Positions 1 to 64,000 of a stretch of DNA of 64,000 nucleotides are shown here, piece by piece. Every line of letters starts with the position of its first letter. The stretch's first letter is position 1. Both the position numbers and the translations under genes were made by a program. This DNA comes from Castellaniella sp. MT123 (GTDB lineage: Bacteria > Pseudomonadota > Gammaproteobacteria > Burkholderiales > Burkholderiaceae_B): the NCBI RefSeq assembly GCF_039614765.1, contig NZ_CP154879.1, positions 2,418,001 through 2,482,000 of the forward strand, given 5' to 3'. Below the pieces are notes generated by a model, which saw nothing but the letters and a program-made list of their open reading frames with translations, made no database searches and was not told where the DNA came from.

Positions 1-738
1 GACTTCAGCAGCCTGCGGATCGCGCTGGGGGGCGGCATGGCGGTCCAGGAAGCCATCGCCACCCGCTGGCTGCAGGTCACGGGCAAGCCCATTGCCCAGG
101 CTTATGGTCTGACAGAAACGTCACCGGCCGTCACCATCAACCCGCTGGACAAGATCGACTTCAATGGCTCCATCGGCCTGCCGGTGCCATCCACCCTGGT
201 CGCCGTGCGCAACGACAACCGCACCATGGCCATTGGCGAATCCGGCGAGATCTGCGTGAAAGGCCCGCAGGTCACCGCCGGCTACTGGAACCGCCCCGAG
301 GAAACCGCACAGGTTTTCGATGCCGACGGCTGGCTGCTGACGGGCGACATCGGCTACATGAACGACAAGGGCTACGTCTTCCTGCTGGATCGCAAGAAAG
401 ACATGATCCTGGTGTCCGGTTTCAACGTCTACCCGAACGAGGTCGAGGCCGCCGCCATGGAACACCCCGGCATCCGCGAGGCCGCCGCCATCGGTGTTCC
501 CAGCGAGCATTCGGGCGAAGCAGTCAAGCTCTATGTGATTCGCAAGGATCCCGCACTGACGGAGGCCGAGGTCATCGCCCATTGCCGCACGCTGCTGACG
601 GGCTACAAGGTGCCCAAGTTCGTGGAGTTCCGCGATGATCTGCCGCGCAGCAACGTGGGCAAGATCCTGCGCAAGGAACTGCGCAACGAGGTGCTCGGCC
701 AACAGACGACACACCAGAGGACCGCCCGGAAGGCCTGA
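1..738 (+). CDS. Long-chain acyl-CoA ligase (AMP-forming), C-terminal part
   Basis: This is the 3' part of an adenylate-forming acyl-CoA synthetase; the reading frame is open from base 1, so the gene begins outside the window. The family activates fatty acids to acyl-CoA through an acyl-adenylate. The visible part has the YGLTETSP adenylate-binding motif near the start, the GWLLTGDIGY motif with the ribose-binding Asp, the DRKKDMI hinge and the conserved C-terminal Lys in VGKILRKEL. It is close to FadD, but the exact chain-length preference cannot be read. It converges on the gamma-glutamyltransferase gene across a 53-nt gap that contains a hairpin. Confidence 0.9.
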   Translation, partial: DFSSLRIALGGGMAVQEAIATRWLQVTGKPIAQAYGLTETSPAVTINPLDKIDFNGSIGLPVPSTLVAVRNDNRTMAIGESGEICVKGPQVTAGYWNRPEETAQVFDADGWLLTGDIGYMNDKGYVFLLDRKKDMILVSGFNVYPNEVEAAAMEHPGIREAAAIGVPSEHSGEAVKLYVIRKDPALTEAEVIAHCRTLLTGYKVPKFVEFRDDLPRSNVGKILRKELRNEVLGQQTTHQRTARKA

Positions 739-746
739 TCCGGCCC

Positions 747-772
747 GCCGGACACAGGCCGTTGTGTCCGGC
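747..772. terminator. Hairpin between convergent genes
   Basis: Perfect 10-bp arms GCCGGACACA and TGTGTCCGGC enclose a 6-nt loop. The hairpin lies in the short gap between two convergent genes and could end transcription from both sides. It lacks a clear U-tract, so it may only stabilise 3' ends. Confidence 0.5.
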
Positions 773-791
773 GAAAGCCCGGCCAGGGTGA

Positions 792-2576
792 TCAATACCC
801 CAGCGTGCGCCCGTCGGGGTTGCGCGGATCCGATGCGCCATACAGCACACCATCACGCACCTGGATGGTCTGGGTACGACCCATCGTGGGCTTGAGCGCA
901 ATGTGATGACCGTAGCTGCGCAGCAGTCTCAGCGTATCCGGACTGAAGCCCTTTTCCACCCGCAGCTCGTCTGGCCACCACTGGTGGTGAAAACGCGGTG
1001 TCGCGGCGGCCTCGGCGGGATTCATACCAAAGTCGATCGCATCGGTCACGGTTTCCAGCACCGTGGTGATGATGCGCGCGCCGCCCGGACTGCCCGTCAC
1101 CAGCCAGGGGCGCCCGTCCTTCAGCACCAGGGTCGGGGTCATCGAGGACAGTGGCCGTTTGCCCGGCTGGATGGCGTTGGCCTCGCCGCCGATCAGTCCG
1201 TAGACGTTGGCCACCCCAGGTTTGGCCGAGAAATCGTCCATCTCGTTGTTCAGCAGGATCCCGGTGCCATCGGCCACAATGCCGGACCCGAAATTGGTGT
1301 TCAGCGTGTAGGTCACGGCCACGGCGTTACCGGCGGCGTCCACCACGGAAAAATGCGTGGTCTGGTCGCTTTCGTAAGGTTGCGGCTTGCCCGGGTGGAT
1401 CTGTGACGACGGCCGCGCATGGGTGGGATCGATGGTCGCCGCCAGATGGCGCGCATATGTCTTGGAGGTCAGCCCGGCCACGGGTACCTTCACGAAATCG
1501 GCATCGCCGAGATACTCCGAGCGGTCCGCATAGGCCAGCTTCATGGCCTCGGCCATGTGATGAATCGTCTGCGCGCTGCCAGCCCCCCAGTCGGCCATGG
1601 GCCAGCCTTCCATCATGTTCAGGATCTGCACCAGATGGATACCGCCCGAGCTGGGTGGGGGCATGGTCACGACCCGGTAGCCACGATACGTCCCGACGAT
1701 GGGTGCGCGTTCGACGACACGGTAATTGCGCAGGTCATCGGCCGTGATGAGGCCGCCGTGCTTGCTCATCTCGGCCACGATCCTGTCGCCGATCGACCCC
1801 CGGTAGAAAGCATCCGCCCCCTGTCGGGCGATCAGACGCATGGAGCGGGCGAGGTCACGCTGCACCAGCGGGGCGCCCTCGGGTAGCGGCTTGCCATCAC
1901 GCCAGAAGATGGCCCGCGTCGCCGGCCACTGGCCCATGGATTTTTTCGTATGCACCAGGGTTTCCGCCAGCGTCTGGCTGACCGGATAGCCGCGTTCGGC
2001 CAGGGCGATGGCCGGCGCCATGACGCGAGACAGCGGCAGGCTGCCCCAGCGTTTCAGCGCGTGAGTCAGACCCGCGACCGTCCCCGGGACGCCCACCGCC
2101 AATGGCGTGTAGAGCGATCGGCCTTCCACCACTTTGCCTTTGGCATCCAGATACATGTCGCGGCTGGCACCGGCCGGTGCCATCTCGCGGAAATCCAGGG
2201 CGAAGTCCTGGCCGGTACGGGCTTCGTGGACCATCATGAAACCGCCGCCGCCCAGGTTGCCCGCATTGGGCAGTGCAACCGCCAGCGCAAAACCCATCGC
2301 CACCGCCGCATCCACCGCATTGCCCCCAGCCTGGAGGACCTGAAGCCCTGCCTGGCTGGCCAGCGCCTGTTCGGATGCGACCATGCCGCGCCGCGCAACG
2401 ACCGGATGGAAGATATCCATGTCGAAGTCGTAGGCTGCCGCGGCGGCCCGGTTCACGGCCGTGGTGGCCGGGGCCGCTGCGGGCGCCGGCGCAACCGCGG
2501 TGTTTTTGGGGGGAACGGCGGCGCACGCCGTCAGCAGGCTCAGCGCAAGCAGGACCGCATGTAATCTGAATTTCAT
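792..2576 (-). CDS. ggt: Gamma-glutamyltransferase, predicted lipoprotein
   Basis: This 594-residue protein belongs to the N-terminal-nucleophile hydrolases that transfer or hydrolyse the gamma-glutamyl group of glutathione in the periplasm. Residues 1-18 form a lipoprotein signal with an LTAC lipobox (Cys18), which suggests a membrane-anchored form; many homologues have a cleaved Sec signal instead. The autoprocessing and catalytic Thr is in the QTTHFSVVD motif near residue 405, and the oxyanion SS pair is in KRPLSSMTPT. The full length fits the precursor that cleaves into large and small subunits. It follows a small conserved gene by 4 nt, so the two are probably co-transcribed. Confidence 0.93.
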   Translation of the reverse strand: MKFRLHAVLLALSLLTACAAVPPKNTAVAPAPAAAPATTAVNRAAAAAYDFDMDIFHPVVARRGMVASEQALASQAGLQVLQAGGNAVDAAVAMGFALAVALPNAGNLGGGGFMMVHEARTGQDFALDFREMAPAGASRDMYLDAKGKVVEGRSLYTPLAVGVPGTVAGLTHALKRWGSLPLSRVMAPAIALAERGYPVSQTLAETLVHTKKSMGQWPATRAIFWRDGKPLPEGAPLVQRDLARSMRLIARQGADAFYRGSIGDRIVAEMSKHGGLITADDLRNYRVVERAPIVGTYRGYRVVTMPPPSSGGIHLVQILNMMEGWPMADWGAGSAQTIHHMAEAMKLAYADRSEYLGDADFVKVPVAGLTSKTYARHLAATIDPTHARPSSQIHPGKPQPYESDQTTHFSVVDAAGNAVAVTYTLNTNFGSGIVADGTGILLNNEMDDFSAKPGVANVYGLIGGEANAIQPGKRPLSSMTPTLVLKDGRPWLVTGSPGGARIITTVLETVTDAIDFGMNPAEAAATPRFHHQWWPDELRVEKGFSPDTLRLLRSYGHHIALKPTMGRTQTIQVRDGVLYGASDPRNPDGRTLGY

Positions 2577-2580
2577 GGCG

Positions 2581-2991
2581 TCACGCAGCCCCGAATATCA
2601 ACGGATCGCCGTCGCGATCGAAGGCCAGCAGGGACCCGATCGTGCCGTATTTGATCATCTGGGTCATGCGCTGAAAGGCCAGATCGACGTCCTTGTTGTC
2701 AGGCAGATAGGCGGACTGATCGGCCATGGCCGCGACGAACACGACCTGCCAGTCCTGCCCGGTCCGTTGCGATTCCTGGACCAGCGTCGCGAAATCGATG
2801 AGTTCGGCAGGCGTCTTGTCCACACACAGGATCGGCGCTAGTTCACCACCCTCGCCGCGTGCGTGGCTATCCTTCTGCGCCGCTGTCGCATCGTCCGGCA
2901 CACCGCTGGACGCGAAAACGAACAGCAGACGCTGCGGTTCCGGCTGCTGGCGCGCCGCCTGGAGCAGATCATCAAAACAGGTGATTTCCAT
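2581..2991 (-). CDS. Conserved hypothetical protein beside the S10 operon
   Basis: This 136-residue protein has no signal peptide or membrane segment. It starts MEITCFDDLLQAARQQPEPQ and looks like a compact alpha/beta protein. I recall similar proteins in Burkholderiales, sometimes labelled as a ribonucleotide reductase alpha subunit; nothing here supports that enzyme, which is far larger and needs radical-site cysteines. It precedes ggt on the same strand with a 4-nt gap. The 300 bases upstream hold the S10-operon terminator and probably its promoter. No function is assigned. Confidence 0.75.
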   Translation of the reverse strand: MEITCFDDLLQAARQQPEPQRLLFVFASSGVPDDATAAQKDSHARGEGGELAPILCVDKTPAELIDFATLVQESQRTGQDWQVVFVAAMADQSAYLPDNKDVDLAFQRMTQMIKYGTIGSLLAFDRDGDPLIFGAA

Positions 2992-3199
2992 GGATCGGGA
3001 TCTCGCAAATGAGGTTGGGCTTCATCCTAACCCATCTCCGCGCCCACTGATGTGCAGGCCGGCGGCACGACGCAGCACGGAGGCAGCGGGCCGCTACCCC
3101 CGATGTCTCTTTCATGGTTGTCTCCCGGAGAATGTTTGTTGATCCGACGCCAGTACAATCCGCCGTATTTCGACGTCCGCGATAAAGCGCCAAAACGAC

Positions 3200-3223
3200 A
3201 AACCCCGCCGGATGGCGGGGTTT
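3200..3223 (-). terminator. Rho-independent terminator of the S10 operon
   Basis: Perfect 10-bp arms AAACCCCGCC and GGCGGGGTTT flank a GGAT loop, 64 nt past the rpsQ stop, with T-rich sequence next on the minus strand. A second hairpin (GTGGCATCC/GGATGCCAC, 3257-3279) lies directly after the rpsQ stop. Together they separate the S10 operon from the gene at 2581-2991. Confidence 0.85.
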
Positions 3224-3287
3224 GAGAACCACGGCGCGAACCGTGGCCAAGACTATGTGGCATCCGACTGGGATGCCACCCGCATCA

Positions 3288-3569
3288 TCAGATGACGCGC
3301 ACGGCCTCGATCAGGCGAACCACGGTCCAGGACTTGTCCTTGGAGATGGGACGGCCTTCGGCGATCTCGACGGTGTCGCCCTGGTTGTACTGGTTGGCTT
3401 CGTCATGCGCCTTGTACTTCGCGGTGCGGTTGACGAATTTCCCCAGCACGGGGTGCTTCACGCGGGTCTGGACGCTGACCACGACGGTCTTGTCCATCTT
3501 GTTGCTGACGACCTTGCCGACCAGCGTCCGCTGACGCTTGGTGGTGTCTTTCTGGGTTTCGGTGGTCAT
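3288..3569 (-). CDS. rpsQ: 30S ribosomal protein S17
   Basis: This 93-residue primary 16S rRNA-binding protein helps assemble the 30S body. The sequence [20 protein letters not shown], followed by [19 protein letters not shown], is typical S17. It is the last gene of the S10 operon, 1 nt after rpmC, and a strong terminator follows. In many bacteria rplN (spc operon) comes next; here it does not. Confidence 0.98.
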
Positions 3570-3570
3570 G

Positions 3571-3762
3571 TTACTTTCCTGCGTTCTCAGTCATGATGGT
3601 GCGGATGCGCGCGATGTCGCGGCGCACCTTGCCCAACTGGCTGGTGTTGGAAAGCTGCTGGGTGGCACGCTGCATACGCAGGTTGAAATGTGCCTTCAGC
3701 AGGCTCTCGAGCTCGGTCTGGAGCCCGGCGGCGTCTTTTTCGCGCAGTTCACTGGCTTTCAT
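3571..3762 (-). CDS. rpmC: 50S ribosomal protein L29
   Basis: This 63-residue helical-hairpin protein sits near the exit tunnel of the 50S subunit. It starts [20 protein letters not shown] and has the family's [10 protein letters not shown] stretch and the [10 protein letters not shown]-terminal region. It lies between rplP (8-nt gap) and rpsQ (1-nt gap) in the usual order. Confidence 0.97.
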
Positions 3763-3770
3763 ATCGACTC

Positions 3771-4187
3771 CTAGGCGCCCACGCGGCGCGACACGAAGGT
3801 CGTGCGCAGGGGCAGCTTGGCGGCGGCCAGACGGAATGCTTCGCGTGCGACTTCTTCGGACACGCCTTCCATTTCGTACAGCACCTTGCCAGGTTGAATT
3901 TCGGCGACCCAGAATTCCGGGTTGCCCTTCCCGTTACCCATCCGGACCTCGGCGGGCTTCTGGGAAATGGGCTTGTCCGGGAAAATCCGGATCCAGATAC
4001 GGCCACCGCGCTTGATGTGACGGTTGATGGCACGGCGGGCGGCCTCGATCTGACGGGCCGTCAGGCGGCCGCGATCGGTGGCTTTGAGGCCGAACTCACC
4101 AAAGGACACATTGGCGCCGCGCGTCGCCAGGCCGGTATTGCGGCCTTTCTGCTCTTTGCGGTATTTCCTGCGAGAGGGTGACAGCAT
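3771..4187 (-). CDS. rplP: 50S ribosomal protein L16
   Basis: This 138-residue protein of the 50S A-site region has the expected N-terminus [19 protein letters not shown] and the conserved loop around [16 protein letters not shown]. The length is normal. It follows rpsC by 2 nt, so translational coupling is likely. Confidence 0.98.
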
Positions 4188-4189
4188 GG

Positions 4190-4978
4190 TTATTCTCCTT
4201 CAGGCGCCGGCGCTGCCGAAGCGGCGTCACGACGCGGGCCACGGCCACGGCCACGGTCACCCGGGCGGCCCGGGCGATCGCCACGCGGGGCGCGACGAGG
4301 ACGACGCTCTTCGTCACGTGGGGCGGCGGTTTCCGGGGGCATTTCGCCGTTGGGCAACATGTCGCCCTTGTAGACCCAGACCTTGATCCCGATGATCCCG
4401 TAGGTCGTCTGGGCTTCGGAAAAGCCGTAGTCGATGTTGGCGCGCAGCGTGTGCAGAGGCACACGGCCTTCGCGATACCATTCGGTACGGGCGATTTCGA
4501 TGCCGTTCAGGCGGCCGGAGGACATGATCTTGATGCCCTGGGCACCCAGGCGCATGGCGTTCTGCATTGCGCGCTTCATGGCGCGGCGGAACATGATGCG
4601 CTTTTCGAGCTGCTGGGCGATCGAGTCGGCGATCAGCTGAGCGTCGGTTTCCGGCTTGCGGATTTCCTCGATGTTGACGTGCACGGGCACGCCCATCAGG
4701 CGCTGCAGATCAGCCTTCAGCGTTTCGATGTCTTCGCCGCGGCGACCGATCACCACACCCGGACGGGCCGAGTAGACGGTGATGCGGGCGTTCTTGGCGG
4801 GACGCTCGATGATGACGCGACCGACGGAAGCCGATTTCAGTTTCTTCTTCAGGTATTCGCGCACACGGATGTCTTCGGCCAGCATGCTGCCGTAGATCTT
4901 GTCGTTGGCGTACCAGCGGGAAGTCCAGTTGTGGTTGACCGCCAGGCGGAACCCGATTGGGTGAATTTTCTGTCCCAT
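4190..4978 (-). CDS. rpsC: 30S ribosomal protein S3
   Basis: This protein of 262 residues starts [12 protein letters not shown], has the KH-domain [11 protein letters not shown] motif and has the C-terminal S3 domain. S3 forms part of the mRNA entry channel. The last 35 or so residues are a low-complexity tail rich in Arg, Gly and Pro, longer than in E. coli S3 but common in betaproteobacteria as far as I recall. It lies 9 nt after rplV. Confidence 0.98.
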
Positions 4979-4987
4979 TGCGACTCC

Positions 4988-5317
4988 TTAGGCCCCGACC
5001 TTGACCACGATGTGGCAGGTCTGCTTTTCGATGCGGTTGCCGCGGCCCTTGGCGCGAGCCGAGAAACGCTTCATCGACTGTGCCTTGTCGACATAGATCG
5101 TGGTGACCTTCAGTTCGTCGATATCGGCCCCGTCGTTGTGCTCGGCATTGGCGATGGCCGATTCGAGCGCCTTTTTCAGGATGCCGGCAGCCTTTTTGGG
5201 GCTGAACGTCAGGGTGTTGAGTGCGTGCGCCACGGACTTCCCGCGGATCAGATCCGCCACCAGGCGGGTCTTCTGCGCAGAAATATGGACGCCGCGAATG
5301 ACTGCGGTGGTTTCCAT
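4988..5317 (-). CDS. rplV: 50S ribosomal protein L22
   Basis: This protein of 109 residues lines the peptide exit tunnel and binds 23S rRNA early in assembly. [20 protein letters not shown] and the C-terminal [15 protein letters not shown] region with the beta-hairpin are typical. No deletion is seen in the hairpin where macrolide-resistance changes occur. It starts 3 nt after rpsS. Confidence 0.98.
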
Positions 5318-5320
5318 GGC

Positions 5321-5596
5321 TTACCTCTTGGCCTTTTTGTCCGCCGCGTGACCCTTGAAGGTACGCGTCAGCGCAAATTCACCGAGCTTGTGGCCGACCA
5401 TGTTCTCGTTGATGTACACGGGAACGTGCTGGCGGCCGTTGTGCACGGCAATCGTCAACCCGATGAATTCGGGCAGGATGGTGGAACGACGCGACCAGGT
5501 CTTGATCGGCTTCTTTTCTTTGCCCCCGACGGCGGCATCGACCTTCTTGATCAGATGCGCGTCGACGAACGGGCCTTTCTTGACAGAACGTGACAT
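5321..5596 (-). CDS. rpsS: 30S ribosomal protein S19
   Basis: This protein of 91 residues starts [19 protein letters not shown] and contains the conserved [17 protein letters not shown] core and the [14 protein letters not shown] stretch. It binds 16S rRNA in the 30S head. It lies 12 nt after rplB in standard S10-operon order. Confidence 0.98.
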
Positions 5597-5608
5597 AGTG
5601 CTCGCCCC

Positions 5609-6436
5609 TTATTTGCGCTTGCGGCGCGAGACAATCATATTGTCCGTGCGCTTGTTACGACGGGTCCGATAGCCCTTGGTGGGAGTCCCCCACGGGCTGA
5701 CGGGTACGCGGCCTTCGCCGGTGCGGCCTTCACCACCACCGTGCGGGTGATCCACCGGGTTCATGGCAACGCCACGAACCGTCGGGCGGATACCGCGCCA
5801 GCGCACGGCACCGGCCTTGCCGATCTGGCGCAGGCTGTGGTCACCGTTGCCGACTTCACCGATGGTGGCGCGGCAGTCGATGTGCACGCGGCGGACTTCG
5901 CCGGAGCGCAGACGAACCTGCGCGTAGACACCTTCGCGGGCCAGCAGCACGGCGGAAGCGCCGGCCGAGCGGGCCAGCTGGGCACCCTTGCCCGGCTGCA
6001 TCTCGATGCAGTGGATCGTGGCACCGACGGGGATCGCACGGATCGGCAGCGTGTTGCCGGAGCGGATCGGGGCATCGGAACCGGAGACGACGGTGGCACC
6101 GACTTCCAGGCCGCGCGGCGCGATGATGTAGCGACGCTCGCCATCGGCATAGCACAGCAGGGCGATGTGCGCCGTGCGGTTCGGGTCATATTCCAGACGC
6201 TCGACCTTGGCGACGATGCCGTCCTTGTTGCGACGGAAATCGACGACGCGGTAGTGCTGCTTGTGACCGCCGCCACGGTGGCGGACGGTGATATGGCCGT
6301 TGTTGTTACGGCCCGAGCCGCGCGACTGCTGCTCGAGCAGGGGCGCGTAGCCAGGACCTTTGTGCAGTTCGGGGTGCACGACTTTGATCATGCCCCGACG
6401 GCCGGCGGACGTGGGTTTGACTTTAACCAGCGGCAT
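5609..6436 (-). CDS. rplB: 50S ribosomal protein L2
   Basis: This protein of 275 residues is one of the most conserved 50S proteins and is needed for peptidyl-transferase activity. It starts [20 protein letters not shown], and the conserved [17 protein letters not shown] loop contains the His close to the catalytic centre. The length is normal. The gene follows rplW by 1 nt. Confidence 0.98.
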
Positions 6437-6437
6437 C

Positions 6438-6734
6438 TTAGTTCACCTCCGTAAAGTCGATTTCCTGCCCAGCCTTCAGCGAGACAAAGGCCTTGCGCTC
6501 GTTATTGCGACGGCCCATGAAACGGCCGAAGCGCTTTTGCTTGCCCTTGCGGTTCGTCACCTGGACGGACTCGACCTCGACCTTGAACAGCAGCTCGACG
6601 GCGGCCTTGATCTCGGGCTTGGTGGCGTCGGCGACGACACGGAAAGCGACCTGGTTGTTCTTTTCGGCGATCATCGTGGCCTTTTCGGTGACCACGGGCG
6701 CCAGAATGATTTGCATCAGACGTTCGGCATTCAT
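6438..6734 (-). CDS. rplW: 50S ribosomal protein L23
   Basis: This protein of 98 residues lies at the exit tunnel, where trigger factor and SRP dock. [20 protein letters not shown] and [20 protein letters not shown] are family hallmarks. Its start overlaps the rplD stop by 4 nt, which indicates translational coupling. Confidence 0.98.
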
Positions 6735-7354
6735 CCCAGCAACTCCTCGAGTTGGGCGACCGCCGACTTGGTGATCAGCACTTTCTTGTAGTGGACCAGC
6801 GACAGCGGATCGGCGTAACGCGTTTCAATGACCGCCACATTCGGCAGATTGCGCGTTGCGAGATAGACGTTCTCGTCCAGGGCATCGGTGATGATCAGGA
6901 CGGACTCGGCAATCCCCAGATCCTTCAGCTTGGCCTGGGCCAGCTTGGTCTTCGGGGCCTCGAGGGAGAAGCTTTCCACCACGGCCAGACGGTCTTCGCG
7001 GACCAGCTGCGAGAAGATGGCGCGCAGACCGGCGCGATACATCTTCTTGTTGACCTTGTGGCTGAAGTTCTCGTCGGGCGAGTTCGGGAACGCACGACCA
7101 CCCCCACGCCAGATCGGCGAGGAAGTCATCCCGGAACGGGCACGGCCGGTGCCCTTCTGGCGCCACGGCTTCTTGGTGGAGTGCTTGACGGATTCGCGAT
7201 TCTTTTGTGCGCGGTTGCCCATGCGAGCGTTGGCCTGGTAGGCGACAACGATCTGGTGCACCAGCGCTTCGTTGAATTCGCGACCGAAGATATCGTCGGT
7301 GGCGGCAACGGTGGCCGTGGACTGACCCTGATCATTCAGGAGCTTGAGTTCCAT
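6731..7354 (-). CDS. rplD: 50S ribosomal protein L4
   Basis: This protein of 207 residues has the GxxRAGM-like loop seen as [19 protein letters not shown], which reaches into the exit tunnel. In E. coli, L4 also represses its own S10 operon through the mRNA leader. The hairpins between rpsJ and rplC (8159-8240) are a candidate place for such control here. It starts 2 nt after rplC. Confidence 0.98.
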
Positions 7355-7356
7355 GA

Positions 7357-8046
7357 TTAGGCTCCTTTCTTGGGCGTCGCCTTGATGGCGGGAAGCACGA
7401 CGATGTCGGCGTTCTTGTGGCCGGGGACGGCGCCCTTGACCAGCAGCAGACCACGTTCGGCGTCCACGCGCACCACGTCCAGGTTCTGGACGGTACGGGT
7501 GACGTCACCCAGATGGCCGGACATGCGCTTGCCGGGGAAGATACGGCCCGGATCCTGTGCCTGGCCGATGGAGCCGGGAACACGGTGGGACCGCGAGTTG
7601 CCGTGCGAGGCGCGCTGCGAACCGAAGTGGTGGCGCTTGATCGTGCCCGCAAAGCCCTTGCCGATGGTGCTGCCCGTGACGTCGACCTGCTGGCCGACCT
7701 CGAATACGGATTCCACGGCCACGACGGCGCCGGCCGTAAATTCGGCTGCGCGTACGGGATCCAGACGGAATTCCTTCAGGGCGGAGCCGGCTTCGACGCC
7801 GGCTTTGGCGAAATGACCGGCCTGAGCCTTGGTCACACGCGAAGCGCGACGCTCGCCATAGGCAAGCTGCACTGCCGCATAGCCGTCGATTTCAGGCGTC
7901 TTGACCTGGGCGACGCGGTTGTTGGACACGTCCAGCACCGTGACCGGGATGGATTCACCTTCCTCGGTAAAGATGCGGGTCATGCCGACCTTGCGTCCCA
8001 CGAGCCCGAGGCGCCAGGCCGCGGGCGTAGGTGTCGAATTCGACAT
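7357..8046 (-). CDS. rplC: 50S ribosomal protein L3
   Basis: This protein of 229 residues begins [20 protein letters not shown] and contains the conserved [19 protein letters not shown] region close to the peptidyl-transferase centre, including the Gln that is methylated in E. coli. I use the ATG at 8046 because a CGGAG sequence lies just upstream and the conserved part starts there. The frame stays open to 8178 but that extension has no L3-like sequence. The 229-nt gap to rpsJ is long for this operon and holds a terminator-like hairpin. Confidence 0.97.
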
Positions 8047-8158
8047 TGTTTTCTCCGGGGTATTGAAACCCTCAGTTTTCATTCCCGACTGCGATTGGCC
8101 GGGGCTCGGGTACCGCGTATCACGCGGGTTGGCCGCCACACAACTGCATAGACGGCCA

Positions 8159-8186
8159 TTCGCCATCTGAAGATACAAATGGCGAA
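8159..8186 (-). promoter_or_regulatory. Leader hairpin upstream of rplC
   Basis: Perfect 8-bp arms TTCGCCAT and ATGGCGAA enclose a 12-nt loop, about 110-140 nt before the rplC start. The hairpin follows a terminator-like structure and could be part of an rplC leader RNA, possibly a target for L4 feedback. That role is inference from position only. Confidence 0.4.
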
Positions 8187-8206
8187 GCTTTGCATTCTAG
8201 CATGAA

Positions 8207-8240
8207 AAAGCCGCCCTGCCTAGAAGGACAGGACGGCTTT
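8207..8240 (-). terminator. Intrinsic terminator or attenuator between rpsJ and rplC
   Basis: Read on the minus strand, AAAGCCGTCCTG pairs with CAGGGCGGCTTT (12 bp, one G-U pair) and a run of five T follows. This is a textbook intrinsic terminator inside the S10 operon, 34 nt after the rpsJ stop. It implies that rpsJ transcription partly ends here and that rplC needs read-through or its own promoter. Confidence 0.75.
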
Positions 8241-8274
8241 CAGGCAAGACACCCCGTCAGGGGTGCCAGCCGGA

Positions 8275-8586
8275 TTACTGCAATGCGATCTCGACGTCCA
8301 CGCCAGCCGGCAGATCCAGACGCATCAGAGCGTCCACGGTCTTGTCGGTGGGATCGACGATGTCCATCAGGCGCTGATGAGTGCGCATTTCGAACTGATC
8401 GCGAGAGGTCTTGTTGACGTGCGGCGAACGCAGCACGTCATAGCGACGGATACGGGTAGGCAGCGGCACCGGGCCACGAACCACGGCGCCCGTGCGCTTT
8501 GCCGTATCGACGATCTCGGCAGCGGACTGATCGATCAGCTTGTAGTCGAACGCCTTGAGGCGGATGCGGATTTTCTGGCTTTTCAT
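8275..8586 (-). CDS. rpsJ: 30S ribosomal protein S10 (NusE)
   Basis: This protein of 103 residues is both a 30S head protein and the NusE partner of NusB and NusG in antitermination. It starts [20 protein letters not shown] and contains the conserved [20 protein letters not shown] loop. It lies 55 nt after tuf, across a GC-rich hairpin (8612-8631) without a U-tract. Confidence 0.98.
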
Positions 8587-8641
8587 GGGTATCCCTAAAG
8601 AACGAATCTCGGCGGGGGCTCGCGCCCCCGCGCATCAGCAA

Positions 8642-9832
<1,191 letters not shown>

Positions 9833-9870
9833 GATGATTCCTGTAATTTCCTAGGAAATAAAGAGGGAGT

Positions 9871-9892
9871 GGTCCGGCCTTCCGGCCGGACC
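9871..9892 (-). terminator. Hairpin between fusA and tuf copy 1
   Basis: Perfect 9-bp arms GGTCCGGCC and GGCCGGACC surround a 4-nt loop just after the fusA stop. A moderately T-rich stretch follows on the minus strand. It may attenuate transcription or protect the 3' end rather than fully terminate. Confidence 0.45.
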
Positions 9893-9899
9893 GTACTGA

Positions 9900-12002
<2,103 letters not shown>

Positions 12003-12032
12003 TTTGTGAGTCCTAATGAATAGCCGGCCGGA

Positions 12033-12503
12033 TTACCAGCGGAAGTGGCTGAATGCCTTGTTGGCTTCCGCCATCTTGTGGGTGTCTTCACGCTTTTTCA
12101 TGGCGCCGCCGCGGCCTTCGGCTGCGTCCATGAGCTCGCCTGCCAGGCGCAGGTCCATCGATTTTTCGCCACGTTTCTTGGCGGCTTCACGCAACCAGCG
12201 CATGGCCAGGGCCAGGCGGCGCACGGGGCGCACTTCGACCGGCACCTGATAGTTGGCACCACCCACGCGGCGGGACTTGACCTCGACCACGGGCTTGATG
12301 TTGTTGATGGCGGCGTTGAAGACTTCGATGGGCTCCTTGCCCGTTTTGGCCTGGATCTGGCCCAAAGCGCCGTACACGATGCGTTCCGCCACGGCTTTCT
12401 TGCCGGACAGCATGACGACGTTCATGAATTTGGCCAGCTCGACACTGCCGAACTTGGGATCAGGGAGAATTTCGCGTTTCGGTACTTCGCGACGACGAGG
12501 CAT
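12033..12503 (-). CDS. rpsG: 30S ribosomal protein S7
   Basis: This protein of 156 residues starts [20 protein letters not shown] and nucleates assembly of the 30S head; in E. coli it also represses the str operon. The conserved [20 protein letters not shown] segment is present. It follows rpsL by about 150 nt, wider than in many bacteria, leaving room for a regulatory structure in the intergenic RNA. Confidence 0.98.
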
Positions 12504-12651
12504 TTTGAATTCCTTGTGACGATTCAGTTGGGCCGCCTGGGCGACCTCGGCCTCCGATCAGGAGAGCCACTTACCTGCCAAAGCCGGACGACTTTGGCTG
12601 CACGTTTCCGATCGACGAGCGATCGAGGGGGTACTGCGACAAAGCGGTCGA

Positions 12652-13026
12652 TTACTTCTTCGGACGCTTGGCACCGTATTTCGAACGGGATTGCTTGCGG
12701 TCCTTGACGCCTTGCAGGTCGAGGGAACCGCGAACGATGTGATAGCGCACACCCGGCAAGTCCTTCACACGGCCGCCACGCACCAGAACCACTGAGTGTT
12801 CCTGGAGGTTGTGGCCTTCGCCGCCGATATACGAGATGATCTCGAAACCGTTGGTCAGGCGCACCTTGGCGACCTTACGCAGTGCGGAGTTCGGCTTTTT
12901 CGGGGTGGTGGTGTACACACGGGTGCAAACGCCGCGGCGCTGGGGGCAGTTTTCCAGCGCCGGGCTCTTGCTGTTCTCGCGACTGACTTGGCGCGGTTTG
13001 CGCAGCAGTTGAGCAATGGTAGGCAT
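12652..13026 (-). CDS. rpsL: 30S ribosomal protein S12
   Basis: This protein of 124 residues controls decoding accuracy. It starts [13 protein letters not shown]; the two loops TTPKKPNS and RVKDLPGV carry the wild-type Lys residues at which streptomycin-resistance substitutions normally occur. It is the first gene of the str operon. In the Alcaligenaceae I remember, rpoC lies not far upstream; here 28 kb intervene. Confidence 0.98.
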
Positions 13027-13235
13027 GACCTTTACGCATCCTTTGTACTTGCGTACGTTTACGTCGGTGTTCAGGTGACATGTACAAAATCCGCCTGAAA
13101 CGAGTGACGTAAAAGAGCGGGTCTTGCACGAAATATCGGGCAGCTTGGGGTTCGATGACTTGCCGCCCGATGACTTACCCGCGATGAATCAACAGCGCAT
13201 ACTGTGACCCACCGCTTTTATCCGGTAAGCTCTTG

Positions 13236-13265
13236 AGTGTAGCATAGGCAGCTTTTCATGGGCAA
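13236..13265 (-). promoter_or_regulatory. Probable sigma-70 promoter of the str operon
   Basis: On the minus strand a TTGCCC -35 element and a TACACT -10 element are separated by 18 nt. The promoter lies about 210 nt upstream of rpsL, leaving a long leader. It is recognised by eye only; other promoters may exist nearer the gene. Confidence 0.5.
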
Positions 13266-13346
13266 GAGGCCCCGCATTCAGGCCCAATCAGCGGGCAGCG
13301 GTGAAAGCAAGGGGCCAGCTAATTTCCCTTTCGGGACAGCGAAAAT

Positions 13347-13359
13347 AGAACCGCATTCG
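13347..13359. promoter_or_regulatory. Operator-like site 1, upstream of iclR
   Basis: AGAACCGCATTCG matches the 13-bp consensus AGAAC-N3-RTTCT with one mismatch. It overlaps a second palindrome, AACCG-CATT-CGGTT (13349-13362). It lies 60-72 nt before the iclR start and suggests autoregulation. Confidence 0.55.
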
Positions 13360-13418
13360 GTTATCATAGTTTCTTTCTCGATACCCTTCGAATCCGAACC
13401 TCAAGAGGGCGACTGGCC

Positions 13419-14132
13419 ATGACCCGTGAAGGCGTTGCTGCAGTGGATCGCGCACTGACCATACTGGATGTATTCATGGAAGGGGGGGAAAGCCTGACCC
13501 TGACCGATATCTCGAAACGCTCGGGATTCTACAAAAGCACGACACTGCGGCTGGCGGAATCCCTGGAAAAGTTCGGCTATCTGCGCCGCCTGGAAGACGG
13601 CACCTACCGGCTCGGCCCCAAACCCCTGTATCTGGGGTCGCTCTATCAGCGGCATTTCCGCAGCGCGGACATCGTCGTGCCGGTGCTACGCAAGATCGTG
13701 GACGAACTCCAGGAAGGCGCGTCTTTCTTCATTCAGGACAACAACGCCCGGATCTGTCTGCACCGGGTCGATGCGCCGCGCTCCGTACGGGACTCCGTCC
13801 ACGAGGGGGACGCACTGCCGCTGGGGGTAGGCGCCTCGGGTCACGTCATGCGCGCATTCGCTGGCGAGACCGGCGAGAAATACGACCGGATCCGACAGTC
13901 TCTTTATTCGATTTCCCTGGGCGAACGCGATCCCGAGATCGGCGCCGTCGCCTGTCCGGTGTTCGGCATCGGCCAGAAACTCGCCGGCGTCGTGTCCACC
14001 TCCGGTCCGAAATACCGCTTCAGCGACGAAAAGGTCGCCCAGATCATCCCCATCCTGAAACACCACGCCGCCGACCTGACCCAGGCCTTGGGCGGCCGCT
14101 GGCCCGATGACGGCGCGGGACCCGCGGCATGA
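13419..14132 (+). CDS. IclR-family transcriptional regulator
   Basis: This protein of 237 residues has an N-terminal winged helix (about residues 9-70, containing LTLTDISKRSGFYKSTTLRL) and a C-terminal IclR effector domain (about 85-225). IclR members often control aromatic and hydroaromatic catabolism (PcaR, PobR and similar). It is the first gene of a three-gene operon, and its ATGA stop-start overlaps the next gene by 4 nt. The repeated 13-bp inverted repeat upstream of most promoters in this block, including its own, makes it the best candidate for the regulon's controller. Effector and sign of control are unknown. Confidence 0.92.
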   Translation: MTREGVAAVDRALTILDVFMEGGESLTLTDISKRSGFYKSTTLRLAESLEKFGYLRRLEDGTYRLGPKPLYLGSLYQRHFRSADIVVPVLRKIVDELQEGASFFIQDNNARICLHRVDAPRSVRDSVHEGDALPLGVGASGHVMRAFAGETGEKYDRIRQSLYSISLGERDPEIGAVACPVFGIGQKLAGVVSTSGPKYRFSDEKVAQIIPILKHHAADLTQALGGRWPDDGAGPAA

Positions 14133-15028
14133 CCTCCCAGGCCCCCGACACCGAGGCCAATCCGCTGGCAATCCGTGGGATCGAATTCGTGGAGTTCGCC
14201 TCCAGCCGCCCCGAGGAACTGGGGGCCGTGCTGACCCGGATCGGATTCCAGCTGCTAGCCCGGCATTGTTCTCGCCAGGTGTTCCTGTACCGGCAGGGCG
14301 ACATGAACATCATCGTCAACGCCGACCCGACCACCCTGAGCGGCATGTCTCGGGACGATGAAGACCATCAGATCAGCGCCCTGGCCCTGCGGGTCGATGA
14401 CGCCAGCCGGGCCTACGACCGCTGCCTTCAATGGGGCGCATGGCCCATTCCCACCCGGGCGGGCGCAATGGAATTGAACATCCCCGGCATCCACGGCGTC
14501 GGGGACACGATCGTTTATCTGGTCGATCACCGCCGGCTGTTTCCCATCTACGACGTCGATTTCGTTTACCTGGGCGCCCAGCGTCAGGTGGCCCCCATCA
14601 TCCCCGGCCTGCATTTCTTCGGTCTGGTGCAATACGTCGGCCTCGGGCGCAGCGCCGAATGGATCGACTTCTATGGCCAGCTATTCGGTTTCAAGGCACT
14701 GCCCACAGCAACCCATTTCGGCATTCTTCCGCACGGCACCATTCTGGCCAGCCCCTGCGGCGGTTTCTACCTGCAATTGGTCGAACCGATGGGCGACGCT
14801 CTGTACGACACTGAATGGTATGAGCAGTTCGCCAGGCTGGCCTTCGGCGCGCCGGACGTCCTTGAAGCCGTGCGCGCCCTCGCCGCGCGGGGTGTCCCCT
14901 TCCAGGACAATGCCTTCATCCACACGGATGCCCACGGCGCCATCACGGCCGCCATGTCTTATGACGTGACATTCGAACTGGTGCGCCACGTGGCCCCCCG
15001 CCAGGATGGCGCTGAGGCGGCGCCTTGA
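14129..15028 (+). CDS. HPPD-like VOC protein, QuiC C-terminal-half homologue
   Basis: This protein of 299 residues has two vicinal-oxygen-chelate repeats (from about residues 17 and 160) like the C-terminal half of the fused 3-dehydroshikimate dehydratase QuiC and like 4-hydroxyphenylpyruvate dioxygenase. When I align the second repeat at FYGQLFGF with the HPPD FYE-LF-F motif, the first metal His is Gly and the second (in HPPD QHIAF) is Arg (ARLAF); only the late Glu in FELVRHV looks conserved. Dioxygenase activity is therefore doubtful. It overlaps the TIM-barrel gene by 4 nt, so the two proteins are probably made in equal amounts and may form a complex. Confidence 0.8.
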   Translation: MTSQAPDTEANPLAIRGIEFVEFASSRPEELGAVLTRIGFQLLARHCSRQVFLYRQGDMNIIVNADPTTLSGMSRDDEDHQISALALRVDDASRAYDRCLQWGAWPIPTRAGAMELNIPGIHGVGDTIVYLVDHRRLFPIYDVDFVYLGAQRQVAPIIPGLHFFGLVQYVGLGRSAEWIDFYGQLFGFKALPTATHFGILPHGTILASPCGGFYLQLVEPMGDALYDTEWYEQFARLAFGAPDVLEAVRALAARGVPFQDNAFIHTDAHGAITAAMSYDVTFELVRHVAPRQDGAEAAP

Positions 15029-15885
15029 ACCGGGAACGCTTCAGCATCGATCTGGCCTGCATGGCGGGCCCCCTGGAAGAACGCCTGGCGGCCGCTGAGG
15101 CCGCCGGGTTTTCCCAGGTAATGCTGTGGGCCCGGGATCTGGCCGATCACCCCCGGGGCTACGAAGCAGCGCTTCGCCTGGTGCGCGACAGCCGGCTGGA
15201 AGTCACAGGGCTGCAGCTGATGAGCAACTACGAGGGCATGAGCGGACCGGCGCACGAATACAAACTGGATATCGCCAAGGCCCTGCTGGACGTCTGTATC
15301 GACGTCGGGGCGCCGTTGCTGGTCGTTTCCGCCCGCGCCGATATTTCGCACGAACAGGATGCCCGCCAGCAGGCCGTACACGACCTGCGCAAGCTCGCAA
15401 ACCTGGCGGTACCGACCGGGGTGCGCATCGGCTTCAAGGCCATCCCGTGGGGCGGCGGCATCTCGGATGACCAGGGCGCATGGGATCTGGTCATCCGCGC
15501 CCGCCATGCCAATCTGGGGCTGGTGCTCGATGCCTTCAATTTCATCGCCAGCGGCCACTCGCTGGATTCTTTGGATGAAATCGCGCCGGACAAGATCATG
15601 CTGGTTCAACTGGCGGATTTCAGCTCGCCGGCCTTCCAAGAACTCCGGCGTCACGACACCGACCCAATGCCGGTGTTTCCCGGCAGCGGCGTATTCTCCG
15701 ACCAGGTCGCGGCGTTCGTGCGGCATCTGGACCGGATGGATTACGACGGGGACTACAGTCTGCAGGTTGCCAACGAGGACTACCGCCAGCTTCCGGCGCG
15801 GGCTGTGGCCGCGCTGGGGGCGCGATCGATGGCCTGGGTGCACCAGCAGATACTGCGCCGCCGCCTGCCGATCCGCCGGACTTAG
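15025..15885 (+). CDS. QuiC-like TIM-barrel protein with altered metal site
   Basis: This xylose-isomerase-like TIM barrel of 286 residues resembles the N-terminal dehydratase domain of QuiC. The TTG start at 15025 overlaps the preceding stop and places FSIDLACMAGPLEERLAAAE where the family begins; the next ATG (15061) would cut the first strand. The metal ligands that I recall for Pseudomonas QuiC1 (Glu134, Asp165, Gln191, Glu239) correspond here to Lys138, Asp169, Gln195 and Gln247, and the usual His after the Asp is Asn172. With two acidic ligands gone, ordinary dehydroshikimate dehydration looks unlikely. It may be a regulatory or scaffold subunit, or use another chemistry. It meets the convergent aldehyde dehydrogenase gene with a 4-nt overlap. 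Confidence 0.8.
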   Translation: MNRERFSIDLACMAGPLEERLAAAEAAGFSQVMLWARDLADHPRGYEAALRLVRDSRLEVTGLQLMSNYEGMSGPAHEYKLDIAKALLDVCIDVGAPLLVVSARADISHEQDARQQAVHDLRKLANLAVPTGVRIGFKAIPWGGGISDDQGAWDLVIRARHANLGLVLDAFNFIASGHSLDSLDEIAPDKIMLVQLADFSSPAFQELRRHDTDPMPVFPGSGVFSDQVAAFVRHLDRMDYDGDYSLQVANEDYRQLPARAVAALGARSMAWVHQQILRRRLPIRRT

Positions 15886-17357
15886 CGCCGGATGAACGGA
15901 TTGGGAACGTCCAAATCCGTGGAGATCCAGACGCTCTTGGTGTTCAGGTATTCGTGGATGGCGTCCGAACCCGACTCGCGCCCGATGCCCGAACGTTTAT
16001 AGCCACCAAATGGCGTCGTGAAACTGGTGGCGCGATAGTTGTTCACCCAGACCGTCCCGGCTTTCAGGCGTTCGGTCACATACATCGCTCTATGCAAGCT
16101 GCGCGTCCAGACAGCGCCGGCCAGGCCATACAGAATGTCGTTGCCGATGCGGATGGCGTCGTCCTCGTCCTTGAAAGGAATGATGCACACCACAGGACCG
16201 AAAACCTCTTCCTGGGCGATCCGCATGCGATTGTTCACGCCCGTGAAAATCGTGGGCTCGACAAACTGACCAGCCCCCAGATCGCCACGGGCCTTGCCGC
16301 CCATCACGCAGCGGGCGCCCTCGTCGCGCGCGATCTGGATGTAATCGAGGATCTTCTCGAACTGAGGCCGGGTCGCGATCGGGCCGATCTGCGTATCCGG
16401 CAAGGTCGGATCGCCCAACTTGGCCTGGCTGACGAAATCGACCAGCCGTCGCACCAGTTCGTCGTGGATATTTTCCTGTACCAGCACGCGCGAGCCCGCC
16501 TGGCAACTCTGGCCGGAAGCGGCGAAGACACCGGACACCACGCCCTTGACTGCCTGATCCAGATCCGCGTCGTCGAAAATGATGTTGGGCGATTTGCCTC
16601 CCAGTTCCAGCGTGACGGTTTTCAGATGGCGCGCCGCCGCTTCATAGATGCGCTTGCCGGCCAGTTCACCGCCGGTGAATCCGACGTGGGCCACGTCGGG
16701 ATGCGCAACCAGCGGTTCCCCGACCTCGGGACCGAAGCCGGTCACGACATTGACCACCCCCGGCGGAAAACCGGCCTTTTCAAACAACGCGGCGAATTCC
16801 AGCATCGAAGCCGACGTGAATTCGGAAGGCTTGATCACGGCGGTGCAACCGGCGGCCAGGGCCGGAGCAAGCTTCCAGCTGGTCAGCGTCAGAGGTGAAT
16901 TCCAGGGGGTGATGATTGCCACCACGCCCTTGGCCTCGTAGCGGGTGTAGGTGAACACACCCTGTTTGTCCGTAGGGATGACCTTGCTTTCAACCTTGTC
17001 TGCCAAGCCCGCGTAATAGTGGAAATAATCCCCCATGTAGCGCACCTGCGCCACGACCTCGGACGACAGCTTGCCGTTGTCGCGCTGCTCGACTTCCGCC
17101 AGGCGCGGCGCCTGCTCGATGATGAGATCGGCCAGGCGGCGCAGCAACTGGCCGCGCCGCGTCGCGGTCAGCCCGCCCCAGGGGCCTTCGAAGGCCGTCT
17201 TCGCCGCCAGCACGGCGGCATTCACGTCCTGGGCATCGCCCCGGGCGATACGGGCCCAGGCCTGGCCGGTGTAGGGATTGTCGGTATCGAAATAGTCGCC
17301 GCGGGCCGGGGGCGCATAGGCGCCGTTGATGAAGTGATCGTAATGGGGAAGAGACAT
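15882..17357 (-). CDS. NAD(P)-dependent aldehyde dehydrogenase
   Basis: This aldehyde dehydrogenase of 491 residues would oxidise an aldehyde to an acid. The general-base Glu is in TLELGGKSPN and the nucleophilic Cys is in GQSCQAGSR; the cofactor motif GFTGGELAGK is present. I use the ATG at 17357 (MSLPHYDHFING); an in-frame TTG lies 24 nt upstream. It is probably co-transcribed with the Gfo/Idh gene (37-nt gap). The family covers betaine, hydroxymuconic and other semialdehydes, so the substrate cannot be named. Confidence 0.92.
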   Translation of the reverse strand: MSLPHYDHFINGAYAPPARGDYFDTDNPYTGQAWARIARGDAQDVNAAVLAAKTAFEGPWGGLTATRRGQLLRRLADLIIEQAPRLAEVEQRDNGKLSSEVVAQVRYMGDYFHYYAGLADKVESKVIPTDKQGVFTYTRYEAKGVVAIITPWNSPLTLTSWKLAPALAAGCTAVIKPSEFTSASMLEFAALFEKAGFPPGVVNVVTGFGPEVGEPLVAHPDVAHVGFTGGELAGKRIYEAAARHLKTVTLELGGKSPNIIFDDADLDQAVKGVVSGVFAASGQSCQAGSRVLVQENIHDELVRRLVDFVSQAKLGDPTLPDTQIGPIATRPQFEKILDYIQIARDEGARCVMGGKARGDLGAGQFVEPTIFTGVNNRMRIAQEEVFGPVVCIIPFKDEDDAIRIGNDILYGLAGAVWTRSLHRAMYVTERLKAGTVWVNNYRATSFTTPFGGYKRSGIGRESGSDAIHEYLNTKSVWISTDLDVPNPFIRR

Positions 17358-17394
17358 GATGGTATCTACTCTTTGGATCAAAAGGTCGGGAATC

Positions 17395-18453
17395 TCAGAC
17401 GGGCAGCGGAATGCTGACGGACCGGCCGCTGGCGGAGGCCTGGCGAATAGCTTCGACGACGCGCAGGTTCTGCACCCCGTCGCGCACGCCGACCAGCGGC
17501 CGGACCCGGCCCCGGATCACGGCGGCGAAATGCTCGATCTGGCGGGCCAGAGGATCGGCCCGCCGCAGTTCCAGGACCTGCGTGCGGAACGGCTTCCACC
17601 AGGAACGGTCCGCATCGTTTTCATAGAACCGCAGACGCATGGTCGGGATGGACAGGGACCCGACCGTACCCGCCAGCACGTAGCAATCCTCGTCGGGATA
17701 CGTGCTGTAGGCCTCGTTTTCCTGGGAGGTCTGTTCCCAGCTGCGCGGTGACGCAGCGGTATCGGACAACAGGAAGGTTCCCAGCGCGCCGCCCTGGAAT
17801 CGCAGGCCGAGCGCGACGGTGTCCTCGACCGGGAAGCCGCGAGCGGCATTCGAGGCTATGGCCTGGACCTCGACGATCTCGCCGCACAGGGCGCGCAGAT
17901 TGTCGATTTCATGGATCATATTCAGCAGAACCGGGCCACCGCCCGGCTGGGTTCGCCAGGGCGCCTCGGTGAAGTATTTATCTGGCTTGCAGAACATGGC
18001 GCTGCCCATGACGGCCACCACCTTGCCCAGGCGGCCTTCGCGCACGACACCGCGCGCCAGCGCCATGATGGGGCTATGCGCCCGGTGATGACCGACCAGG
18101 AACGGGACAGCGGACCGCTCGACGGCGTGGAGGAGCCGTTCGCCGTCTTCCAGGATGTGGGCCACGGGCTTTTCGATGAGCGCGGGGATCCCGGCGGCCA
18201 GGCATTCCAGCGCCTGATCAACGTGCATGGCATTGGGCGTGCCGATGATGACGCCGTCCGGTCGGGCCGTCTCGAACAACTGCGTCAGACTCTTAAAACA
18301 AGGGACGCCCGCATCGGCGGCCACTGCCTGAGCGGCTGGGGCGGGATCAACCACTGCGGAAAGGGCGCACGAGGCACTGGACTGAAGGCGCCGGATATGC
18401 TGACGCCCGATAAGACCAGCGCCCAGCACGGCGATCTTGAGTTTTTGAGTCAT
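17395..18453 (-). CDS. Gfo/Idh/MocA-family oxidoreductase
   Basis: This protein of 352 residues has an N-terminal Rossmann fold (VLGAGLIGRQHIRRL), the family EKPVA motif near residue 95 and a C-terminal substrate domain with GGGPVLLNMIHEID. Members oxidise or reduce polyols, inositols and sugar derivatives with NAD(P). With the aldehyde dehydrogenase it forms a two-gene operon divergent from the quinate-dehydrogenase/TRAP operon. A perfect operator-like site (18488-18500) lies 35 nt upstream of its start. A polyol-like or cyclohexane-polyol substrate would fit the context but is inference. Confidence 0.9.
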   Translation of the reverse strand: MTQKLKIAVLGAGLIGRQHIRRLQSSASCALSAVVDPAPAAQAVAADAGVPCFKSLTQLFETARPDGVIIGTPNAMHVDQALECLAAGIPALIEKPVAHILEDGERLLHAVERSAVPFLVGHHRAHSPIMALARGVVREGRLGKVVAVMGSAMFCKPDKYFTEAPWRTQPGGGPVLLNMIHEIDNLRALCGEIVEVQAIASNAARGFPVEDTVALGLRFQGGALGTFLLSDTAASPRSWEQTSQENEAYSTYPDEDCYVLAGTVGSLSIPTMRLRFYENDADRSWWKPFRTQVLELRRADPLARQIEHFAAVIRGRVRPLVGVRDGVQNLRVVEAIRQASASGRSVSIPLPV

Positions 18454-18487
18454 GGTCGGTCAGCCATCAACTATGGTTCTTTCTGAC

Positions 18488-18500
18488 AGAATCGTATTCT
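18488..18500. promoter_or_regulatory. Operator-like site 2, Gfo/Idh promoter
   Basis: AGAATCGTATTCT is a perfect palindrome around its central base and fits the consensus AGAAY-N3-RTTCT. It lies 35 nt upstream of the Gfo/Idh start, in the divergent promoter region of about 175 nt. Confidence 0.65.
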
Positions 18501-18559
18501 ATTACGCAGAATATCACAAGCTCGGGTAAGTCCCTAGGGAATTTTGTTTGACGTCACAT

Positions 18560-18572
18560 GAAACAGGATTCT
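18560..18572. promoter_or_regulatory. Operator-like site 3, quinate-dehydrogenase operon
   Basis: GAAACAGGATTCT has a full right half-site and a weaker left half (two mismatches to the consensus). It is followed by TATT as in the other sites. It lies 56 nt before the start of the dehydrogenase gene at 18629. Confidence 0.4.
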
Positions 18573-18628
18573 ATTCTATTCATACCTAATATGTACTAAA
18601 CGGTACATAACACACGGAATGACCCCGC

Positions 18629-19522
18629 ATGCGCCCCAAATCCGAAACTCCCGCTTTGCTGCTTGGCCTGATCGGCGAGGGCATTGGCGAATCCCTCAGC
18701 CCGACGCTCTATGAGAACGAGGCCGCCCAGCACGGCATCCTCTGCATCTACCAGCGGATCGATCTGGACGAGCTCGGCCTGACCGCCGAACACCTGCCTG
18801 AACTGCTTACCGCCGCCGAACGTTTCGGCTTCGCTGGCCTGAACATCACCCACCCCTGCAAACAGGCCGTAATCCCTCATCTGGACGAACTGTCCGACGA
18901 GGCGCGCGTCCTCGGCGCAGTCAACACCGTCGTCCTGCGCAACGGCCTGCGCATCGGCCACAACACCGACCACTACGGGTTCTCGCAAAGCCTGCGCGAA
19001 AAGCTGGGTACCCGTGAACCGGGTCACGTGGTTCAGCTGGGCGCGGGCGGGGCCGGCGCCGCGGTGGCCGACGCCATTCTTCGCCTCGGCGCCCGCAGCC
19101 TGATACTGTTCGATCAGGCGGCCGAACGCGCCGAACACCTGGTCCGGTCGCTGCGGACGCGCTTCCCCGGCATCCCGATCCAGGTCGGCACCGACGCCGC
19201 TCAGGCCATGCGCCAGGCCGACGGTCTGATCAACGCGACGCCGGTGGGCATGCGCAAGCATCCCGGCACACCGATCCCGCCGGCACTGCTGGAAACGCGC
19301 CACTGGTTCTCCGAAATCATTTATTTCCCGCTGGAGACGGAATTGCTGCACATCGCGCGCGAAAAGGGCTGCCACACGATCGACGGATTGGGCATGGTCG
19401 TGCACCAGGCGGCCCGGGCCTTCGAACTGTATACGGGCGGCCTGACGGCGGATGCGCGGCGCATGACGGCGCACGTGGCCGACGTGCTGCGGCAACGGGC
19501 CCAGGCCTCACTGGGCGGATGA
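18629..19522 (+). CDS. NAD-type quinate/shikimate dehydrogenase
   Basis: This AroE-superfamily protein of 297 residues is closer to the catabolic, NAD-dependent quinate/shikimate dehydrogenases (Corynebacterium type) than to biosynthetic AroE. The start LLGLIGEGIGESLSPTLYE has the family's substrate Ser pair. The catalytic Lys is in LNITHPCKQA and the Asp is in GHNTDHYGF. The Rossmann motif is GAGGAGAAVA, and NATPVGM and DGLGMVVHQA are conserved. It would oxidise quinate or shikimate to the 3-dehydro compound. It heads an operon with a TRAP importer and a dehydroquinate dehydratase, exactly the partners needed to import and convert quinate. Confidence 0.88.
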   Translation: MRPKSETPALLLGLIGEGIGESLSPTLYENEAAQHGILCIYQRIDLDELGLTAEHLPELLTAAERFGFAGLNITHPCKQAVIPHLDELSDEARVLGAVNTVVLRNGLRIGHNTDHYGFSQSLREKLGTREPGHVVQLGAGGAGAAVADAILRLGARSLILFDQAAERAEHLVRSLRTRFPGIPIQVGTDAAQAMRQADGLINATPVGMRKHPGTPIPPALLETRHWFSEIIYFPLETELLHIAREKGCHTIDGLGMVVHQAARAFELYTGGLTADARRMTAHVADVLRQRAQASLGG

Positions 19523-19552
19523 ATCCCCTACTCATGACAAAACGAACACATC

Positions 19553-20062
19553 ATGAATAATCTCCTCGATCCATTCACGAAGTTCCTGGGCTTGCTACTG
19601 GTCGCCATGATGGTGGTCATGGTCGCCCTGGTCTTCGGCAACGTCGTCCTGCGCTACGGCTTCAACTCGGGAATCATCCTGTCGGAGGAAGTCTCCCGCT
19701 CGCTGTTCATCTGGGTCACGTTCCTGGGCAGCATCATCGCCATGCACGAGAACGGCCACCTGGGCTCGAATTTCATCGTCCGCCGCTTCCCGCCCTCGAT
19801 CCGCCGCCTCAGCCTGTTCGCCGGGCGCCTGGCGATGCTGTACATCTGCTGGCTGGTGTTCTCGGGCGCCCTGACCCAGACGCAGATCAATCTGTCCGTG
19901 GCAGCCCCCATCACGGGCATGTCAATGGCCTGGTTCTACGCCAGCGGGGTCGTCTTCAGCGCCGCGGGCGCGCTGATCCTGCTGGGCGACCTGTACAGAA
20001 TCGCCACCGGATCCATGGAAACCGTGGACCGCTTCGTGGACGGCACCGGAGAAGACGCATGA
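19553..20062 (+). CDS. TRAP transporter small permease (DctQ type)
   Basis: This protein of 169 residues has four predicted membrane segments (about residues 12-34, 48-66, 88-108 and 125-147), the DctQ layout. The SLFIWVTFLG stretch is typical. It works with the large permease to drive solute uptake with sodium or proton gradients. It overlaps the large-permease gene by 4 nt. Confidence 0.92.
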   Translation: MNNLLDPFTKFLGLLLVAMMVVMVALVFGNVVLRYGFNSGIILSEEVSRSLFIWVTFLGSIIAMHENGHLGSNFIVRRFPPSIRRLSLFAGRLAMLYICWLVFSGALTQTQINLSVAAPITGMSMAWFYASGVVFSAAGALILLGDLYRIATGSMETVDRFVDGTGEDA

Positions 20063-21336
20063 TCCTGACGACCTTCCTGGGAGCCCTCCTGGGCGCCATG
20101 GCGATCGGCATTCCCATCGCCTTCGCGCTGCTCATCTCCGGCACCGCCCTGATGTGGCAGCTGGACATGTTCGATCCGCAGATCCTGGCGCAGAACCTGA
20201 TCAACGGCGCTAACAGTTTTCCCCTGCTGGCAGTACCCTTCTTCATGCTGGCCGGCGAGATCATGACCGTGGGCGGCCTATCCCGGCGCATCGTCGACTT
20301 CGCGCTGGCCCTGGTGGGCCACGTCAAGGGTGGCCTGGGCTACGTCACCATCATCACCGCCTGCGTGATGGCGGCACTGTCCGGGTCGGCCGTCGCCGAT
20401 GCCGCGGCGATGACGGCCCTGCTGCTGCCCATGATGACGGCGGCGGGCCACGACCGCCGGCGCTCGGCCGGACTGATCGCCTCGGCCGGCATCATCGCCC
20501 CGGTGATTCCACCCAGCATCGGACTGATCATTTTCGGCGTCGCGGCCAACGTCTCGATTTCCAAGCTGTTCCTGGCCGGCATCTTCCCCGGCCTGATGAT
20601 GGGCACGGCGCTCTGGATGACCTGGGCTTACGTCGTCCGCAAGGAAGACGTCAAGCCACTGCCCCGCAAGAACCGTCAAGACATCCTGCGGGCCGCGCGC
20701 GAAAGCATCTGGGCGCTGGGCATGCCGGTGATCATCGTCGTGGGGCTGCGCTTCGGGGTCTTCACTCCCACCGAGGCCGCTGTGGTGGCCGCGGTGTACG
20801 CGCTGTTCGTCTCGACGGTCATCTACCGTGAAATGACGTTGAGCAGTCTCTATCAGGTCTTCTTCAACTCGGCGAAGGTGTCCGCGATCATCATGCTGCT
20901 CGTGGCGGCCGCCATGGTCAGCGCCTGGCTGATCACCGTCGCCGGTCTTCCGGACATGGTCATTGACCTGCTCGAGCCGCTGATCGACCAGCCATTCCTG
21001 CTGATGCTCGTCACCATGGCCCTGATCGTCCTGGTCGGCACGTCCATGGACATGACGCCGACCATCCTCATCCTGACCCCCATCCTGATGCCGGCCATCA
21101 AGGCAGCCGGCATCGACCCGGTGTATTTCGGCGTCATGTTCATCATCAATACCGCCATCGGCCTCATTACGCCACCGGTCGGAACCGTGCTAAACACCGT
21201 GGCCGGCGTCGGCCGCCTGAGCATGGACGACACGGTGCGCGGCGCCTTCCCCTTTCTGCTCGCCCAGCTTGCCATCCTGGCTCTGCTGATCCTGTTTCCC
21301 GACCTGGTCCTGGTACCCGCCAAATGGCTCTACTAG
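20059..21336 (+). CDS. TRAP transporter large permease (DctM type)
   Basis: This membrane protein of 425 residues has about 11-12 hydrophobic segments and typical DctM sequences such as LSGSAVADAAAM, IPPSIGLIIFG and TPPVGTVLN. It is the transporting subunit. It lies between the small permease and the binding protein, so the TRAP system is complete. Confidence 0.95.
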   Translation: MILTTFLGALLGAMAIGIPIAFALLISGTALMWQLDMFDPQILAQNLINGANSFPLLAVPFFMLAGEIMTVGGLSRRIVDFALALVGHVKGGLGYVTIITACVMAALSGSAVADAAAMTALLLPMMTAAGHDRRRSAGLIASAGIIAPVIPPSIGLIIFGVAANVSISKLFLAGIFPGLMMGTALWMTWAYVVRKEDVKPLPRKNRQDILRAARESIWALGMPVIIVVGLRFGVFTPTEAAVVAAVYALFVSTVIYREMTLSSLYQVFFNSAKVSAIIMLLVAAAMVSAWLITVAGLPDMVIDLLEPLIDQPFLLMLVTMALIVLVGTSMDMTPTILILTPILMPAIKAAGIDPVYFGVMFIINTAIGLITPPVGTVLNTVAGVGRLSMDDTVRGAFPFLLAQLAILALLILFPDLVLVPAKWLY

Positions 21337-21358
21337 CTCACCTCCAAAGGAGAAAACC

Positions 21359-22372
21359 ATGAAACGCCGTCTCGTACTATCCACCCTCGTGGCCCTGGGC
21401 CTCTCGTCGCTGGCGCCCGCTCACGCGGCCGACATCCGCGAGCATTCCATCAAGTTCGCCTCACAGAACAATAAGGGCCACCCGCAGGTCATGGGCATGC
21501 AGAAGTTCGCCGACCTGGTGGCCCAGAAGTCCGGCAACAAGATCCGCGTCCGCCTGTTCCCGGGCGGCGTGCTGGGCGGCGATCTGGAAACCGTGTCGTC
21601 CCTGCAGGGTGGCACGATCGAGATGACCGTGCTGAATTCCGGCATTCTGCAGGCGCAGATCAAGGACTTCGCAGCCTTCGACTTCCCCTTCCTGTTCAAC
21701 AACGACAAGGAAGTCGACGCGCTGATCACCGGCCCCTTCGGCCAGGCGCTGCACCAGAAACTGCAGGACAAGGGCCTGGTGGGCCTGGCGTACTTCGACC
21801 TGGGCTTTCGCAACATCACCAACGGCAAGCACCCCATCACCAAGCCCGAGGACATCGCGGGCCTCAAATTGCGCGTGATCCAGTCCCCGATCTACGTGGA
21901 TGTCTTCAAGGCGCTGGGCGCCAACCCCACGCCCCTAGCCTGGCCCGAGGTCTACAACGCACTGGAGCAAGGCGCCGTCGACGGCCAGGAAAACCCCTTC
22001 ACCGTCATCCTGAACGCCAAGCTCGACGAAGTGCAGAAAAACCTCGCCATCACGCGTCACATCTACAACCCACAGTCCGTGCTCATCAGCAAGAAATTCT
22101 GGGATAAACTCAATCCGGACGAGCAAAAGCTGATTCAGGATGCCGCCACCGAAGCGGCGGCCTATCAGCGCCAGGTCTCGCGCGATGCCGCCACCACGGC
22201 CCTGGCCACTCTGAAGAAGCACGGCATGCAGGTCACCGAACTTTCGCCCGCGGATCTGGACAAGATGCGCGCCATGGTCAAACCGGTGGTCGAAAAATAT
22301 ACCCAGGAAGTCGGCGAAGACACCGTCAAGTCGATGTACGCGGAAATCGACAAGGTCCGCCATCCTTCTTAA
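21359..22372 (+). CDS. TRAP solute-binding protein (DctP type)
   Basis: This periplasmic binding protein of 337 residues has a Sec signal (about residues 1-24, ending AHAAD) and a strong AGGAGA ribosome-binding site. The GLKLRVIQSP segment contains the Arg that usually pairs with the ligand's carboxylate, and WPEVYNALEQGAVDGQENP is typical of the family. The carboxylate-binding Arg plus the neighbouring quinate-type enzymes point to a hydroaromatic acid ligand; that is inference. Confidence 0.93.
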   Translation: MKRRLVLSTLVALGLSSLAPAHAADIREHSIKFASQNNKGHPQVMGMQKFADLVAQKSGNKIRVRLFPGGVLGGDLETVSSLQGGTIEMTVLNSGILQAQIKDFAAFDFPFLFNNDKEVDALITGPFGQALHQKLQDKGLVGLAYFDLGFRNITNGKHPITKPEDIAGLKLRVIQSPIYVDVFKALGANPTPLAWPEVYNALEQGAVDGQENPFTVILNAKLDEVQKNLAITRHIYNPQSVLISKKFWDKLNPDEQKLIQDAATEAAAYQRQVSRDAATTALATLKKHGMQVTELSPADLDKMRAMVKPVVEKYTQEVGEDTVKSMYAEIDKVRHPS

Positions 22373-22449
22373 TCGCGTCCGGCGCGGGCCGCCCCCCGGC
22401 CCGCGCCAGCCCTCTGATCCAGACCACAACTCAAGACAGGAAGCGTCGT

Positions 22450-22890
22450 ATGAAAATCCTCATGTTGCATGGCATCAACCACAATATGTTCGGCAAGCGC
22501 GACCCCAAACAATACGGGACGATCACGCTGGAGCAGATCGACGCGCAACTGGCCGGCCTGGCCAAGGAGCTGGGCGTCACGATCGACAGCTATCAGACCA
22601 ACTGCGAAGGCGCGATGTGCGAACGGATCCACCAGGCCTATCAGGACGGTGTGGACGCCGTCCTGATCAACGCCGGCGCCTGGACGCACTACAGCTATGG
22701 CCTGCGCGATGCCCTGGCGATCCTGACGGTGCCCATCGTCGAACTGCACATGTCCAACATCCACGCCCGCGAAGAATTCCGCCACAAGTCCGTCTTTGCA
22801 GAAATCGCGCTGGGCCAGATCTGCGGTTTCGGGGTGGACAGCTATCTGCTCGCCCTGCGCGCGGCCGTATCCGCCGCAAAGGCGAAGTAG
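22450..22890 (+). CDS. Type II 3-dehydroquinate dehydratase, variant
   Basis: This protein of 146 residues has the flavodoxin-like type II dehydroquinase fold. The catalytic set is present: Asn10, Arg17, Tyr22, Asn74, His80, Glu98, His100 and Arg107. The normally fixed N-terminal motif LNGPNLNLLG is changed to LHGINHNMFG, and the loop around QTNCEGAM is also unusual. It should dehydrate 3-dehydroquinate to 3-dehydroshikimate, or an analogue with a different ring substituent. It is the last gene of the dehydrogenase-TRAP operon and is followed by a terminator, so it looks catabolic rather than the housekeeping aroQ. Confidence 0.85.
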   Translation: MKILMLHGINHNMFGKRDPKQYGTITLEQIDAQLAGLAKELGVTIDSYQTNCEGAMCERIHQAYQDGVDAVLINAGAWTHYSYGLRDALAILTVPIVELHMSNIHAREEFRHKSVFAEIALGQICGFGVDSYLLALRAAVSAAKAK

Positions 22891-22936
22891 GACTGAATCC
22901 GAACCACGTCCCGGACGGAAGCCGGGCACATCGAAA

Positions 22937-22956
22937 GGGGCGCCTCACGGCGCCCC
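22937..22956. terminator. Terminator between the aroQ-like gene and caiB
   Basis: Perfect arms GGGGCGCC and GGCGCCCC flank a TCAC loop, with a short T-containing tail (CGTCTTT). It lies between convergent genes and can serve the TRAP/dehydroquinase operon. Confidence 0.7.
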
Positions 22957-22994
22957 TCGTCTTTCCGGCATGGCCGCCGCGCGGGCGCACCGCC

Positions 22995-24227
22995 TCAGGT
23001 CTCCCGGCCAGCGACGGCGGCTTCCTGGTACAGCACACCGTCCCGCATCATGGCATCGATGTCTCCAGACTCGTAACCCAGTTCCTCCGCGATCCACCGG
23101 TTGTGCTGACCCATGAGGGGCGCCGCTTCGTGGATAGTGGTGTCGCAGCCCGAAAACCGGAACGGCGTATTCAGCAGCTCCACGTCGCCCAGAATCGGGT
23201 GATGCTGGCGCACCAGCATGCCGCGCGCCTGGATCTGCGGATCATTGAGCACGTCCTGGATATCCTGCACCTTGGCGCACGGCACGTCGACGGCGTCCAG
23301 CGCAGCCAGACACTCGGCCACCGTGCGGACCTCGGTCCACGCCCGCACCACCGGAAGGATGTCCAGGCGATGTTCGTTGCGGCCGGCCGCCGAATGGAAA
23401 CGGGTGTCGGCCGCGAAGGCCTCTCCGCCCACCAGCGGCGCCAGACGCTTCCAGGCGGCATCCACCTGCGCCGCGATGACCAGGTAGCCGTCCGTGGCGG
23501 TGAAGACCCCATAGAGCGTCGAATCCGGCAGGTCGTGGCCCGTCTGCCTGGGAACGACGGTCCCGCCCGACAGGGTATAGCATTGCGCCGCGTACTCATG
23601 CATGGAGACTAGGCAGTCATACAGGGACAGATCGATATGCTGCCCGAGGCCGGATTTCACGCGCCCCAGCAGCGCGGCGTTGATGGCGGCCACGCCGTGG
23701 ATGCCCGTGTACATGTCGCCCAATGCAATGCGCAGCAAGGGTGGCGCCTCTCCCGGCATGCCGACCATGGCCATGATGCCGCTCTTGGCCTCGGCGATCA
23801 GCCCGAAGCCGGCCCGGTGGGATTCCGGGCCGGTGTGGCCATACGCGGACACCGAGCAATAGACCAGGCCGGGGTTGGTCTTCGACAGATTCTCGTAGCC
23901 CAGCCCCAGGCGGGTCAGGGCGCCCGGACGATAATTTTCAACGAAGACATCCGCGGTCGCCACGAGTTTCCGCATCAGTTCCTGGCCGCGCGCATCCTTC
24001 AGATTCACGCACAGCCCCTTCTTGCCCATGTTCTGCTGCAGGAAGTAGCCGCTCTGGCCTTTGATGAAGTAGGGGTGATGCCGCCCGGCGTCGCCTTCTG
24101 TGGGACGTTCGACCTTGATGACCTCGGCCCCCAGGGCGGCCAGACAGCGCGACAGATAGGGGCCGGCCAGGAAATGGCTGTAGTCGATGACCCGGATGCC
24201 TTCCAGGGGGCGTGCTTGCATCGTCAT
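22995..24227 (-). CDS. CaiB/BaiF family CoA-transferase 1
   Basis: This class III CoA-transferase of 410 residues moves CoA between carboxylic acids through an aspartyl-CoA anhydride. The N-terminal GIRVIDYSHFLAGPYLSRCL, the GAEVIKVERP stretch and the Asp in the ALGDMYTGIH region (probable nucleophile) are typical. It is the last gene of a three-gene operon with a MaoC-like hydratase and a PanE-VOC fusion, which suggests degradation of an acid as its CoA ester. No operator-like repeat of the IclR type precedes this operon. Confidence 0.92.
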   Translation of the reverse strand: MTMQARPLEGIRVIDYSHFLAGPYLSRCLAALGAEVIKVERPTEGDAGRHHPYFIKGQSGYFLQQNMGKKGLCVNLKDARGQELMRKLVATADVFVENYRPGALTRLGLGYENLSKTNPGLVYCSVSAYGHTGPESHRAGFGLIAEAKSGIMAMVGMPGEAPPLLRIALGDMYTGIHGVAAINAALLGRVKSGLGQHIDLSLYDCLVSMHEYAAQCYTLSGGTVVPRQTGHDLPDSTLYGVFTATDGYLVIAAQVDAAWKRLAPLVGGEAFAADTRFHSAAGRNEHRLDILPVVRAWTEVRTVAECLAALDAVDVPCAKVQDIQDVLNDPQIQARGMLVRQHHPILGDVELLNTPFRFSGCDTTIHEAAPLMGQHNRWIAEELGYESGDIDAMMRDGVLYQEAAVAGRET

Positions 24228-24243
24228 GTGGAGCCTCTTTTGG

Positions 24244-24699
24244 TCAATGCGTGAAATCGGGGCCGCAGGGGATCATGAGCCGGTGTTCACCGCGCTGCAC
24301 GACCTCGCCATGCTGATTGCGCAGTTCGGAGGGCAGCACCAAAATGCCCCAGCCCGGCCGGCTGCGCGACAGCCGGGCGCTGGACACGTGGAAGCGCACC
24401 TGCACGATGTCGTCGATCTTGATCGGGCCAACGAAATCCCAGGTCCATCCCAGTGACATGCCAGGCACGAAACGCAGGTCGGACTGGCTCTTGAGGCCGT
24501 CGGTCAGGGACAGGCCGAGCAGGCCGTGGGCCACGCGCGTGCCGAAAGGTGTCGTGCGGGCATAAGCCTCGTCGGTATGGACAGGGGTGTGATCTCCGGT
24601 CAGATCGGCAAATGTGTTGATGTGGGCCTCGGTCACGGTCAGCATGGGCGAGACGCCTCGCACGCCGACCTCGACCTCGTCGAAATAGAGTTCTCTCAC
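24244..24699 (-). CDS. MaoC-like dehydratase (hot-dog fold)
   Basis: This protein of 151 residues has the MaoC/enoyl-CoA hydratase-2 signature, with the catalytic Asp and His in FADLTGDHTPVHTDEAYA and the following GTRVAHGLL. It probably hydrates or dehydrates a CoA ester made by the neighbouring CoA-transferase. It lies between caiB (16 nt) and the PanE-VOC gene (13 nt), so it is co-transcribed. Confidence 0.92.
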   Translation of the reverse strand: MRELYFDEVEVGVRGVSPMLTVTEAHINTFADLTGDHTPVHTDEAYARTTPFGTRVAHGLLGLSLTDGLKSQSDLRFVPGMSLGWTWDFVGPIKIDDIVQVRFHVSSARLSRSRPGWGILVLPSELRNQHGEVVQRGEHRLMIPCGPDFTH

Positions 24700-24712
24700 A
24701 GCGCGATCCCCT

Positions 24713-25990
24713 TCAACAATCCAACAATTCGAGCGCGATGCCGTCGGGCGTGCGCAACCAGTTCGGCCCCTGCGGCAGGACGGTCACAGCCCAATCCGCA
24801 GCCCTCGCGAGCGCCGTTTCCAGATCCCGCACGCGGATCGCGACGTGAGCGATCCAGGGCCGGGTCCGGGCGTCTTCGGCGGCTACGCCGGGCGTATCGA
24901 TGAGCTGGATTCCGCCTTGCAACCAGACCTGACGGGGTGCTTCGCGCGAGCCATCGACCTCGCGCACCGGCATGTCCAAAACTTCCTGGAAGAAACGGAT
25001 GTGCCAGCCGATATCCGCCACCCGCACGGCGACATGATCGACGCCGGGCTGGCATGCCGGCGCGGTCTTGCCCAGCATGGCTTCGAGTCCCTTCACGCAG
25101 GCGGCCAGGGTGGCATTGACCGGTGCCGCGATGCCGAGCCCCAAGCCACGCTCGACCACGGCGCCATTGATGTAATCGATCTCGGTCACACTCCCCTTGT
25201 CGAGACTCTGCAGCATCGAGGCGCGGAAATCGGCCGGCAGGCCGGCACCCGCCTTGCGCCAGGCCTCGACAGGATCGGTGATGGACAGACGCACACCGCA
25301 GGCATGGGCGATTTCCATTGCCTCACGCACCGCCGCCACGCCCACAGCTTCCAGGGGCCCGATCTCGAACAAGGGCCCGTAGGGCATGCGCGTGATGGCG
25401 CTGACTGCCCCGGTGGCCACATTGATCAGCAGCTTGTCCCAGATCGTGCCCATGATGTTGTCGCTGACCTCGATCAGCATGCCGGCGCGCTCGAACTCGC
25501 GGGCGACCACGCGCACACGGTCGGTGACGCGGCCGTCGAGTTCGCCGATCACGGTTTCCTTGCCCCGCACACCCGAGATGATGTGGCCCGGGCCCAGCAG
25601 CGTGCCGCCAACATAGGTCTTGCCGGCCAGTACGCGGCCACGCCCCACATATTCGGCCAGGACGTCCTCGTGGCCCAGGCCGTTTTGCAGGGACAGCACC
25701 AGCGTGCGCGGCGCCAGCAGCGGCCCGGCCTGTTCCATCGCTTCGCGCGTATGGAAGGACTTCACCAGCACAATGACCAGATCCACCGGACCGACCCGCG
25801 CCGCCGAGAGTGCCGCCCTGATGCGCACCCGGCGTTCGCCACCGTGGTCGCGCAGCCGCAGACCCTCGGCATTGATGGCATCGACGTGGGCGGTATTGCG
25901 GTTGAGCAGCGTCACATCGGCGCCGCCCTCGGCCAGACCCGCACCGATGGCGCATCCCAGCGCCCCCGCCCCCAGTATGCAGATCCTCAT
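24713..25990 (-). CDS. Ketopantoate reductase-like protein fused to a VOC domain
   Basis: This protein of 425 residues has two parts. Residues 1-305 are PanE/ApbA-like: the NADP motif ILGAGALGCAIGAGLAEGG, the VKSFHTREA motif and the helical C-domain with KLLINVATGA. Residues 310-425 form a glyoxalase-type VOC domain (VDHVAVRVADIGWHIRFFQE). The fusion is unusual for biosynthetic PanE, and the operon is degradative, so I read it as a 2-oxo/2-hydroxy acid reductase with an extra domain for binding or isomerising its substrate. It is the first gene of the operon and is divergent from a lysR gene. Confidence 0.85.
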   Translation of the reverse strand: MRICILGAGALGCAIGAGLAEGGADVTLLNRNTAHVDAINAEGLRLRDHGGERRVRIRAALSAARVGPVDLVIVLVKSFHTREAMEQAGPLLAPRTLVLSLQNGLGHEDVLAEYVGRGRVLAGKTYVGGTLLGPGHIISGVRGKETVIGELDGRVTDRVRVVAREFERAGMLIEVSDNIMGTIWDKLLINVATGAVSAITRMPYGPLFEIGPLEAVGVAAVREAMEIAHACGVRLSITDPVEAWRKAGAGLPADFRASMLQSLDKGSVTEIDYINGAVVERGLGLGIAAPVNATLAACVKGLEAMLGKTAPACQPGVDHVAVRVADIGWHIRFFQEVLDMPVREVDGSREAPRQVWLQGGIQLIDTPGVAAEDARTRPWIAHVAIRVRDLETALARAADWAVTVLPQGPNWLRTPDGIALELLDC

Positions 25991-26098
25991 GAGACGCGAC
26001 TCCTTGTGCCAATACAGTCCATGGCCATCATTCTAGGCAGGAGACAATCTAAATTAAATGCAATAATCCAAATTCAATACATTGTCTATTTCAATACT

Positions 26099-27049
26099 AT
26101 GCCGGATCCCCTGCTCGAACGGCTGCCGGAAACCAAGCTCCTGAGGCTGTTCGACGCCCTCTATGCCCAAGGCAGCGTCACCGCGGTGGCGCAGCTGCTG
26201 GGCCTCAGCCAACCCACCATCAGCATCTGGCTGGCCCAGTTGCGGGAACAGTTGGGCGATCCGCTGTTCGTCCGCACCTCCGGGGGCATGAGCCCGACGC
26301 CGCGCGCAGAGGCGCTGATCGGCCTGGTGCGCGAGACGCTTGACGCCCTGCGACAGATCGGCGGGGCCGCCCCCGACTTCGATCCGATGCGATCGGAACG
26401 CCGATTCTGCGTCGCCATGAGCGACGCCAGCCACGTCAATCTGCTTCCCCACCTGCTGGGCCACTTGCGCCGCACGGCTACCGCCTGCGGCCTCAAGGCG
26501 GGCCCCATCGACAGCACCCTCGCCGAGCGCCTGCAATCCGGTGCCGCCGACCTGGCCCTGGGCCTGATTCCGGGGCTGGGCGCGGGCTTCTATCAGCAGA
26601 CCCTGTTCACCCAGGACTGGGTCTGTCTCGCCCGGGCCGGCCACCCCCGCATCCGCGCCGCCCTGGATCTGGCGGACTATCGGCGGGAGGGGCACATCGA
26701 AATCGCATCCGGAACAGGCCACGAGCTGCTGGAAAACGCCCTCCGGCGTGCCCGCCTCACACGCGAGGTCGTGCTCGAGCTGCCCGGTTTCCTGGGTCTT
26801 TCGGCTGTGCTCGAAACAAGCGACCTCCTCGTGACCGTGCCGCGCCAGACGGGCGAGACCCTGTCCAGCCGCAAGACCATCCACCTGCACGCCTGCCCCT
26901 TTCCGATCGCGCCCTTCAGCGTGAAGCAGCACTGGCACGCCCGCTTCCACCAGGATCCGGGAAACCGCTGGCTGCGCCAATCCTGCATGGCCCTGTTCGG
27001 CGATCCCCAGGCTCCGACACACCCCGCCACGACGAACCCGACATCATGA
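26099..27049 (+). CDS. LysR-family transcriptional regulator
   Basis: This protein of 316 residues has an N-terminal helix-turn-helix (LYAQGSVTAVAQLLGLSQPT) and a substrate-binding-like C-terminal domain. The ATG at 26099 (MPDPLLERLPETKLLRLFD) begins the conserved part; the frame is open far upstream but only as a shadow of the divergent gene. It probably controls that divergent PanE-VOC/MaoC/CaiB operon; the 108-nt intergenic region is AT-rich. It overlaps the following tetR gene by 4 nt, an unusual LysR-TetR pair. Confidence 0.92.
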   Translation: MPDPLLERLPETKLLRLFDALYAQGSVTAVAQLLGLSQPTISIWLAQLREQLGDPLFVRTSGGMSPTPRAEALIGLVRETLDALRQIGGAAPDFDPMRSERRFCVAMSDASHVNLLPHLLGHLRRTATACGLKAGPIDSTLAERLQSGAADLALGLIPGLGAGFYQQTLFTQDWVCLARAGHPRIRAALDLADYRREGHIEIASGTGHELLENALRRARLTREVVLELPGFLGLSAVLETSDLLVTVPRQTGETLSSRKTIHLHACPFPIAPFSVKQHWHARFHQDPGNRWLRQSCMALFGDPQAPTHPATTNPTS

Positions 27050-27687
27050 CCGCCAAAACCCCTACCCGCAGCCGCAGCAACGATCCAGCAGCCACCCGCC
27101 GGGACATCCTCGAGGTGGCCATCCGTGAATTTTCCCGGAATGGTCTGGCGGGCGCCCGCATCGACGAGATCGCGGCCCGGACAGCCACCAGCAAGCGGAT
27201 GATCTACTACTATTTCAAGAACAAGCAGGGGCTGTATCTGGCCGCGCTGGAGAAGTCCTATCACGACATCCGCCAGATCGAAGGCACCCTGCGCCTCGAA
27301 AGCATGTCGCCGACGGAGGCCGTACGCACGCTGGTCGGCTTCACCTTCGACTACCAATCCAGCAATCCGGACTTCGTGCGCCTGGTGATGAACGAGAACA
27401 TGCTCCATGGTCAATACCTGGCTCAATCGGCGTCGATCAAGGAACTGAACATTCCCGCCATCACCGGCATCCGCGAGATCTACGCGCGCGGCTGCGAACA
27501 GGGCGTGTTCCGCAAGGGCCTGGACCCGATCGACCTGCATGCGTCCATCAGCGCGCTGTGCTTCTTCAATGTCGCGAACCAGCACACGTTCTCGCTGATC
27601 TTCAAACGCGACATGACCGCGCCGGAAACCTATGCCCAGCGGCGCCGCAACGTGATCGACATGATCCTGCGCTACATGCTGGCCTGA
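27046..27687 (+). CDS. TetR-family transcriptional regulator
   Basis: This protein of 213 residues has an N-terminal TetR helix-turn-helix (about residues 22-68; IDEIAARTATSKRMIYYYFK) and a ligand domain related to CerR/RutR-type regulators. It is translationally coupled to the lysR gene upstream. Its stop lies 1 nt from the stop of the convergent livF gene. A role in the nearby CoA-ester genes is likely but not shown. Confidence 0.92.
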   Translation: MTAKTPTRSRSNDPAATRRDILEVAIREFSRNGLAGARIDEIAARTATSKRMIYYYFKNKQGLYLAALEKSYHDIRQIEGTLRLESMSPTEAVRTLVGFTFDYQSSNPDFVRLVMNENMLHGQYLAQSASIKELNIPAITGIREIYARGCEQGVFRKGLDPIDLHASISALCFFNVANQHTFSLIFKRDMTAPETYAQRRRNVIDMILRYMLA

Positions 27688-27688
27688 C

Positions 27689-28435
27689 TCAGACCGCGGC
27701 CGGCTGCGTCTCCGCCGGCAGCCCGGCCCCCAGGAACAACCGTTCGATATGGGGATCGAGCAGCAGCTCCGCCGCCGGCTTGTGCAGGACGCAAGTCCCC
27801 GAGGCCAGCGCGATCGCGTCATCCGAGATCTTCAGCGCACTGTTGACGTTCTGTTCCACCATCAGCACGGTCATGCCCTGCGACACGAGCTGGCGCAACA
27901 GATCGAACACGCCTGCAATGATCTGCGGCGACAAACCAATCGAAGGCTCGTCGATCAGCAACACGCTGGGGCGCAGCAGCAAGGCCCGACCGATTTCGAG
28001 CTGCTTCTGCTCGCCGCCCGACAAGGTGGACGCCTGGGAATGAAGACGTTCCTTGAGCCTGGGGAAACGGTCCAGGACCTCCGGGATGCGTTCATGGGTC
28101 GTCTTCATGCCCAGCGTGATACCGCCCAGTTCGAGGTTCTGGAAAACCGTCAGCTGGCCGAACAGATTGCGCCCCTGGGGCACGAAGGCGATCCCGCGTG
28201 CCAGCAGCGAGCGGGCGCCCGCGTTCGTGATGTCCTGACCATGCAGCAGAATCCGGCCCTGGCGCACCTTCAGCAGGCCGAACAGGGTCTTCAGCACGGT
28301 GGACTTGCCGGCCCCATTGGGCCCCAGTAGCAGGGTGATGGCCCCCTTGCGCGCCTTGATGGACAGCTCGTTCAGGATCATGAGGTCCTTGTAGCCCGCC
28401 ACGACCCCCTGAAATTCAATCGCAATTTCGGACAT
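27689..28435 (-). CDS. livF: Branched-chain-type ABC transporter ATPase (LivF)
   Basis: This ATPase of 248 residues has Walker A GPNGAGKS, signature LSGGEQKQ and Walker B VLLIDEPSIGL. It energises uptake by a HAAT-family transporter. It is the last gene of an operon of eight genes that starts with caiB at 36191. Liv systems also import aromatic and dicarboxylic acids, which fits this operon better than leucine. Confidence 0.95.
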   Translation of the reverse strand: MSEIAIEFQGVVAGYKDLMILNELSIKARKGAITLLLGPNGAGKSTVLKTLFGLLKVRQGRILLHGQDITNAGARSLLARGIAFVPQGRNLFGQLTVFQNLELGGITLGMKTTHERIPEVLDRFPRLKERLHSQASTLSGGEQKQLEIGRALLLRPSVLLIDEPSIGLSPQIIAGVFDLLRQLVSQGMTVLMVEQNVNSALKISDDAIALASGTCVLHKPAAELLLDPHIERLFLGAGLPAETQPAAV

Positions 28436-28440
28436 TTCTT

Positions 28441-29184
28441 TCAGCTCCCCAGGTAGGCGTCGAGCACGCGCTTGTTGGACCGGACCTCGGCGGGCGTGCC
28501 CACCATCATCACCTCGCCTTCGACCATCACCAGGATGCGATGGCAGAGGTCCATGACGAAGTCCATGTTGTGCTCGATCACGACGAACGAACTGCTGCGC
28601 TTCTGGTTCAATTCCTTCAGCATTCTCGAGATGCCGCCCACGAGCCGCGGGTTGACCCCCGCGCAGGGTTCATCCAGAAGGACGAGCGCCGGGTCGCTCA
28701 TGAACGCCATGGCGATGTCGACCAGCTTCTGCTGGCCGTAGCTGAGCGAGCCCGCAAGCTTGTCCTTGACGTGGGTGATGTTGAAGAATTCCATCAGCTC
28801 GTCGGCCTTGGCCCCCAATCCCGAATCGGTCGGCGCGAACAGCCGGCTCAGCATGGAGCCCTTGTGTTCCTGCGCCGCCACGATCAGGTTGTCGCGCACC
28901 GTCATGTTGCCGAACACCTGCAGGGTCTGGAACGTGCGTCCCACGCCCTGCATGCTGAGCTGCTGAGGATTCAGGCCGGTGATCCCCCGGCCATCCAGGA
29001 AAACCTGGCCATCGTCCGGCCGGATCTGTCCCAGCATGCTGTTGAACATTGTGGTCTTGCCCGAGCCGTTGGGCCCGATCACGCCGAAGATTTCGCCCGG
29101 CATGACCTCGAAGGACACTCCGCGCACGGCCTGGATCGCTCCATAGGACTTCCGGAGTTCCTTGACGCTCAGGATCGGATTCAT
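28441..29184 (-). CDS. livG: Branched-chain-type ABC transporter ATPase (LivG)
   Basis: This ATPase of 247 residues has Walker A GPNGSGKTT, signature LSYGQQKLV and Walker B LVLLDEPCAGV. The ATG at 29184 is chosen because an AGGAG sequence lies 6 nt upstream; the ATG at 29190 would leave no spacing. The frame is open much further but that part overlaps livM. The start overlaps the livM stop by 4 nt. Confidence 0.95.
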   Translation of the reverse strand: MNPILSVKELRKSYGAIQAVRGVSFEVMPGEIFGVIGPNGSGKTTMFNSMLGQIRPDDGQVFLDGRGITGLNPQQLSMQGVGRTFQTLQVFGNMTVRDNLIVAAQEHKGSMLSRLFAPTDSGLGAKADELMEFFNITHVKDKLAGSLSYGQQKLVDIAMAFMSDPALVLLDEPCAGVNPRLVGGISRMLKELNQKRSSSFVVIEHNMDFVMDLCHRILVMVEGEVMMVGTPAEVRSNKRVLDAYLGS

Positions 29185-30164
29185 GCGCATCTCCTTTGAG
29201 TCGCCGCCGTGACACGCGCCGCCTCGTGCGCCCTGGCCTCGCAGCGGGCACTCAACGCCCGGCGTAGGGACAGCAGCCCGCCCGGCAGCCAGACCATCAA
29301 CACCACGATCACGGCGCCGAACAACAACAGATACCAGCCATCGGTGAAGCGCAGCCACTCCGGCGCGAACACGCCGATGAAGGAACCAAGCACCGGTCCC
29401 AGCAGATAGCCCGGCCCCCCGAGGATCACCATCAGGAACATCAGAATGGAGATCTGCACGTCGAAGGGCGCCGGATCGATGAACTGCACGAGCGAGGCGA
29501 ACAGCACCCCGGCCACGCCCGCATAGACCCCGCCGACGGCAAAGGCGACGAGCGTGTAGCGCTGGATATTCACACCCAGGCTCTCGGCGCGGATCGGATT
29601 GTCGCGCAGCGCCGTGAATGCCTTGCCCCAGGGTGACCGGATCAGCCACCACGACAGGGCGAATGCGATGAGCGCGAACACTAGCACGAAGTAGTAATAC
29701 GGGATCGCGCCCTTGAGGGCATAGCCGAACAGGCTGGGCCGCGCGATGTTGGAAATCCCGAAGGTGCCACCGGTGAGCCATTCCTCGTTGCGCAGGATGA
29801 GGGTGATGATCTCGTTCAGTCCCAAGGTGGCGAAGGCGAGATAATGCATCTGCACGCGCAGCGCGGGAAAGCCCACCAGCAAACCGAGCGCGAAGCACAG
29901 CACCATGGCCACCGGCAGCGCCAGCCAGAAGTTCACGCCCGCCTGCATGAGGATGGCGGATGTATAGGCGCCGATGCCGAAGAAGGCGGCGTGACCGAGG
30001 GCTTTCAGGCCCGCATAGCCGACGATCAGGTTCAGGCCCAGGTTCGCCACGACATAGACCAGCCAATACGTCAGCATGTAGACGCCGTAGGTCTTGAAAA
30101 AATGTGGCGCGACGATCAATGCGACCACACTGACGGCCACCAGGATCAGATGGATTTTTTTCAT
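29181..30164 (-). CDS. livM: Branched-chain-type ABC transporter permease (LivM)
   Basis: This membrane protein of 327 residues has about 9-10 hydrophobic segments and the LivM hallmark GYAGLKALGHAAFFGIGAYT. The loop AFTALRDNPIRAESLGVN is the ATPase contact. It is coupled to livG by a 4-nt overlap and follows livH by 10 nt. Confidence 0.95.
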   Translation of the reverse strand: MKKIHLILVAVSVVALIVAPHFFKTYGVYMLTYWLVYVVANLGLNLIVGYAGLKALGHAAFFGIGAYTSAILMQAGVNFWLALPVAMVLCFALGLLVGFPALRVQMHYLAFATLGLNEIITLILRNEEWLTGGTFGISNIARPSLFGYALKGAIPYYYFVLVFALIAFALSWWLIRSPWGKAFTALRDNPIRAESLGVNIQRYTLVAFAVGGVYAGVAGVLFASLVQFIDPAPFDVQISILMFLMVILGGPGYLLGPVLGSFIGVFAPEWLRFTDGWYLLLFGAVIVVLMVWLPGGLLSLRRALSARCEARAHEAARVTAATQRRCA

Positions 30165-30174
30165 GTCGGCCTCC

Positions 30175-31050
30175 TCAGACCTTGCGCTCGGTGGGCAGCC
30201 CCAGGAGACCGTTGGGTTTGAACAGGATCACCAGCAGGAACAGGGCCAGCGCCACCCCGTCCCGGTAGGAGGAAGACACATAGGTGCCGGCGAGGTTCTC
30301 GCTCACGCCGATGATGATGCCGCCCAGCAGCGCGCCGCGGGAATTGTTGAATCCGCCAATGATCGCGGCCAGAAAGGCCTTCAACCCCAGGGAGATGCCC
30401 ATGTCGAACTTGGCCAGGTACAGCGGCGTGACCAGCAGGGCGGCCAGGCTGGCAAGAATGGCGTTGATCGCGAAGGTGTAGAAGGTCATCCGGCTGACGT
30501 TGATCCCCAGCACCTCGGCCGATTCGGTGTTCTGCGCTACGGCCTGCATGGCCCGGCCCGTGACGGTCCGTTGCAGAAACACCTGCAGACCGAACACGAC
30601 GACCATGGCCACCACCAGCGTGCCCAGGTCGCTGGCCGAAACCTTGACCCCGGCGAAATCGAACACCTCGTAGCCGAAGATGTTCGGAAACGGCAGCGCC
30701 TGCGCGCCGAACGCGATCTGCGTCCCGCTGCGCATGATCAGGGAGAGGCCGATCGTCGCCACCACCAGCGGCATGACGCCGAACTTGCGCATCGGGTCCA
30801 CAATCGTGCGCTTGAAGCCCCACCCCAGCACGAGCGTCGCGACCGCCAGGGTCAGAAAGAAGCTGAGGATCAGGGGAGCGCCCAGCGACATGAAGGCCAG
30901 CATCGAAAACGCGGGCAGCATCACGAACTCGCCCGTGGCGAAGTTGATCGTGCCCGAGGCTTGCCACAACAAGGTGAATCCCAATGCCGCCAGGGCATAG
31001 ATAGACCCCGTTGCCATCCCCGAAATGACTACTTGAAAAAAATCAACCAT
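30175..31050 (-). CDS. livH: Branched-chain-type ABC transporter permease (LivH)
   Basis: This permease of 291 residues has about eight membrane segments. The N-terminal SGMATGSIYALAALGFTLLW and the loop AMQAVAQNTESAEVLGIN are typical of LivH. It is the partner permease of livM. It follows the binding-protein gene by 87 nt. Confidence 0.95.
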   Translation of the reverse strand: MVDFFQVVISGMATGSIYALAALGFTLLWQASGTINFATGEFVMLPAFSMLAFMSLGAPLILSFFLTLAVATLVLGWGFKRTIVDPMRKFGVMPLVVATIGLSLIMRSGTQIAFGAQALPFPNIFGYEVFDFAGVKVSASDLGTLVVAMVVVFGLQVFLQRTVTGRAMQAVAQNTESAEVLGINVSRMTFYTFAINAILASLAALLVTPLYLAKFDMGISLGLKAFLAAIIGGFNNSRGALLGGIIIGVSENLAGTYVSSSYRDGVALALFLLVILFKPNGLLGLPTERKV

Positions 31051-31137
31051 GTTGGCTACCGCCCGTCGGTCATATGCGCATCTTGGAACCCCCGGCGTCC
31101 CCCACTGCGCAGTGACGGACGCCGGACGGACAGCGTC

Positions 31138-32298
31138 TTACTTGTGGGACAACGGCGGCAGCACGCCGATGACTTTCTGCTTGCCGTCCACCACCTGGAC
31201 GAGGAAGCTCTCGCGGTCCAGGTCGCCCTTACCGTCGATCGTGACGTCCATCAGCACGCCCGGGTGCTCCTTGGCCGAAATGTGCATGCCGTGCAACGCG
31301 GCGGCAACGGCCTGGCGGTCGAATTTGCCGACTTTCTCGATGGCGGCCTTGAGCATGTACACGCCCGTGTAACCCTTGATGCCATTGTGATCGGGCGCAT
31401 AGCCATTGGCCGCATGGAAGTCCTTGCCGAACTTTTCCATGCCGGGGACCGGCGCACCCACGGTCAGGCCGACGTGCGCGATCGCGCCATTGGCGGCTGG
31501 CCCGGCCAGTTCGATCACCTTCTGGCCGGCGATGGTCGTCTCCCCGATGATGGGCTTGTCCCAACCCTGCTTTTTCAGCTCGCGCAGCAGGCGGGCGGAC
31601 TCTTCTTCGTTCGTGTAGGAAAACAGTGCGTCGGCATGGCTCTGCTTGAGCTTCACCACGGCCGAGCTGAAATCCACCTGGCCGGAAGCCGTGGAGATGT
31701 CTTCGACGACCTTGACGTGGGTGCTCTTGAGCGCCTTGAGGATGGCATCGCGCCCCCCCTTGCCGAAGTCGTTGTTCACGAACAGCACGGCCAGCGTGTT
31801 CACGTCCTTGCGGCCATCGAGATAGCGCGCGACCTTGGGCATCGCATCGGTCTGCGTCAGGCTGGTGCGGAACACATACTTGTTGCCCTGCTGGGTGATT
31901 GCCGCGCCCTCGCCGCCCACGAAGTTGGGGACTTTCGCGTCCTCGGTCACAGCCATGCTCACCATGATCGAACCGGTGAACACCGGACCGAACACGGCGA
32001 AGACGTCATTGTCGACCGCCTTCTGCACCAGGCCCTTGGCAATGCCCGGGTTCGACTGCGTGTCCACCACCGTCGTCTCGATCTGGCGCCCCAGGATGCC
32101 GCCAGCGGCGTTGATTTCCTTGACGGCCAGATTCACGCCGTCCTTGAAGTTGGTGCCGGACGTCGTGCCCGGACCGGTCAGCTCCATGATTTCAGCGATC
32201 TTCACGGTGTCGGCCGCGACGGACGGCACCGCGAAACCCACCGCTGCCGCGCCCAGCGCGGCAGCCAGGGCGTACTTCTTGAAAATGTGCGCCTGCAT
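31138..32298 (-). CDS. ABC transporter substrate-binding protein (LivK type)
   Basis: This periplasmic binding protein of 386 residues has a Sec signal (about 1-29, ending PSVAAD) and the type I fold used by HAAT transporters (VKIAEIMELTGPGTTSG, then GVNLAVKEINAAGGILG). The ATG at 32298 follows an AAGGAGA ribosome-binding site; the frame open to 32691 is a shadow of the ThDP enzyme gene. It provides substrate specificity for the Liv permease encoded downstream. The ligand is probably an aromatic or organic acid given the operon. Confidence 0.93.
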   Translation of the reverse strand: MQAHIFKKYALAAALGAAAVGFAVPSVAADTVKIAEIMELTGPGTTSGTNFKDGVNLAVKEINAAGGILGRQIETTVVDTQSNPGIAKGLVQKAVDNDVFAVFGPVFTGSIMVSMAVTEDAKVPNFVGGEGAAITQQGNKYVFRTSLTQTDAMPKVARYLDGRKDVNTLAVLFVNNDFGKGGRDAILKALKSTHVKVVEDISTASGQVDFSSAVVKLKQSHADALFSYTNEEESARLLRELKKQGWDKPIIGETTIAGQKVIELAGPAANGAIAHVGLTVGAPVPGMEKFGKDFHAANGYAPDHNGIKGYTGVYMLKAAIEKVGKFDRQAVAAALHGMHISAKEHPGVLMDVTIDGKGDLDRESFLVQVVDGKQKVIGVLPPLSHK

Positions 32299-32363
32299 AT
32301 TGTCTCCTTGGACGAAACTCCGAGACTGGAGCTCGATTTGTTTTATAAATGAAATAGATGTCG

Positions 32364-34124
32364 TCAATCCACGACTACGTGTGACACGTTTCCTCCTGGC
32401 GAATAAATGTCCAGAATATTCCAGAATCCCGAAGTGGGCACCGGGCTGTTGCGCATGGCGACGTCCAGCACGAACGGCCGCCCGCTGCCGATCGCGCGTT
32501 CGAGCGCCCCCTTGAACTGGGCGGCCGATTCGACGCGCTCGGCTTCCGCGCCATAGGCCCGAGCCACCGCAGCATAGTCCGGCGTGTAGGGCTTGCCGTC
32601 CTTGGCGAATACCGTGCCGGTAGTCGTGCCGTAGTGGGCCTTCTGCAATCCCGCAATTGTGCCAAAAGCGCAGTTGTTCATCACAACCCACACCACCGGA
32701 ATGTTTTCTTCGACCGCGGTCGCCAGAAGGGCGGGATTCTGGCCGAAGCCACCGTCCCCGACCAGGGACACCACCACGCGGTCCGGGCAGGCCAGCTTGG
32801 CGCCCAGGGCACCGGGCGCGCCGAAGCCCATCGTGGCGTAGCCGCCGGGTGTCAGGATGCTGCCGGGCACGTAAACGGGGAACTGCTGCCCCACGCCGTT
32901 CTTGTTCCAGCCCACGTCGGTCGTGATGATGGCGTCGCGCGGCAGCACCTCGCGCACCTCGGCGAGAATGCGCTCAGGCTGCATGGGATAGCGGCGCTCA
33001 TGGATGAGCGCCTGGTTGCCGGCGGCGAATTCCTTGCGATATTGGGCGATCCGCCCGCGCATCGCCTCGTTGCGGCGCGCTTCCGGCAGCATCTCCCGGG
33101 CGACCCGGTTTAGTGCGACCAGCGCCTGACGAAGATCCGCAACCGCGCCGATCTCGGCCGGATAGTTCCGGCCGATCTCGCTCGGGTCAATGTCGATGTG
33201 GATCAGACGCGTCGGGGGAAAGCTGAAGGTATAGCGGTTGTCCCAGGAACTGCAATCCGCCTCGGCGAAACGCGTGCCCAGACCGATCACCACATCCGCG
33301 GTGCGGCACATGTCGTTGACGAACTGCGTGCCCCAGAATCCCGTCATGCCCAATGTCAGGTCATGATCGTCGCGCAGCACGCCCTTGCCCATGAGGGAGT
33401 GGGCGACCGGGATCCCCAGATGGTCGACCAGATCCTCCAGTTCGCGCGCCGCGTCGGCCAGCATGACGCCCCCGCCCGCGTAAATCACGGGCTGGCGCGC
33501 ATCGATCAGGGTCTGGATGATGCGTCGCGCGACGTTCTCATCCAGGGAGGGCTTCTCCAGGCGCCGGGTGTGCGGACGCAGGCGATCGAACAGCGCGGTA
33601 TCGATTTCCTTGGAAAAAATGTCCATGGGCACGGAGACCAGCACCGGTCCCGGACGGCCGCTTTCGGCCAGTTGAAAGGCCTTCTCGATGATTTCGGGAA
33701 ACAGGTCCGGACGCTCGACGCGCCAGGCTCGTTTCACGAAGGGGCGGTAGACCTCCCACTGCGCGGCATCGGCATGCAGATTGATTTCCTGGTGCGGATG
33801 TTTGCCGTAGTAATGGCTGGGGATGTCGCCGGCGATCACGACCATGGGAATGGAGTCGAGCGAGGCGTTTGCGACGCCGGTCGCGGCATTCGTCAGACCG
33901 GGGCCAAGATGGCTGAGGACCACCGAGGCCTTTCTGGTCATCCGCGCGTAGCCATCCGCCGCATGAGCGGCAATCTGCTCATGACGCGTATTGACGAAGC
34001 GGATGGAGCTTTTGCCCAGTTCCGTCAACACAGCGATGTTCGTATGACCGCACAGGCCAAAGACGTGCTCGACCCCTCGTTCCTCGAGGTAGCGGACCAA
34101 CTGCCGGGAAATGAGTTCTTGCAT
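32364..34124 (-). CDS. Thiamine-diphosphate-dependent enzyme (acetolactate synthase-like)
   Basis: This protein of 586 residues has the three-domain architecture of the pyruvate oxidase/acetolactate synthase family. The cofactor-activating Glu is in NTRHEQIAAHAADGYAR near residue 50, and the ThDP/Mg motif is GDGGFGQNPAL...VVMNNCAFG near residues 470-500. The ATG at 34124 has a GGAG sequence 9 nt upstream. Family members include oxalyl-CoA and 2-hydroxyacyl-CoA lyases, glyoxylate carboligase and sulfoacetaldehyde acetyltransferase. Between a citryl-CoA-lyase-like gene and a transporter, a carboligase or 2-hydroxyacyl-CoA lyase role is plausible but unproved. Confidence 0.88.
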   Translation of the reverse strand: MQELISRQLVRYLEERGVEHVFGLCGHTNIAVLTELGKSSIRFVNTRHEQIAAHAADGYARMTRKASVVLSHLGPGLTNAATGVANASLDSIPMVVIAGDIPSHYYGKHPHQEINLHADAAQWEVYRPFVKRAWRVERPDLFPEIIEKAFQLAESGRPGPVLVSVPMDIFSKEIDTALFDRLRPHTRRLEKPSLDENVARRIIQTLIDARQPVIYAGGGVMLADAARELEDLVDHLGIPVAHSLMGKGVLRDDHDLTLGMTGFWGTQFVNDMCRTADVVIGLGTRFAEADCSSWDNRYTFSFPPTRLIHIDIDPSEIGRNYPAEIGAVADLRQALVALNRVAREMLPEARRNEAMRGRIAQYRKEFAAGNQALIHERRYPMQPERILAEVREVLPRDAIITTDVGWNKNGVGQQFPVYVPGSILTPGGYATMGFGAPGALGAKLACPDRVVVSLVGDGGFGQNPALLATAVEENIPVVWVVMNNCAFGTIAGLQKAHYGTTTGTVFAKDGKPYTPDYAAVARAYGAEAERVESAAQFKGALERAIGSGRPFVLDVAMRNSPVPTSGFWNILDIYSPGGNVSHVVVD

Positions 34125-34144
34125 GAGACTTGTCTCCTGAGTGT

Positions 34145-34969
34145 TCATTCGGGAAGTTCGGCGCGGGCCGGACCGGTGTAGGCGTACGGGATGGAGGGCG
34201 GCATCGGCCCCTTGATCCGTCGTCCCTCGCGCATCTGTTCCCAGGCATGGGCCAGGATGCCGACCGAACGCGACAGGATGAAAATCCCCCGCCCCAGTTC
34301 CGGCGCAAATCCCAGCTCGGAATAGATCACTGCGGTCGCACCATCGATATTCATGGGAATGTGGCGGCCTTTTTCCTGTTCCAGAACGACCTCGACCTGG
34401 CGCCCGATCCGGGCGAATTCCCCCGAAACGACCCCCTGGGACACCGCCTCGTCGACCAGGGCCAACAGTCGTTTGGCCCGCGGATCGCGTGGATGGAAAC
34501 GATGTCCGAAGCCGGGCACGATCTTGCCGTGTTCGGCCCGATACGCGTCCAGTGCGGCTTGAACCGGTTGCGGCTCGCCACGTCCGCCCCGCGCGCGGCT
34601 GTCCTGGTAGATCTCCATGCACTGCTGGCCCGCGCCGCCGTGGATGTCACCCAGGACGTTGACCGCCGATCCCATGGCGCCGTTCAGGCCCACGCCGCAA
34701 CTGATCGCCATGCGCGAGATCGCGATGGACGGCGCGTGTGGACCATGATCCACCGAAGAGACCAGAGCCGCTTCGAGCAGCGCCGCCTGGGCCTTACCCG
34801 GCAACTCGCCCCGCAGCATGAGCCAGATCATTTCCGGAAAGGAGATCCGGCCGATCAGATCCTGGATCGCATGCCCGCGAATGCGGATCTCGCCGGGATG
34901 AATGTCGATGATGCTGGTGGACCACCACTGGCTGGCCTGGTCCAAACGATCGTCGCGCTGTGCCGTCAT
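34145..34969 (-). CDS. Citryl-CoA lyase/citrate-synthase-like protein
   Basis: This protein of 274 residues matches the catalytic C-terminal part of citrate synthases and citryl-CoA lyases. The two active His residues are seen in GDIHGGAGQQ and PGFGHRFHPRDPRA, and the Asp in MNIDGATAVIY. Lacking the large N-terminal domain of true citrate synthase, it probably cleaves or forms a C-C bond in a citryl-CoA-like ester. I use the ATG at 34969; an in-frame ATG 9 nt upstream is possible. It sits between caiB and the ThDP enzyme gene, so a CoA ester made by the transferase could be its substrate. Confidence 0.87.
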   Translation of the reverse strand: MTAQRDDRLDQASQWWSTSIIDIHPGEIRIRGHAIQDLIGRISFPEMIWLMLRGELPGKAQAALLEAALVSSVDHGPHAPSIAISRMAISCGVGLNGAMGSAVNVLGDIHGGAGQQCMEIYQDSRARGGRGEPQPVQAALDAYRAEHGKIVPGFGHRFHPRDPRAKRLLALVDEAVSQGVVSGEFARIGRQVEVVLEQEKGRHIPMNIDGATAVIYSELGFAPELGRGIFILSRSVGILAHAWEQMREGRRIKGPMPPSIPYAYTGPARAELPE

Positions 34970-34988
34970 GATCCCCATCCCCCTCTTT

Positions 34989-36191
34989 CTATACCACATG
35001 TTCATCATGCATCCTGGCGATCTCGGCTTGCGTATAGCCCAGATCCGCCAGAATCAGATCCGTATGCTGGCCCAGCACCGGCGGCGGTGCTTCGACGTCG
35101 GGGCTGCCCCCGGCCATCTTGAATCCCGCCCGGGCCAGTTTGATCGGCCTGCCTACACCCGGCACGTCGTCGAACTGCCGGAGCAGCGCCCGTTCGATGA
35201 TCTGCGGATGATCGAGCGCATCCGGCACGCTCAGGACCCGCCCGGAGGGGACGCCGATCCCGGAAAGGACGGTCTCCCAATCGCGGGCCGATTTCCGGCT
35301 CAGGGCCTGTTCGATCTCGACTGTCAGCGCGGCCCGGTTCTGCTTGCGGCTCTCGCGTCCGGCGAACCGTGGATCGGCCTTCAGTTCGGGCCGGCCGATC
35401 GCATCCATCAGCGCTTCGAACTGCTCCTGCTTGTTGGCGGCGATATTCAGCGGGCCATCACCCGTCCGGAAAGTGCCAGAGGGCACGGCGGTGAAATTTT
35501 CGTTTCCCATGGGGCGCGGGGCCACGCCCGCGATCAGGTAATTGGAAACGACCCACCCCATCGTGACAATGGTGGAATCCAGCATGGACACGTCGATGAA
35601 ATCGCCCTCGCCGGTGCGCTGCTGCCGTACCAGGGCGCTGGCTACCGCGAATGCCGCGGTGATTCCGCCAATCGTATCGGCCATCGGATAGCCCACCCGC
35701 AGCGGCGCCGAGTCTTCGGTGCCGGTGATGCTCATCACCCCCGACAGCCCCTGGACGATCTGGTCGTACGCGGGCGCATGGCGCATCGGCCCTCCCTGGC
35801 CGAATCCGGAGATCGCACAGTAGACGAGTCTGGGATTGACCTTCTTGAGAGCATCGTAGCCGACGCCCAGACGGTCCATCACGCCAGGACGGAAGTTCTC
35901 GATCAGGGCATCCGCGGATTCGACCAGCCGACGCAGGACGTCCCGGCCGGCTGCGGATTTCAGGTTCAGGGTGATGGAGCGCTTTCCGCCGTTCTGAGCC
36001 AGAAAGGACGCCCCCATGCAGCGGCTGTTCAGCTCGGCGTCGGCGCCCAGCTGGCGCGCCAGATCCCCCGACCCCGGCACCTCGACCTTGATGACGTCGG
36101 CGCCGAGCAGCGCGAACTGATAAGCGCAGAACGGCCCTGCCAGGACATTCGTCAGATCCAGTATGCGGATACCCGCCAGGGCCTTTGCCAT
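34989..36191 (-). CDS. CaiB/BaiF family CoA-transferase 2
   Basis: This class III CoA-transferase of 400 residues starts MAKALAGIRILDLTNVLAGP and keeps the GADVIKVEVPG motif and the probable nucleophile Asp in GYPMADTIGG. It heads the eight-gene operon that ends with livF. An operator-like site (36239-36251) lies 48 nt before its start. It probably activates the imported acid to its CoA ester for the next enzyme. Confidence 0.92.
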   Translation of the reverse strand: MAKALAGIRILDLTNVLAGPFCAYQFALLGADVIKVEVPGSGDLARQLGADAELNSRCMGASFLAQNGGKRSITLNLKSAAGRDVLRRLVESADALIENFRPGVMDRLGVGYDALKKVNPRLVYCAISGFGQGGPMRHAPAYDQIVQGLSGVMSITGTEDSAPLRVGYPMADTIGGITAAFAVASALVRQQRTGEGDFIDVSMLDSTIVTMGWVVSNYLIAGVAPRPMGNENFTAVPSGTFRTGDGPLNIAANKQEQFEALMDAIGRPELKADPRFAGRESRKQNRAALTVEIEQALSRKSARDWETVLSGIGVPSGRVLSVPDALDHPQIIERALLRQFDDVPGVGRPIKLARAGFKMAGGSPDVEAPPPVLGQHTDLILADLGYTQAEIARMHDEHVV

Positions 36192-36238
36192 TCTGTTCCT
36201 CGCCTCATTCTGGTAATAGAATGACTATACAAAATATC

Positions 36239-36251
36239 AGAACAGAATTCT
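36239..36251. promoter_or_regulatory. Operator-like site 4, CaiB/Liv operon
   Basis: AGAACAGAATTCT matches the consensus AGAAC-N3-RTTCT exactly. It is nested in a wider repeat GAACA-N9-TGTTC (36240-36258). It lies 48 nt upstream of the caiB start at 36191. Confidence 0.65.
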
Positions 36252-36282
36252 ATTGTTCATAACTATTTTTTAGAATTCGGTT

Positions 36283-37098
36283 TTATTTATTGCGCAGTAA
36301 TTCCATTGTCTCGGAGATGTCCGGGCGCACGCCCCGCCACAGCAGGAAGCCCTCAGCCGCCTGGCTCACCAGCATGCCCAATCCGTCGGAGATCCGCGCC
36401 GCGCCGCCCTGCGTGGCATCCTCCATGAAAGCGGTATGTCCCTTGTTGTATGCCAGTTCGTAAGCCAGGGAGCCCTCGGCGAAGATCCCCTCGGGTAGCG
36501 GCAGGCGGTCGCCCGTCAGGCTGACCGAGGTGGCGTTGATCACCACATCGAATCGCCCCCCCTCGGCGAGCCGGATCGGCCCGGCCTCGACCTTGCCCGG
36601 CGCGGCATGGTCGCCGACGATCGCGCGCGCCTTGCAATCCGTGCGATTCACCACGAGGAAATACGCCGGCCCGGTCTCGAGCAGAGGCAGGAAAATGCCC
36701 CGGGTCGCTCCCCCTGCGCCGATGATCAACAATCGCCGGCCTTTCAGGGGAAAACCCAGGCGCTCCTGGATGTCGTTGACCAGCCCCGCGCCATCCGTGT
36801 TGTCACCGTACACGCCCGCATCGCCGAATTTCAGCGTGTTGACGGCCTGCGCGGCCCGGGCGCGGTCGGACAGCGTGTCGACCAGATCGAGCGCATCGAG
36901 CTTGAAGGGCGCCGTGACATTCATCCCCTTCCCGCCCTCGCGGATGAACCGGCGCACCGTCTCATGAAACGTATCGGCGGTTGCGAGAATGGTCTCGTAG
37001 CTCATGTCCTGCCCCAACTGGCGCGCAAAGGCCATTTGCAGGATGGGGGACTTGGATTGCGCCACGGGGTTGCCGATGATGGCATAACGGTCGGTCAT
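36283..37098 (-). CDS. Shikimate dehydrogenase family protein (AroE paralogue 2)
   Basis: This AroE-type protein of 271 residues begins at the ATG at 37098 (MTDRYAIIGNPVAQSKSP). The catalytic Lys is in MNVTAPFKLDA and the Asp in YGDNTDGAG, with the Rossmann motif GAGGATRG. Where AroE usually has NPIxHSxSP, this has NPVAQSKSP (His to Gln), a change shared with the paralogue at 38111. It is a single-gene unit with its own operator-like site. It may be a catabolic or substrate-altered relative; that the genome also has a normal biosynthetic aroE is an assumption. Confidence 0.88.
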   Translation of the reverse strand: MTDRYAIIGNPVAQSKSPILQMAFARQLGQDMSYETILATADTFHETVRRFIREGGKGMNVTAPFKLDALDLVDTLSDRARAAQAVNTLKFGDAGVYGDNTDGAGLVNDIQERLGFPLKGRRLLIIGAGGATRGIFLPLLETGPAYFLVVNRTDCKARAIVGDHAAPGKVEAGPIRLAEGGRFDVVINATSVSLTGDRLPLPEGIFAEGSLAYELAYNKGHTAFMEDATQGGAARISDGLGMLVSQAAEGFLLWRGVRPDISETMELLRNK

Positions 37099-37157
37099 GA
37101 CAAGGCCTATGAGTATGAGGGAAGGAGGCCTAATCTTAAGATGGTTTTCTATCCAAC

Positions 37158-37170
37158 ACAACAGAGTTCT
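37158..37170. promoter_or_regulatory. Operator-like site 5, AroE paralogue 2
   Basis: ACAACAGAGTTCT matches the consensus with one mismatch and is followed by ATT as in other sites. It lies 60 nt upstream of the start at 37098. Confidence 0.5.
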
Positions 37171-37191
37171 ATTATTTCGATCTATGCATCG

Positions 37192-38022
37192 TCAGCTTCC
37201 GAACCCGAACAACCGGAGTGGAGTTTCCCACATGACCCGGCGCCGCACCTGGGAATCGGGCATCAGGTCCTGCGCAAGCAGGAGCAGAGGACCGTAATCC
37301 AGACGCTCGGGGGCCTTCAGGTGTGGCCAGTCCGAGGCCCACAGACACCCTTCGGGACCGAAGGCGTCGAGCAACGCCCGCTGATAACGCTGCGCATCGG
37401 CGAAGGGATAGGCCATGGTGGAAAACTTGGACATGCCTGAGAGCTTGACGAACGTCCGCCCGGTGTCGGCCAGGCGCAGCAGCGCCTGAAACCCGGGCTG
37501 ATTCAGGCCCGCCGCGGCGTCCGGGCGCCCCGAATGATCGATGAGCAGCCGGACGCGGGTGCGTCCGATCAACGGCAGCAATCCGACCAACTGGTCTTTT
37601 TCGTATTGGAGCTGGGCGAACATGTCCAGGTCCGCCAGTCGATTGAACAAGGTATCGGCATGACTGAAATACTCGACCCCCTCGATCGAGACATTGACCG
37701 TCACCCCAAGAACGCCCTGCGACTTGAGGTCGGCGAGCCGTGCCGCCGATACATCGTTGGGGACGACCCCGATCCCCTTGAACCTGCCCTCGCCATGGGC
37801 GATCGCATCGAGCATGCAGCGGTTGTCGAACCCATAGCCAGAATTCGGACCCACCAGCAGCGCATGCCGCACACCATACGCCTGCATCACGGCGCGAAAC
37901 TGGATCGCGGTGCCGATTTCCTGGCCGGCCGGCCGATAGGGCGTATCCTCGCGATAGGGGAAACGCTGTGGATCGATGATGTGGTTATGGCAATCGATCT
38001 TGGGTTCGTCGAAGATGGTCAC
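37192..38022 (-). CDS. Amidohydrolase, LigI-like (COG3618 type)
   Basis: This protein of 276 residues belongs to the metal-dependent amidohydrolases close to 2-pyrone-4,6-dicarboxylate lactonase. The metal motif is KIDCHNHIIDP, a later His is in RLLIDHSGRP and the catalytic Asp is in CLWASDWPHLKAP. I choose the GTG start at 38022 because it begins the conserved part and leaves the operator-like palindrome at 38041-38053 outside the gene; the frame is open to 38085. LigI opens a lactone in protocatechuate 4,5-cleavage, which would fit a downstream role here, but this family has many other lactone or amide substrates. Confidence 0.85.
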   Translation of the reverse strand: MTIFDEPKIDCHNHIIDPQRFPYREDTPYRPAGQEIGTAIQFRAVMQAYGVRHALLVGPNSGYGFDNRCMLDAIAHGEGRFKGIGVVPNDVSAARLADLKSQGVLGVTVNVSIEGVEYFSHADTLFNRLADLDMFAQLQYEKDQLVGLLPLIGRTRVRLLIDHSGRPDAAAGLNQPGFQALLRLADTGRTFVKLSGMSKFSTMAYPFADAQRYQRALLDAFGPEGCLWASDWPHLKAPERLDYGPLLLLAQDLMPDSQVRRRVMWETPLRLFGFGS

Positions 38023-38040
38023 GGCGTTTCGCCCTATTTC

Positions 38041-38053
38041 AGAACTGAGTTCT
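38041..38053. promoter_or_regulatory. Operator-like site 6, amidohydrolase promoter
   Basis: AGAACTGAGTTCT is a perfect palindrome, and the arms extend to 7 bp as TCAGAAC-TGA-GTTCTGA (38039-38055). It lies about 19 nt before the GTG start at 38022. This is the best example of the repeated site. Confidence 0.7.
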
Positions 38054-38110
38054 GATAGTGTATGGGGCGGCGTGAAACCACGCAAGACGACGGAGCCAGG
38101 CGAGCCCCTT

Positions 38111-38920
38111 CTACCTCAGCATGGCGATGACCGGCCCCACATCGGGCCGGCATCCGAACCACAAACGATAGGACTCCGCCGCTTGCCCCACCAGCATGCC
38201 CAGGCCGTCGGATATCCGGCCGGCGCCCAGGCGCCGCGCGTCGCTCATGAACGCCGTGTCGCCTCTGCCATACACCATGTCGTAGGCCAGGGCGCCCGGG
38301 GCGAAGGATCCGCGCCCCAGCGGCAGGTGAACATCGCTCAGGCTGGCGGAGGTGGCATTGATCACGACGTCGAACGCGCCTTCCGCCATCGCGTCCAGCG
38401 GACCGGCTGCGGCGCCCGCCGCCGGCCCGCACGCGTCCAGCAATTCATGCGCCTTGCTCTCGGTGCGATTGACCAGCAGCAGATGGGCCGGCCCGGCCTC
38501 GATCAGCGGCTGCAGAATGCCGCGCGCTGCGCCGCCCGCGCCGATGATGAGGATGCGACGATTCTCCAGGACGACTCCCAGGTGGTCCCGGATGTCGCTG
38601 ACTAGTCCGACGCCGTCCGTGTTGTCGCCCTGGACGCCACCGGGCCCGAACTTGAGGGTATTGATGGCTCGGGCAGTCCGCGCCCGGGCTGACAGCGTGT
38701 CCGCGAACGCCATGGCGGCGAGCTTGAACGGCGCCGTGACATTCATCCCCTGGCCGCCCTCGTCGATGAACCGCCGCACGGTCTCGACGAAGTTTTCATG
38801 TGTGGCCAGCAATTTCTCATACTGCATGGCGTGACCGAACTGGCGCGCGAAAGCCGTGTGCAGGACCGGAGACTTGGATTGGGAGATCGGGTTGCCGATG
38901 ACGGCATAGCGGTTGGTCAT
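38111..38920 (-). CDS. Shikimate dehydrogenase family protein (AroE paralogue 3)
   Basis: This AroE-type protein of 269 residues starts MTNRYAVIGNPISQSKSPVL. The catalytic Lys (NVTAPFKLAA) and Asp (GDNTDGVG) and the GAGGAARG cofactor motif are present. Like paralogue 2 it has Gln where AroE normally has His in the substrate motif. The two proteins are clearly paralogues of each other. It is transcribed alone and divergently from the TIM-barrel gene at 39077; each has an operator-like site in the 156-nt gap. Confidence 0.88.
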   Translation of the reverse strand: MTNRYAVIGNPISQSKSPVLHTAFARQFGHAMQYEKLLATHENFVETVRRFIDEGGQGMNVTAPFKLAAMAFADTLSARARTARAINTLKFGPGGVQGDNTDGVGLVSDIRDHLGVVLENRRILIIGAGGAARGILQPLIEAGPAHLLLVNRTESKAHELLDACGPAAGAAAGPLDAMAEGAFDVVINATSASLSDVHLPLGRGSFAPGALAYDMVYGRGDTAFMSDARRLGAGRISDGLGMLVGQAAESYRLWFGCRPDVGPVIAMLR

Positions 38921-38995
38921 CGCGGATTCCTGCGAGTGCGGAAAGGGACCAAGGATACGGTGCCTGCTTCCCGGTGTAAACCTGGCCTCTTTAAC

Positions 38996-39008
38996 AGAAC
39001 TTGATTTT
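38996..39008. promoter_or_regulatory. Operator-like site 7, AroE paralogue 3
   Basis: AGAACTTGATTTT matches the consensus with one mismatch in the right half and is followed by ATTT. It lies 76 nt upstream of the aroE paralogue 3 start. Confidence 0.45.
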
Positions 39009-39028
39009 ATTTCAACGTTGCATCAGTC

Positions 39029-39041
39029 AGAATATAGTTCT
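39029..39041. promoter_or_regulatory. Operator-like site 8, TIM-barrel gene
   Basis: AGAATATAGTTCT matches the consensus AGAAY-N3-RTTCT exactly. It overlaps a further palindrome AATATAG-TT-CTATATT (39031-39046). It lies 36 nt before the start at 39077. Confidence 0.6.
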
Positions 39042-39076
39042 ATATTAATTGGAATTTGGCTTTCAGGACTTCCGCA

Positions 39077-39877
39077 ATGGCCCTCCAGTTCTCACTTGCC
39101 CACCTCACGGTGCTGACCTGCTCGCCCATGGACATGATCCACATCGCCCATCGCACCGGTTATAACTTCGTCAGCCTGCGCCTGACCGCCGTCACACCCA
39201 AGGAACACGTCTTTGCACTGCAGAACGACCGCGCCATGATGACCGAGGTGAAGGCGCTGCTGAAGGACACCGGGGTGCGCGTGCTGGACATCGAGCTTGC
39301 CCGCATGCCGCCCGAGGTCGAACCCGAAACCTATGCCGCCATCCTCGACGCGGCGGCGGAACTGGGTGCACAGCACATACTGGCCCAGTTGCCGGATCCC
39401 GACCGCGCGCGCGCCACGGCCCGTTTCGCGCGCCTGTGCGACATGGCCCTGCCCCTGGGCCTGTCCATCGGACTGGAATCCCCCACCTGGACGGCGACTC
39501 CGGATCTTCGGTCCGCGGCGGATGTGGTGCGCGCGGTCGGCCGATCCAATGCGGGCATTGTTGTCGATACCCTGCACTTCAACCGCTCCCGCGACAGTAT
39601 CGACGAATTGCGCACGATGCCTCGCGAATGGTTTCGCTTCGCCCAGGTCTGCGACGCGTCGGCCGGGATTCCGGATACCACCGAAGGCCTGATCCACACT
39701 GCGCGCAGCGAGCGCCTGGTCCCGGGTGAAGGTGGCATCGACATCCGCGGGATCCTGGACGCCTTGCCAGCCATCCCCTATTCCCTCGAGATCCCCAACG
39801 ACCCGCAGGTCCAGACCCTCGGCCACGAGGAATGGGCGCGCCGCTGCATCGAGGGCGCGCGCCGCTACCTGGCCTGA
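39077..39877 (+). CDS. QuiC-like TIM-barrel protein with complete metal site
   Basis: This sugar isomerase/epimerase-type TIM barrel of 266 residues starts at the ATG at 39077 (MALQFSLAHLTVL), with AGGA upstream. A complete metal-ligand set can be read: Glu134 (IGLESPTW), Asp164 with His167 (VVDTLHF), Gln190 (FAQVCD) and Glu238 (SLEIPND). The positions almost coincide with those I remember for Pseudomonas QuiC1. It is a better candidate for dehydroshikimate dehydratase than the protein at 15025, though hydroxypyruvate isomerase-like or epimerase roles remain possible. It is a single-gene unit under an operator-like site. Confidence 0.85.
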   Translation: MALQFSLAHLTVLTCSPMDMIHIAHRTGYNFVSLRLTAVTPKEHVFALQNDRAMMTEVKALLKDTGVRVLDIELARMPPEVEPETYAAILDAAAELGAQHILAQLPDPDRARATARFARLCDMALPLGLSIGLESPTWTATPDLRSAADVVRAVGRSNAGIVVDTLHFNRSRDSIDELRTMPREWFRFAQVCDASAGIPDTTEGLIHTARSERLVPGEGGIDIRGILDALPAIPYSLEIPNDPQVQTLGHEEWARRCIEGARRYLA

Positions 39878-39916
39878 GGCCCCTCCGGGCCCGCCGGCAT
39901 AGGGCGCCCGCAATCC

Positions 39917-41086
39917 TCAAGCCGTACCGTACAGCACTTCACCCTGCTTGCGCAGGGCGCGCGCCACGACGCTTCGGTGAACCTCCGAGGTGCCGTCGAA
40001 GATCCTGAAAATGCGGGCATCCCGGTACAGACGCTCGACCGGCAGGTCCGCACAATAGCCCATGCCGCCATAAACCTGGACCGCACGGTCGGCCACACGG
40101 CCCAGCATCTCGGACGCGTAGACCTTCGCCATGGAAATCTTTTCCCGGGGATCCTTACCGTTGTCGATGTCCTGGGCCGCATCCCAGACCATCCAGCGGG
40201 CCGCATTGATCTCGATGGCGCTGTCGGCCAGCATCTGCTGGATCATCTGGAAATCGCCGATGGCCTGGCCGAACTGTTTGCGCTCGTTGGCATAGGACAC
40301 CATCAGGTTCAGCAGGCGCGTCGCCTTGCCGACGGCCCGGGCGCAAACCTGCGCGAGCCTCACCCGGCCGAGGGTCTGGAGAATCTGTCCGAAACCGGAA
40401 CCTTCCGCACCCAGCAGGCTGTCCGGATCCAGGATCACTTCATCAAAATGCAATTCGACGTGGCTAGTGCCGGTCAGTCCCATCATCTTCTGATTGCGGC
40501 CCACTATCAGGCCGGGCAGATCCTTGTCCACCAGGAACAGGGATATTCCGCGCCCGCCCGCGGCTGGATCGGTCACGGCCGACACGACGAAAAAGTCCGA
40601 AAATTCCCCGTCGCTGATGAAGTGCTTGTTGCCGCTGAGCATCCAGCCTTCACCGCGCCGCACCGCGCGCGTCCGAATCGATGCTGCATCCGAGCCCGCA
40701 CCCGGCTCGGTGATCGCGAGCGAGCAGGTCCGATCGCCTCGCACGGTCGGCAACAGCCAGCGTTCGCGCTGCACTGCATTGGCGCCCAGAAGGACCTCGT
40801 ACACATTGCCGAAGGCGCGCCGGATGAGGATGTCCTTGGCGTGTCCGAACTGTTCCTCCACCAGCATGGTGTCCAGCGCGGAAAGCCCTCCGCCGCCGAA
40901 TTCCTCCGGGATGTTCATCGCGTACATGCAGTTGTTCCGCGATTTTTCGAACAGCGCCCGCGCCAGCCCGGGCTCCAGATGGCCCTTTTCCTCGATGCCC
41001 TCCTCCAGTGGCAGGAGTTCCTGCTCGACGAACTTCCTGACGGTATCGACGAGCATGACCTGCTCGGGACTGAGATTTAGATCCAT
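39917..41086 (-). CDS. Acyl-CoA dehydrogenase
   Basis: This FAD enzyme of 389 residues has the three ACAD domains: the N-terminal helices, the FAD motif region LAITEPGAGSDAASI near residue 125 and the C-terminal YGGMGYCADLPVERLYRDAR. In the position of the usual catalytic Glu (IYEGT) it has Asp (IFDGTSEVHR), as in ACAD10/11-type enzymes. It would introduce a 2,3-double bond into an acyl-CoA. It is a single-gene unit at the right end of the block, with an operator-like site 93 nt upstream. Confidence 0.93.
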   Translation of the reverse strand: MDLNLSPEQVMLVDTVRKFVEQELLPLEEGIEEKGHLEPGLARALFEKSRNNCMYAMNIPEEFGGGGLSALDTMLVEEQFGHAKDILIRRAFGNVYEVLLGANAVQRERWLLPTVRGDRTCSLAITEPGAGSDAASIRTRAVRRGEGWMLSGNKHFISDGEFSDFFVVSAVTDPAAGGRGISLFLVDKDLPGLIVGRNQKMMGLTGTSHVELHFDEVILDPDSLLGAEGSGFGQILQTLGRVRLAQVCARAVGKATRLLNLMVSYANERKQFGQAIGDFQMIQQMLADSAIEINAARWMVWDAAQDIDNGKDPREKISMAKVYASEMLGRVADRAVQVYGGMGYCADLPVERLYRDARIFRIFDGTSEVHRSVVARALRKQGEVLYGTA

Positions 41087-41178
41087 TGGAGCTCCTTGAA
41101 GGTATACAGAGGATCGACGCCCATGACTGCACCGGGATAATCCATTGATAGAGTCGGGGAGAGACTTACCTACAGAAT

Positions 41179-41191
41179 AGAACTCAGGTCT
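41179..41191. promoter_or_regulatory. Operator-like site 9, acyl-CoA dehydrogenase
   Basis: AGAACTCAGGTCT matches the consensus with one mismatch; flanking bases extend the repeat as ATAGAAC-TCA-GGTCTAT. It is the rightmost copy, 93 nt upstream of the dehydrogenase start and just outside the rpoC terminator. A separate 6-bp repeat TGCAAT-N7-ATTGCA lies at 41204-41222. Confidence 0.55.
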
Positions 41192-41274
41192 ATTTATTGA
41201 CTATGCAATGAAGTCTATTGCATTTATTTATATTTTCAATACGACAAGAATACGCACTGATCGGCACACCGAAA

Positions 41275-41311
41275 AAAAGCCCGTTCCCGGACAAATCCGG
41301 AACGGGCTTTT
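41275..41311 (-). terminator. Terminator of the rpoBC operon
   Basis: Perfect 13-bp arms AAAAGCCCGTTCC and GGAACGGGCTTTT surround an 11-nt loop, and a run of T follows on the minus strand. It lies about 58 nt after the rpoC stop and marks the right edge of the catabolic block. Confidence 0.92.
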
Positions 41312-41320
41312 CAATGCGCC

Positions 41321-41357
41321 GGGCGGAGTGCCAGGCTATCGGCCTGGCACTCCGCCC
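41321..41357 (-). other. Long perfect stem-loop just after rpoC
   Basis: A 16-bp perfect stem (GGGCGGAGTGCCAGGC with its complement) closes a 5-nt TATCG loop, between the rpoC stop and its terminator. It has no T-tract of its own. It probably stabilises the end of the rpoBC mRNA or works with the terminator. Confidence 0.7.
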
Positions 41358-41368
41358 CCAGCAACCGC

Positions 41369-49743
<8,375 letters not shown>

Positions 49744-49799
49744 GAGCACTCCGACTCGAGGGTTACTTAGGCCGTTCACCACGGCCATGGTTTACGACT

Positions 49800-49854
49800 C
49801 CAGAAAACCCGGCTCCGGATGATGCCTCGGGGACATCGAACGCGGGTTTTCTGG
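49800..49854 (-). other. Stem-loop in the rplL-rpoB gap
   Basis: Arms CCAGAAAACCCG and CGGGTTTTCTGG (12 bp) enclose a 31-nt loop. It lies 57 nt before the rpoB start and follows the rplL terminator. It may be a processing site or an anti-terminator partner. Confidence 0.5.
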
Positions 49855-49864
49855 AAACGCAAAA

Positions 49865-49893
49865 GCCCGGGAAGGCTCGATGGCTTCCCGGGC
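49865..49893 (-). terminator. Attenuator-type terminator after rplL
   Basis: Arms GCCCGGGAAG and CTTCCCGGGC (10 bp) flank a 9-nt loop, with TTTT next on the minus strand, 16 nt after the rplL stop. It corresponds in place to the rplL-rpoB attenuator of E. coli, which lowers rpoBC transcription relative to L7/L12. Confidence 0.75.
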
Positions 49894-49908
49894 GCGGCGT
49901 ACCGGGTC

Positions 49909-50289
49909 TTACTTCAGTTCGACCTTGGCGCCGGCTTCTTCCAGCTTCTTCTTGGCGTCTTCGGCACCAGCCTTGTCCACGCCTTCCTTGACGGGCTTCG
50001 GGGCGCCATCGACCAGGTCCTTGGCTTCCTTCAGGCCCAGACCGGTGATTTCGCGGACAGCCTTGATGACGCTGACCTTGTTGGCGCCGACTTCGGCCAG
50101 AACGACCGTGAACTCGGTCTGCTCTTCAGCAGCGGCGGCAGCGCCACCAGCGGCGGGGGCCGCAGCCACGGCGACAGCGGCCGCAGCGGCGGACACGCCG
50201 AATTTCTCTTCCATTTCCTTGATCAGCTCGGACAGTTCGAGCACGCTCATGGCGGCGATCGCGTCCAGGATTTCAGCTTTGGTTGCCAT
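49909..50289 (-). CDS. rplL: 50S ribosomal protein L7/L12
   Basis: This stalk protein of 126 residues has an N-terminal dimerisation helix pair ([20 protein letters not shown]), an Ala-rich hinge (about 35-55) and the C-terminal factor-binding domain ([20 protein letters not shown]). It recruits EF-Tu and EF-G. It follows rplJ by 74 nt and is followed by an attenuator. Confidence 0.98.
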
Positions 50290-50363
50290 TTTTAAGAACT
50301 CCAGATAATTAAATAAGCCAGGTTTGGTTGTCGCTCGTCACAACGGACGCGCCGACAGGACGC

Positions 50364-50888
50364 TTACGCGGCCTGCTTCTGGTCGCGAACGGCCGCCAGG
50401 CCGCGCACGAACTTCGTGGGCACTTCGTTGAGCGTACGCACAAACTGAGCGATGGGCGCCTGCATGGTGCCCAGCAGCTTCGACAGCAATTCCTCGCGCG
50501 ACGGCATGGTGGCCAGAGCCTTCACACCGTCCTGGTTCAGCAGGCTGTTGGGCAAGGCCCCGCCTGTGATGACCAGTTTGTCGTTGGTCTTTGCGAAATC
50601 GGCAAGCACCTTGGCGGCGGCCACCGGATCAGCGCTGATCCCATAGATCAGCGGACCGGAGAGCTGCCCCGACAACCCCTCGAAGGGGGTGCCGGTCAAG
50701 GCACGGCGCACCAGCGTGTTTTTCAACACACGCAGGTACACACCCGATTCACGCGCAGTTTTGCGCAATACGGTTACGGAGGCGACGTCCAGACCACGGT
50801 ACTCGGCGACGATGATCGATTGGGCGCGGCCGATCTCGGCAGCGACTTCTTCGATGACGACCGCCTTTTCTTGGCGATTGAGACTCAT
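50364..50888 (-). CDS. rplJ: 50S ribosomal protein L10
   Basis: This protein of 174 residues anchors the L7/L12 stalk to 23S r[23 protein letters not shown] and the [18 protein letters not shown] segment are typical. In E. coli, L10 with L7/L12 represses translation through its mRNA leader; the long gap upstream allows for such a leader. Confidence 0.98.
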
Positions 50889-51116
50889 GGTTGAACACTC
50901 CTTCTAACGATGCCGGGGAGACCCCCAACATCAACCGAATGCGGCGCACCTGGTCGAGTTCATGAATGAAATCTTCCTGGGCGCCGTCTACGCTGGATCC
51001 GGTGCACTACCCGGGATTAAGCCGATCCTTCGGTGCGGCATGAAGGATCGGCTCCAGCGGTCTTTGACAGCGGCGTCCGGCAAAAAAACCGGACACAGCC
51101 CAAAGTTCTGTATGCC
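50889..51116 (-). promoter_or_regulatory. rplA-rplJ gap, candidate L10 leader
   Basis: These 228 nt separate rplA from rplJ, the place where many bacteria have the L10-binding leader and a promoter. A short inverted repeat GTCCGG-N8-CCGGAC lies at 51075-51094. I could not fold the region, so the leader is proposed from position only. Confidence 0.4.
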
Positions 51117-51812
51117 TCAGGCAGCCAGCGAGGCCACTTCGACGCGCGCACCGCCACCCATGGTGGAGGACACGGCGACTTTGCGCAGATAGATGCCCTT
51201 CGCGGCAGCGGGACGCGCCTTGTTCAGGGCGTCGATCAGGGCGCTGAGGTTGGTTTGCAGTTTTTCCACGTCGAAGGACGCGCGGCCGATCGTGGCGTGG
51301 ATGATGCCGGCCTTGTCGGTCCGGTACTGAACCTGACCTGCCTTGGCGTTTTTCACGGCGGTGACAACGTCCGGCGTCACGGTGCCGACCTTGGGATTGG
51401 GCATCAGGCCGCGAGGACCCAGCACCTGACCCAGGGCGCCGACGACACGCATGGTGTCGGGCGAGGCGATGACCACGTCGAAATCGATGTTGCCGGCCTT
51501 GATGCTGTCGGCCAGGTCTTCCAGACCGACGATGTCGGCACCGGCGGCCTTGGCGGCCTCGGCCTTTTCGCCCTGGGCGAAAACGGCCACGCGGACGGAT
51601 TTCCCGGTACCGGCAGGCAACACGACCGAGCCGCGAACCAGCTGGTCGGATTTTTTCGGGTCGATACCGAGCTGGACTGCCACATCGATGGATTCATCGA
51701 ATTTGGCGGTCGCGGTTTCCTTGACCAAGGACAGAGCCTCGACCACCGGATAGAGCTTGGTGCGATCGATCTTGGCAGCGATGGCTGCGGAGCGTTTGCT
51801 GAGCTTTGCCAT
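51117..51812 (-). CDS. rplA: 50S ribosomal protein L1
   Basis: This protein of 231 residues forms the L1 stalk at the E site and in E. coli represses the rplK-rplA mRNA. It starts [38 protein letters not shown] and the late rRNA-binding segment are conserved. It follows rplK by 2 nt. Confidence 0.98.
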
Positions 51813-51814
51813 GA

Positions 51815-52249
51815 TTAAACCACCCCTTCCACGTCGATACCCATGCTGCGGGCGCTGCCGGCGATCGTGCGCACGGCGGCGTCCATGTCAGCCGCGGTCA
51901 GATCGGGCTGCTTGGTCTTGGCGATTTCCTCGGCCTGTGCACGGGTCAGCTTGCCGACCTTGTCCGAGTTCGGGCGAGCCGAAGCCTTCTGGATGCCTGC
52001 GGCCTTCTTGATCAGGATCGTGGCCGGCGGAGTCTTCATGATGAACGTGAAGCTCTTGTCGGCGAACGCGGTGATCACCACCGGAATCGGCAGACCGGGT
52101 TCCATACCCTGGGTCTTGGCGTTGAACGCCTTGCAGAATTCCATGATGTTCAGGCCGCGCTGACCCAGCGCCGGACCGATCGGGGGAGAGGGATTGGCTT
52201 TACCAGCTGGCACTTGCAGCTTGATGAAGCCGACGATTTTCTTCGCCAT
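51815..52249 (-). CDS. rplK: 50S ribosomal protein L11
   Basis: This protein of 144 residues starts at the ATG at 52249 ([20 protein letters not shown]); an upstream in-frame ATG at 52282 would add 11 residues not seen in L11. The Pro-rich N-domain ([20 protein letters not shown]) is the thiostrepton/RelA-related region. It follows nusG by about 97 nt. Confidence 0.97.
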
Positions 52250-52346
52250 GCGATGCTCCTGTCGGGTGATTGCGCCAGCCACGGATGCGGCCGGCTCCCC
52301 GGGTTAAGAATGCCACCGACCGTCGCGCGGCCAGGTGGTCATGAAA

Positions 52347-52880
52347 TCAGACCTTTTCGACCTGACTGAAATCCAGCTCGACCGGCGTGGCGCGACCGAA
52401 GATCGTGACCAGCACCCGGACCTTGCTCTTTTCGTAGTTGACTTCTTCGATGTTGCCGTTGAAGTCGGCAAACGGACCTTCCTTGACGCGGACGGTCTCG
52501 CCCACTTCGAAGAGGACTTTCGGGCGCGGCTTTTCGACGCCCTCTTCCATTTGCGATAGAATCTTTTCGACCTCGCGCTCGGAAATCGGAGCCGGCCGGT
52601 TACCCGACCCCCCCAGAAACCCGGTAACGCGGTTGGTGCTTTTCACCAGGTGCCAGGTCTCGTCCGTCAGATCCATCTCGACCAGGACATAGCCCGGGAA
52701 GATCCGGCGTTCGGAAATGGACTTGCGGCCGTCCTTGATCTCGACGACTTCTTCGGAAGGCACGAGAATACGGCCGAAGGCATCCTGCAAGCCTGCGCGA
52801 TCAATGCGCTCTACCAAAGCCTTGTGAACGCTTTTTTCCATGCCCGAATAGACATGGACGACATACCAGCGTTTGCTCAT
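52347..52880 (-). CDS. nusG: Transcription termination/antitermination factor NusG
   Basis: This protein of 177 residues has the NGN domain ([20 protein letters not shown], then [14 protein letters not shown]) and a C-terminal KOW domain ([17 protein letters not shown]). It binds RNA polymerase and links it to Rho or to S10. It lies 14 nt after secE. Confidence 0.98.
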
Positions 52881-52894
52881 GCGGAGTTTATTCC

Positions 52895-53275
52895 TTAGTT
52901 CCAGCCCAGCAGCAGACCGTAGATGATCCAGCCCAGCAGCTTGTCAGCTACCCACAGCAGAACCCCCATGGCAACCACAAAGGCGAACACGACGGCCGTC
53001 ATGCGCGTGGTTTCCTGGCGCGTGGGCCAGACGACGCGCCGCGTCTCGCTGTAGGATTCGCGACCGAATGCCAGCGTACGCCGCCCTGTTTCGCTGAACC
53101 AGACGATAATGGCTGCGATGACCAGGCCGGCGACAAAGGCACCGACCCGTACATAGCCTGGCTGATTGACCAGAACCGAATACGCGACGATACCCGCGGC
53201 GACGACCACCACAGCCAGACCGAGCTTGACCCGATCGGCGGTTCGGTTGACTGTTTCTACGTTCTGATGCGACAT
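52895..53275 (-). CDS. secE: Preprotein translocase subunit SecE
   Basis: This protein of 126 residues has three membrane segments (about 17-34, 42-60 and 92-117), the three-helix form of E. coli, with the conserved amphipathic stretch [20 protein letters not shown] before the last one. It clamps SecY in the translocon. It follows tRNA-Trp by about 40 nt on the same strand. Confidence 0.96.
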
Positions 53276-53315
53276 AATCTGGCGGCTGACGCCGCAACCG
53301 CGGCGATGAAATCGG

Positions 53316-53391
53316 TGGCAGGGGCAGAAGGAATCGAACCCTCAACCTTCGGTTTTGGAGACCGACGCTCTGCCAATTGAGCTATACCCCT
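53316..53391 (-). tRNA. tRNA-Trp (CCA anticodon)
   Basis: The minus strand folds into a standard cloverleaf: acceptor AGGGGTA with TGCCCCT, anticodon loop CTCCAAA with anticodon CCA, and T-loop GGTTCGATTC. The 3' CCA is encoded (53316-53318). It lies between tuf copy 2 and secE, as in many proteobacteria. Confidence 0.97.
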
Positions 53392-53473
53392 AAACCCGGA
53401 AGCGGTGGTGTGTTGCCACACCCCCGTTTTTGAAAACGCAATGGCGGACAACTAGCCCACCATTGTACATCAA

Positions 53474-54664
<1,191 letters not shown>

Positions 54665-54707
54665 GGCTGACTCCTGACTGTGGAATGAGATCCGGTCTAG
54701 AAAATTG

Positions 54708-54782
<75 letters not shown>

Positions 54783-54815
54783 GGTATTCGTATGACACCG
54801 TCAATAAAAACCCGC

Positions 54816-54889
54816 TGGAGCGGGTGAAGGGAATCGAACCCTCGTCGTAAGCTTGGAAGGCTTCTGCTCTACCATTGAGCTACACCCGC
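54816..54889 (-). tRNA. tRNA-Gly (TCC anticodon)
   Basis: Acceptor arms GCGGGTG and CACCCGC, anticodon loop CTTCCAA with anticodon TCC, T-loop GGTTCGATTC and encoded CCA form a standard 74-nt tRNA. Confidence 0.97.
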
Positions 54890-54947
54890 GATTCGGTATC
54901 CCTATCGACCTGATCCCCGTCATTCAGCCAGGGGAAGTGTCGTCGCT

Positions 54948-55034
54948 TGGTGGTGGGGGTTGGATTCGAACCAACGTAGGCGCAAGGCCAACAGATTTAC
55001 AGTCTGCCCCCTTTAACCACTCGGGCACCCCACC
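54948..55034 (-). tRNA. tRNA-Tyr (GTA anticodon)
   Basis: This tRNA of 87 nt has the long variable arm of bacterial tRNA-Tyr, acceptor arms GGTGGGG and CCCCACC, anticodon GTA (ACTGTAAAT) and an encoded CCA. It lies 39 nt after parB and may be transcribed with the other tRNAs and tuf. Confidence 0.97.
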
Positions 55035-55073
55035 GAAGCGAATTTCGAATTATGAAGATGTTTTAGGATGATG

Positions 55074-56015
55074 TCAAGCGTTCTGGTCCTGCTGGTCCAT
55101 GACCCGCCCCATTCCCTGGCGATCCAGCAGCGCGTCCAGGTGTTCCCAGTCGACGAATTCGATGATCAACTGGCCGCCCTTGCGCGCCGCCGCCTTGATC
55201 CTGACTTTCGTCGCCAGATGGTCGGACAGGCTCTTTTCCAGACGCTCCAGATCGCCGTGACTGGGCTTGGGCTCGGCCTTGGCGACACGGCCGGCGGGCG
55301 TGGCCACGGTTTCGTCGTCCTCGCGCAGGGCCCGCGCGACCCGCTTCTCGGTTTCGCGCACCGACAGGCGGCGGGCGACGACTTCGTGGGCCAGCAGAAT
55401 CTGACGCGCGGCATCGGTCGCCAGCAGGGCTCGGGCGTGGCCCATGTCGATGTCGCCAGCCAGCAACATCGTCTGCACCGGACCCGCCAGATTCAGCAGG
55501 CGCAGCAGGTTGGTGGTCGCGGATCGGGACCGGCCGATGGCCGAAGCGGCCTGTTCGTGCGTCAGGCCAAACTCATCGAGCAGACGGCGCACACCATGCG
55601 CCTCTTCCAGGGGGTTGAGATCTTCGCGCTGGATGTTTTCGATGAGCGCCATGGCGGCCGCGTTTTCATCGGCGACCTGACGCACCATGACGGGGATTTC
55701 ATCCAGCCCGGCGATCTGCGCAGCGCGGAAACGGCGTTCGCCGGCAATGATCTCGTATTGCCCGGGATCCGTCTCCAGGGGACGGACCAGGATGGGCTGC
55801 ATGACGCCCTGCGCGCGGATCGAATCGGCCAGGTCATTGAGGGCGCCCTCGTCCATGCGGGTACGTGGCTGATAGCGACCAGCGCGCAGGACCTTGATCG
55901 GAAGATGACTGGGCGCGTCATGCGCACCGCGGGCGCCCACCGCATCGAGGGCGCCATGATCGGCGCCCAACAGGGCGTCCAGGCCGCGGCCTAAACCCTT
56001 CTTTCGTGTTGCCAT
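55074..56015 (-). CDS. parB: Chromosome-partitioning protein ParB
   Basis: This protein of 313 residues has the typical start ATRKKGLGRGLDALLGAD (the ParA-stimulating end), the CTPase/ParB core (GRYQPRTRMDEGALNDLADS; GERRFRAAQIAG; ENIQREDLNPLEEA) and the helix-turn-helix LTHEQAASAIGRSRSATTNL that reads parS. Two parS sites lie 3.5-4 kb away (59495 and 60005). It is the last gene of the mnmG-rsmG-parA-parB operon. Confidence 0.97.
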   Translation of the reverse strand: MATRKKGLGRGLDALLGADHGALDAVGARGAHDAPSHLPIKVLRAGRYQPRTRMDEGALNDLADSIRAQGVMQPILVRPLETDPGQYEIIAGERRFRAAQIAGLDEIPVMVRQVADENAAAMALIENIQREDLNPLEEAHGVRRLLDEFGLTHEQAASAIGRSRSATTNLLRLLNLAGPVQTMLLAGDIDMGHARALLATDAARQILLAHEVVARRLSVRETEKRVARALREDDETVATPAGRVAKAEPKPSHGDLERLEKSLSDHLATKVRIKAAARKGGQLIIEFVDWEHLDALLDRQGMGRVMDQQDQNA

Positions 56016-56048
56016 GAGGAAATTCCTTTTCGTTGACGCGGGGCCGGA

Positions 56049-56861
56049 TCAGGCGGCCCGCCGACGGGCTTGCCCGCCAACCCGGCGGATCAGCTCTTCG
56101 CCGAAGTGCAGATACGCCTTGGCGCCACGCGACGATTTGTCGTAGACCACACCTGGCATCCCGTGGCTGGGGGCTTCCGCCAAACGCACGTTGCGGGGCA
56201 CGATGGCCTTGAAGACTTTGTCCCCGAAGTGGGACTCGAGCTGGGCCGAGACCTGTTGCTGCAGTGTGACCCGGGTGTCGAACATGACGCGCAGCAGGCC
56301 GATGAGTTCCAGATCCGGATTGAGGTTGCGATAGACGCGTTTGATCGTATTGACCAGATCGGACAGCCCTTCCAGCGCGAAATATTCACACTGCATGGGA
56401 ATGATGACCCCATGCGCACCCGCCAGGCCATTGAGGGTCAGCAGGGACAGGGTCGGCGGGCAATCGATCAGAATGAAATCGTATTCCTGGGCAACCTGTT
56501 CCAGTGCGCTTTTCAGCTGGGTTTCCCGGCTTTCCATGCCGACCAGGTCGATTTCCGCACCGGATAGTTCGCGGTTCGAAGGCAGCACGTCGTAGTTGCC
56601 GGAATCCGAGTGGATTCTGGCATCCGCTACCCGGGCTTCACCAATCAGCACCTGGTACAGGTTGATCGTTGCGCCGTTTTTGTCGATCCCGCTACCCATG
56701 GTGGCGTTACCCTGCGGATCCAGATCCACCAGCAGCACGCGCTGGCCATGCATGGCAAGAGATGCGGCAAGGTTGATCGCGGTGGTCGTCTTGCCGACAC
56801 CGCCCTTCTGATTCGCAATACAGAACACGCGGGCGGATGGCTTTGGGCTATCGACAGTCAT
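56049..56861 (-). CDS. parA: Chromosome-partitioning ATPase ParA
   Basis: This protein of 270 residues of the ParA/Soj family has the deviant Walker A NQKGGVGKTTTAINLA, the A' motif LLVDLDPQGNA and Walker B FILIDCPPT. It drives origin segregation with ParB. It overlaps the rsmG end by 14 nt and precedes parB. Confidence 0.97.
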   Translation of the reverse strand: MTVDSPKPSARVFCIANQKGGVGKTTTAINLAASLAMHGQRVLLVDLDPQGNATMGSGIDKNGATINLYQVLIGEARVADARIHSDSGNYDVLPSNRELSGAEIDLVGMESRETQLKSALEQVAQEYDFILIDCPPTLSLLTLNGLAGAHGVIIPMQCEYFALEGLSDLVNTIKRVYRNLNPDLELIGLLRVMFDTRVTLQQQVSAQLESHFGDKVFKAIVPRNVRLAEAPSHGMPGVVYDKSSRGAKAYLHFGEELIRRVGGQARRRAA

Positions 56862-57525
56862 GGGATTCCTTCAATCCGAGTTCCAACAGACAACGCTGCG
56901 CGGTCATTTCCGGCACCCGCAGTTCCACATGGGATTTGACGCGCCAGTCCGTGGAGGATTCCAGCGCGGTTCGTTCGTCTTGCGGGTATTGACCTTTCAT
57001 GGCCATCAGGACACCTTCTGGCGCCCGATGATGCGCGGCGACCCGGACGAAATCGCTCAGTGAAGCGAAAGCCCTGGAAATGACGATGTCGGCCTGCAAA
57101 CTGTCCATGGATTCGATTCGACCATGGACGGCCTGTACGTTCGTCAGCCCCAGCACCCCGGCCGCCTGGCGGATGAAAGCTGTTTTCTTCCCAACGGCAT
57201 CCACGCAAAAGACCGTCCAGTCCGGCTGGCAGATAGCCAGAATAATACCCGGTAAGCCTGCCCCCGAACCCATGTCCGCGATCCGGGTGTCACGCCCGGC
57301 TCGTCGAGCCCGCAGGGGTGGGACGACCGAAAGGCTGTCGAAGACATGTTGGACCAGCATGTCTTCGGGATCACGGATGGCAGTCAGGTTGTAGGCTTTG
57401 TTCCAATGCTGCAATTGCTGCAAATAAGCCAGAAGGCTATCCACGAGACGCGGATCCTGGGTTATTCCAAGCATCTGGAGCGCAGAGCCAAGCCGATCCC
57501 GAAACTGTGGAAAATACCCGTTCAT
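56848..57525 (-). CDS. rsmG: 16S rRNA m7G527 methyltransferase
   Basis: This SAM-dependent methyltransferase of 225 residues has the motif I-like [13 protein letters not shown] and the N-terminal helical part with [13 protein letters not shown]. It methylates G527 of 16S rRNA; loss gives low-level streptomycin resistance in other bacteria. Its start overlaps the mnmG stop by 4 nt. Confidence 0.96.
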
Positions 57526-59438
57526 GCGGTTCTACGCCCCCGTTGCACCCGCTTCAGGTGGACCAGCAACAGCGAGATCGCGGCAGGCGTAATACCGGAA
57601 ATCCGCCCGGCCTGACCAACTGTGGCCGGGCGCGCAGCGCCCAGCCGCTGGCGGACTTCCGCCGACAGGCCGGGAATTTCGGTGTAATCGAAATCATCAG
57701 GAATGCTTTGCCCTTCCTGGGCTCGCTGACGTTCGATCTCCAGCCGTTGGCGTTCCACATAGCCGGCGTATTTCACCTGGATGCCCAATTGTTCGACCCG
57801 ATCCGCTTCCACGAGACCGGGACCCGCAAGGAGTGACCCCTGCGCATCCTGCAGACGCATAAGCTGTTCATAGCCCACGTCCGGACGCTTGAGCAAATCC
57901 AGCAGACTGGGATGGCGATCCTGATGCTGCAAAGCCAGGAGTTCACGGTCATGAGCTCCCAGTACGGCAGGATTGATACGTGTTTCCTGCAGGCGTTGGA
58001 TCTCCGTGGCCACAGCATCGCGTTTGCGACTGAACGCGTCCCATCGTATGTCGTCGACCAGACCGAGCGCACGGCCAATGTCGGTCAGACGCTGATCCGC
58101 GTTGTCTTCGCGAAGACTGAGTCGATATTCCGCCCGCGATGTAAACATTCTGTATGGTTCTGTAACACCTTTTGTTACAAGATCATCCACCAGAACACCT
58201 AGATACGCGTCCTGCCGGGGAACGATCCAGGGTTCCTTTCCCTGGACACGCAAGGCAGCATTGGCTCCGGCAAGCAAACCCTGAGCCGCTGCCTCTTCGT
58301 ATCCTGTTGTGCCATTGATCTGCCCGGCGAAGAACAACCCGTGAATGGATTTGGTTTCCAGCCAGGCATGCAGATGGCGCGGATCAAAATAATCATATTC
58401 GATCGCATAGCCTGGCCGCATGATGCGGGCATTTTCTAAGCCAGGCAGACTTCGCACCAACGCAAACTGAATGTCAAAGGGCAAACTGGTAGAAATACCA
58501 TTGGGATAAATTTCGCACGACGAGGCCCCTTCCGGTTCTAGAAAGACCTGATGACTTGTCTTGTCGGCAAATCGATGAATCTTGTCTTCAATGGAGGGAC
58601 AATACCGAGGACCGACCCCTTCAATAGTCCCTTCGTCGCTATACAAGGGAGAACGATCCAGACCGGATCGGACAATATCATGGGACCGTTCGGTCGTGTG
58701 GGTAATCCAGCACGGCACCTGACCCGGGTGCATGTCCGCCCGTCCCAGAAAGGAAAAAACCGGCACAGGATCCAGATCGCCTGGTTGTACCTCTGTCTTC
58801 GAAAAGTCGATGCTCTTGGCATCGATGCGCGGTGGCGTCCCTGTTTTCAGGCGCCCCTGAGGAAGATTGAGTTCCTTCAGCCGTTGCCCGAGACTCGTGG
58901 CTGGCGGGTCCCCCGCGCGACCTGCCGCGTAATGAGACAAACCAACATGCATCAGACCATTGAGGAAGGTTCCGGCCGTCAAGACAACCGTCTTGGCACG
59001 AAATACCAGACCGATTTGTGTTTTCGCACCGACTACCAGATCCCCGTCCAGAATCAAATCTTCTACTGCCTGTTGAAAGATCAGCAGATTTTTCTGTTCC
59101 TGCAGAATCATCCGGATCGCCCGGCGATAGAGGGAACGATCAGCCTGAGCGCGCGTAGCGCGGACAGCAGGTCCTTTCGACCGATTTAGAATCCGGAACT
59201 GGATGCCGGCGTGATCAGTTGCCCAAGCCATCGCACCACCCAAGGCATCCACCTCTTTGACCAGATGCCCTTTACCAATTCCTCCGATCGATGGATTGCA
59301 GGACATCTGACCCAAGGTATCCATATTATGGGTCAGGAGTAGCGTTGAAGCACCCATCCGGGCCGCTGCTAATGCGGCTTCAGTTCCCGCATGGCCGCCG
59401 CCAATCACGAGAACGTCGAATTCATCGGTATAGTTCAT
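57522..59438 (-). CDS. mnmG: tRNA uridine-5-carboxymethylaminomethyl modification enzyme MnmG
   Basis: This FAD protein of 638 residues works with MnmE to modify U34 of certain tRNAs. The FAD motif is [19 protein letters not shown], and [12 protein letters not shown] and the Cys in the [15 protein letters not shown] region are conserved. I start at the ATG at 59438 (MNYTDEFD). It heads the operon with rsmG, parA and parB. Base composition is less GC-rich here than in the rest of the window. Confidence 0.97.
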
Positions 59439-59494
59439 GAGAAATAACAAGAGGGAATCTGGACATTATACGTCTCGCCCGGTCACCGACCGGA

Positions 59495-59510
59495 TGTTCC
59501 ACGTGAAACA
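59495..59510. promoter_or_regulatory. parS site 1
   Basis: TGTTCCACGTGAAACA matches the ParB-binding parS consensus, with one asymmetric base in the palindrome. It lies about 57 nt upstream of the mnmG start, in the same operon region that encodes ParB. Confidence 0.9.
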
Positions 59511-60004
59511 TCCATTCTGAATGTGACCGGTACAGCAAGCCAAAAGCTAGACGCAGTCGCATTCAATGTAAAACGATTGACGATGACATCGGCCCCGGCA
59601 ATCCCGGCCATAATCACCCAATCATGTCGTAATTTCTGTCATATCCTGGCCCCCGGCGTGATCAGTCGCAACATCAGTTGTCGCTGACGAAAACACCGTA
59701 TGAAGGACGCCTACCCAGGGGACTGGGCAAATGGACAGATGTTCGAATTACACTGACTCGACCACAGACACCGAAGACGATCATTGCTGTTCTGAAGCAG
59801 CACCACGCATGACCAACGAAACCCCTAACTCCGCCGTCTCACATTCAGCGATGCCAAAATTTTAGGGAACACTGGCGCGCCACCAGAAACCGGATAGGCG
59901 CACTATCGTGATAGACGAAACAATACCAGACGGGAAACGGCGATGCCAGTATGAACTAGCCTCAACAGAAGAGGAGGGTAGGCAAGCTTGGTTGGAAGTT
60001 ATGA

Positions 60005-60020
60005 TGTTTCACGTGAAACA
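60005..60020. promoter_or_regulatory. parS site 2
   Basis: TGTTTCACGTGAAACA is a perfect palindrome and a consensus parS. The palindrome extends to 20 bp (60003-60022). It lies 510 nt from site 1 and about 1.9 kb from the proposed oriC core. Confidence 0.95.
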
Positions 60021-60166
60021 TCCAAAATGTAGCTTTCAACCCTGAATGGGGACAACCCTGTGGACAACATCGGGAAAACCACGTACAACGTATCCGATGT
60101 CAGACGTCTCTGTGCTCACGGAAAACACGCATGCAATTTCACAGCCGCATGACGGATATGAAAAAA

Positions 60167-60188
60167 GGCACTCTACGAGTGCCTTTTT
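60167..60188 (-). terminator. Terminator of the cold-shock gene
   Basis: Arms GGCACTC and GAGTGCC around a TAC loop are flanked by A-run and T-run, so the structure can work in both directions. On the minus strand it follows the csp stop by 16 nt. Confidence 0.88.
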
Positions 60189-60203
60189 GATCAGCCATGC
60201 ACC

Positions 60204-60410
60204 TTACAGCGGGCGGATCTCGGCAGCCTGAGGACCCTTAGGGCCGTCTTTGACTTCGAATTGCACCGCCTGGCCTTCGTTCAGGCTGCGATAACCGCGG
60301 CCCTCGATGGCGGAGAAATGCGCGAACACATCGGAGCCACCAGCGTCCGGTGTAATGAAGCCGAAACCTTTTTCAGCGTTGAACCACTTGACTTTGCCCG
60401 TTTGAGCCAT
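60204..60410 (-). CDS. Cold-shock protein (CspA family)
   Basis: This single cold-shock domain protein of 68 residues starts [20 protein letters not shown] and has the RNP motifs KGFGFI and VFAHFSA. It binds single-stranded RNA/DNA and melts RNA structure. The ATG at 60410 is the family's start; the open frame upstream is leader. The 270-nt upstream gap probably holds a long 5' UTR, common for csp genes. Confidence 0.95.
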
Positions 60411-60681
60411 GATCAGGAACGTCCTAATAAATGTGAGAAAACAACAATGAATCAAGAACGCGGAAACGAAACAGATCGTGCCTGAGTAGCGGAAAGCGAC
60501 AGGGCAAGCCTACTGCGAGACGTGCGTACTGCTTGAATTGCATTGCAACAAAGAGAATAACCATGCCCGGATAAAAGTCAAATCATAGTTTTCCCTTAGA
60601 TTCGATTGTATCCACAGCGGCAATTTTGTGCAGAACAATTCAACAAAAACAAGCCAAAACACCCTTTAAACAACGAAAAAC

Positions 60682-61863
60682 ATGATCAATCTCATATCCA
60701 AACTTCCGCTGGTCGGCGACACCATCTTCAATGAAATGAGCACACTGGCCCGGGAACACCGGGCCATCAACCTGGGACAAGGCTTTCCAGACTACCAGCC
60801 ACCTGATGGTTTGATCCAGGCGGTGTGCAACGCCATGCAAGAAGGCCCGAATCAATACGCCCCTATGGAAGGCATTCCAGCATTACGCGGGGCCATCGCG
60901 GATAAAGTCCAGGGACAGCACGGCCGCGCCTATGACGCCAATACCGAAATCACCGTGACCTCGGGCGCAACAGAAGCTCTGATGAGCAGCATTCTGGCGC
61001 TCGTTCATCCGGGGGACGACGTGTTGTTGATTGATCCGGCTTACGATCTGTATGCGCCGGCGATCACCCTGGCGGGCGGCACGCCACAGCGTGTCGCGTT
61101 GCGGACATCCACCAAACCGCACTCTGGATTCCTGCTGGACTGGACTGCCGTTGAAGACGCGCTGACGAAAAAAACACGTCTGATTGTCTTGAATTTTCCG
61201 CACAATCCAACCGGCCTGACCCTGAAGGAGGCGGATCTGGATGCACTGGAACAGATCGTCGCTCGTCACGATATGTTGCTTTTGTCGGATGAGGCGTACG
61301 AGCACATTGTCTTTGACGGCGATACCCATCGAAGCCCGGTTTCGCGCCAGATTCTGGCCGAGCGTTGTGTCCTGATCTCGTCATTCGGGAAGACCTTTCA
61401 TGCCACAGGGTGGAAGGTCGGCTACTGCTGCGCTCCGGAAAAAATCAGTCGCGAGATCCGGAAGGTGCATCAATACACCGTCTACTCGGTCAACACCGCC
61501 GTCCAAGCCGGCATTGCGACGTATCTGAAAACCGAAGCGTCCCTTGGGGCGTTGTCAGGGTTTTACCAAAAGAAACGAGATCGGCTCGTCGAAGGTTTGA
61601 ACCAGACGGTGCTAAGACCGCTGCATTCCGAAGGGACGTTTTTTCTGCTGGTGGACACCCGTGCCCTGGGAAAACACCAAGAAAAAACGCTGGCACTCAG
61701 AATTTTGCAGGAATGCGGTGTCGCGACCATCCCGGTATCGGCGTTCTATGCGAACCCGCAAGCGGCTGAAGCCAATCACCAGTTGTTGCGCCTGTGTTTT
61801 GCAAAACAAGATTCTACGCTGGATTCCGCAGTCGAGCGATTACAGTCGTTGAAAGCCTGCTGA
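60682..61863 (+). CDS. Aminotransferase class I/II (YbdL/methionine type)
   Basis: This PLP enzyme of 393 residues has the fold-type I pattern: GQGFPDYQPPDGL near the start, NFPHNPTGLTL (Asn-Pro), DEAYEHIVFD and the PLP Lys in SSFGKTFHATGWKVGY. It resembles E. coli YbdL and other methionine/aromatic 2-oxo acid aminotransferases. It is transcribed alone, between the csp gene and the proposed oriC. Confidence 0.9.
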   Translation: MINLISKLPLVGDTIFNEMSTLAREHRAINLGQGFPDYQPPDGLIQAVCNAMQEGPNQYAPMEGIPALRGAIADKVQGQHGRAYDANTEITVTSGATEALMSSILALVHPGDDVLLIDPAYDLYAPAITLAGGTPQRVALRTSTKPHSGFLLDWTAVEDALTKKTRLIVLNFPHNPTGLTLKEADLDALEQIVARHDMLLLSDEAYEHIVFDGDTHRSPVSRQILAERCVLISSFGKTFHATGWKVGYCCAPEKISREIRKVHQYTVYSVNTAVQAGIATYLKTEASLGALSGFYQKKRDRLVEGLNQTVLRPLHSEGTFFLLVDTRALGKHQEKTLALRILQECGVATIPVSAFYANPQAAEANHQLLRLCFAKQDSTLDSAVERLQSLKAC

Positions 61864-62539
61864 AAGCGGGCGTGGCTTGCTGGTGATCCTTTTGTTTGTT
61901 CCTTATCTTCTATATTTAACTGATAAGAATAATGGGTGCCTGTGGATAACTCGTATAAGTCAGATTTCAATTTAAATTCAAATACTTAACCTATTTTTTG
62001 AAGTGTGGATCTCTGTGACTCGAAGGGGGATGATTTGGGGACGGTTTTGGTAACCAGGTTCAAAACCCGCTTTTTGAACAAAACTTCCACAAGTCATCCA
62101 CATACCCCCACCCAGGGGCTATCCACAGGCCTGGATCCGTTCATCGTGTCGGACATGACCAGTTGGTGATGAACGACGCTCGTTGACCGAGCTTCAAAGT
62201 CGGTATCCGATCCAGATCCACAGCATCAGTGATTTGCTCGACCCAAAGGGCGGATTTCAGCCCGCCGCCGCATGGCACTGTCTTTTTTAATAATTTTCTT
62301 TATTAAGATAGTAAAGATAATGGAACCTTGTGGATAAGTCTAATAAGTAGTTTTCTATAATGAAATCAAGTACTTGAATCGATAATTTCTGTGGTCTTCA
62401 ATGTTAAAAGACACAGGATGGATTGTGGACCGATTCCGGGAATTGAACTTCAAGGTGGTTTATCAACATCTTGTGCACATGAAATGCACGCCAGAGATCT
62501 CCTGTGCTTGTCCACAGGCGAGGAATCCTCTGAACAAGG
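61864..62539. other. oriC: Probable chromosomal replication origin (oriC)
   Basis: This 676-nt gene-free stretch is AT-rich at 61900-62000 and 62280-62400, in contrast to its high-GC surroundings. Two perfect DnaA boxes (TGTGGATAA at 61941-61949 and 62329-62337) and three with one mismatch (62094-62102 TCATCCACA, 62119-62127 CTATCCACA, 62508-62516 TTGTCCACA) are seen, plus weaker ones near 62004 and 62213. The AT-rich T-runs at 62281-62310 could be the unwinding element. Position beside mnmG-parAB and parS agrees with oriC in Bordetella as I recall it. Confidence 0.8.
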
Positions 62540-63586
62540 TCAGCTTGTCGGAATCTGATCGCCGTTGTCGAACACCAGCTGGCGTTCCGGCCATAACATC
62601 GCAGCCAGTCGAAAGCGGATGCCGTCGGATGAACCGTGGGCGGTGCGTTCGCTCCAGCGTGCACCTACGGAATAATCGATGCAGTATGCCTGCCGATGCA
62701 ATCCGTGCCAGGCGGTGGGGCCAATGCCGCGGAACAGCCGGCTGTAGCGCCAGGTGTTGGGGTTGGCGGGGTTGAACAGGCGCCAGTAGTGGCCGATGAT
62801 GACCGGGCTGGGATCCGGGTCCTGGTCCCACCAGGCGATCCGGTCCGAATACCGCCAGCGGTGTCCGGAATAAAACGGTTGCGGGCTGCGGGCTTCGATA
62901 CCGGATGTCATGCGTTTGACGGGATTGAGGCGCTGTTGCAGCGATTCAAAGTCCGCCACTGCATCCAGATAGGGTGGGGGATCATTGGGATCTTCCAGCT
63001 GACTGGCCCAGCGTTCGCGTTCTGCGAGATAGCGGGCCCCCAGGTCGTTTCGACGGGCTTCATGCTGTACCTTCAGATCCCAGTCATGGATCAGTTCCAG
63101 GATGTGCCCGCAGGGGACGGCCGCCACCGATTCGATACCGGCGGAATCCCAGGCCGCATGCACGATGCGCAGATCCGGCAGGCGGATTGCCAGGGGCAAG
63201 CTGGACAGAAAATCGCGGATATCCGGCCGCTGGATTGCCGTGGCGCGCGTAAAGGGTGCATAGTAAGGCGCGTCCGAATGTTCCCGGCTATCGAAGAACC
63301 AACCCGATCCGTCCTTGGCGTCGTTGGCCAGCAGATTGATTTCGTGGTTGCCCAGGATGGCCAGGGCGCGCCCTTGATCGATCAGGTCGCGGACCCGCGC
63401 AATGACACCCACGCTGTCGGGGCCCCGATCACAGAGATCGCCGATGAAGATCAGAAGGCGGTTGCTCGTGGCCGGGTCGTGTTTCAGTTTTTCCAGCAGT
63501 GCATCGAGCGCCTGCAGTTCGCCATGGATATCGCCGATGATCGCCAGCGGCTGTTCCGGAAGGGTATGGACAAGTGTCTGGTTCAT
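62540..63586 (-). CDS. PPP-family metallophosphatase
   Basis: This calcineurin-like phosphatase of 348 residues starts at the ATG at 63586 (MNQTLVHTLPEQP) after AGGAGA. The metal motifs are GDIHGELQALD, GDLCDRGPDS and GNHEINL, with later His in VHAAWDS and GHYWRLF. Such proteins dephosphorylate Ser/Thr proteins or dinucleoside polyphosphates; which one cannot be told. It is divergent from the Fic gene with a 79-nt gap and ends at the oriC region. Confidence 0.9.
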   Translation of the reverse strand: MNQTLVHTLPEQPLAIIGDIHGELQALDALLEKLKHDPATSNRLLIFIGDLCDRGPDSVGVIARVRDLIDQGRALAILGNHEINLLANDAKDGSGWFFDSREHSDAPYYAPFTRATAIQRPDIRDFLSSLPLAIRLPDLRIVHAAWDSAGIESVAAVPCGHILELIHDWDLKVQHEARRNDLGARYLAERERWASQLEDPNDPPPYLDAVADFESLQQRLNPVKRMTSGIEARSPQPFYSGHRWRYSDRIAWWDQDPDPSPVIIGHYWRLFNPANPNTWRYSRLFRGIGPTAWHGLHRQAYCIDYSVGARWSERTAHGSSDGIRFRLAAMLWPERQLVFDNGDQIPTS

Positions 63587-63665
63587 GTCCCTATTCTCCT
63601 TCCGGACAGGATTGGGGACAATGGGCGCAGACCCGTGGCCTGAATCTCCTTGCAGGAGGGCATCC

Positions 63666-64000
63666 ATGAACCGGTATGACGTCAGCGGATGGCAGAACAG
63701 CTACCAGGAGGGCTCTGGCGGCGAGGTTCTGAAGAACAAGCAGGGAATTGTGTCGCGCGACGATATGAATCATGCGGAACTGATGTTGCTGCGCAAGCTT
63801 TATGTGTCGGTCCTGCGGGAACGTCTGCCGGCCGGTGCGATCACGGTTGCGCAGATTCGCGAATGGCACCGGCGCTGGCTGGGTAACATCTATGCCTGGG
63901 CGGGGCACGAGAGGTCGGTGAACATGAGCAAGGACGGGTTTCCGTTCGCGGCCGCCGACCGTATTCCAGCGCTGCTGAAGGAGTTCGGGCAGCGGTACCT
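63666..64000 (+). CDS. Fic/DOC family protein, N-terminal part
   Basis: About 111 residues are visible before the window ends. They include YDVSGWQNSYQEGSGGEVL, KNKQGIVSRDDMNHAELMLL and the Fic N-terminal region IREWHRRWLGNIYAWAGHER. AGGAGG lies 7 nt upstream of the ATG. The catalytic HxFxxGNG motif would lie past the edge, so AMP-transfer activity cannot be judged. No antitoxin gene is seen upstream. Confidence 0.88.
   Translation, partial: MNRYDVSGWQNSYQEGSGGEVLKNKQGIVSRDDMNHAELMLLRKLYVSVLRERLPAGAITVAQIREWHRRWLGNIYAWAGHERSVNMSKDGFPFAAADRIPALLKEFGQRY

Follow-up and report, generated by a model that had tools for sequence, protein, structure and literature searches.

The window analysed here is a 64,000-nt stretch of contig NZ_CP154879.1 of Castellaniella sp. 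MT123. A 28-kb block within it carries a catabolic gene island, an IclR-family regulator gene and a repeated palindrome (Table 1). The N-terminal HTH_IclR and C-terminal IclR_C domains of the regulator both exceed their Pfam cut-offs (22 and 24). The HPPD-like and TIM-barrel proteins encoded behind iclR both fall far under the QuiC cut-off, which is set for the whole protein. The LysR frame (26099-27049, + strand) was assigned by eye. The frame antisense to it (26054-27022, - strand) matched nothing in Pfam or NCBIfam and nothing convincing in the PDB, and was dropped as a gene. The TPP enzyme was considered as a cyclohexane-1,2-dione hydrolase; this was also dropped, as the corresponding entry, 2pgn, is only 23rd (E 7.8e-57) when PDB sequences are searched, and entries for acetolactate synthase and glyoxylate carboligase rank above it (best 6.7e-81). 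We take Aromatoleum diolicum 22Lin, locus L028 below, to be the source of cyclohexane-1,2-dione hydrolase.

Table 1. Genes and putative operators of the block, in window positions; the independent score is from the palindrome learnt without Castellaniella sequence, and G174, G029 and G145 are further Castellaniella genomes
Feature	Position	Strand	Score (bits)	Independent score (bits)	Remarks
Putative operator before iclR, core 13347-13359	13344..13362	+	21.0	13.4	Conserved in G029, G145
iclR, proposed reader	13419..14132	+			Pfam HTH_IclR 56.1 bits, IclR_C 53.1 bits
HPPD-like and TIM-barrel genes behind iclR	14129..15885	+			Resemble QuiC C-terminal and N-terminal halves, respectively
Gfo/Idh oxidoreductase (17395-18453), aldehyde dehydrogenase (ALDH, 15882-17381)	15882..18453	-
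Putative operator before Gfo/Idh-ALDH, core 18488-18500	18485..18503	-	24.4	14.6	In G174, G029, G145
Putative operator before quinate/shikimate dehydrogenase-TRAP-aroQ unit, core 18565-18577	18562..18580	+	23.5	17.9	In G174, G029; absent in G145
Quinate/shikimate-type dehydrogenase, DctQ, DctM, DctP, type II dehydroquinase	18629..22890	+
LysR and TetR genes	26099-27687				Within block
CaiB1, citryl-CoA lyase-like protein, TPP enzyme, LivK-H-M-G-F	27689..36191	-
Putative CaiB1 operator, promoter-proximal of tandem pair, core 36239-36251	36236..36254	-	27.3	19.8	In G174, G029, G145
Second putative CaiB1 operator, core 36272-36284	36269..36287	-	22.9	10.5	33 bp upstream of the first
aroE-a (start taken 37098), amidohydrolase (start taken 38022), aroE-b	36283..38920	-
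Putative operator before aroE-a, core 37158-37170	37155..37173	-	25.7	16.3	In G174
Putative operator before amidohydrolase, core 38041-38053	38038..38056	-	22.7	12.5	In G174
Putative operator before aroE-b, core 38996-39008	38993..39011	-	25.1	15.9	In G174
Putative operator before TIM-barrel gene, core 39029-39041	39026..39044	+	20.8	10.4	In G174, G029, G145
TIM-barrel (AP_endonuc_2) gene, start taken at ATG 39077	39077..39877	+
Acyl-CoA dehydrogenase	39917..41086	-
Putative operator before acyl-CoA dehydrogenase, core 41179-41191	41176..41194	-	26.5	27.8 (window best)	In G174, G029, G145

An earlier note on this DNA had listed nine sites of the form AGAAC-N3-RTTCT. All nine are present and fit the pattern on the + strand with 0-2 mismatches: none at 36239 and 38041, one at 13347, 18488, 37158, 38996, 39029 and 41179, and two at 18560. 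Alignment of the sites gives a 19-bp palindrome, AATAGAAY-N3-RTTCTATT, whose flanks carry the specificity. Two entries in the inventory changed. Register 18560 was dropped in favour of 18565, which overlaps it at a distance of 5 nt; the independent motif gives the former 4.4 bits (rank 17) and the latter 17.9 bits (rank 3). Site 36272, whose core overlaps the final two bases of the aroE-a frame, had been overlooked. The tally is ten sites in seven intergenic regions, serving nine presumed transcription units. The aroE-b and TIM-barrel sites (38996 and 39029) also form a tandem pair, 33 bp apart. The distance of 19-93 nt from site edge to start given earlier agrees with centres lying 25-99 nt before the chosen start codons; seven of the ten centres are within the 20-80 nt range that holds most centres in IclR-family regulons (PMC8222616), and the other three are at 82, 87 and 99. 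The earlier claim that the PanE/MaoC/CaiB2 and LysR/TetR units have no site is correct: the PanE-LysR gap nowhere scores above 3.9 bits.

The 13-bp pattern is loose. With up to two mismatches it has 78 matches on the two strands of the window, against 47.3 +/- 8.7 in 100 shuffles, none of which equalled the count; at this tolerance it is too common to serve as stand-alone evidence and was dropped as such. The sequence WAYAGAAYNNNRTTCTRTW is more selective. It occurs at seven places in the 3.37-Mb genome at one mismatch or fewer, all seven inside the block, and at 17 places at two or fewer, ten of them inside; at three or fewer the signal is drowned (108 in the whole genome, against 71 for a reversed control). 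Since WAYAGAAYNNNRTTCTRTW was built from the block sites, the fair test is a palindrome learnt without Castellaniella sequence. This independent palindrome places the block sites at window ranks 1-8, 10 and 11; rank 9 (59733) is outside the block. The earlier note had proposed a matrix scan against shuffled sequence. In the window 11 positions exceed 10 bits, whereas 200 dinucleotide shuffles average 0.35 and never give more than 2. The note would have counted equal frequency inside genes across the genome against a regulon; this check did not overturn the proposal. A genome-wide scan found 15 distinct places outside the block, 13 of them within open frames of at least 364 aa, and these reach at most 16.5 bits, against 20.8-27.3 for the ten block sites. 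Chance matches at one mismatch or fewer do occur inside genes in other genomes (G062 and G160).

At several promoters the -10 hexamer falls on the TTCTATT edge of the palindrome. This, together with the commonness of the 13-bp pattern, would suit a repeat that is a by-product of AT-rich promoter sequence with a shared -10 edge and not an operator. However, in the intergenic DNA of the block alone (14 stretches, 1919 nt, 50% GC) the independent palindrome exceeds 10 bits at 9 positions, whereas 1000 segment-wise shuffles average 0.09 and never give more than 2. Both halves are also kept in other genera and at sites out of register with the -10, and Castellaniella genomes without iclR lack the palindrome. 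A by-product origin is hardly credible on these figures.

The sites recur ahead of the same genes in three further Castellaniella genomes (G174, G029 and G145). Among ten Castellaniella genomes, 4-7 matches at one mismatch or fewer occur in the three that have iclR and in G174, where the contig ends before iclR; the six others, in which iclR was not detectable, have 0-1. In Thauera, Aromatoleum and Azoarcus the sites precede CaiB and iclR, and the TetR of the block and mostly its LysR are absent there. At loci L024-L028 and L032 the sites accompany iclR and the CaiB1-lyase-TPP genes; CaiB1 is preceded by a pair of operators 32 bp apart in all six. The presence and conservation of the sites, and their link to IclR, come directly from the computation.

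The motif was also found de novo in DNA upstream of IclR homologues from other genera. The set comprised 33 upstream regions, several of them near copies of each other: 27 non-genus loci, which are part of a longer match list whose remaining matches were not used, and L024, L025 and L028-L031. L026, L027 and L032, which nearly duplicate L025 and L024, were omitted; L022, L023 and the genus loci were omitted because they are Castellaniella. Scored on this training set itself, the motif exceeds 10 bits in 22 of the 33 regions and does not in 11. Recognition helix and half-site tend to covary. A GTCTRTT half-site accompanies 12 of 15 YHST-type proteins, and an AGAAC/AGAAT-type site of at least 18 bits accompanies 12 of 22 YKST-type proteins; no such site lies within 250 nt upstream in the remaining 3 and 10 rows, respectively. 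Two Zoogloea IclR proteins (L029 and L030) have the same recognition helix and lack the motif; AAAACAGCGTTTT is present instead.

The sites could in principle be read by another protein: one of the two other regulators of the block, LysR or TetR, or a paralogue of IclR encoded elsewhere in the genome. Both of the former are encoded within the block, and HTH_IclR matches number ten in the genome (seven of them under E 1e-6). A different IclR protein lies near a motif-like site of 21.1 bits in genome G088, so the motif is not necessarily exclusive to the block IclR. However, the LysR/TetR unit has no site of its own, and IclR and sites persist where LysR (L025-L028 and the G145 contig) or TetR (L024-L028) was not found. 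Among the ten HTH_IclR matches only the block iclR has an operator in its 3-kb locus (21.0 bits, against 11.8 for the next best); the other IclR loci have none, and their helices differ where the frame was read. Another reader is very improbable. The proposal of a single regulon read by the block IclR thus draws support from comparative evidence of several kinds: the de novo motif, the distribution within the genus, the persistence of sites where TetR or LysR was not found, the uniqueness of the operator and the covariation with the helix.

Most probably the repeat serves as operator for the IclR-family regulator encoded in the block itself, forming one switch over nine units, iclR included. 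An IclR dimer would read the palindrome with one helix-turn-helix on each half. The ten operators would place nine units, or about 23 genes (operons being counted by strand and spacing, with presumed limits), under this switch. Where two operators are 33 bp apart, about three helical turns, two dimers probably bind cooperatively. Bound IclR would keep RNA polymerase off the promoters; a quinate/shikimate-like pathway metabolite may release it, and the units would then open together.

The predicted mode of control follows from promoter geometry. At several promoters the operator either falls between the -35 and the -10 or covers the latter, so repression lifted by a pathway metabolite is the likely mode. 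At the three quinate-dehydrogenase promoters, which were scored in the 18560 register, the operator lies 6 nt before the -10; in the 18565 register it would cover it. Promoter scores are modest: 9 of 29 reach a level met by no more than 5 of 100 shuffles. These scores use assumed -35/-10 weights and single-base shuffles, and the -10 is in part made up of the operator edge. The 29 promoter-site pairs are a chosen set that includes orthologous promoters, which do not count as independent cases; outside the set are the upstream site of each CaiB1 pair and, in G174, the sites of TIM2, ACAD, aroE and the amidohydrolase.

The same IclR, once it carries its ligand, might instead chiefly activate transcription from the same sites, or regulate in both directions, as PcaR does at some promoters. 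The 20 scored promoters that do no better than shuffles at the 5-in-100 level would suit this, as activator-dependent promoters may score in this way. PcaR reportedly acts through both -35 and -10 elements, going by the title of a 1999 study. The IclR family contains repressors and activators as well as dual regulators (PMC8222616). PcaR activates or represses according to promoter context, the sign being set by the position of the operator relative to the core promoter; however, it became a repressor when its box overlapped the -10 or lay downstream (PMC12455658), and several operators of the island overlap the spacer or the -10. Activation as the main mode, or dual action, is rather unlikely, and repression by the block IclR is preferred.

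Known IclR-family systems offer several likenesses. As described in PMC8222616, group 2 IclR regulons such as those of E. coli IclR (TGGAAATNATTTCCA) and KdgR (RWWGAAACGNCGTTTCAKKA) have the same odd-palindrome layout with a RAAY-N3-RTTY core, and share with the island autoregulation, sites 20-100 nt before starts and tandem sites. The putative autoregulatory site here is the operator centred 66 nt upstream of iclR, which G029 and G145 also have. A gene set for quinate/shikimate and 4-hydroxyphenylpyruvate, as in the island, recurs among IclR regulogs (PMC8222616). There are also differences. The second base of the 15-nt core of the block is A, whereas it is G in the group 2 consensus TGRAACAN1-2TGTTYCA, and the central N3 of the block palindrome is not fixed; tandem spacing is 32-33 bp in this system and mostly 19-21 in the known ones (PMC8222616). 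According to the same source, a spacing of 18-22 nt was seen in 94 of 181 groups and is thus not obligatory, with about three turns a weaker trend; the pairs here (33 bp) and at L024-L028 and L032 (32 bp) fall outside that range. The block IclR is under the cut-offs of the E. coli-type IclR and KdgR equivalogs (59.0 against 380 and 52.9 against 275 bits). Its best NCBIfam match is TIGR02431, the PcaR/PcaU/PobR family, at 85.5 bits, well under the curated cut-off of 284.75. These regulators of the beta-ketoadipate pathway likewise serve aromatic or alicyclic acid catabolism; their operators, unlike the island palindrome, are of the GTNCG-N5-6-CGNAC type (PMC8222616). The motif listed for PbaR of Sphingobium wenxiniae (3-phenoxybenzoate) starts AATAGAA but is no clean AATAGAAY-N3-RTTCTATT palindrome, and its pathway is different (PMC8222616).

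IclR-family proteins generally control themselves and one or two adjacent operons, whereas the island has nine presumed units (PMC8222616). It would be an autoregulated IclR catabolic regulon, larger than usual; the case for it is well supported, and gene control of this kind is ordinary. No earlier description of it was found in titles and abstracts among the literature matches listed, which include few subscription journals. A putative operator and about 23 target genes are here assigned, from sequence alone, to an uncharacterised IclR protein. Tentatively, an undescribed IclR subclade with the recognition helix FYKSTTLRL may shut whole catabolic islands through one type of core-promoter operator whose edge also serves as the -10, in many cases with another operator three helical turns further upstream. 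In genera ranging from Castellaniella to Thauera and Aromatoleum it may control a CoA-transferase, citryl-CoA-lyase-like and TPP pathway joined to a quinate/shikimate-type entry, with a new pathway intermediate as inducer. The tendency of helix and operator to change together between genera offers a testable case of IclR-DNA recognition. The regulon would unite three aroE-type dehydrogenases, a split QuiC-like dehydratase, and CaiB, citryl-CoA-lyase-like and TPP enzymes, a set for which no pathway is agreed; identifying the inducer would therefore indicate what the island degrades.

Computation on the sequence supports both the repeat recorded in the earlier note and its reading as a single regulon, with the IclR protein of the catabolic block as the predicted reader. 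All nine coordinates given there (13347, 18488, 18560, 36239, 37158, 38041, 38996, 39029 and 41179; first base of the 13-bp core) fit AGAAC-N3-RTTCT with at most two mismatches. The register at 18560 did not stand; it has the lowest leave-one-out score of the nine (14.7 bits, the highest being 26.4 bits) and was dropped for 18565. A further site is found at 36272. By itself the 13-bp pattern is unspecific (78 matches versus 47.3 ± 8.7 expected; none of 100 shuffles reached 78). Alignment of the sites gives a longer palindrome, AATAGAAY-N3-RTTCTATT. Genome-wide, WAYAGAAYNNNRTTCTRTW is found at seven places with up to one mismatch, all in the block, and at 17 with up to two, ten of them in the block; at three mismatches the signal is drowned (108 versus 71 for the reversed control). 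None of the 15 distinct places outside the block scores above 16.5 bits, and 13 fall within open frames of 364 aa or longer.

The first pattern was built from the sites themselves, and a second motif was therefore learnt without them. A palindromic search of the 250 nt upstream of 33 IclR homologues, none from Castellaniella, yielded AATAGAAATnATTTCTATT, which exceeds 10 bits in 22 of these regions and not in the other 11 (training-set scores). When the window is scanned with this motif, ten of the first 11 ranks go to block sites and one to 59733; 11 positions score above 10 bits, where 200 shuffles average 0.35. The 14 intergenic stretches of the block contain nine such positions (mean 0.09, maximum 2, in 1000 segment-wise shuffles), spread over seven stretches. 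Of the seven stretches in which no site was found, four separate genes of one presumed operon, two lie between convergent genes and one is the PanE-LysR gap.

Judged by strand and spacing, the predicted regulon amounts to nine units with about 23 genes. Quinate or shikimate is a plausible entry point to the pathway, an explanation that does not extend to the CoA and TPP part. Downstream of iclR, an HPPD-like protein resembling the C-terminal part of the QuiC profile is followed by a TIM barrel resembling the N-terminal part; QuiC (3-dehydroshikimate dehydratase) seems to be split into two genes in reversed order. Elsewhere in the block, a single frame (24713-25990) combines a ketopantoate-reductase-like PanE with a C-terminal glyoxalase domain.

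Units of the predicted regulon and genes flanking the block
Feature	Coordinates	Remark
rpsL	12652-13026	flank on the iclR side
iclR and two genes jointly resembling QuiC	13419-14132 (iclR); 14129-15885 (the two genes)	
Gfo/Idh and ALDH	15882-18453	
Quinate/shikimate-type dehydrogenase, TRAP transporter, dehydroquinase		
CaiB1 (CoA-transferase), citryl-CoA lyase-like protein, TPP enzyme, Liv transporter	27689-36191 (first three, 32364-36191)	lyase-like protein above NCBIfam cut-off
Two aroE paralogues		both above shikimate dehydrogenase cut-off
Amidohydrolase		
TIM barrel (TIM2)	39077-39877	
Acyl-CoA dehydrogenase (ACAD)	39917-41086	
rpoC	41369-45631	flank beyond ACAD; presumed from frame and length

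Ten genomes of the genus were searched. Those with iclR, namely the window's own genome, G029 and G145, have seven, four and five matches at up to one mismatch, one of the five in G145 being on a different contig. Five are also found in G174, which belongs to the same species; iclR was not found there, on a contig which ends 79 nt past the Gfo/Idh site, short of the expected iclR position. The remaining six genomes have no match or one, and two of the three single matches (G062 and G160) fall within open frames. Sites above 14 bits precede CaiB1, TIM2, ACAD and Gfo/Idh or ALDH in four of four genomes, and iclR in all three that have it. Genes and sites are missing jointly: aroE-a and the amidohydrolase are absent along with theirs from the G029 and G145 contigs, as are the TRAP genes along with the quinate-dehydrogenase operator from the G145 contig. 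Far from the block, a 28.2-bit site (L121:9841, G145 contig 1) lies directly upstream of an amino-acid-type ABC transporter unit, which may be a further member of the regulon in Castellaniella sp. S9. The closest named relatives of the IclR protein are from Castellaniella defragrans DSM 12141 (88% identity) and Castellaniella sp. S9 (84%).

Beyond the genus, six loci (L024-L028 and L032) from Thauera, Aromatoleum, Azoarcus and a contig labelled Thiobacillus encode IclR at 62-65% identity, CaiB1 at 76-77%, the lyase-like protein at 64-68% and the TPP enzyme at 76-78%. Each has sites before iclR and before CaiB1; the CaiB1 sites are paired, 32 bp apart, in all six, and are weak in L024 and L032 (13.2 and 11.0 bits). 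The triad of CaiB1, lyase-like protein and TPP enzyme accompanies this iclR from Castellaniella to Thauera and Aromatoleum. L032 is a MAG contig with the layout and site positions of the Thauera locus L024, and is probably wrongly binned.

Searches of L024-L028 found no TetR, and no LysR was found in L025-L028 or on the G145 contig; each of these is a stretch of 13-21 kb or a single contig, and the genes may sit elsewhere in the genomes. LysR is present in L024 (53%). There are ten HTH_IclR matches in the window's genome (E below 1e-6 for seven of them), and the block IclR alone carries the operator in its 3-kb locus (21.0 bits; the next is 11.8). In a comparison of 39 proteins, recognition helix and operator tend to co-vary: YHST-type proteins have a GTCTRTT half-site upstream (12/15), and an AGAAC/AGAAT-type site of at least 18 bits accompanies YKST-type (12/22) and YQST (2/2) proteins, and nine of 11 with the exact helix FYKSTTLRL. 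No such site was found for two Zoogloea proteins with this helix (L029 and L030). Both have a conserved AAAACAGCGTTTT about 160 nt upstream of iclR, perhaps a diverged operator; a further GTTTT box precedes it, and together they possibly form a three-box diverged operator.

In promoter alignments the operator has a TTG-type -35 on one side and a TAT-type -10 on the other. In 15 of 29 promoter-site pairs (three in the 18560 register) its centre precedes the -10 by 6 nt; it covers the -10 in four Gfo/ALDH promoters, and in the other ten its position is scattered. Several sites run on into TATT, as had been noted, because the operator edge doubles as the -10. Promoter scores are matched by at most five of 100 shuffles in only nine of the 29; the evidence is therefore the shared register, itself partly supplied by the operator sequence, and not strength. 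An IclR protein at the core promoter would most simply exclude polymerase, and repression is the fairly probable mode of control. The IclR protein PcaR is a repressor where its box overlapped the -10 or was downstream, and an activator elsewhere (PMC12455658). The repressor PheR protects its promoter from +23 to -21 (PMC13273656).

A survey of IclR regulators describes group 2 palindromes and places most site centres 20-80 nt ahead of starts; tandem sites are usually spaced by 19-21 nt, with three and four turns as a weaker tendency. In the same survey a quinate/shikimate gene set recurs, and a regulator generally controls its own gene together with one or two neighbouring operons (PMC8222616). 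Compared with these, the block has the same layout but differs in the operator's second base and tandem spacing, and its regulon is larger. It is notable for size and promoter geometry, not for a new principle.

The window covers positions 2418001-2482000 of a 3.37 Mb chromosome. Its catabolic block sits between rpsL and what we take to be rpoC (12652-45631), interrupting the ribosomal str and rpoBC clusters. The same placement is found on the G029 and G145 contigs. G088 carries a different catabolic island near rpoC, with its own IclR gene (L124:7797-8627); the region may therefore be an insertion hotspot.
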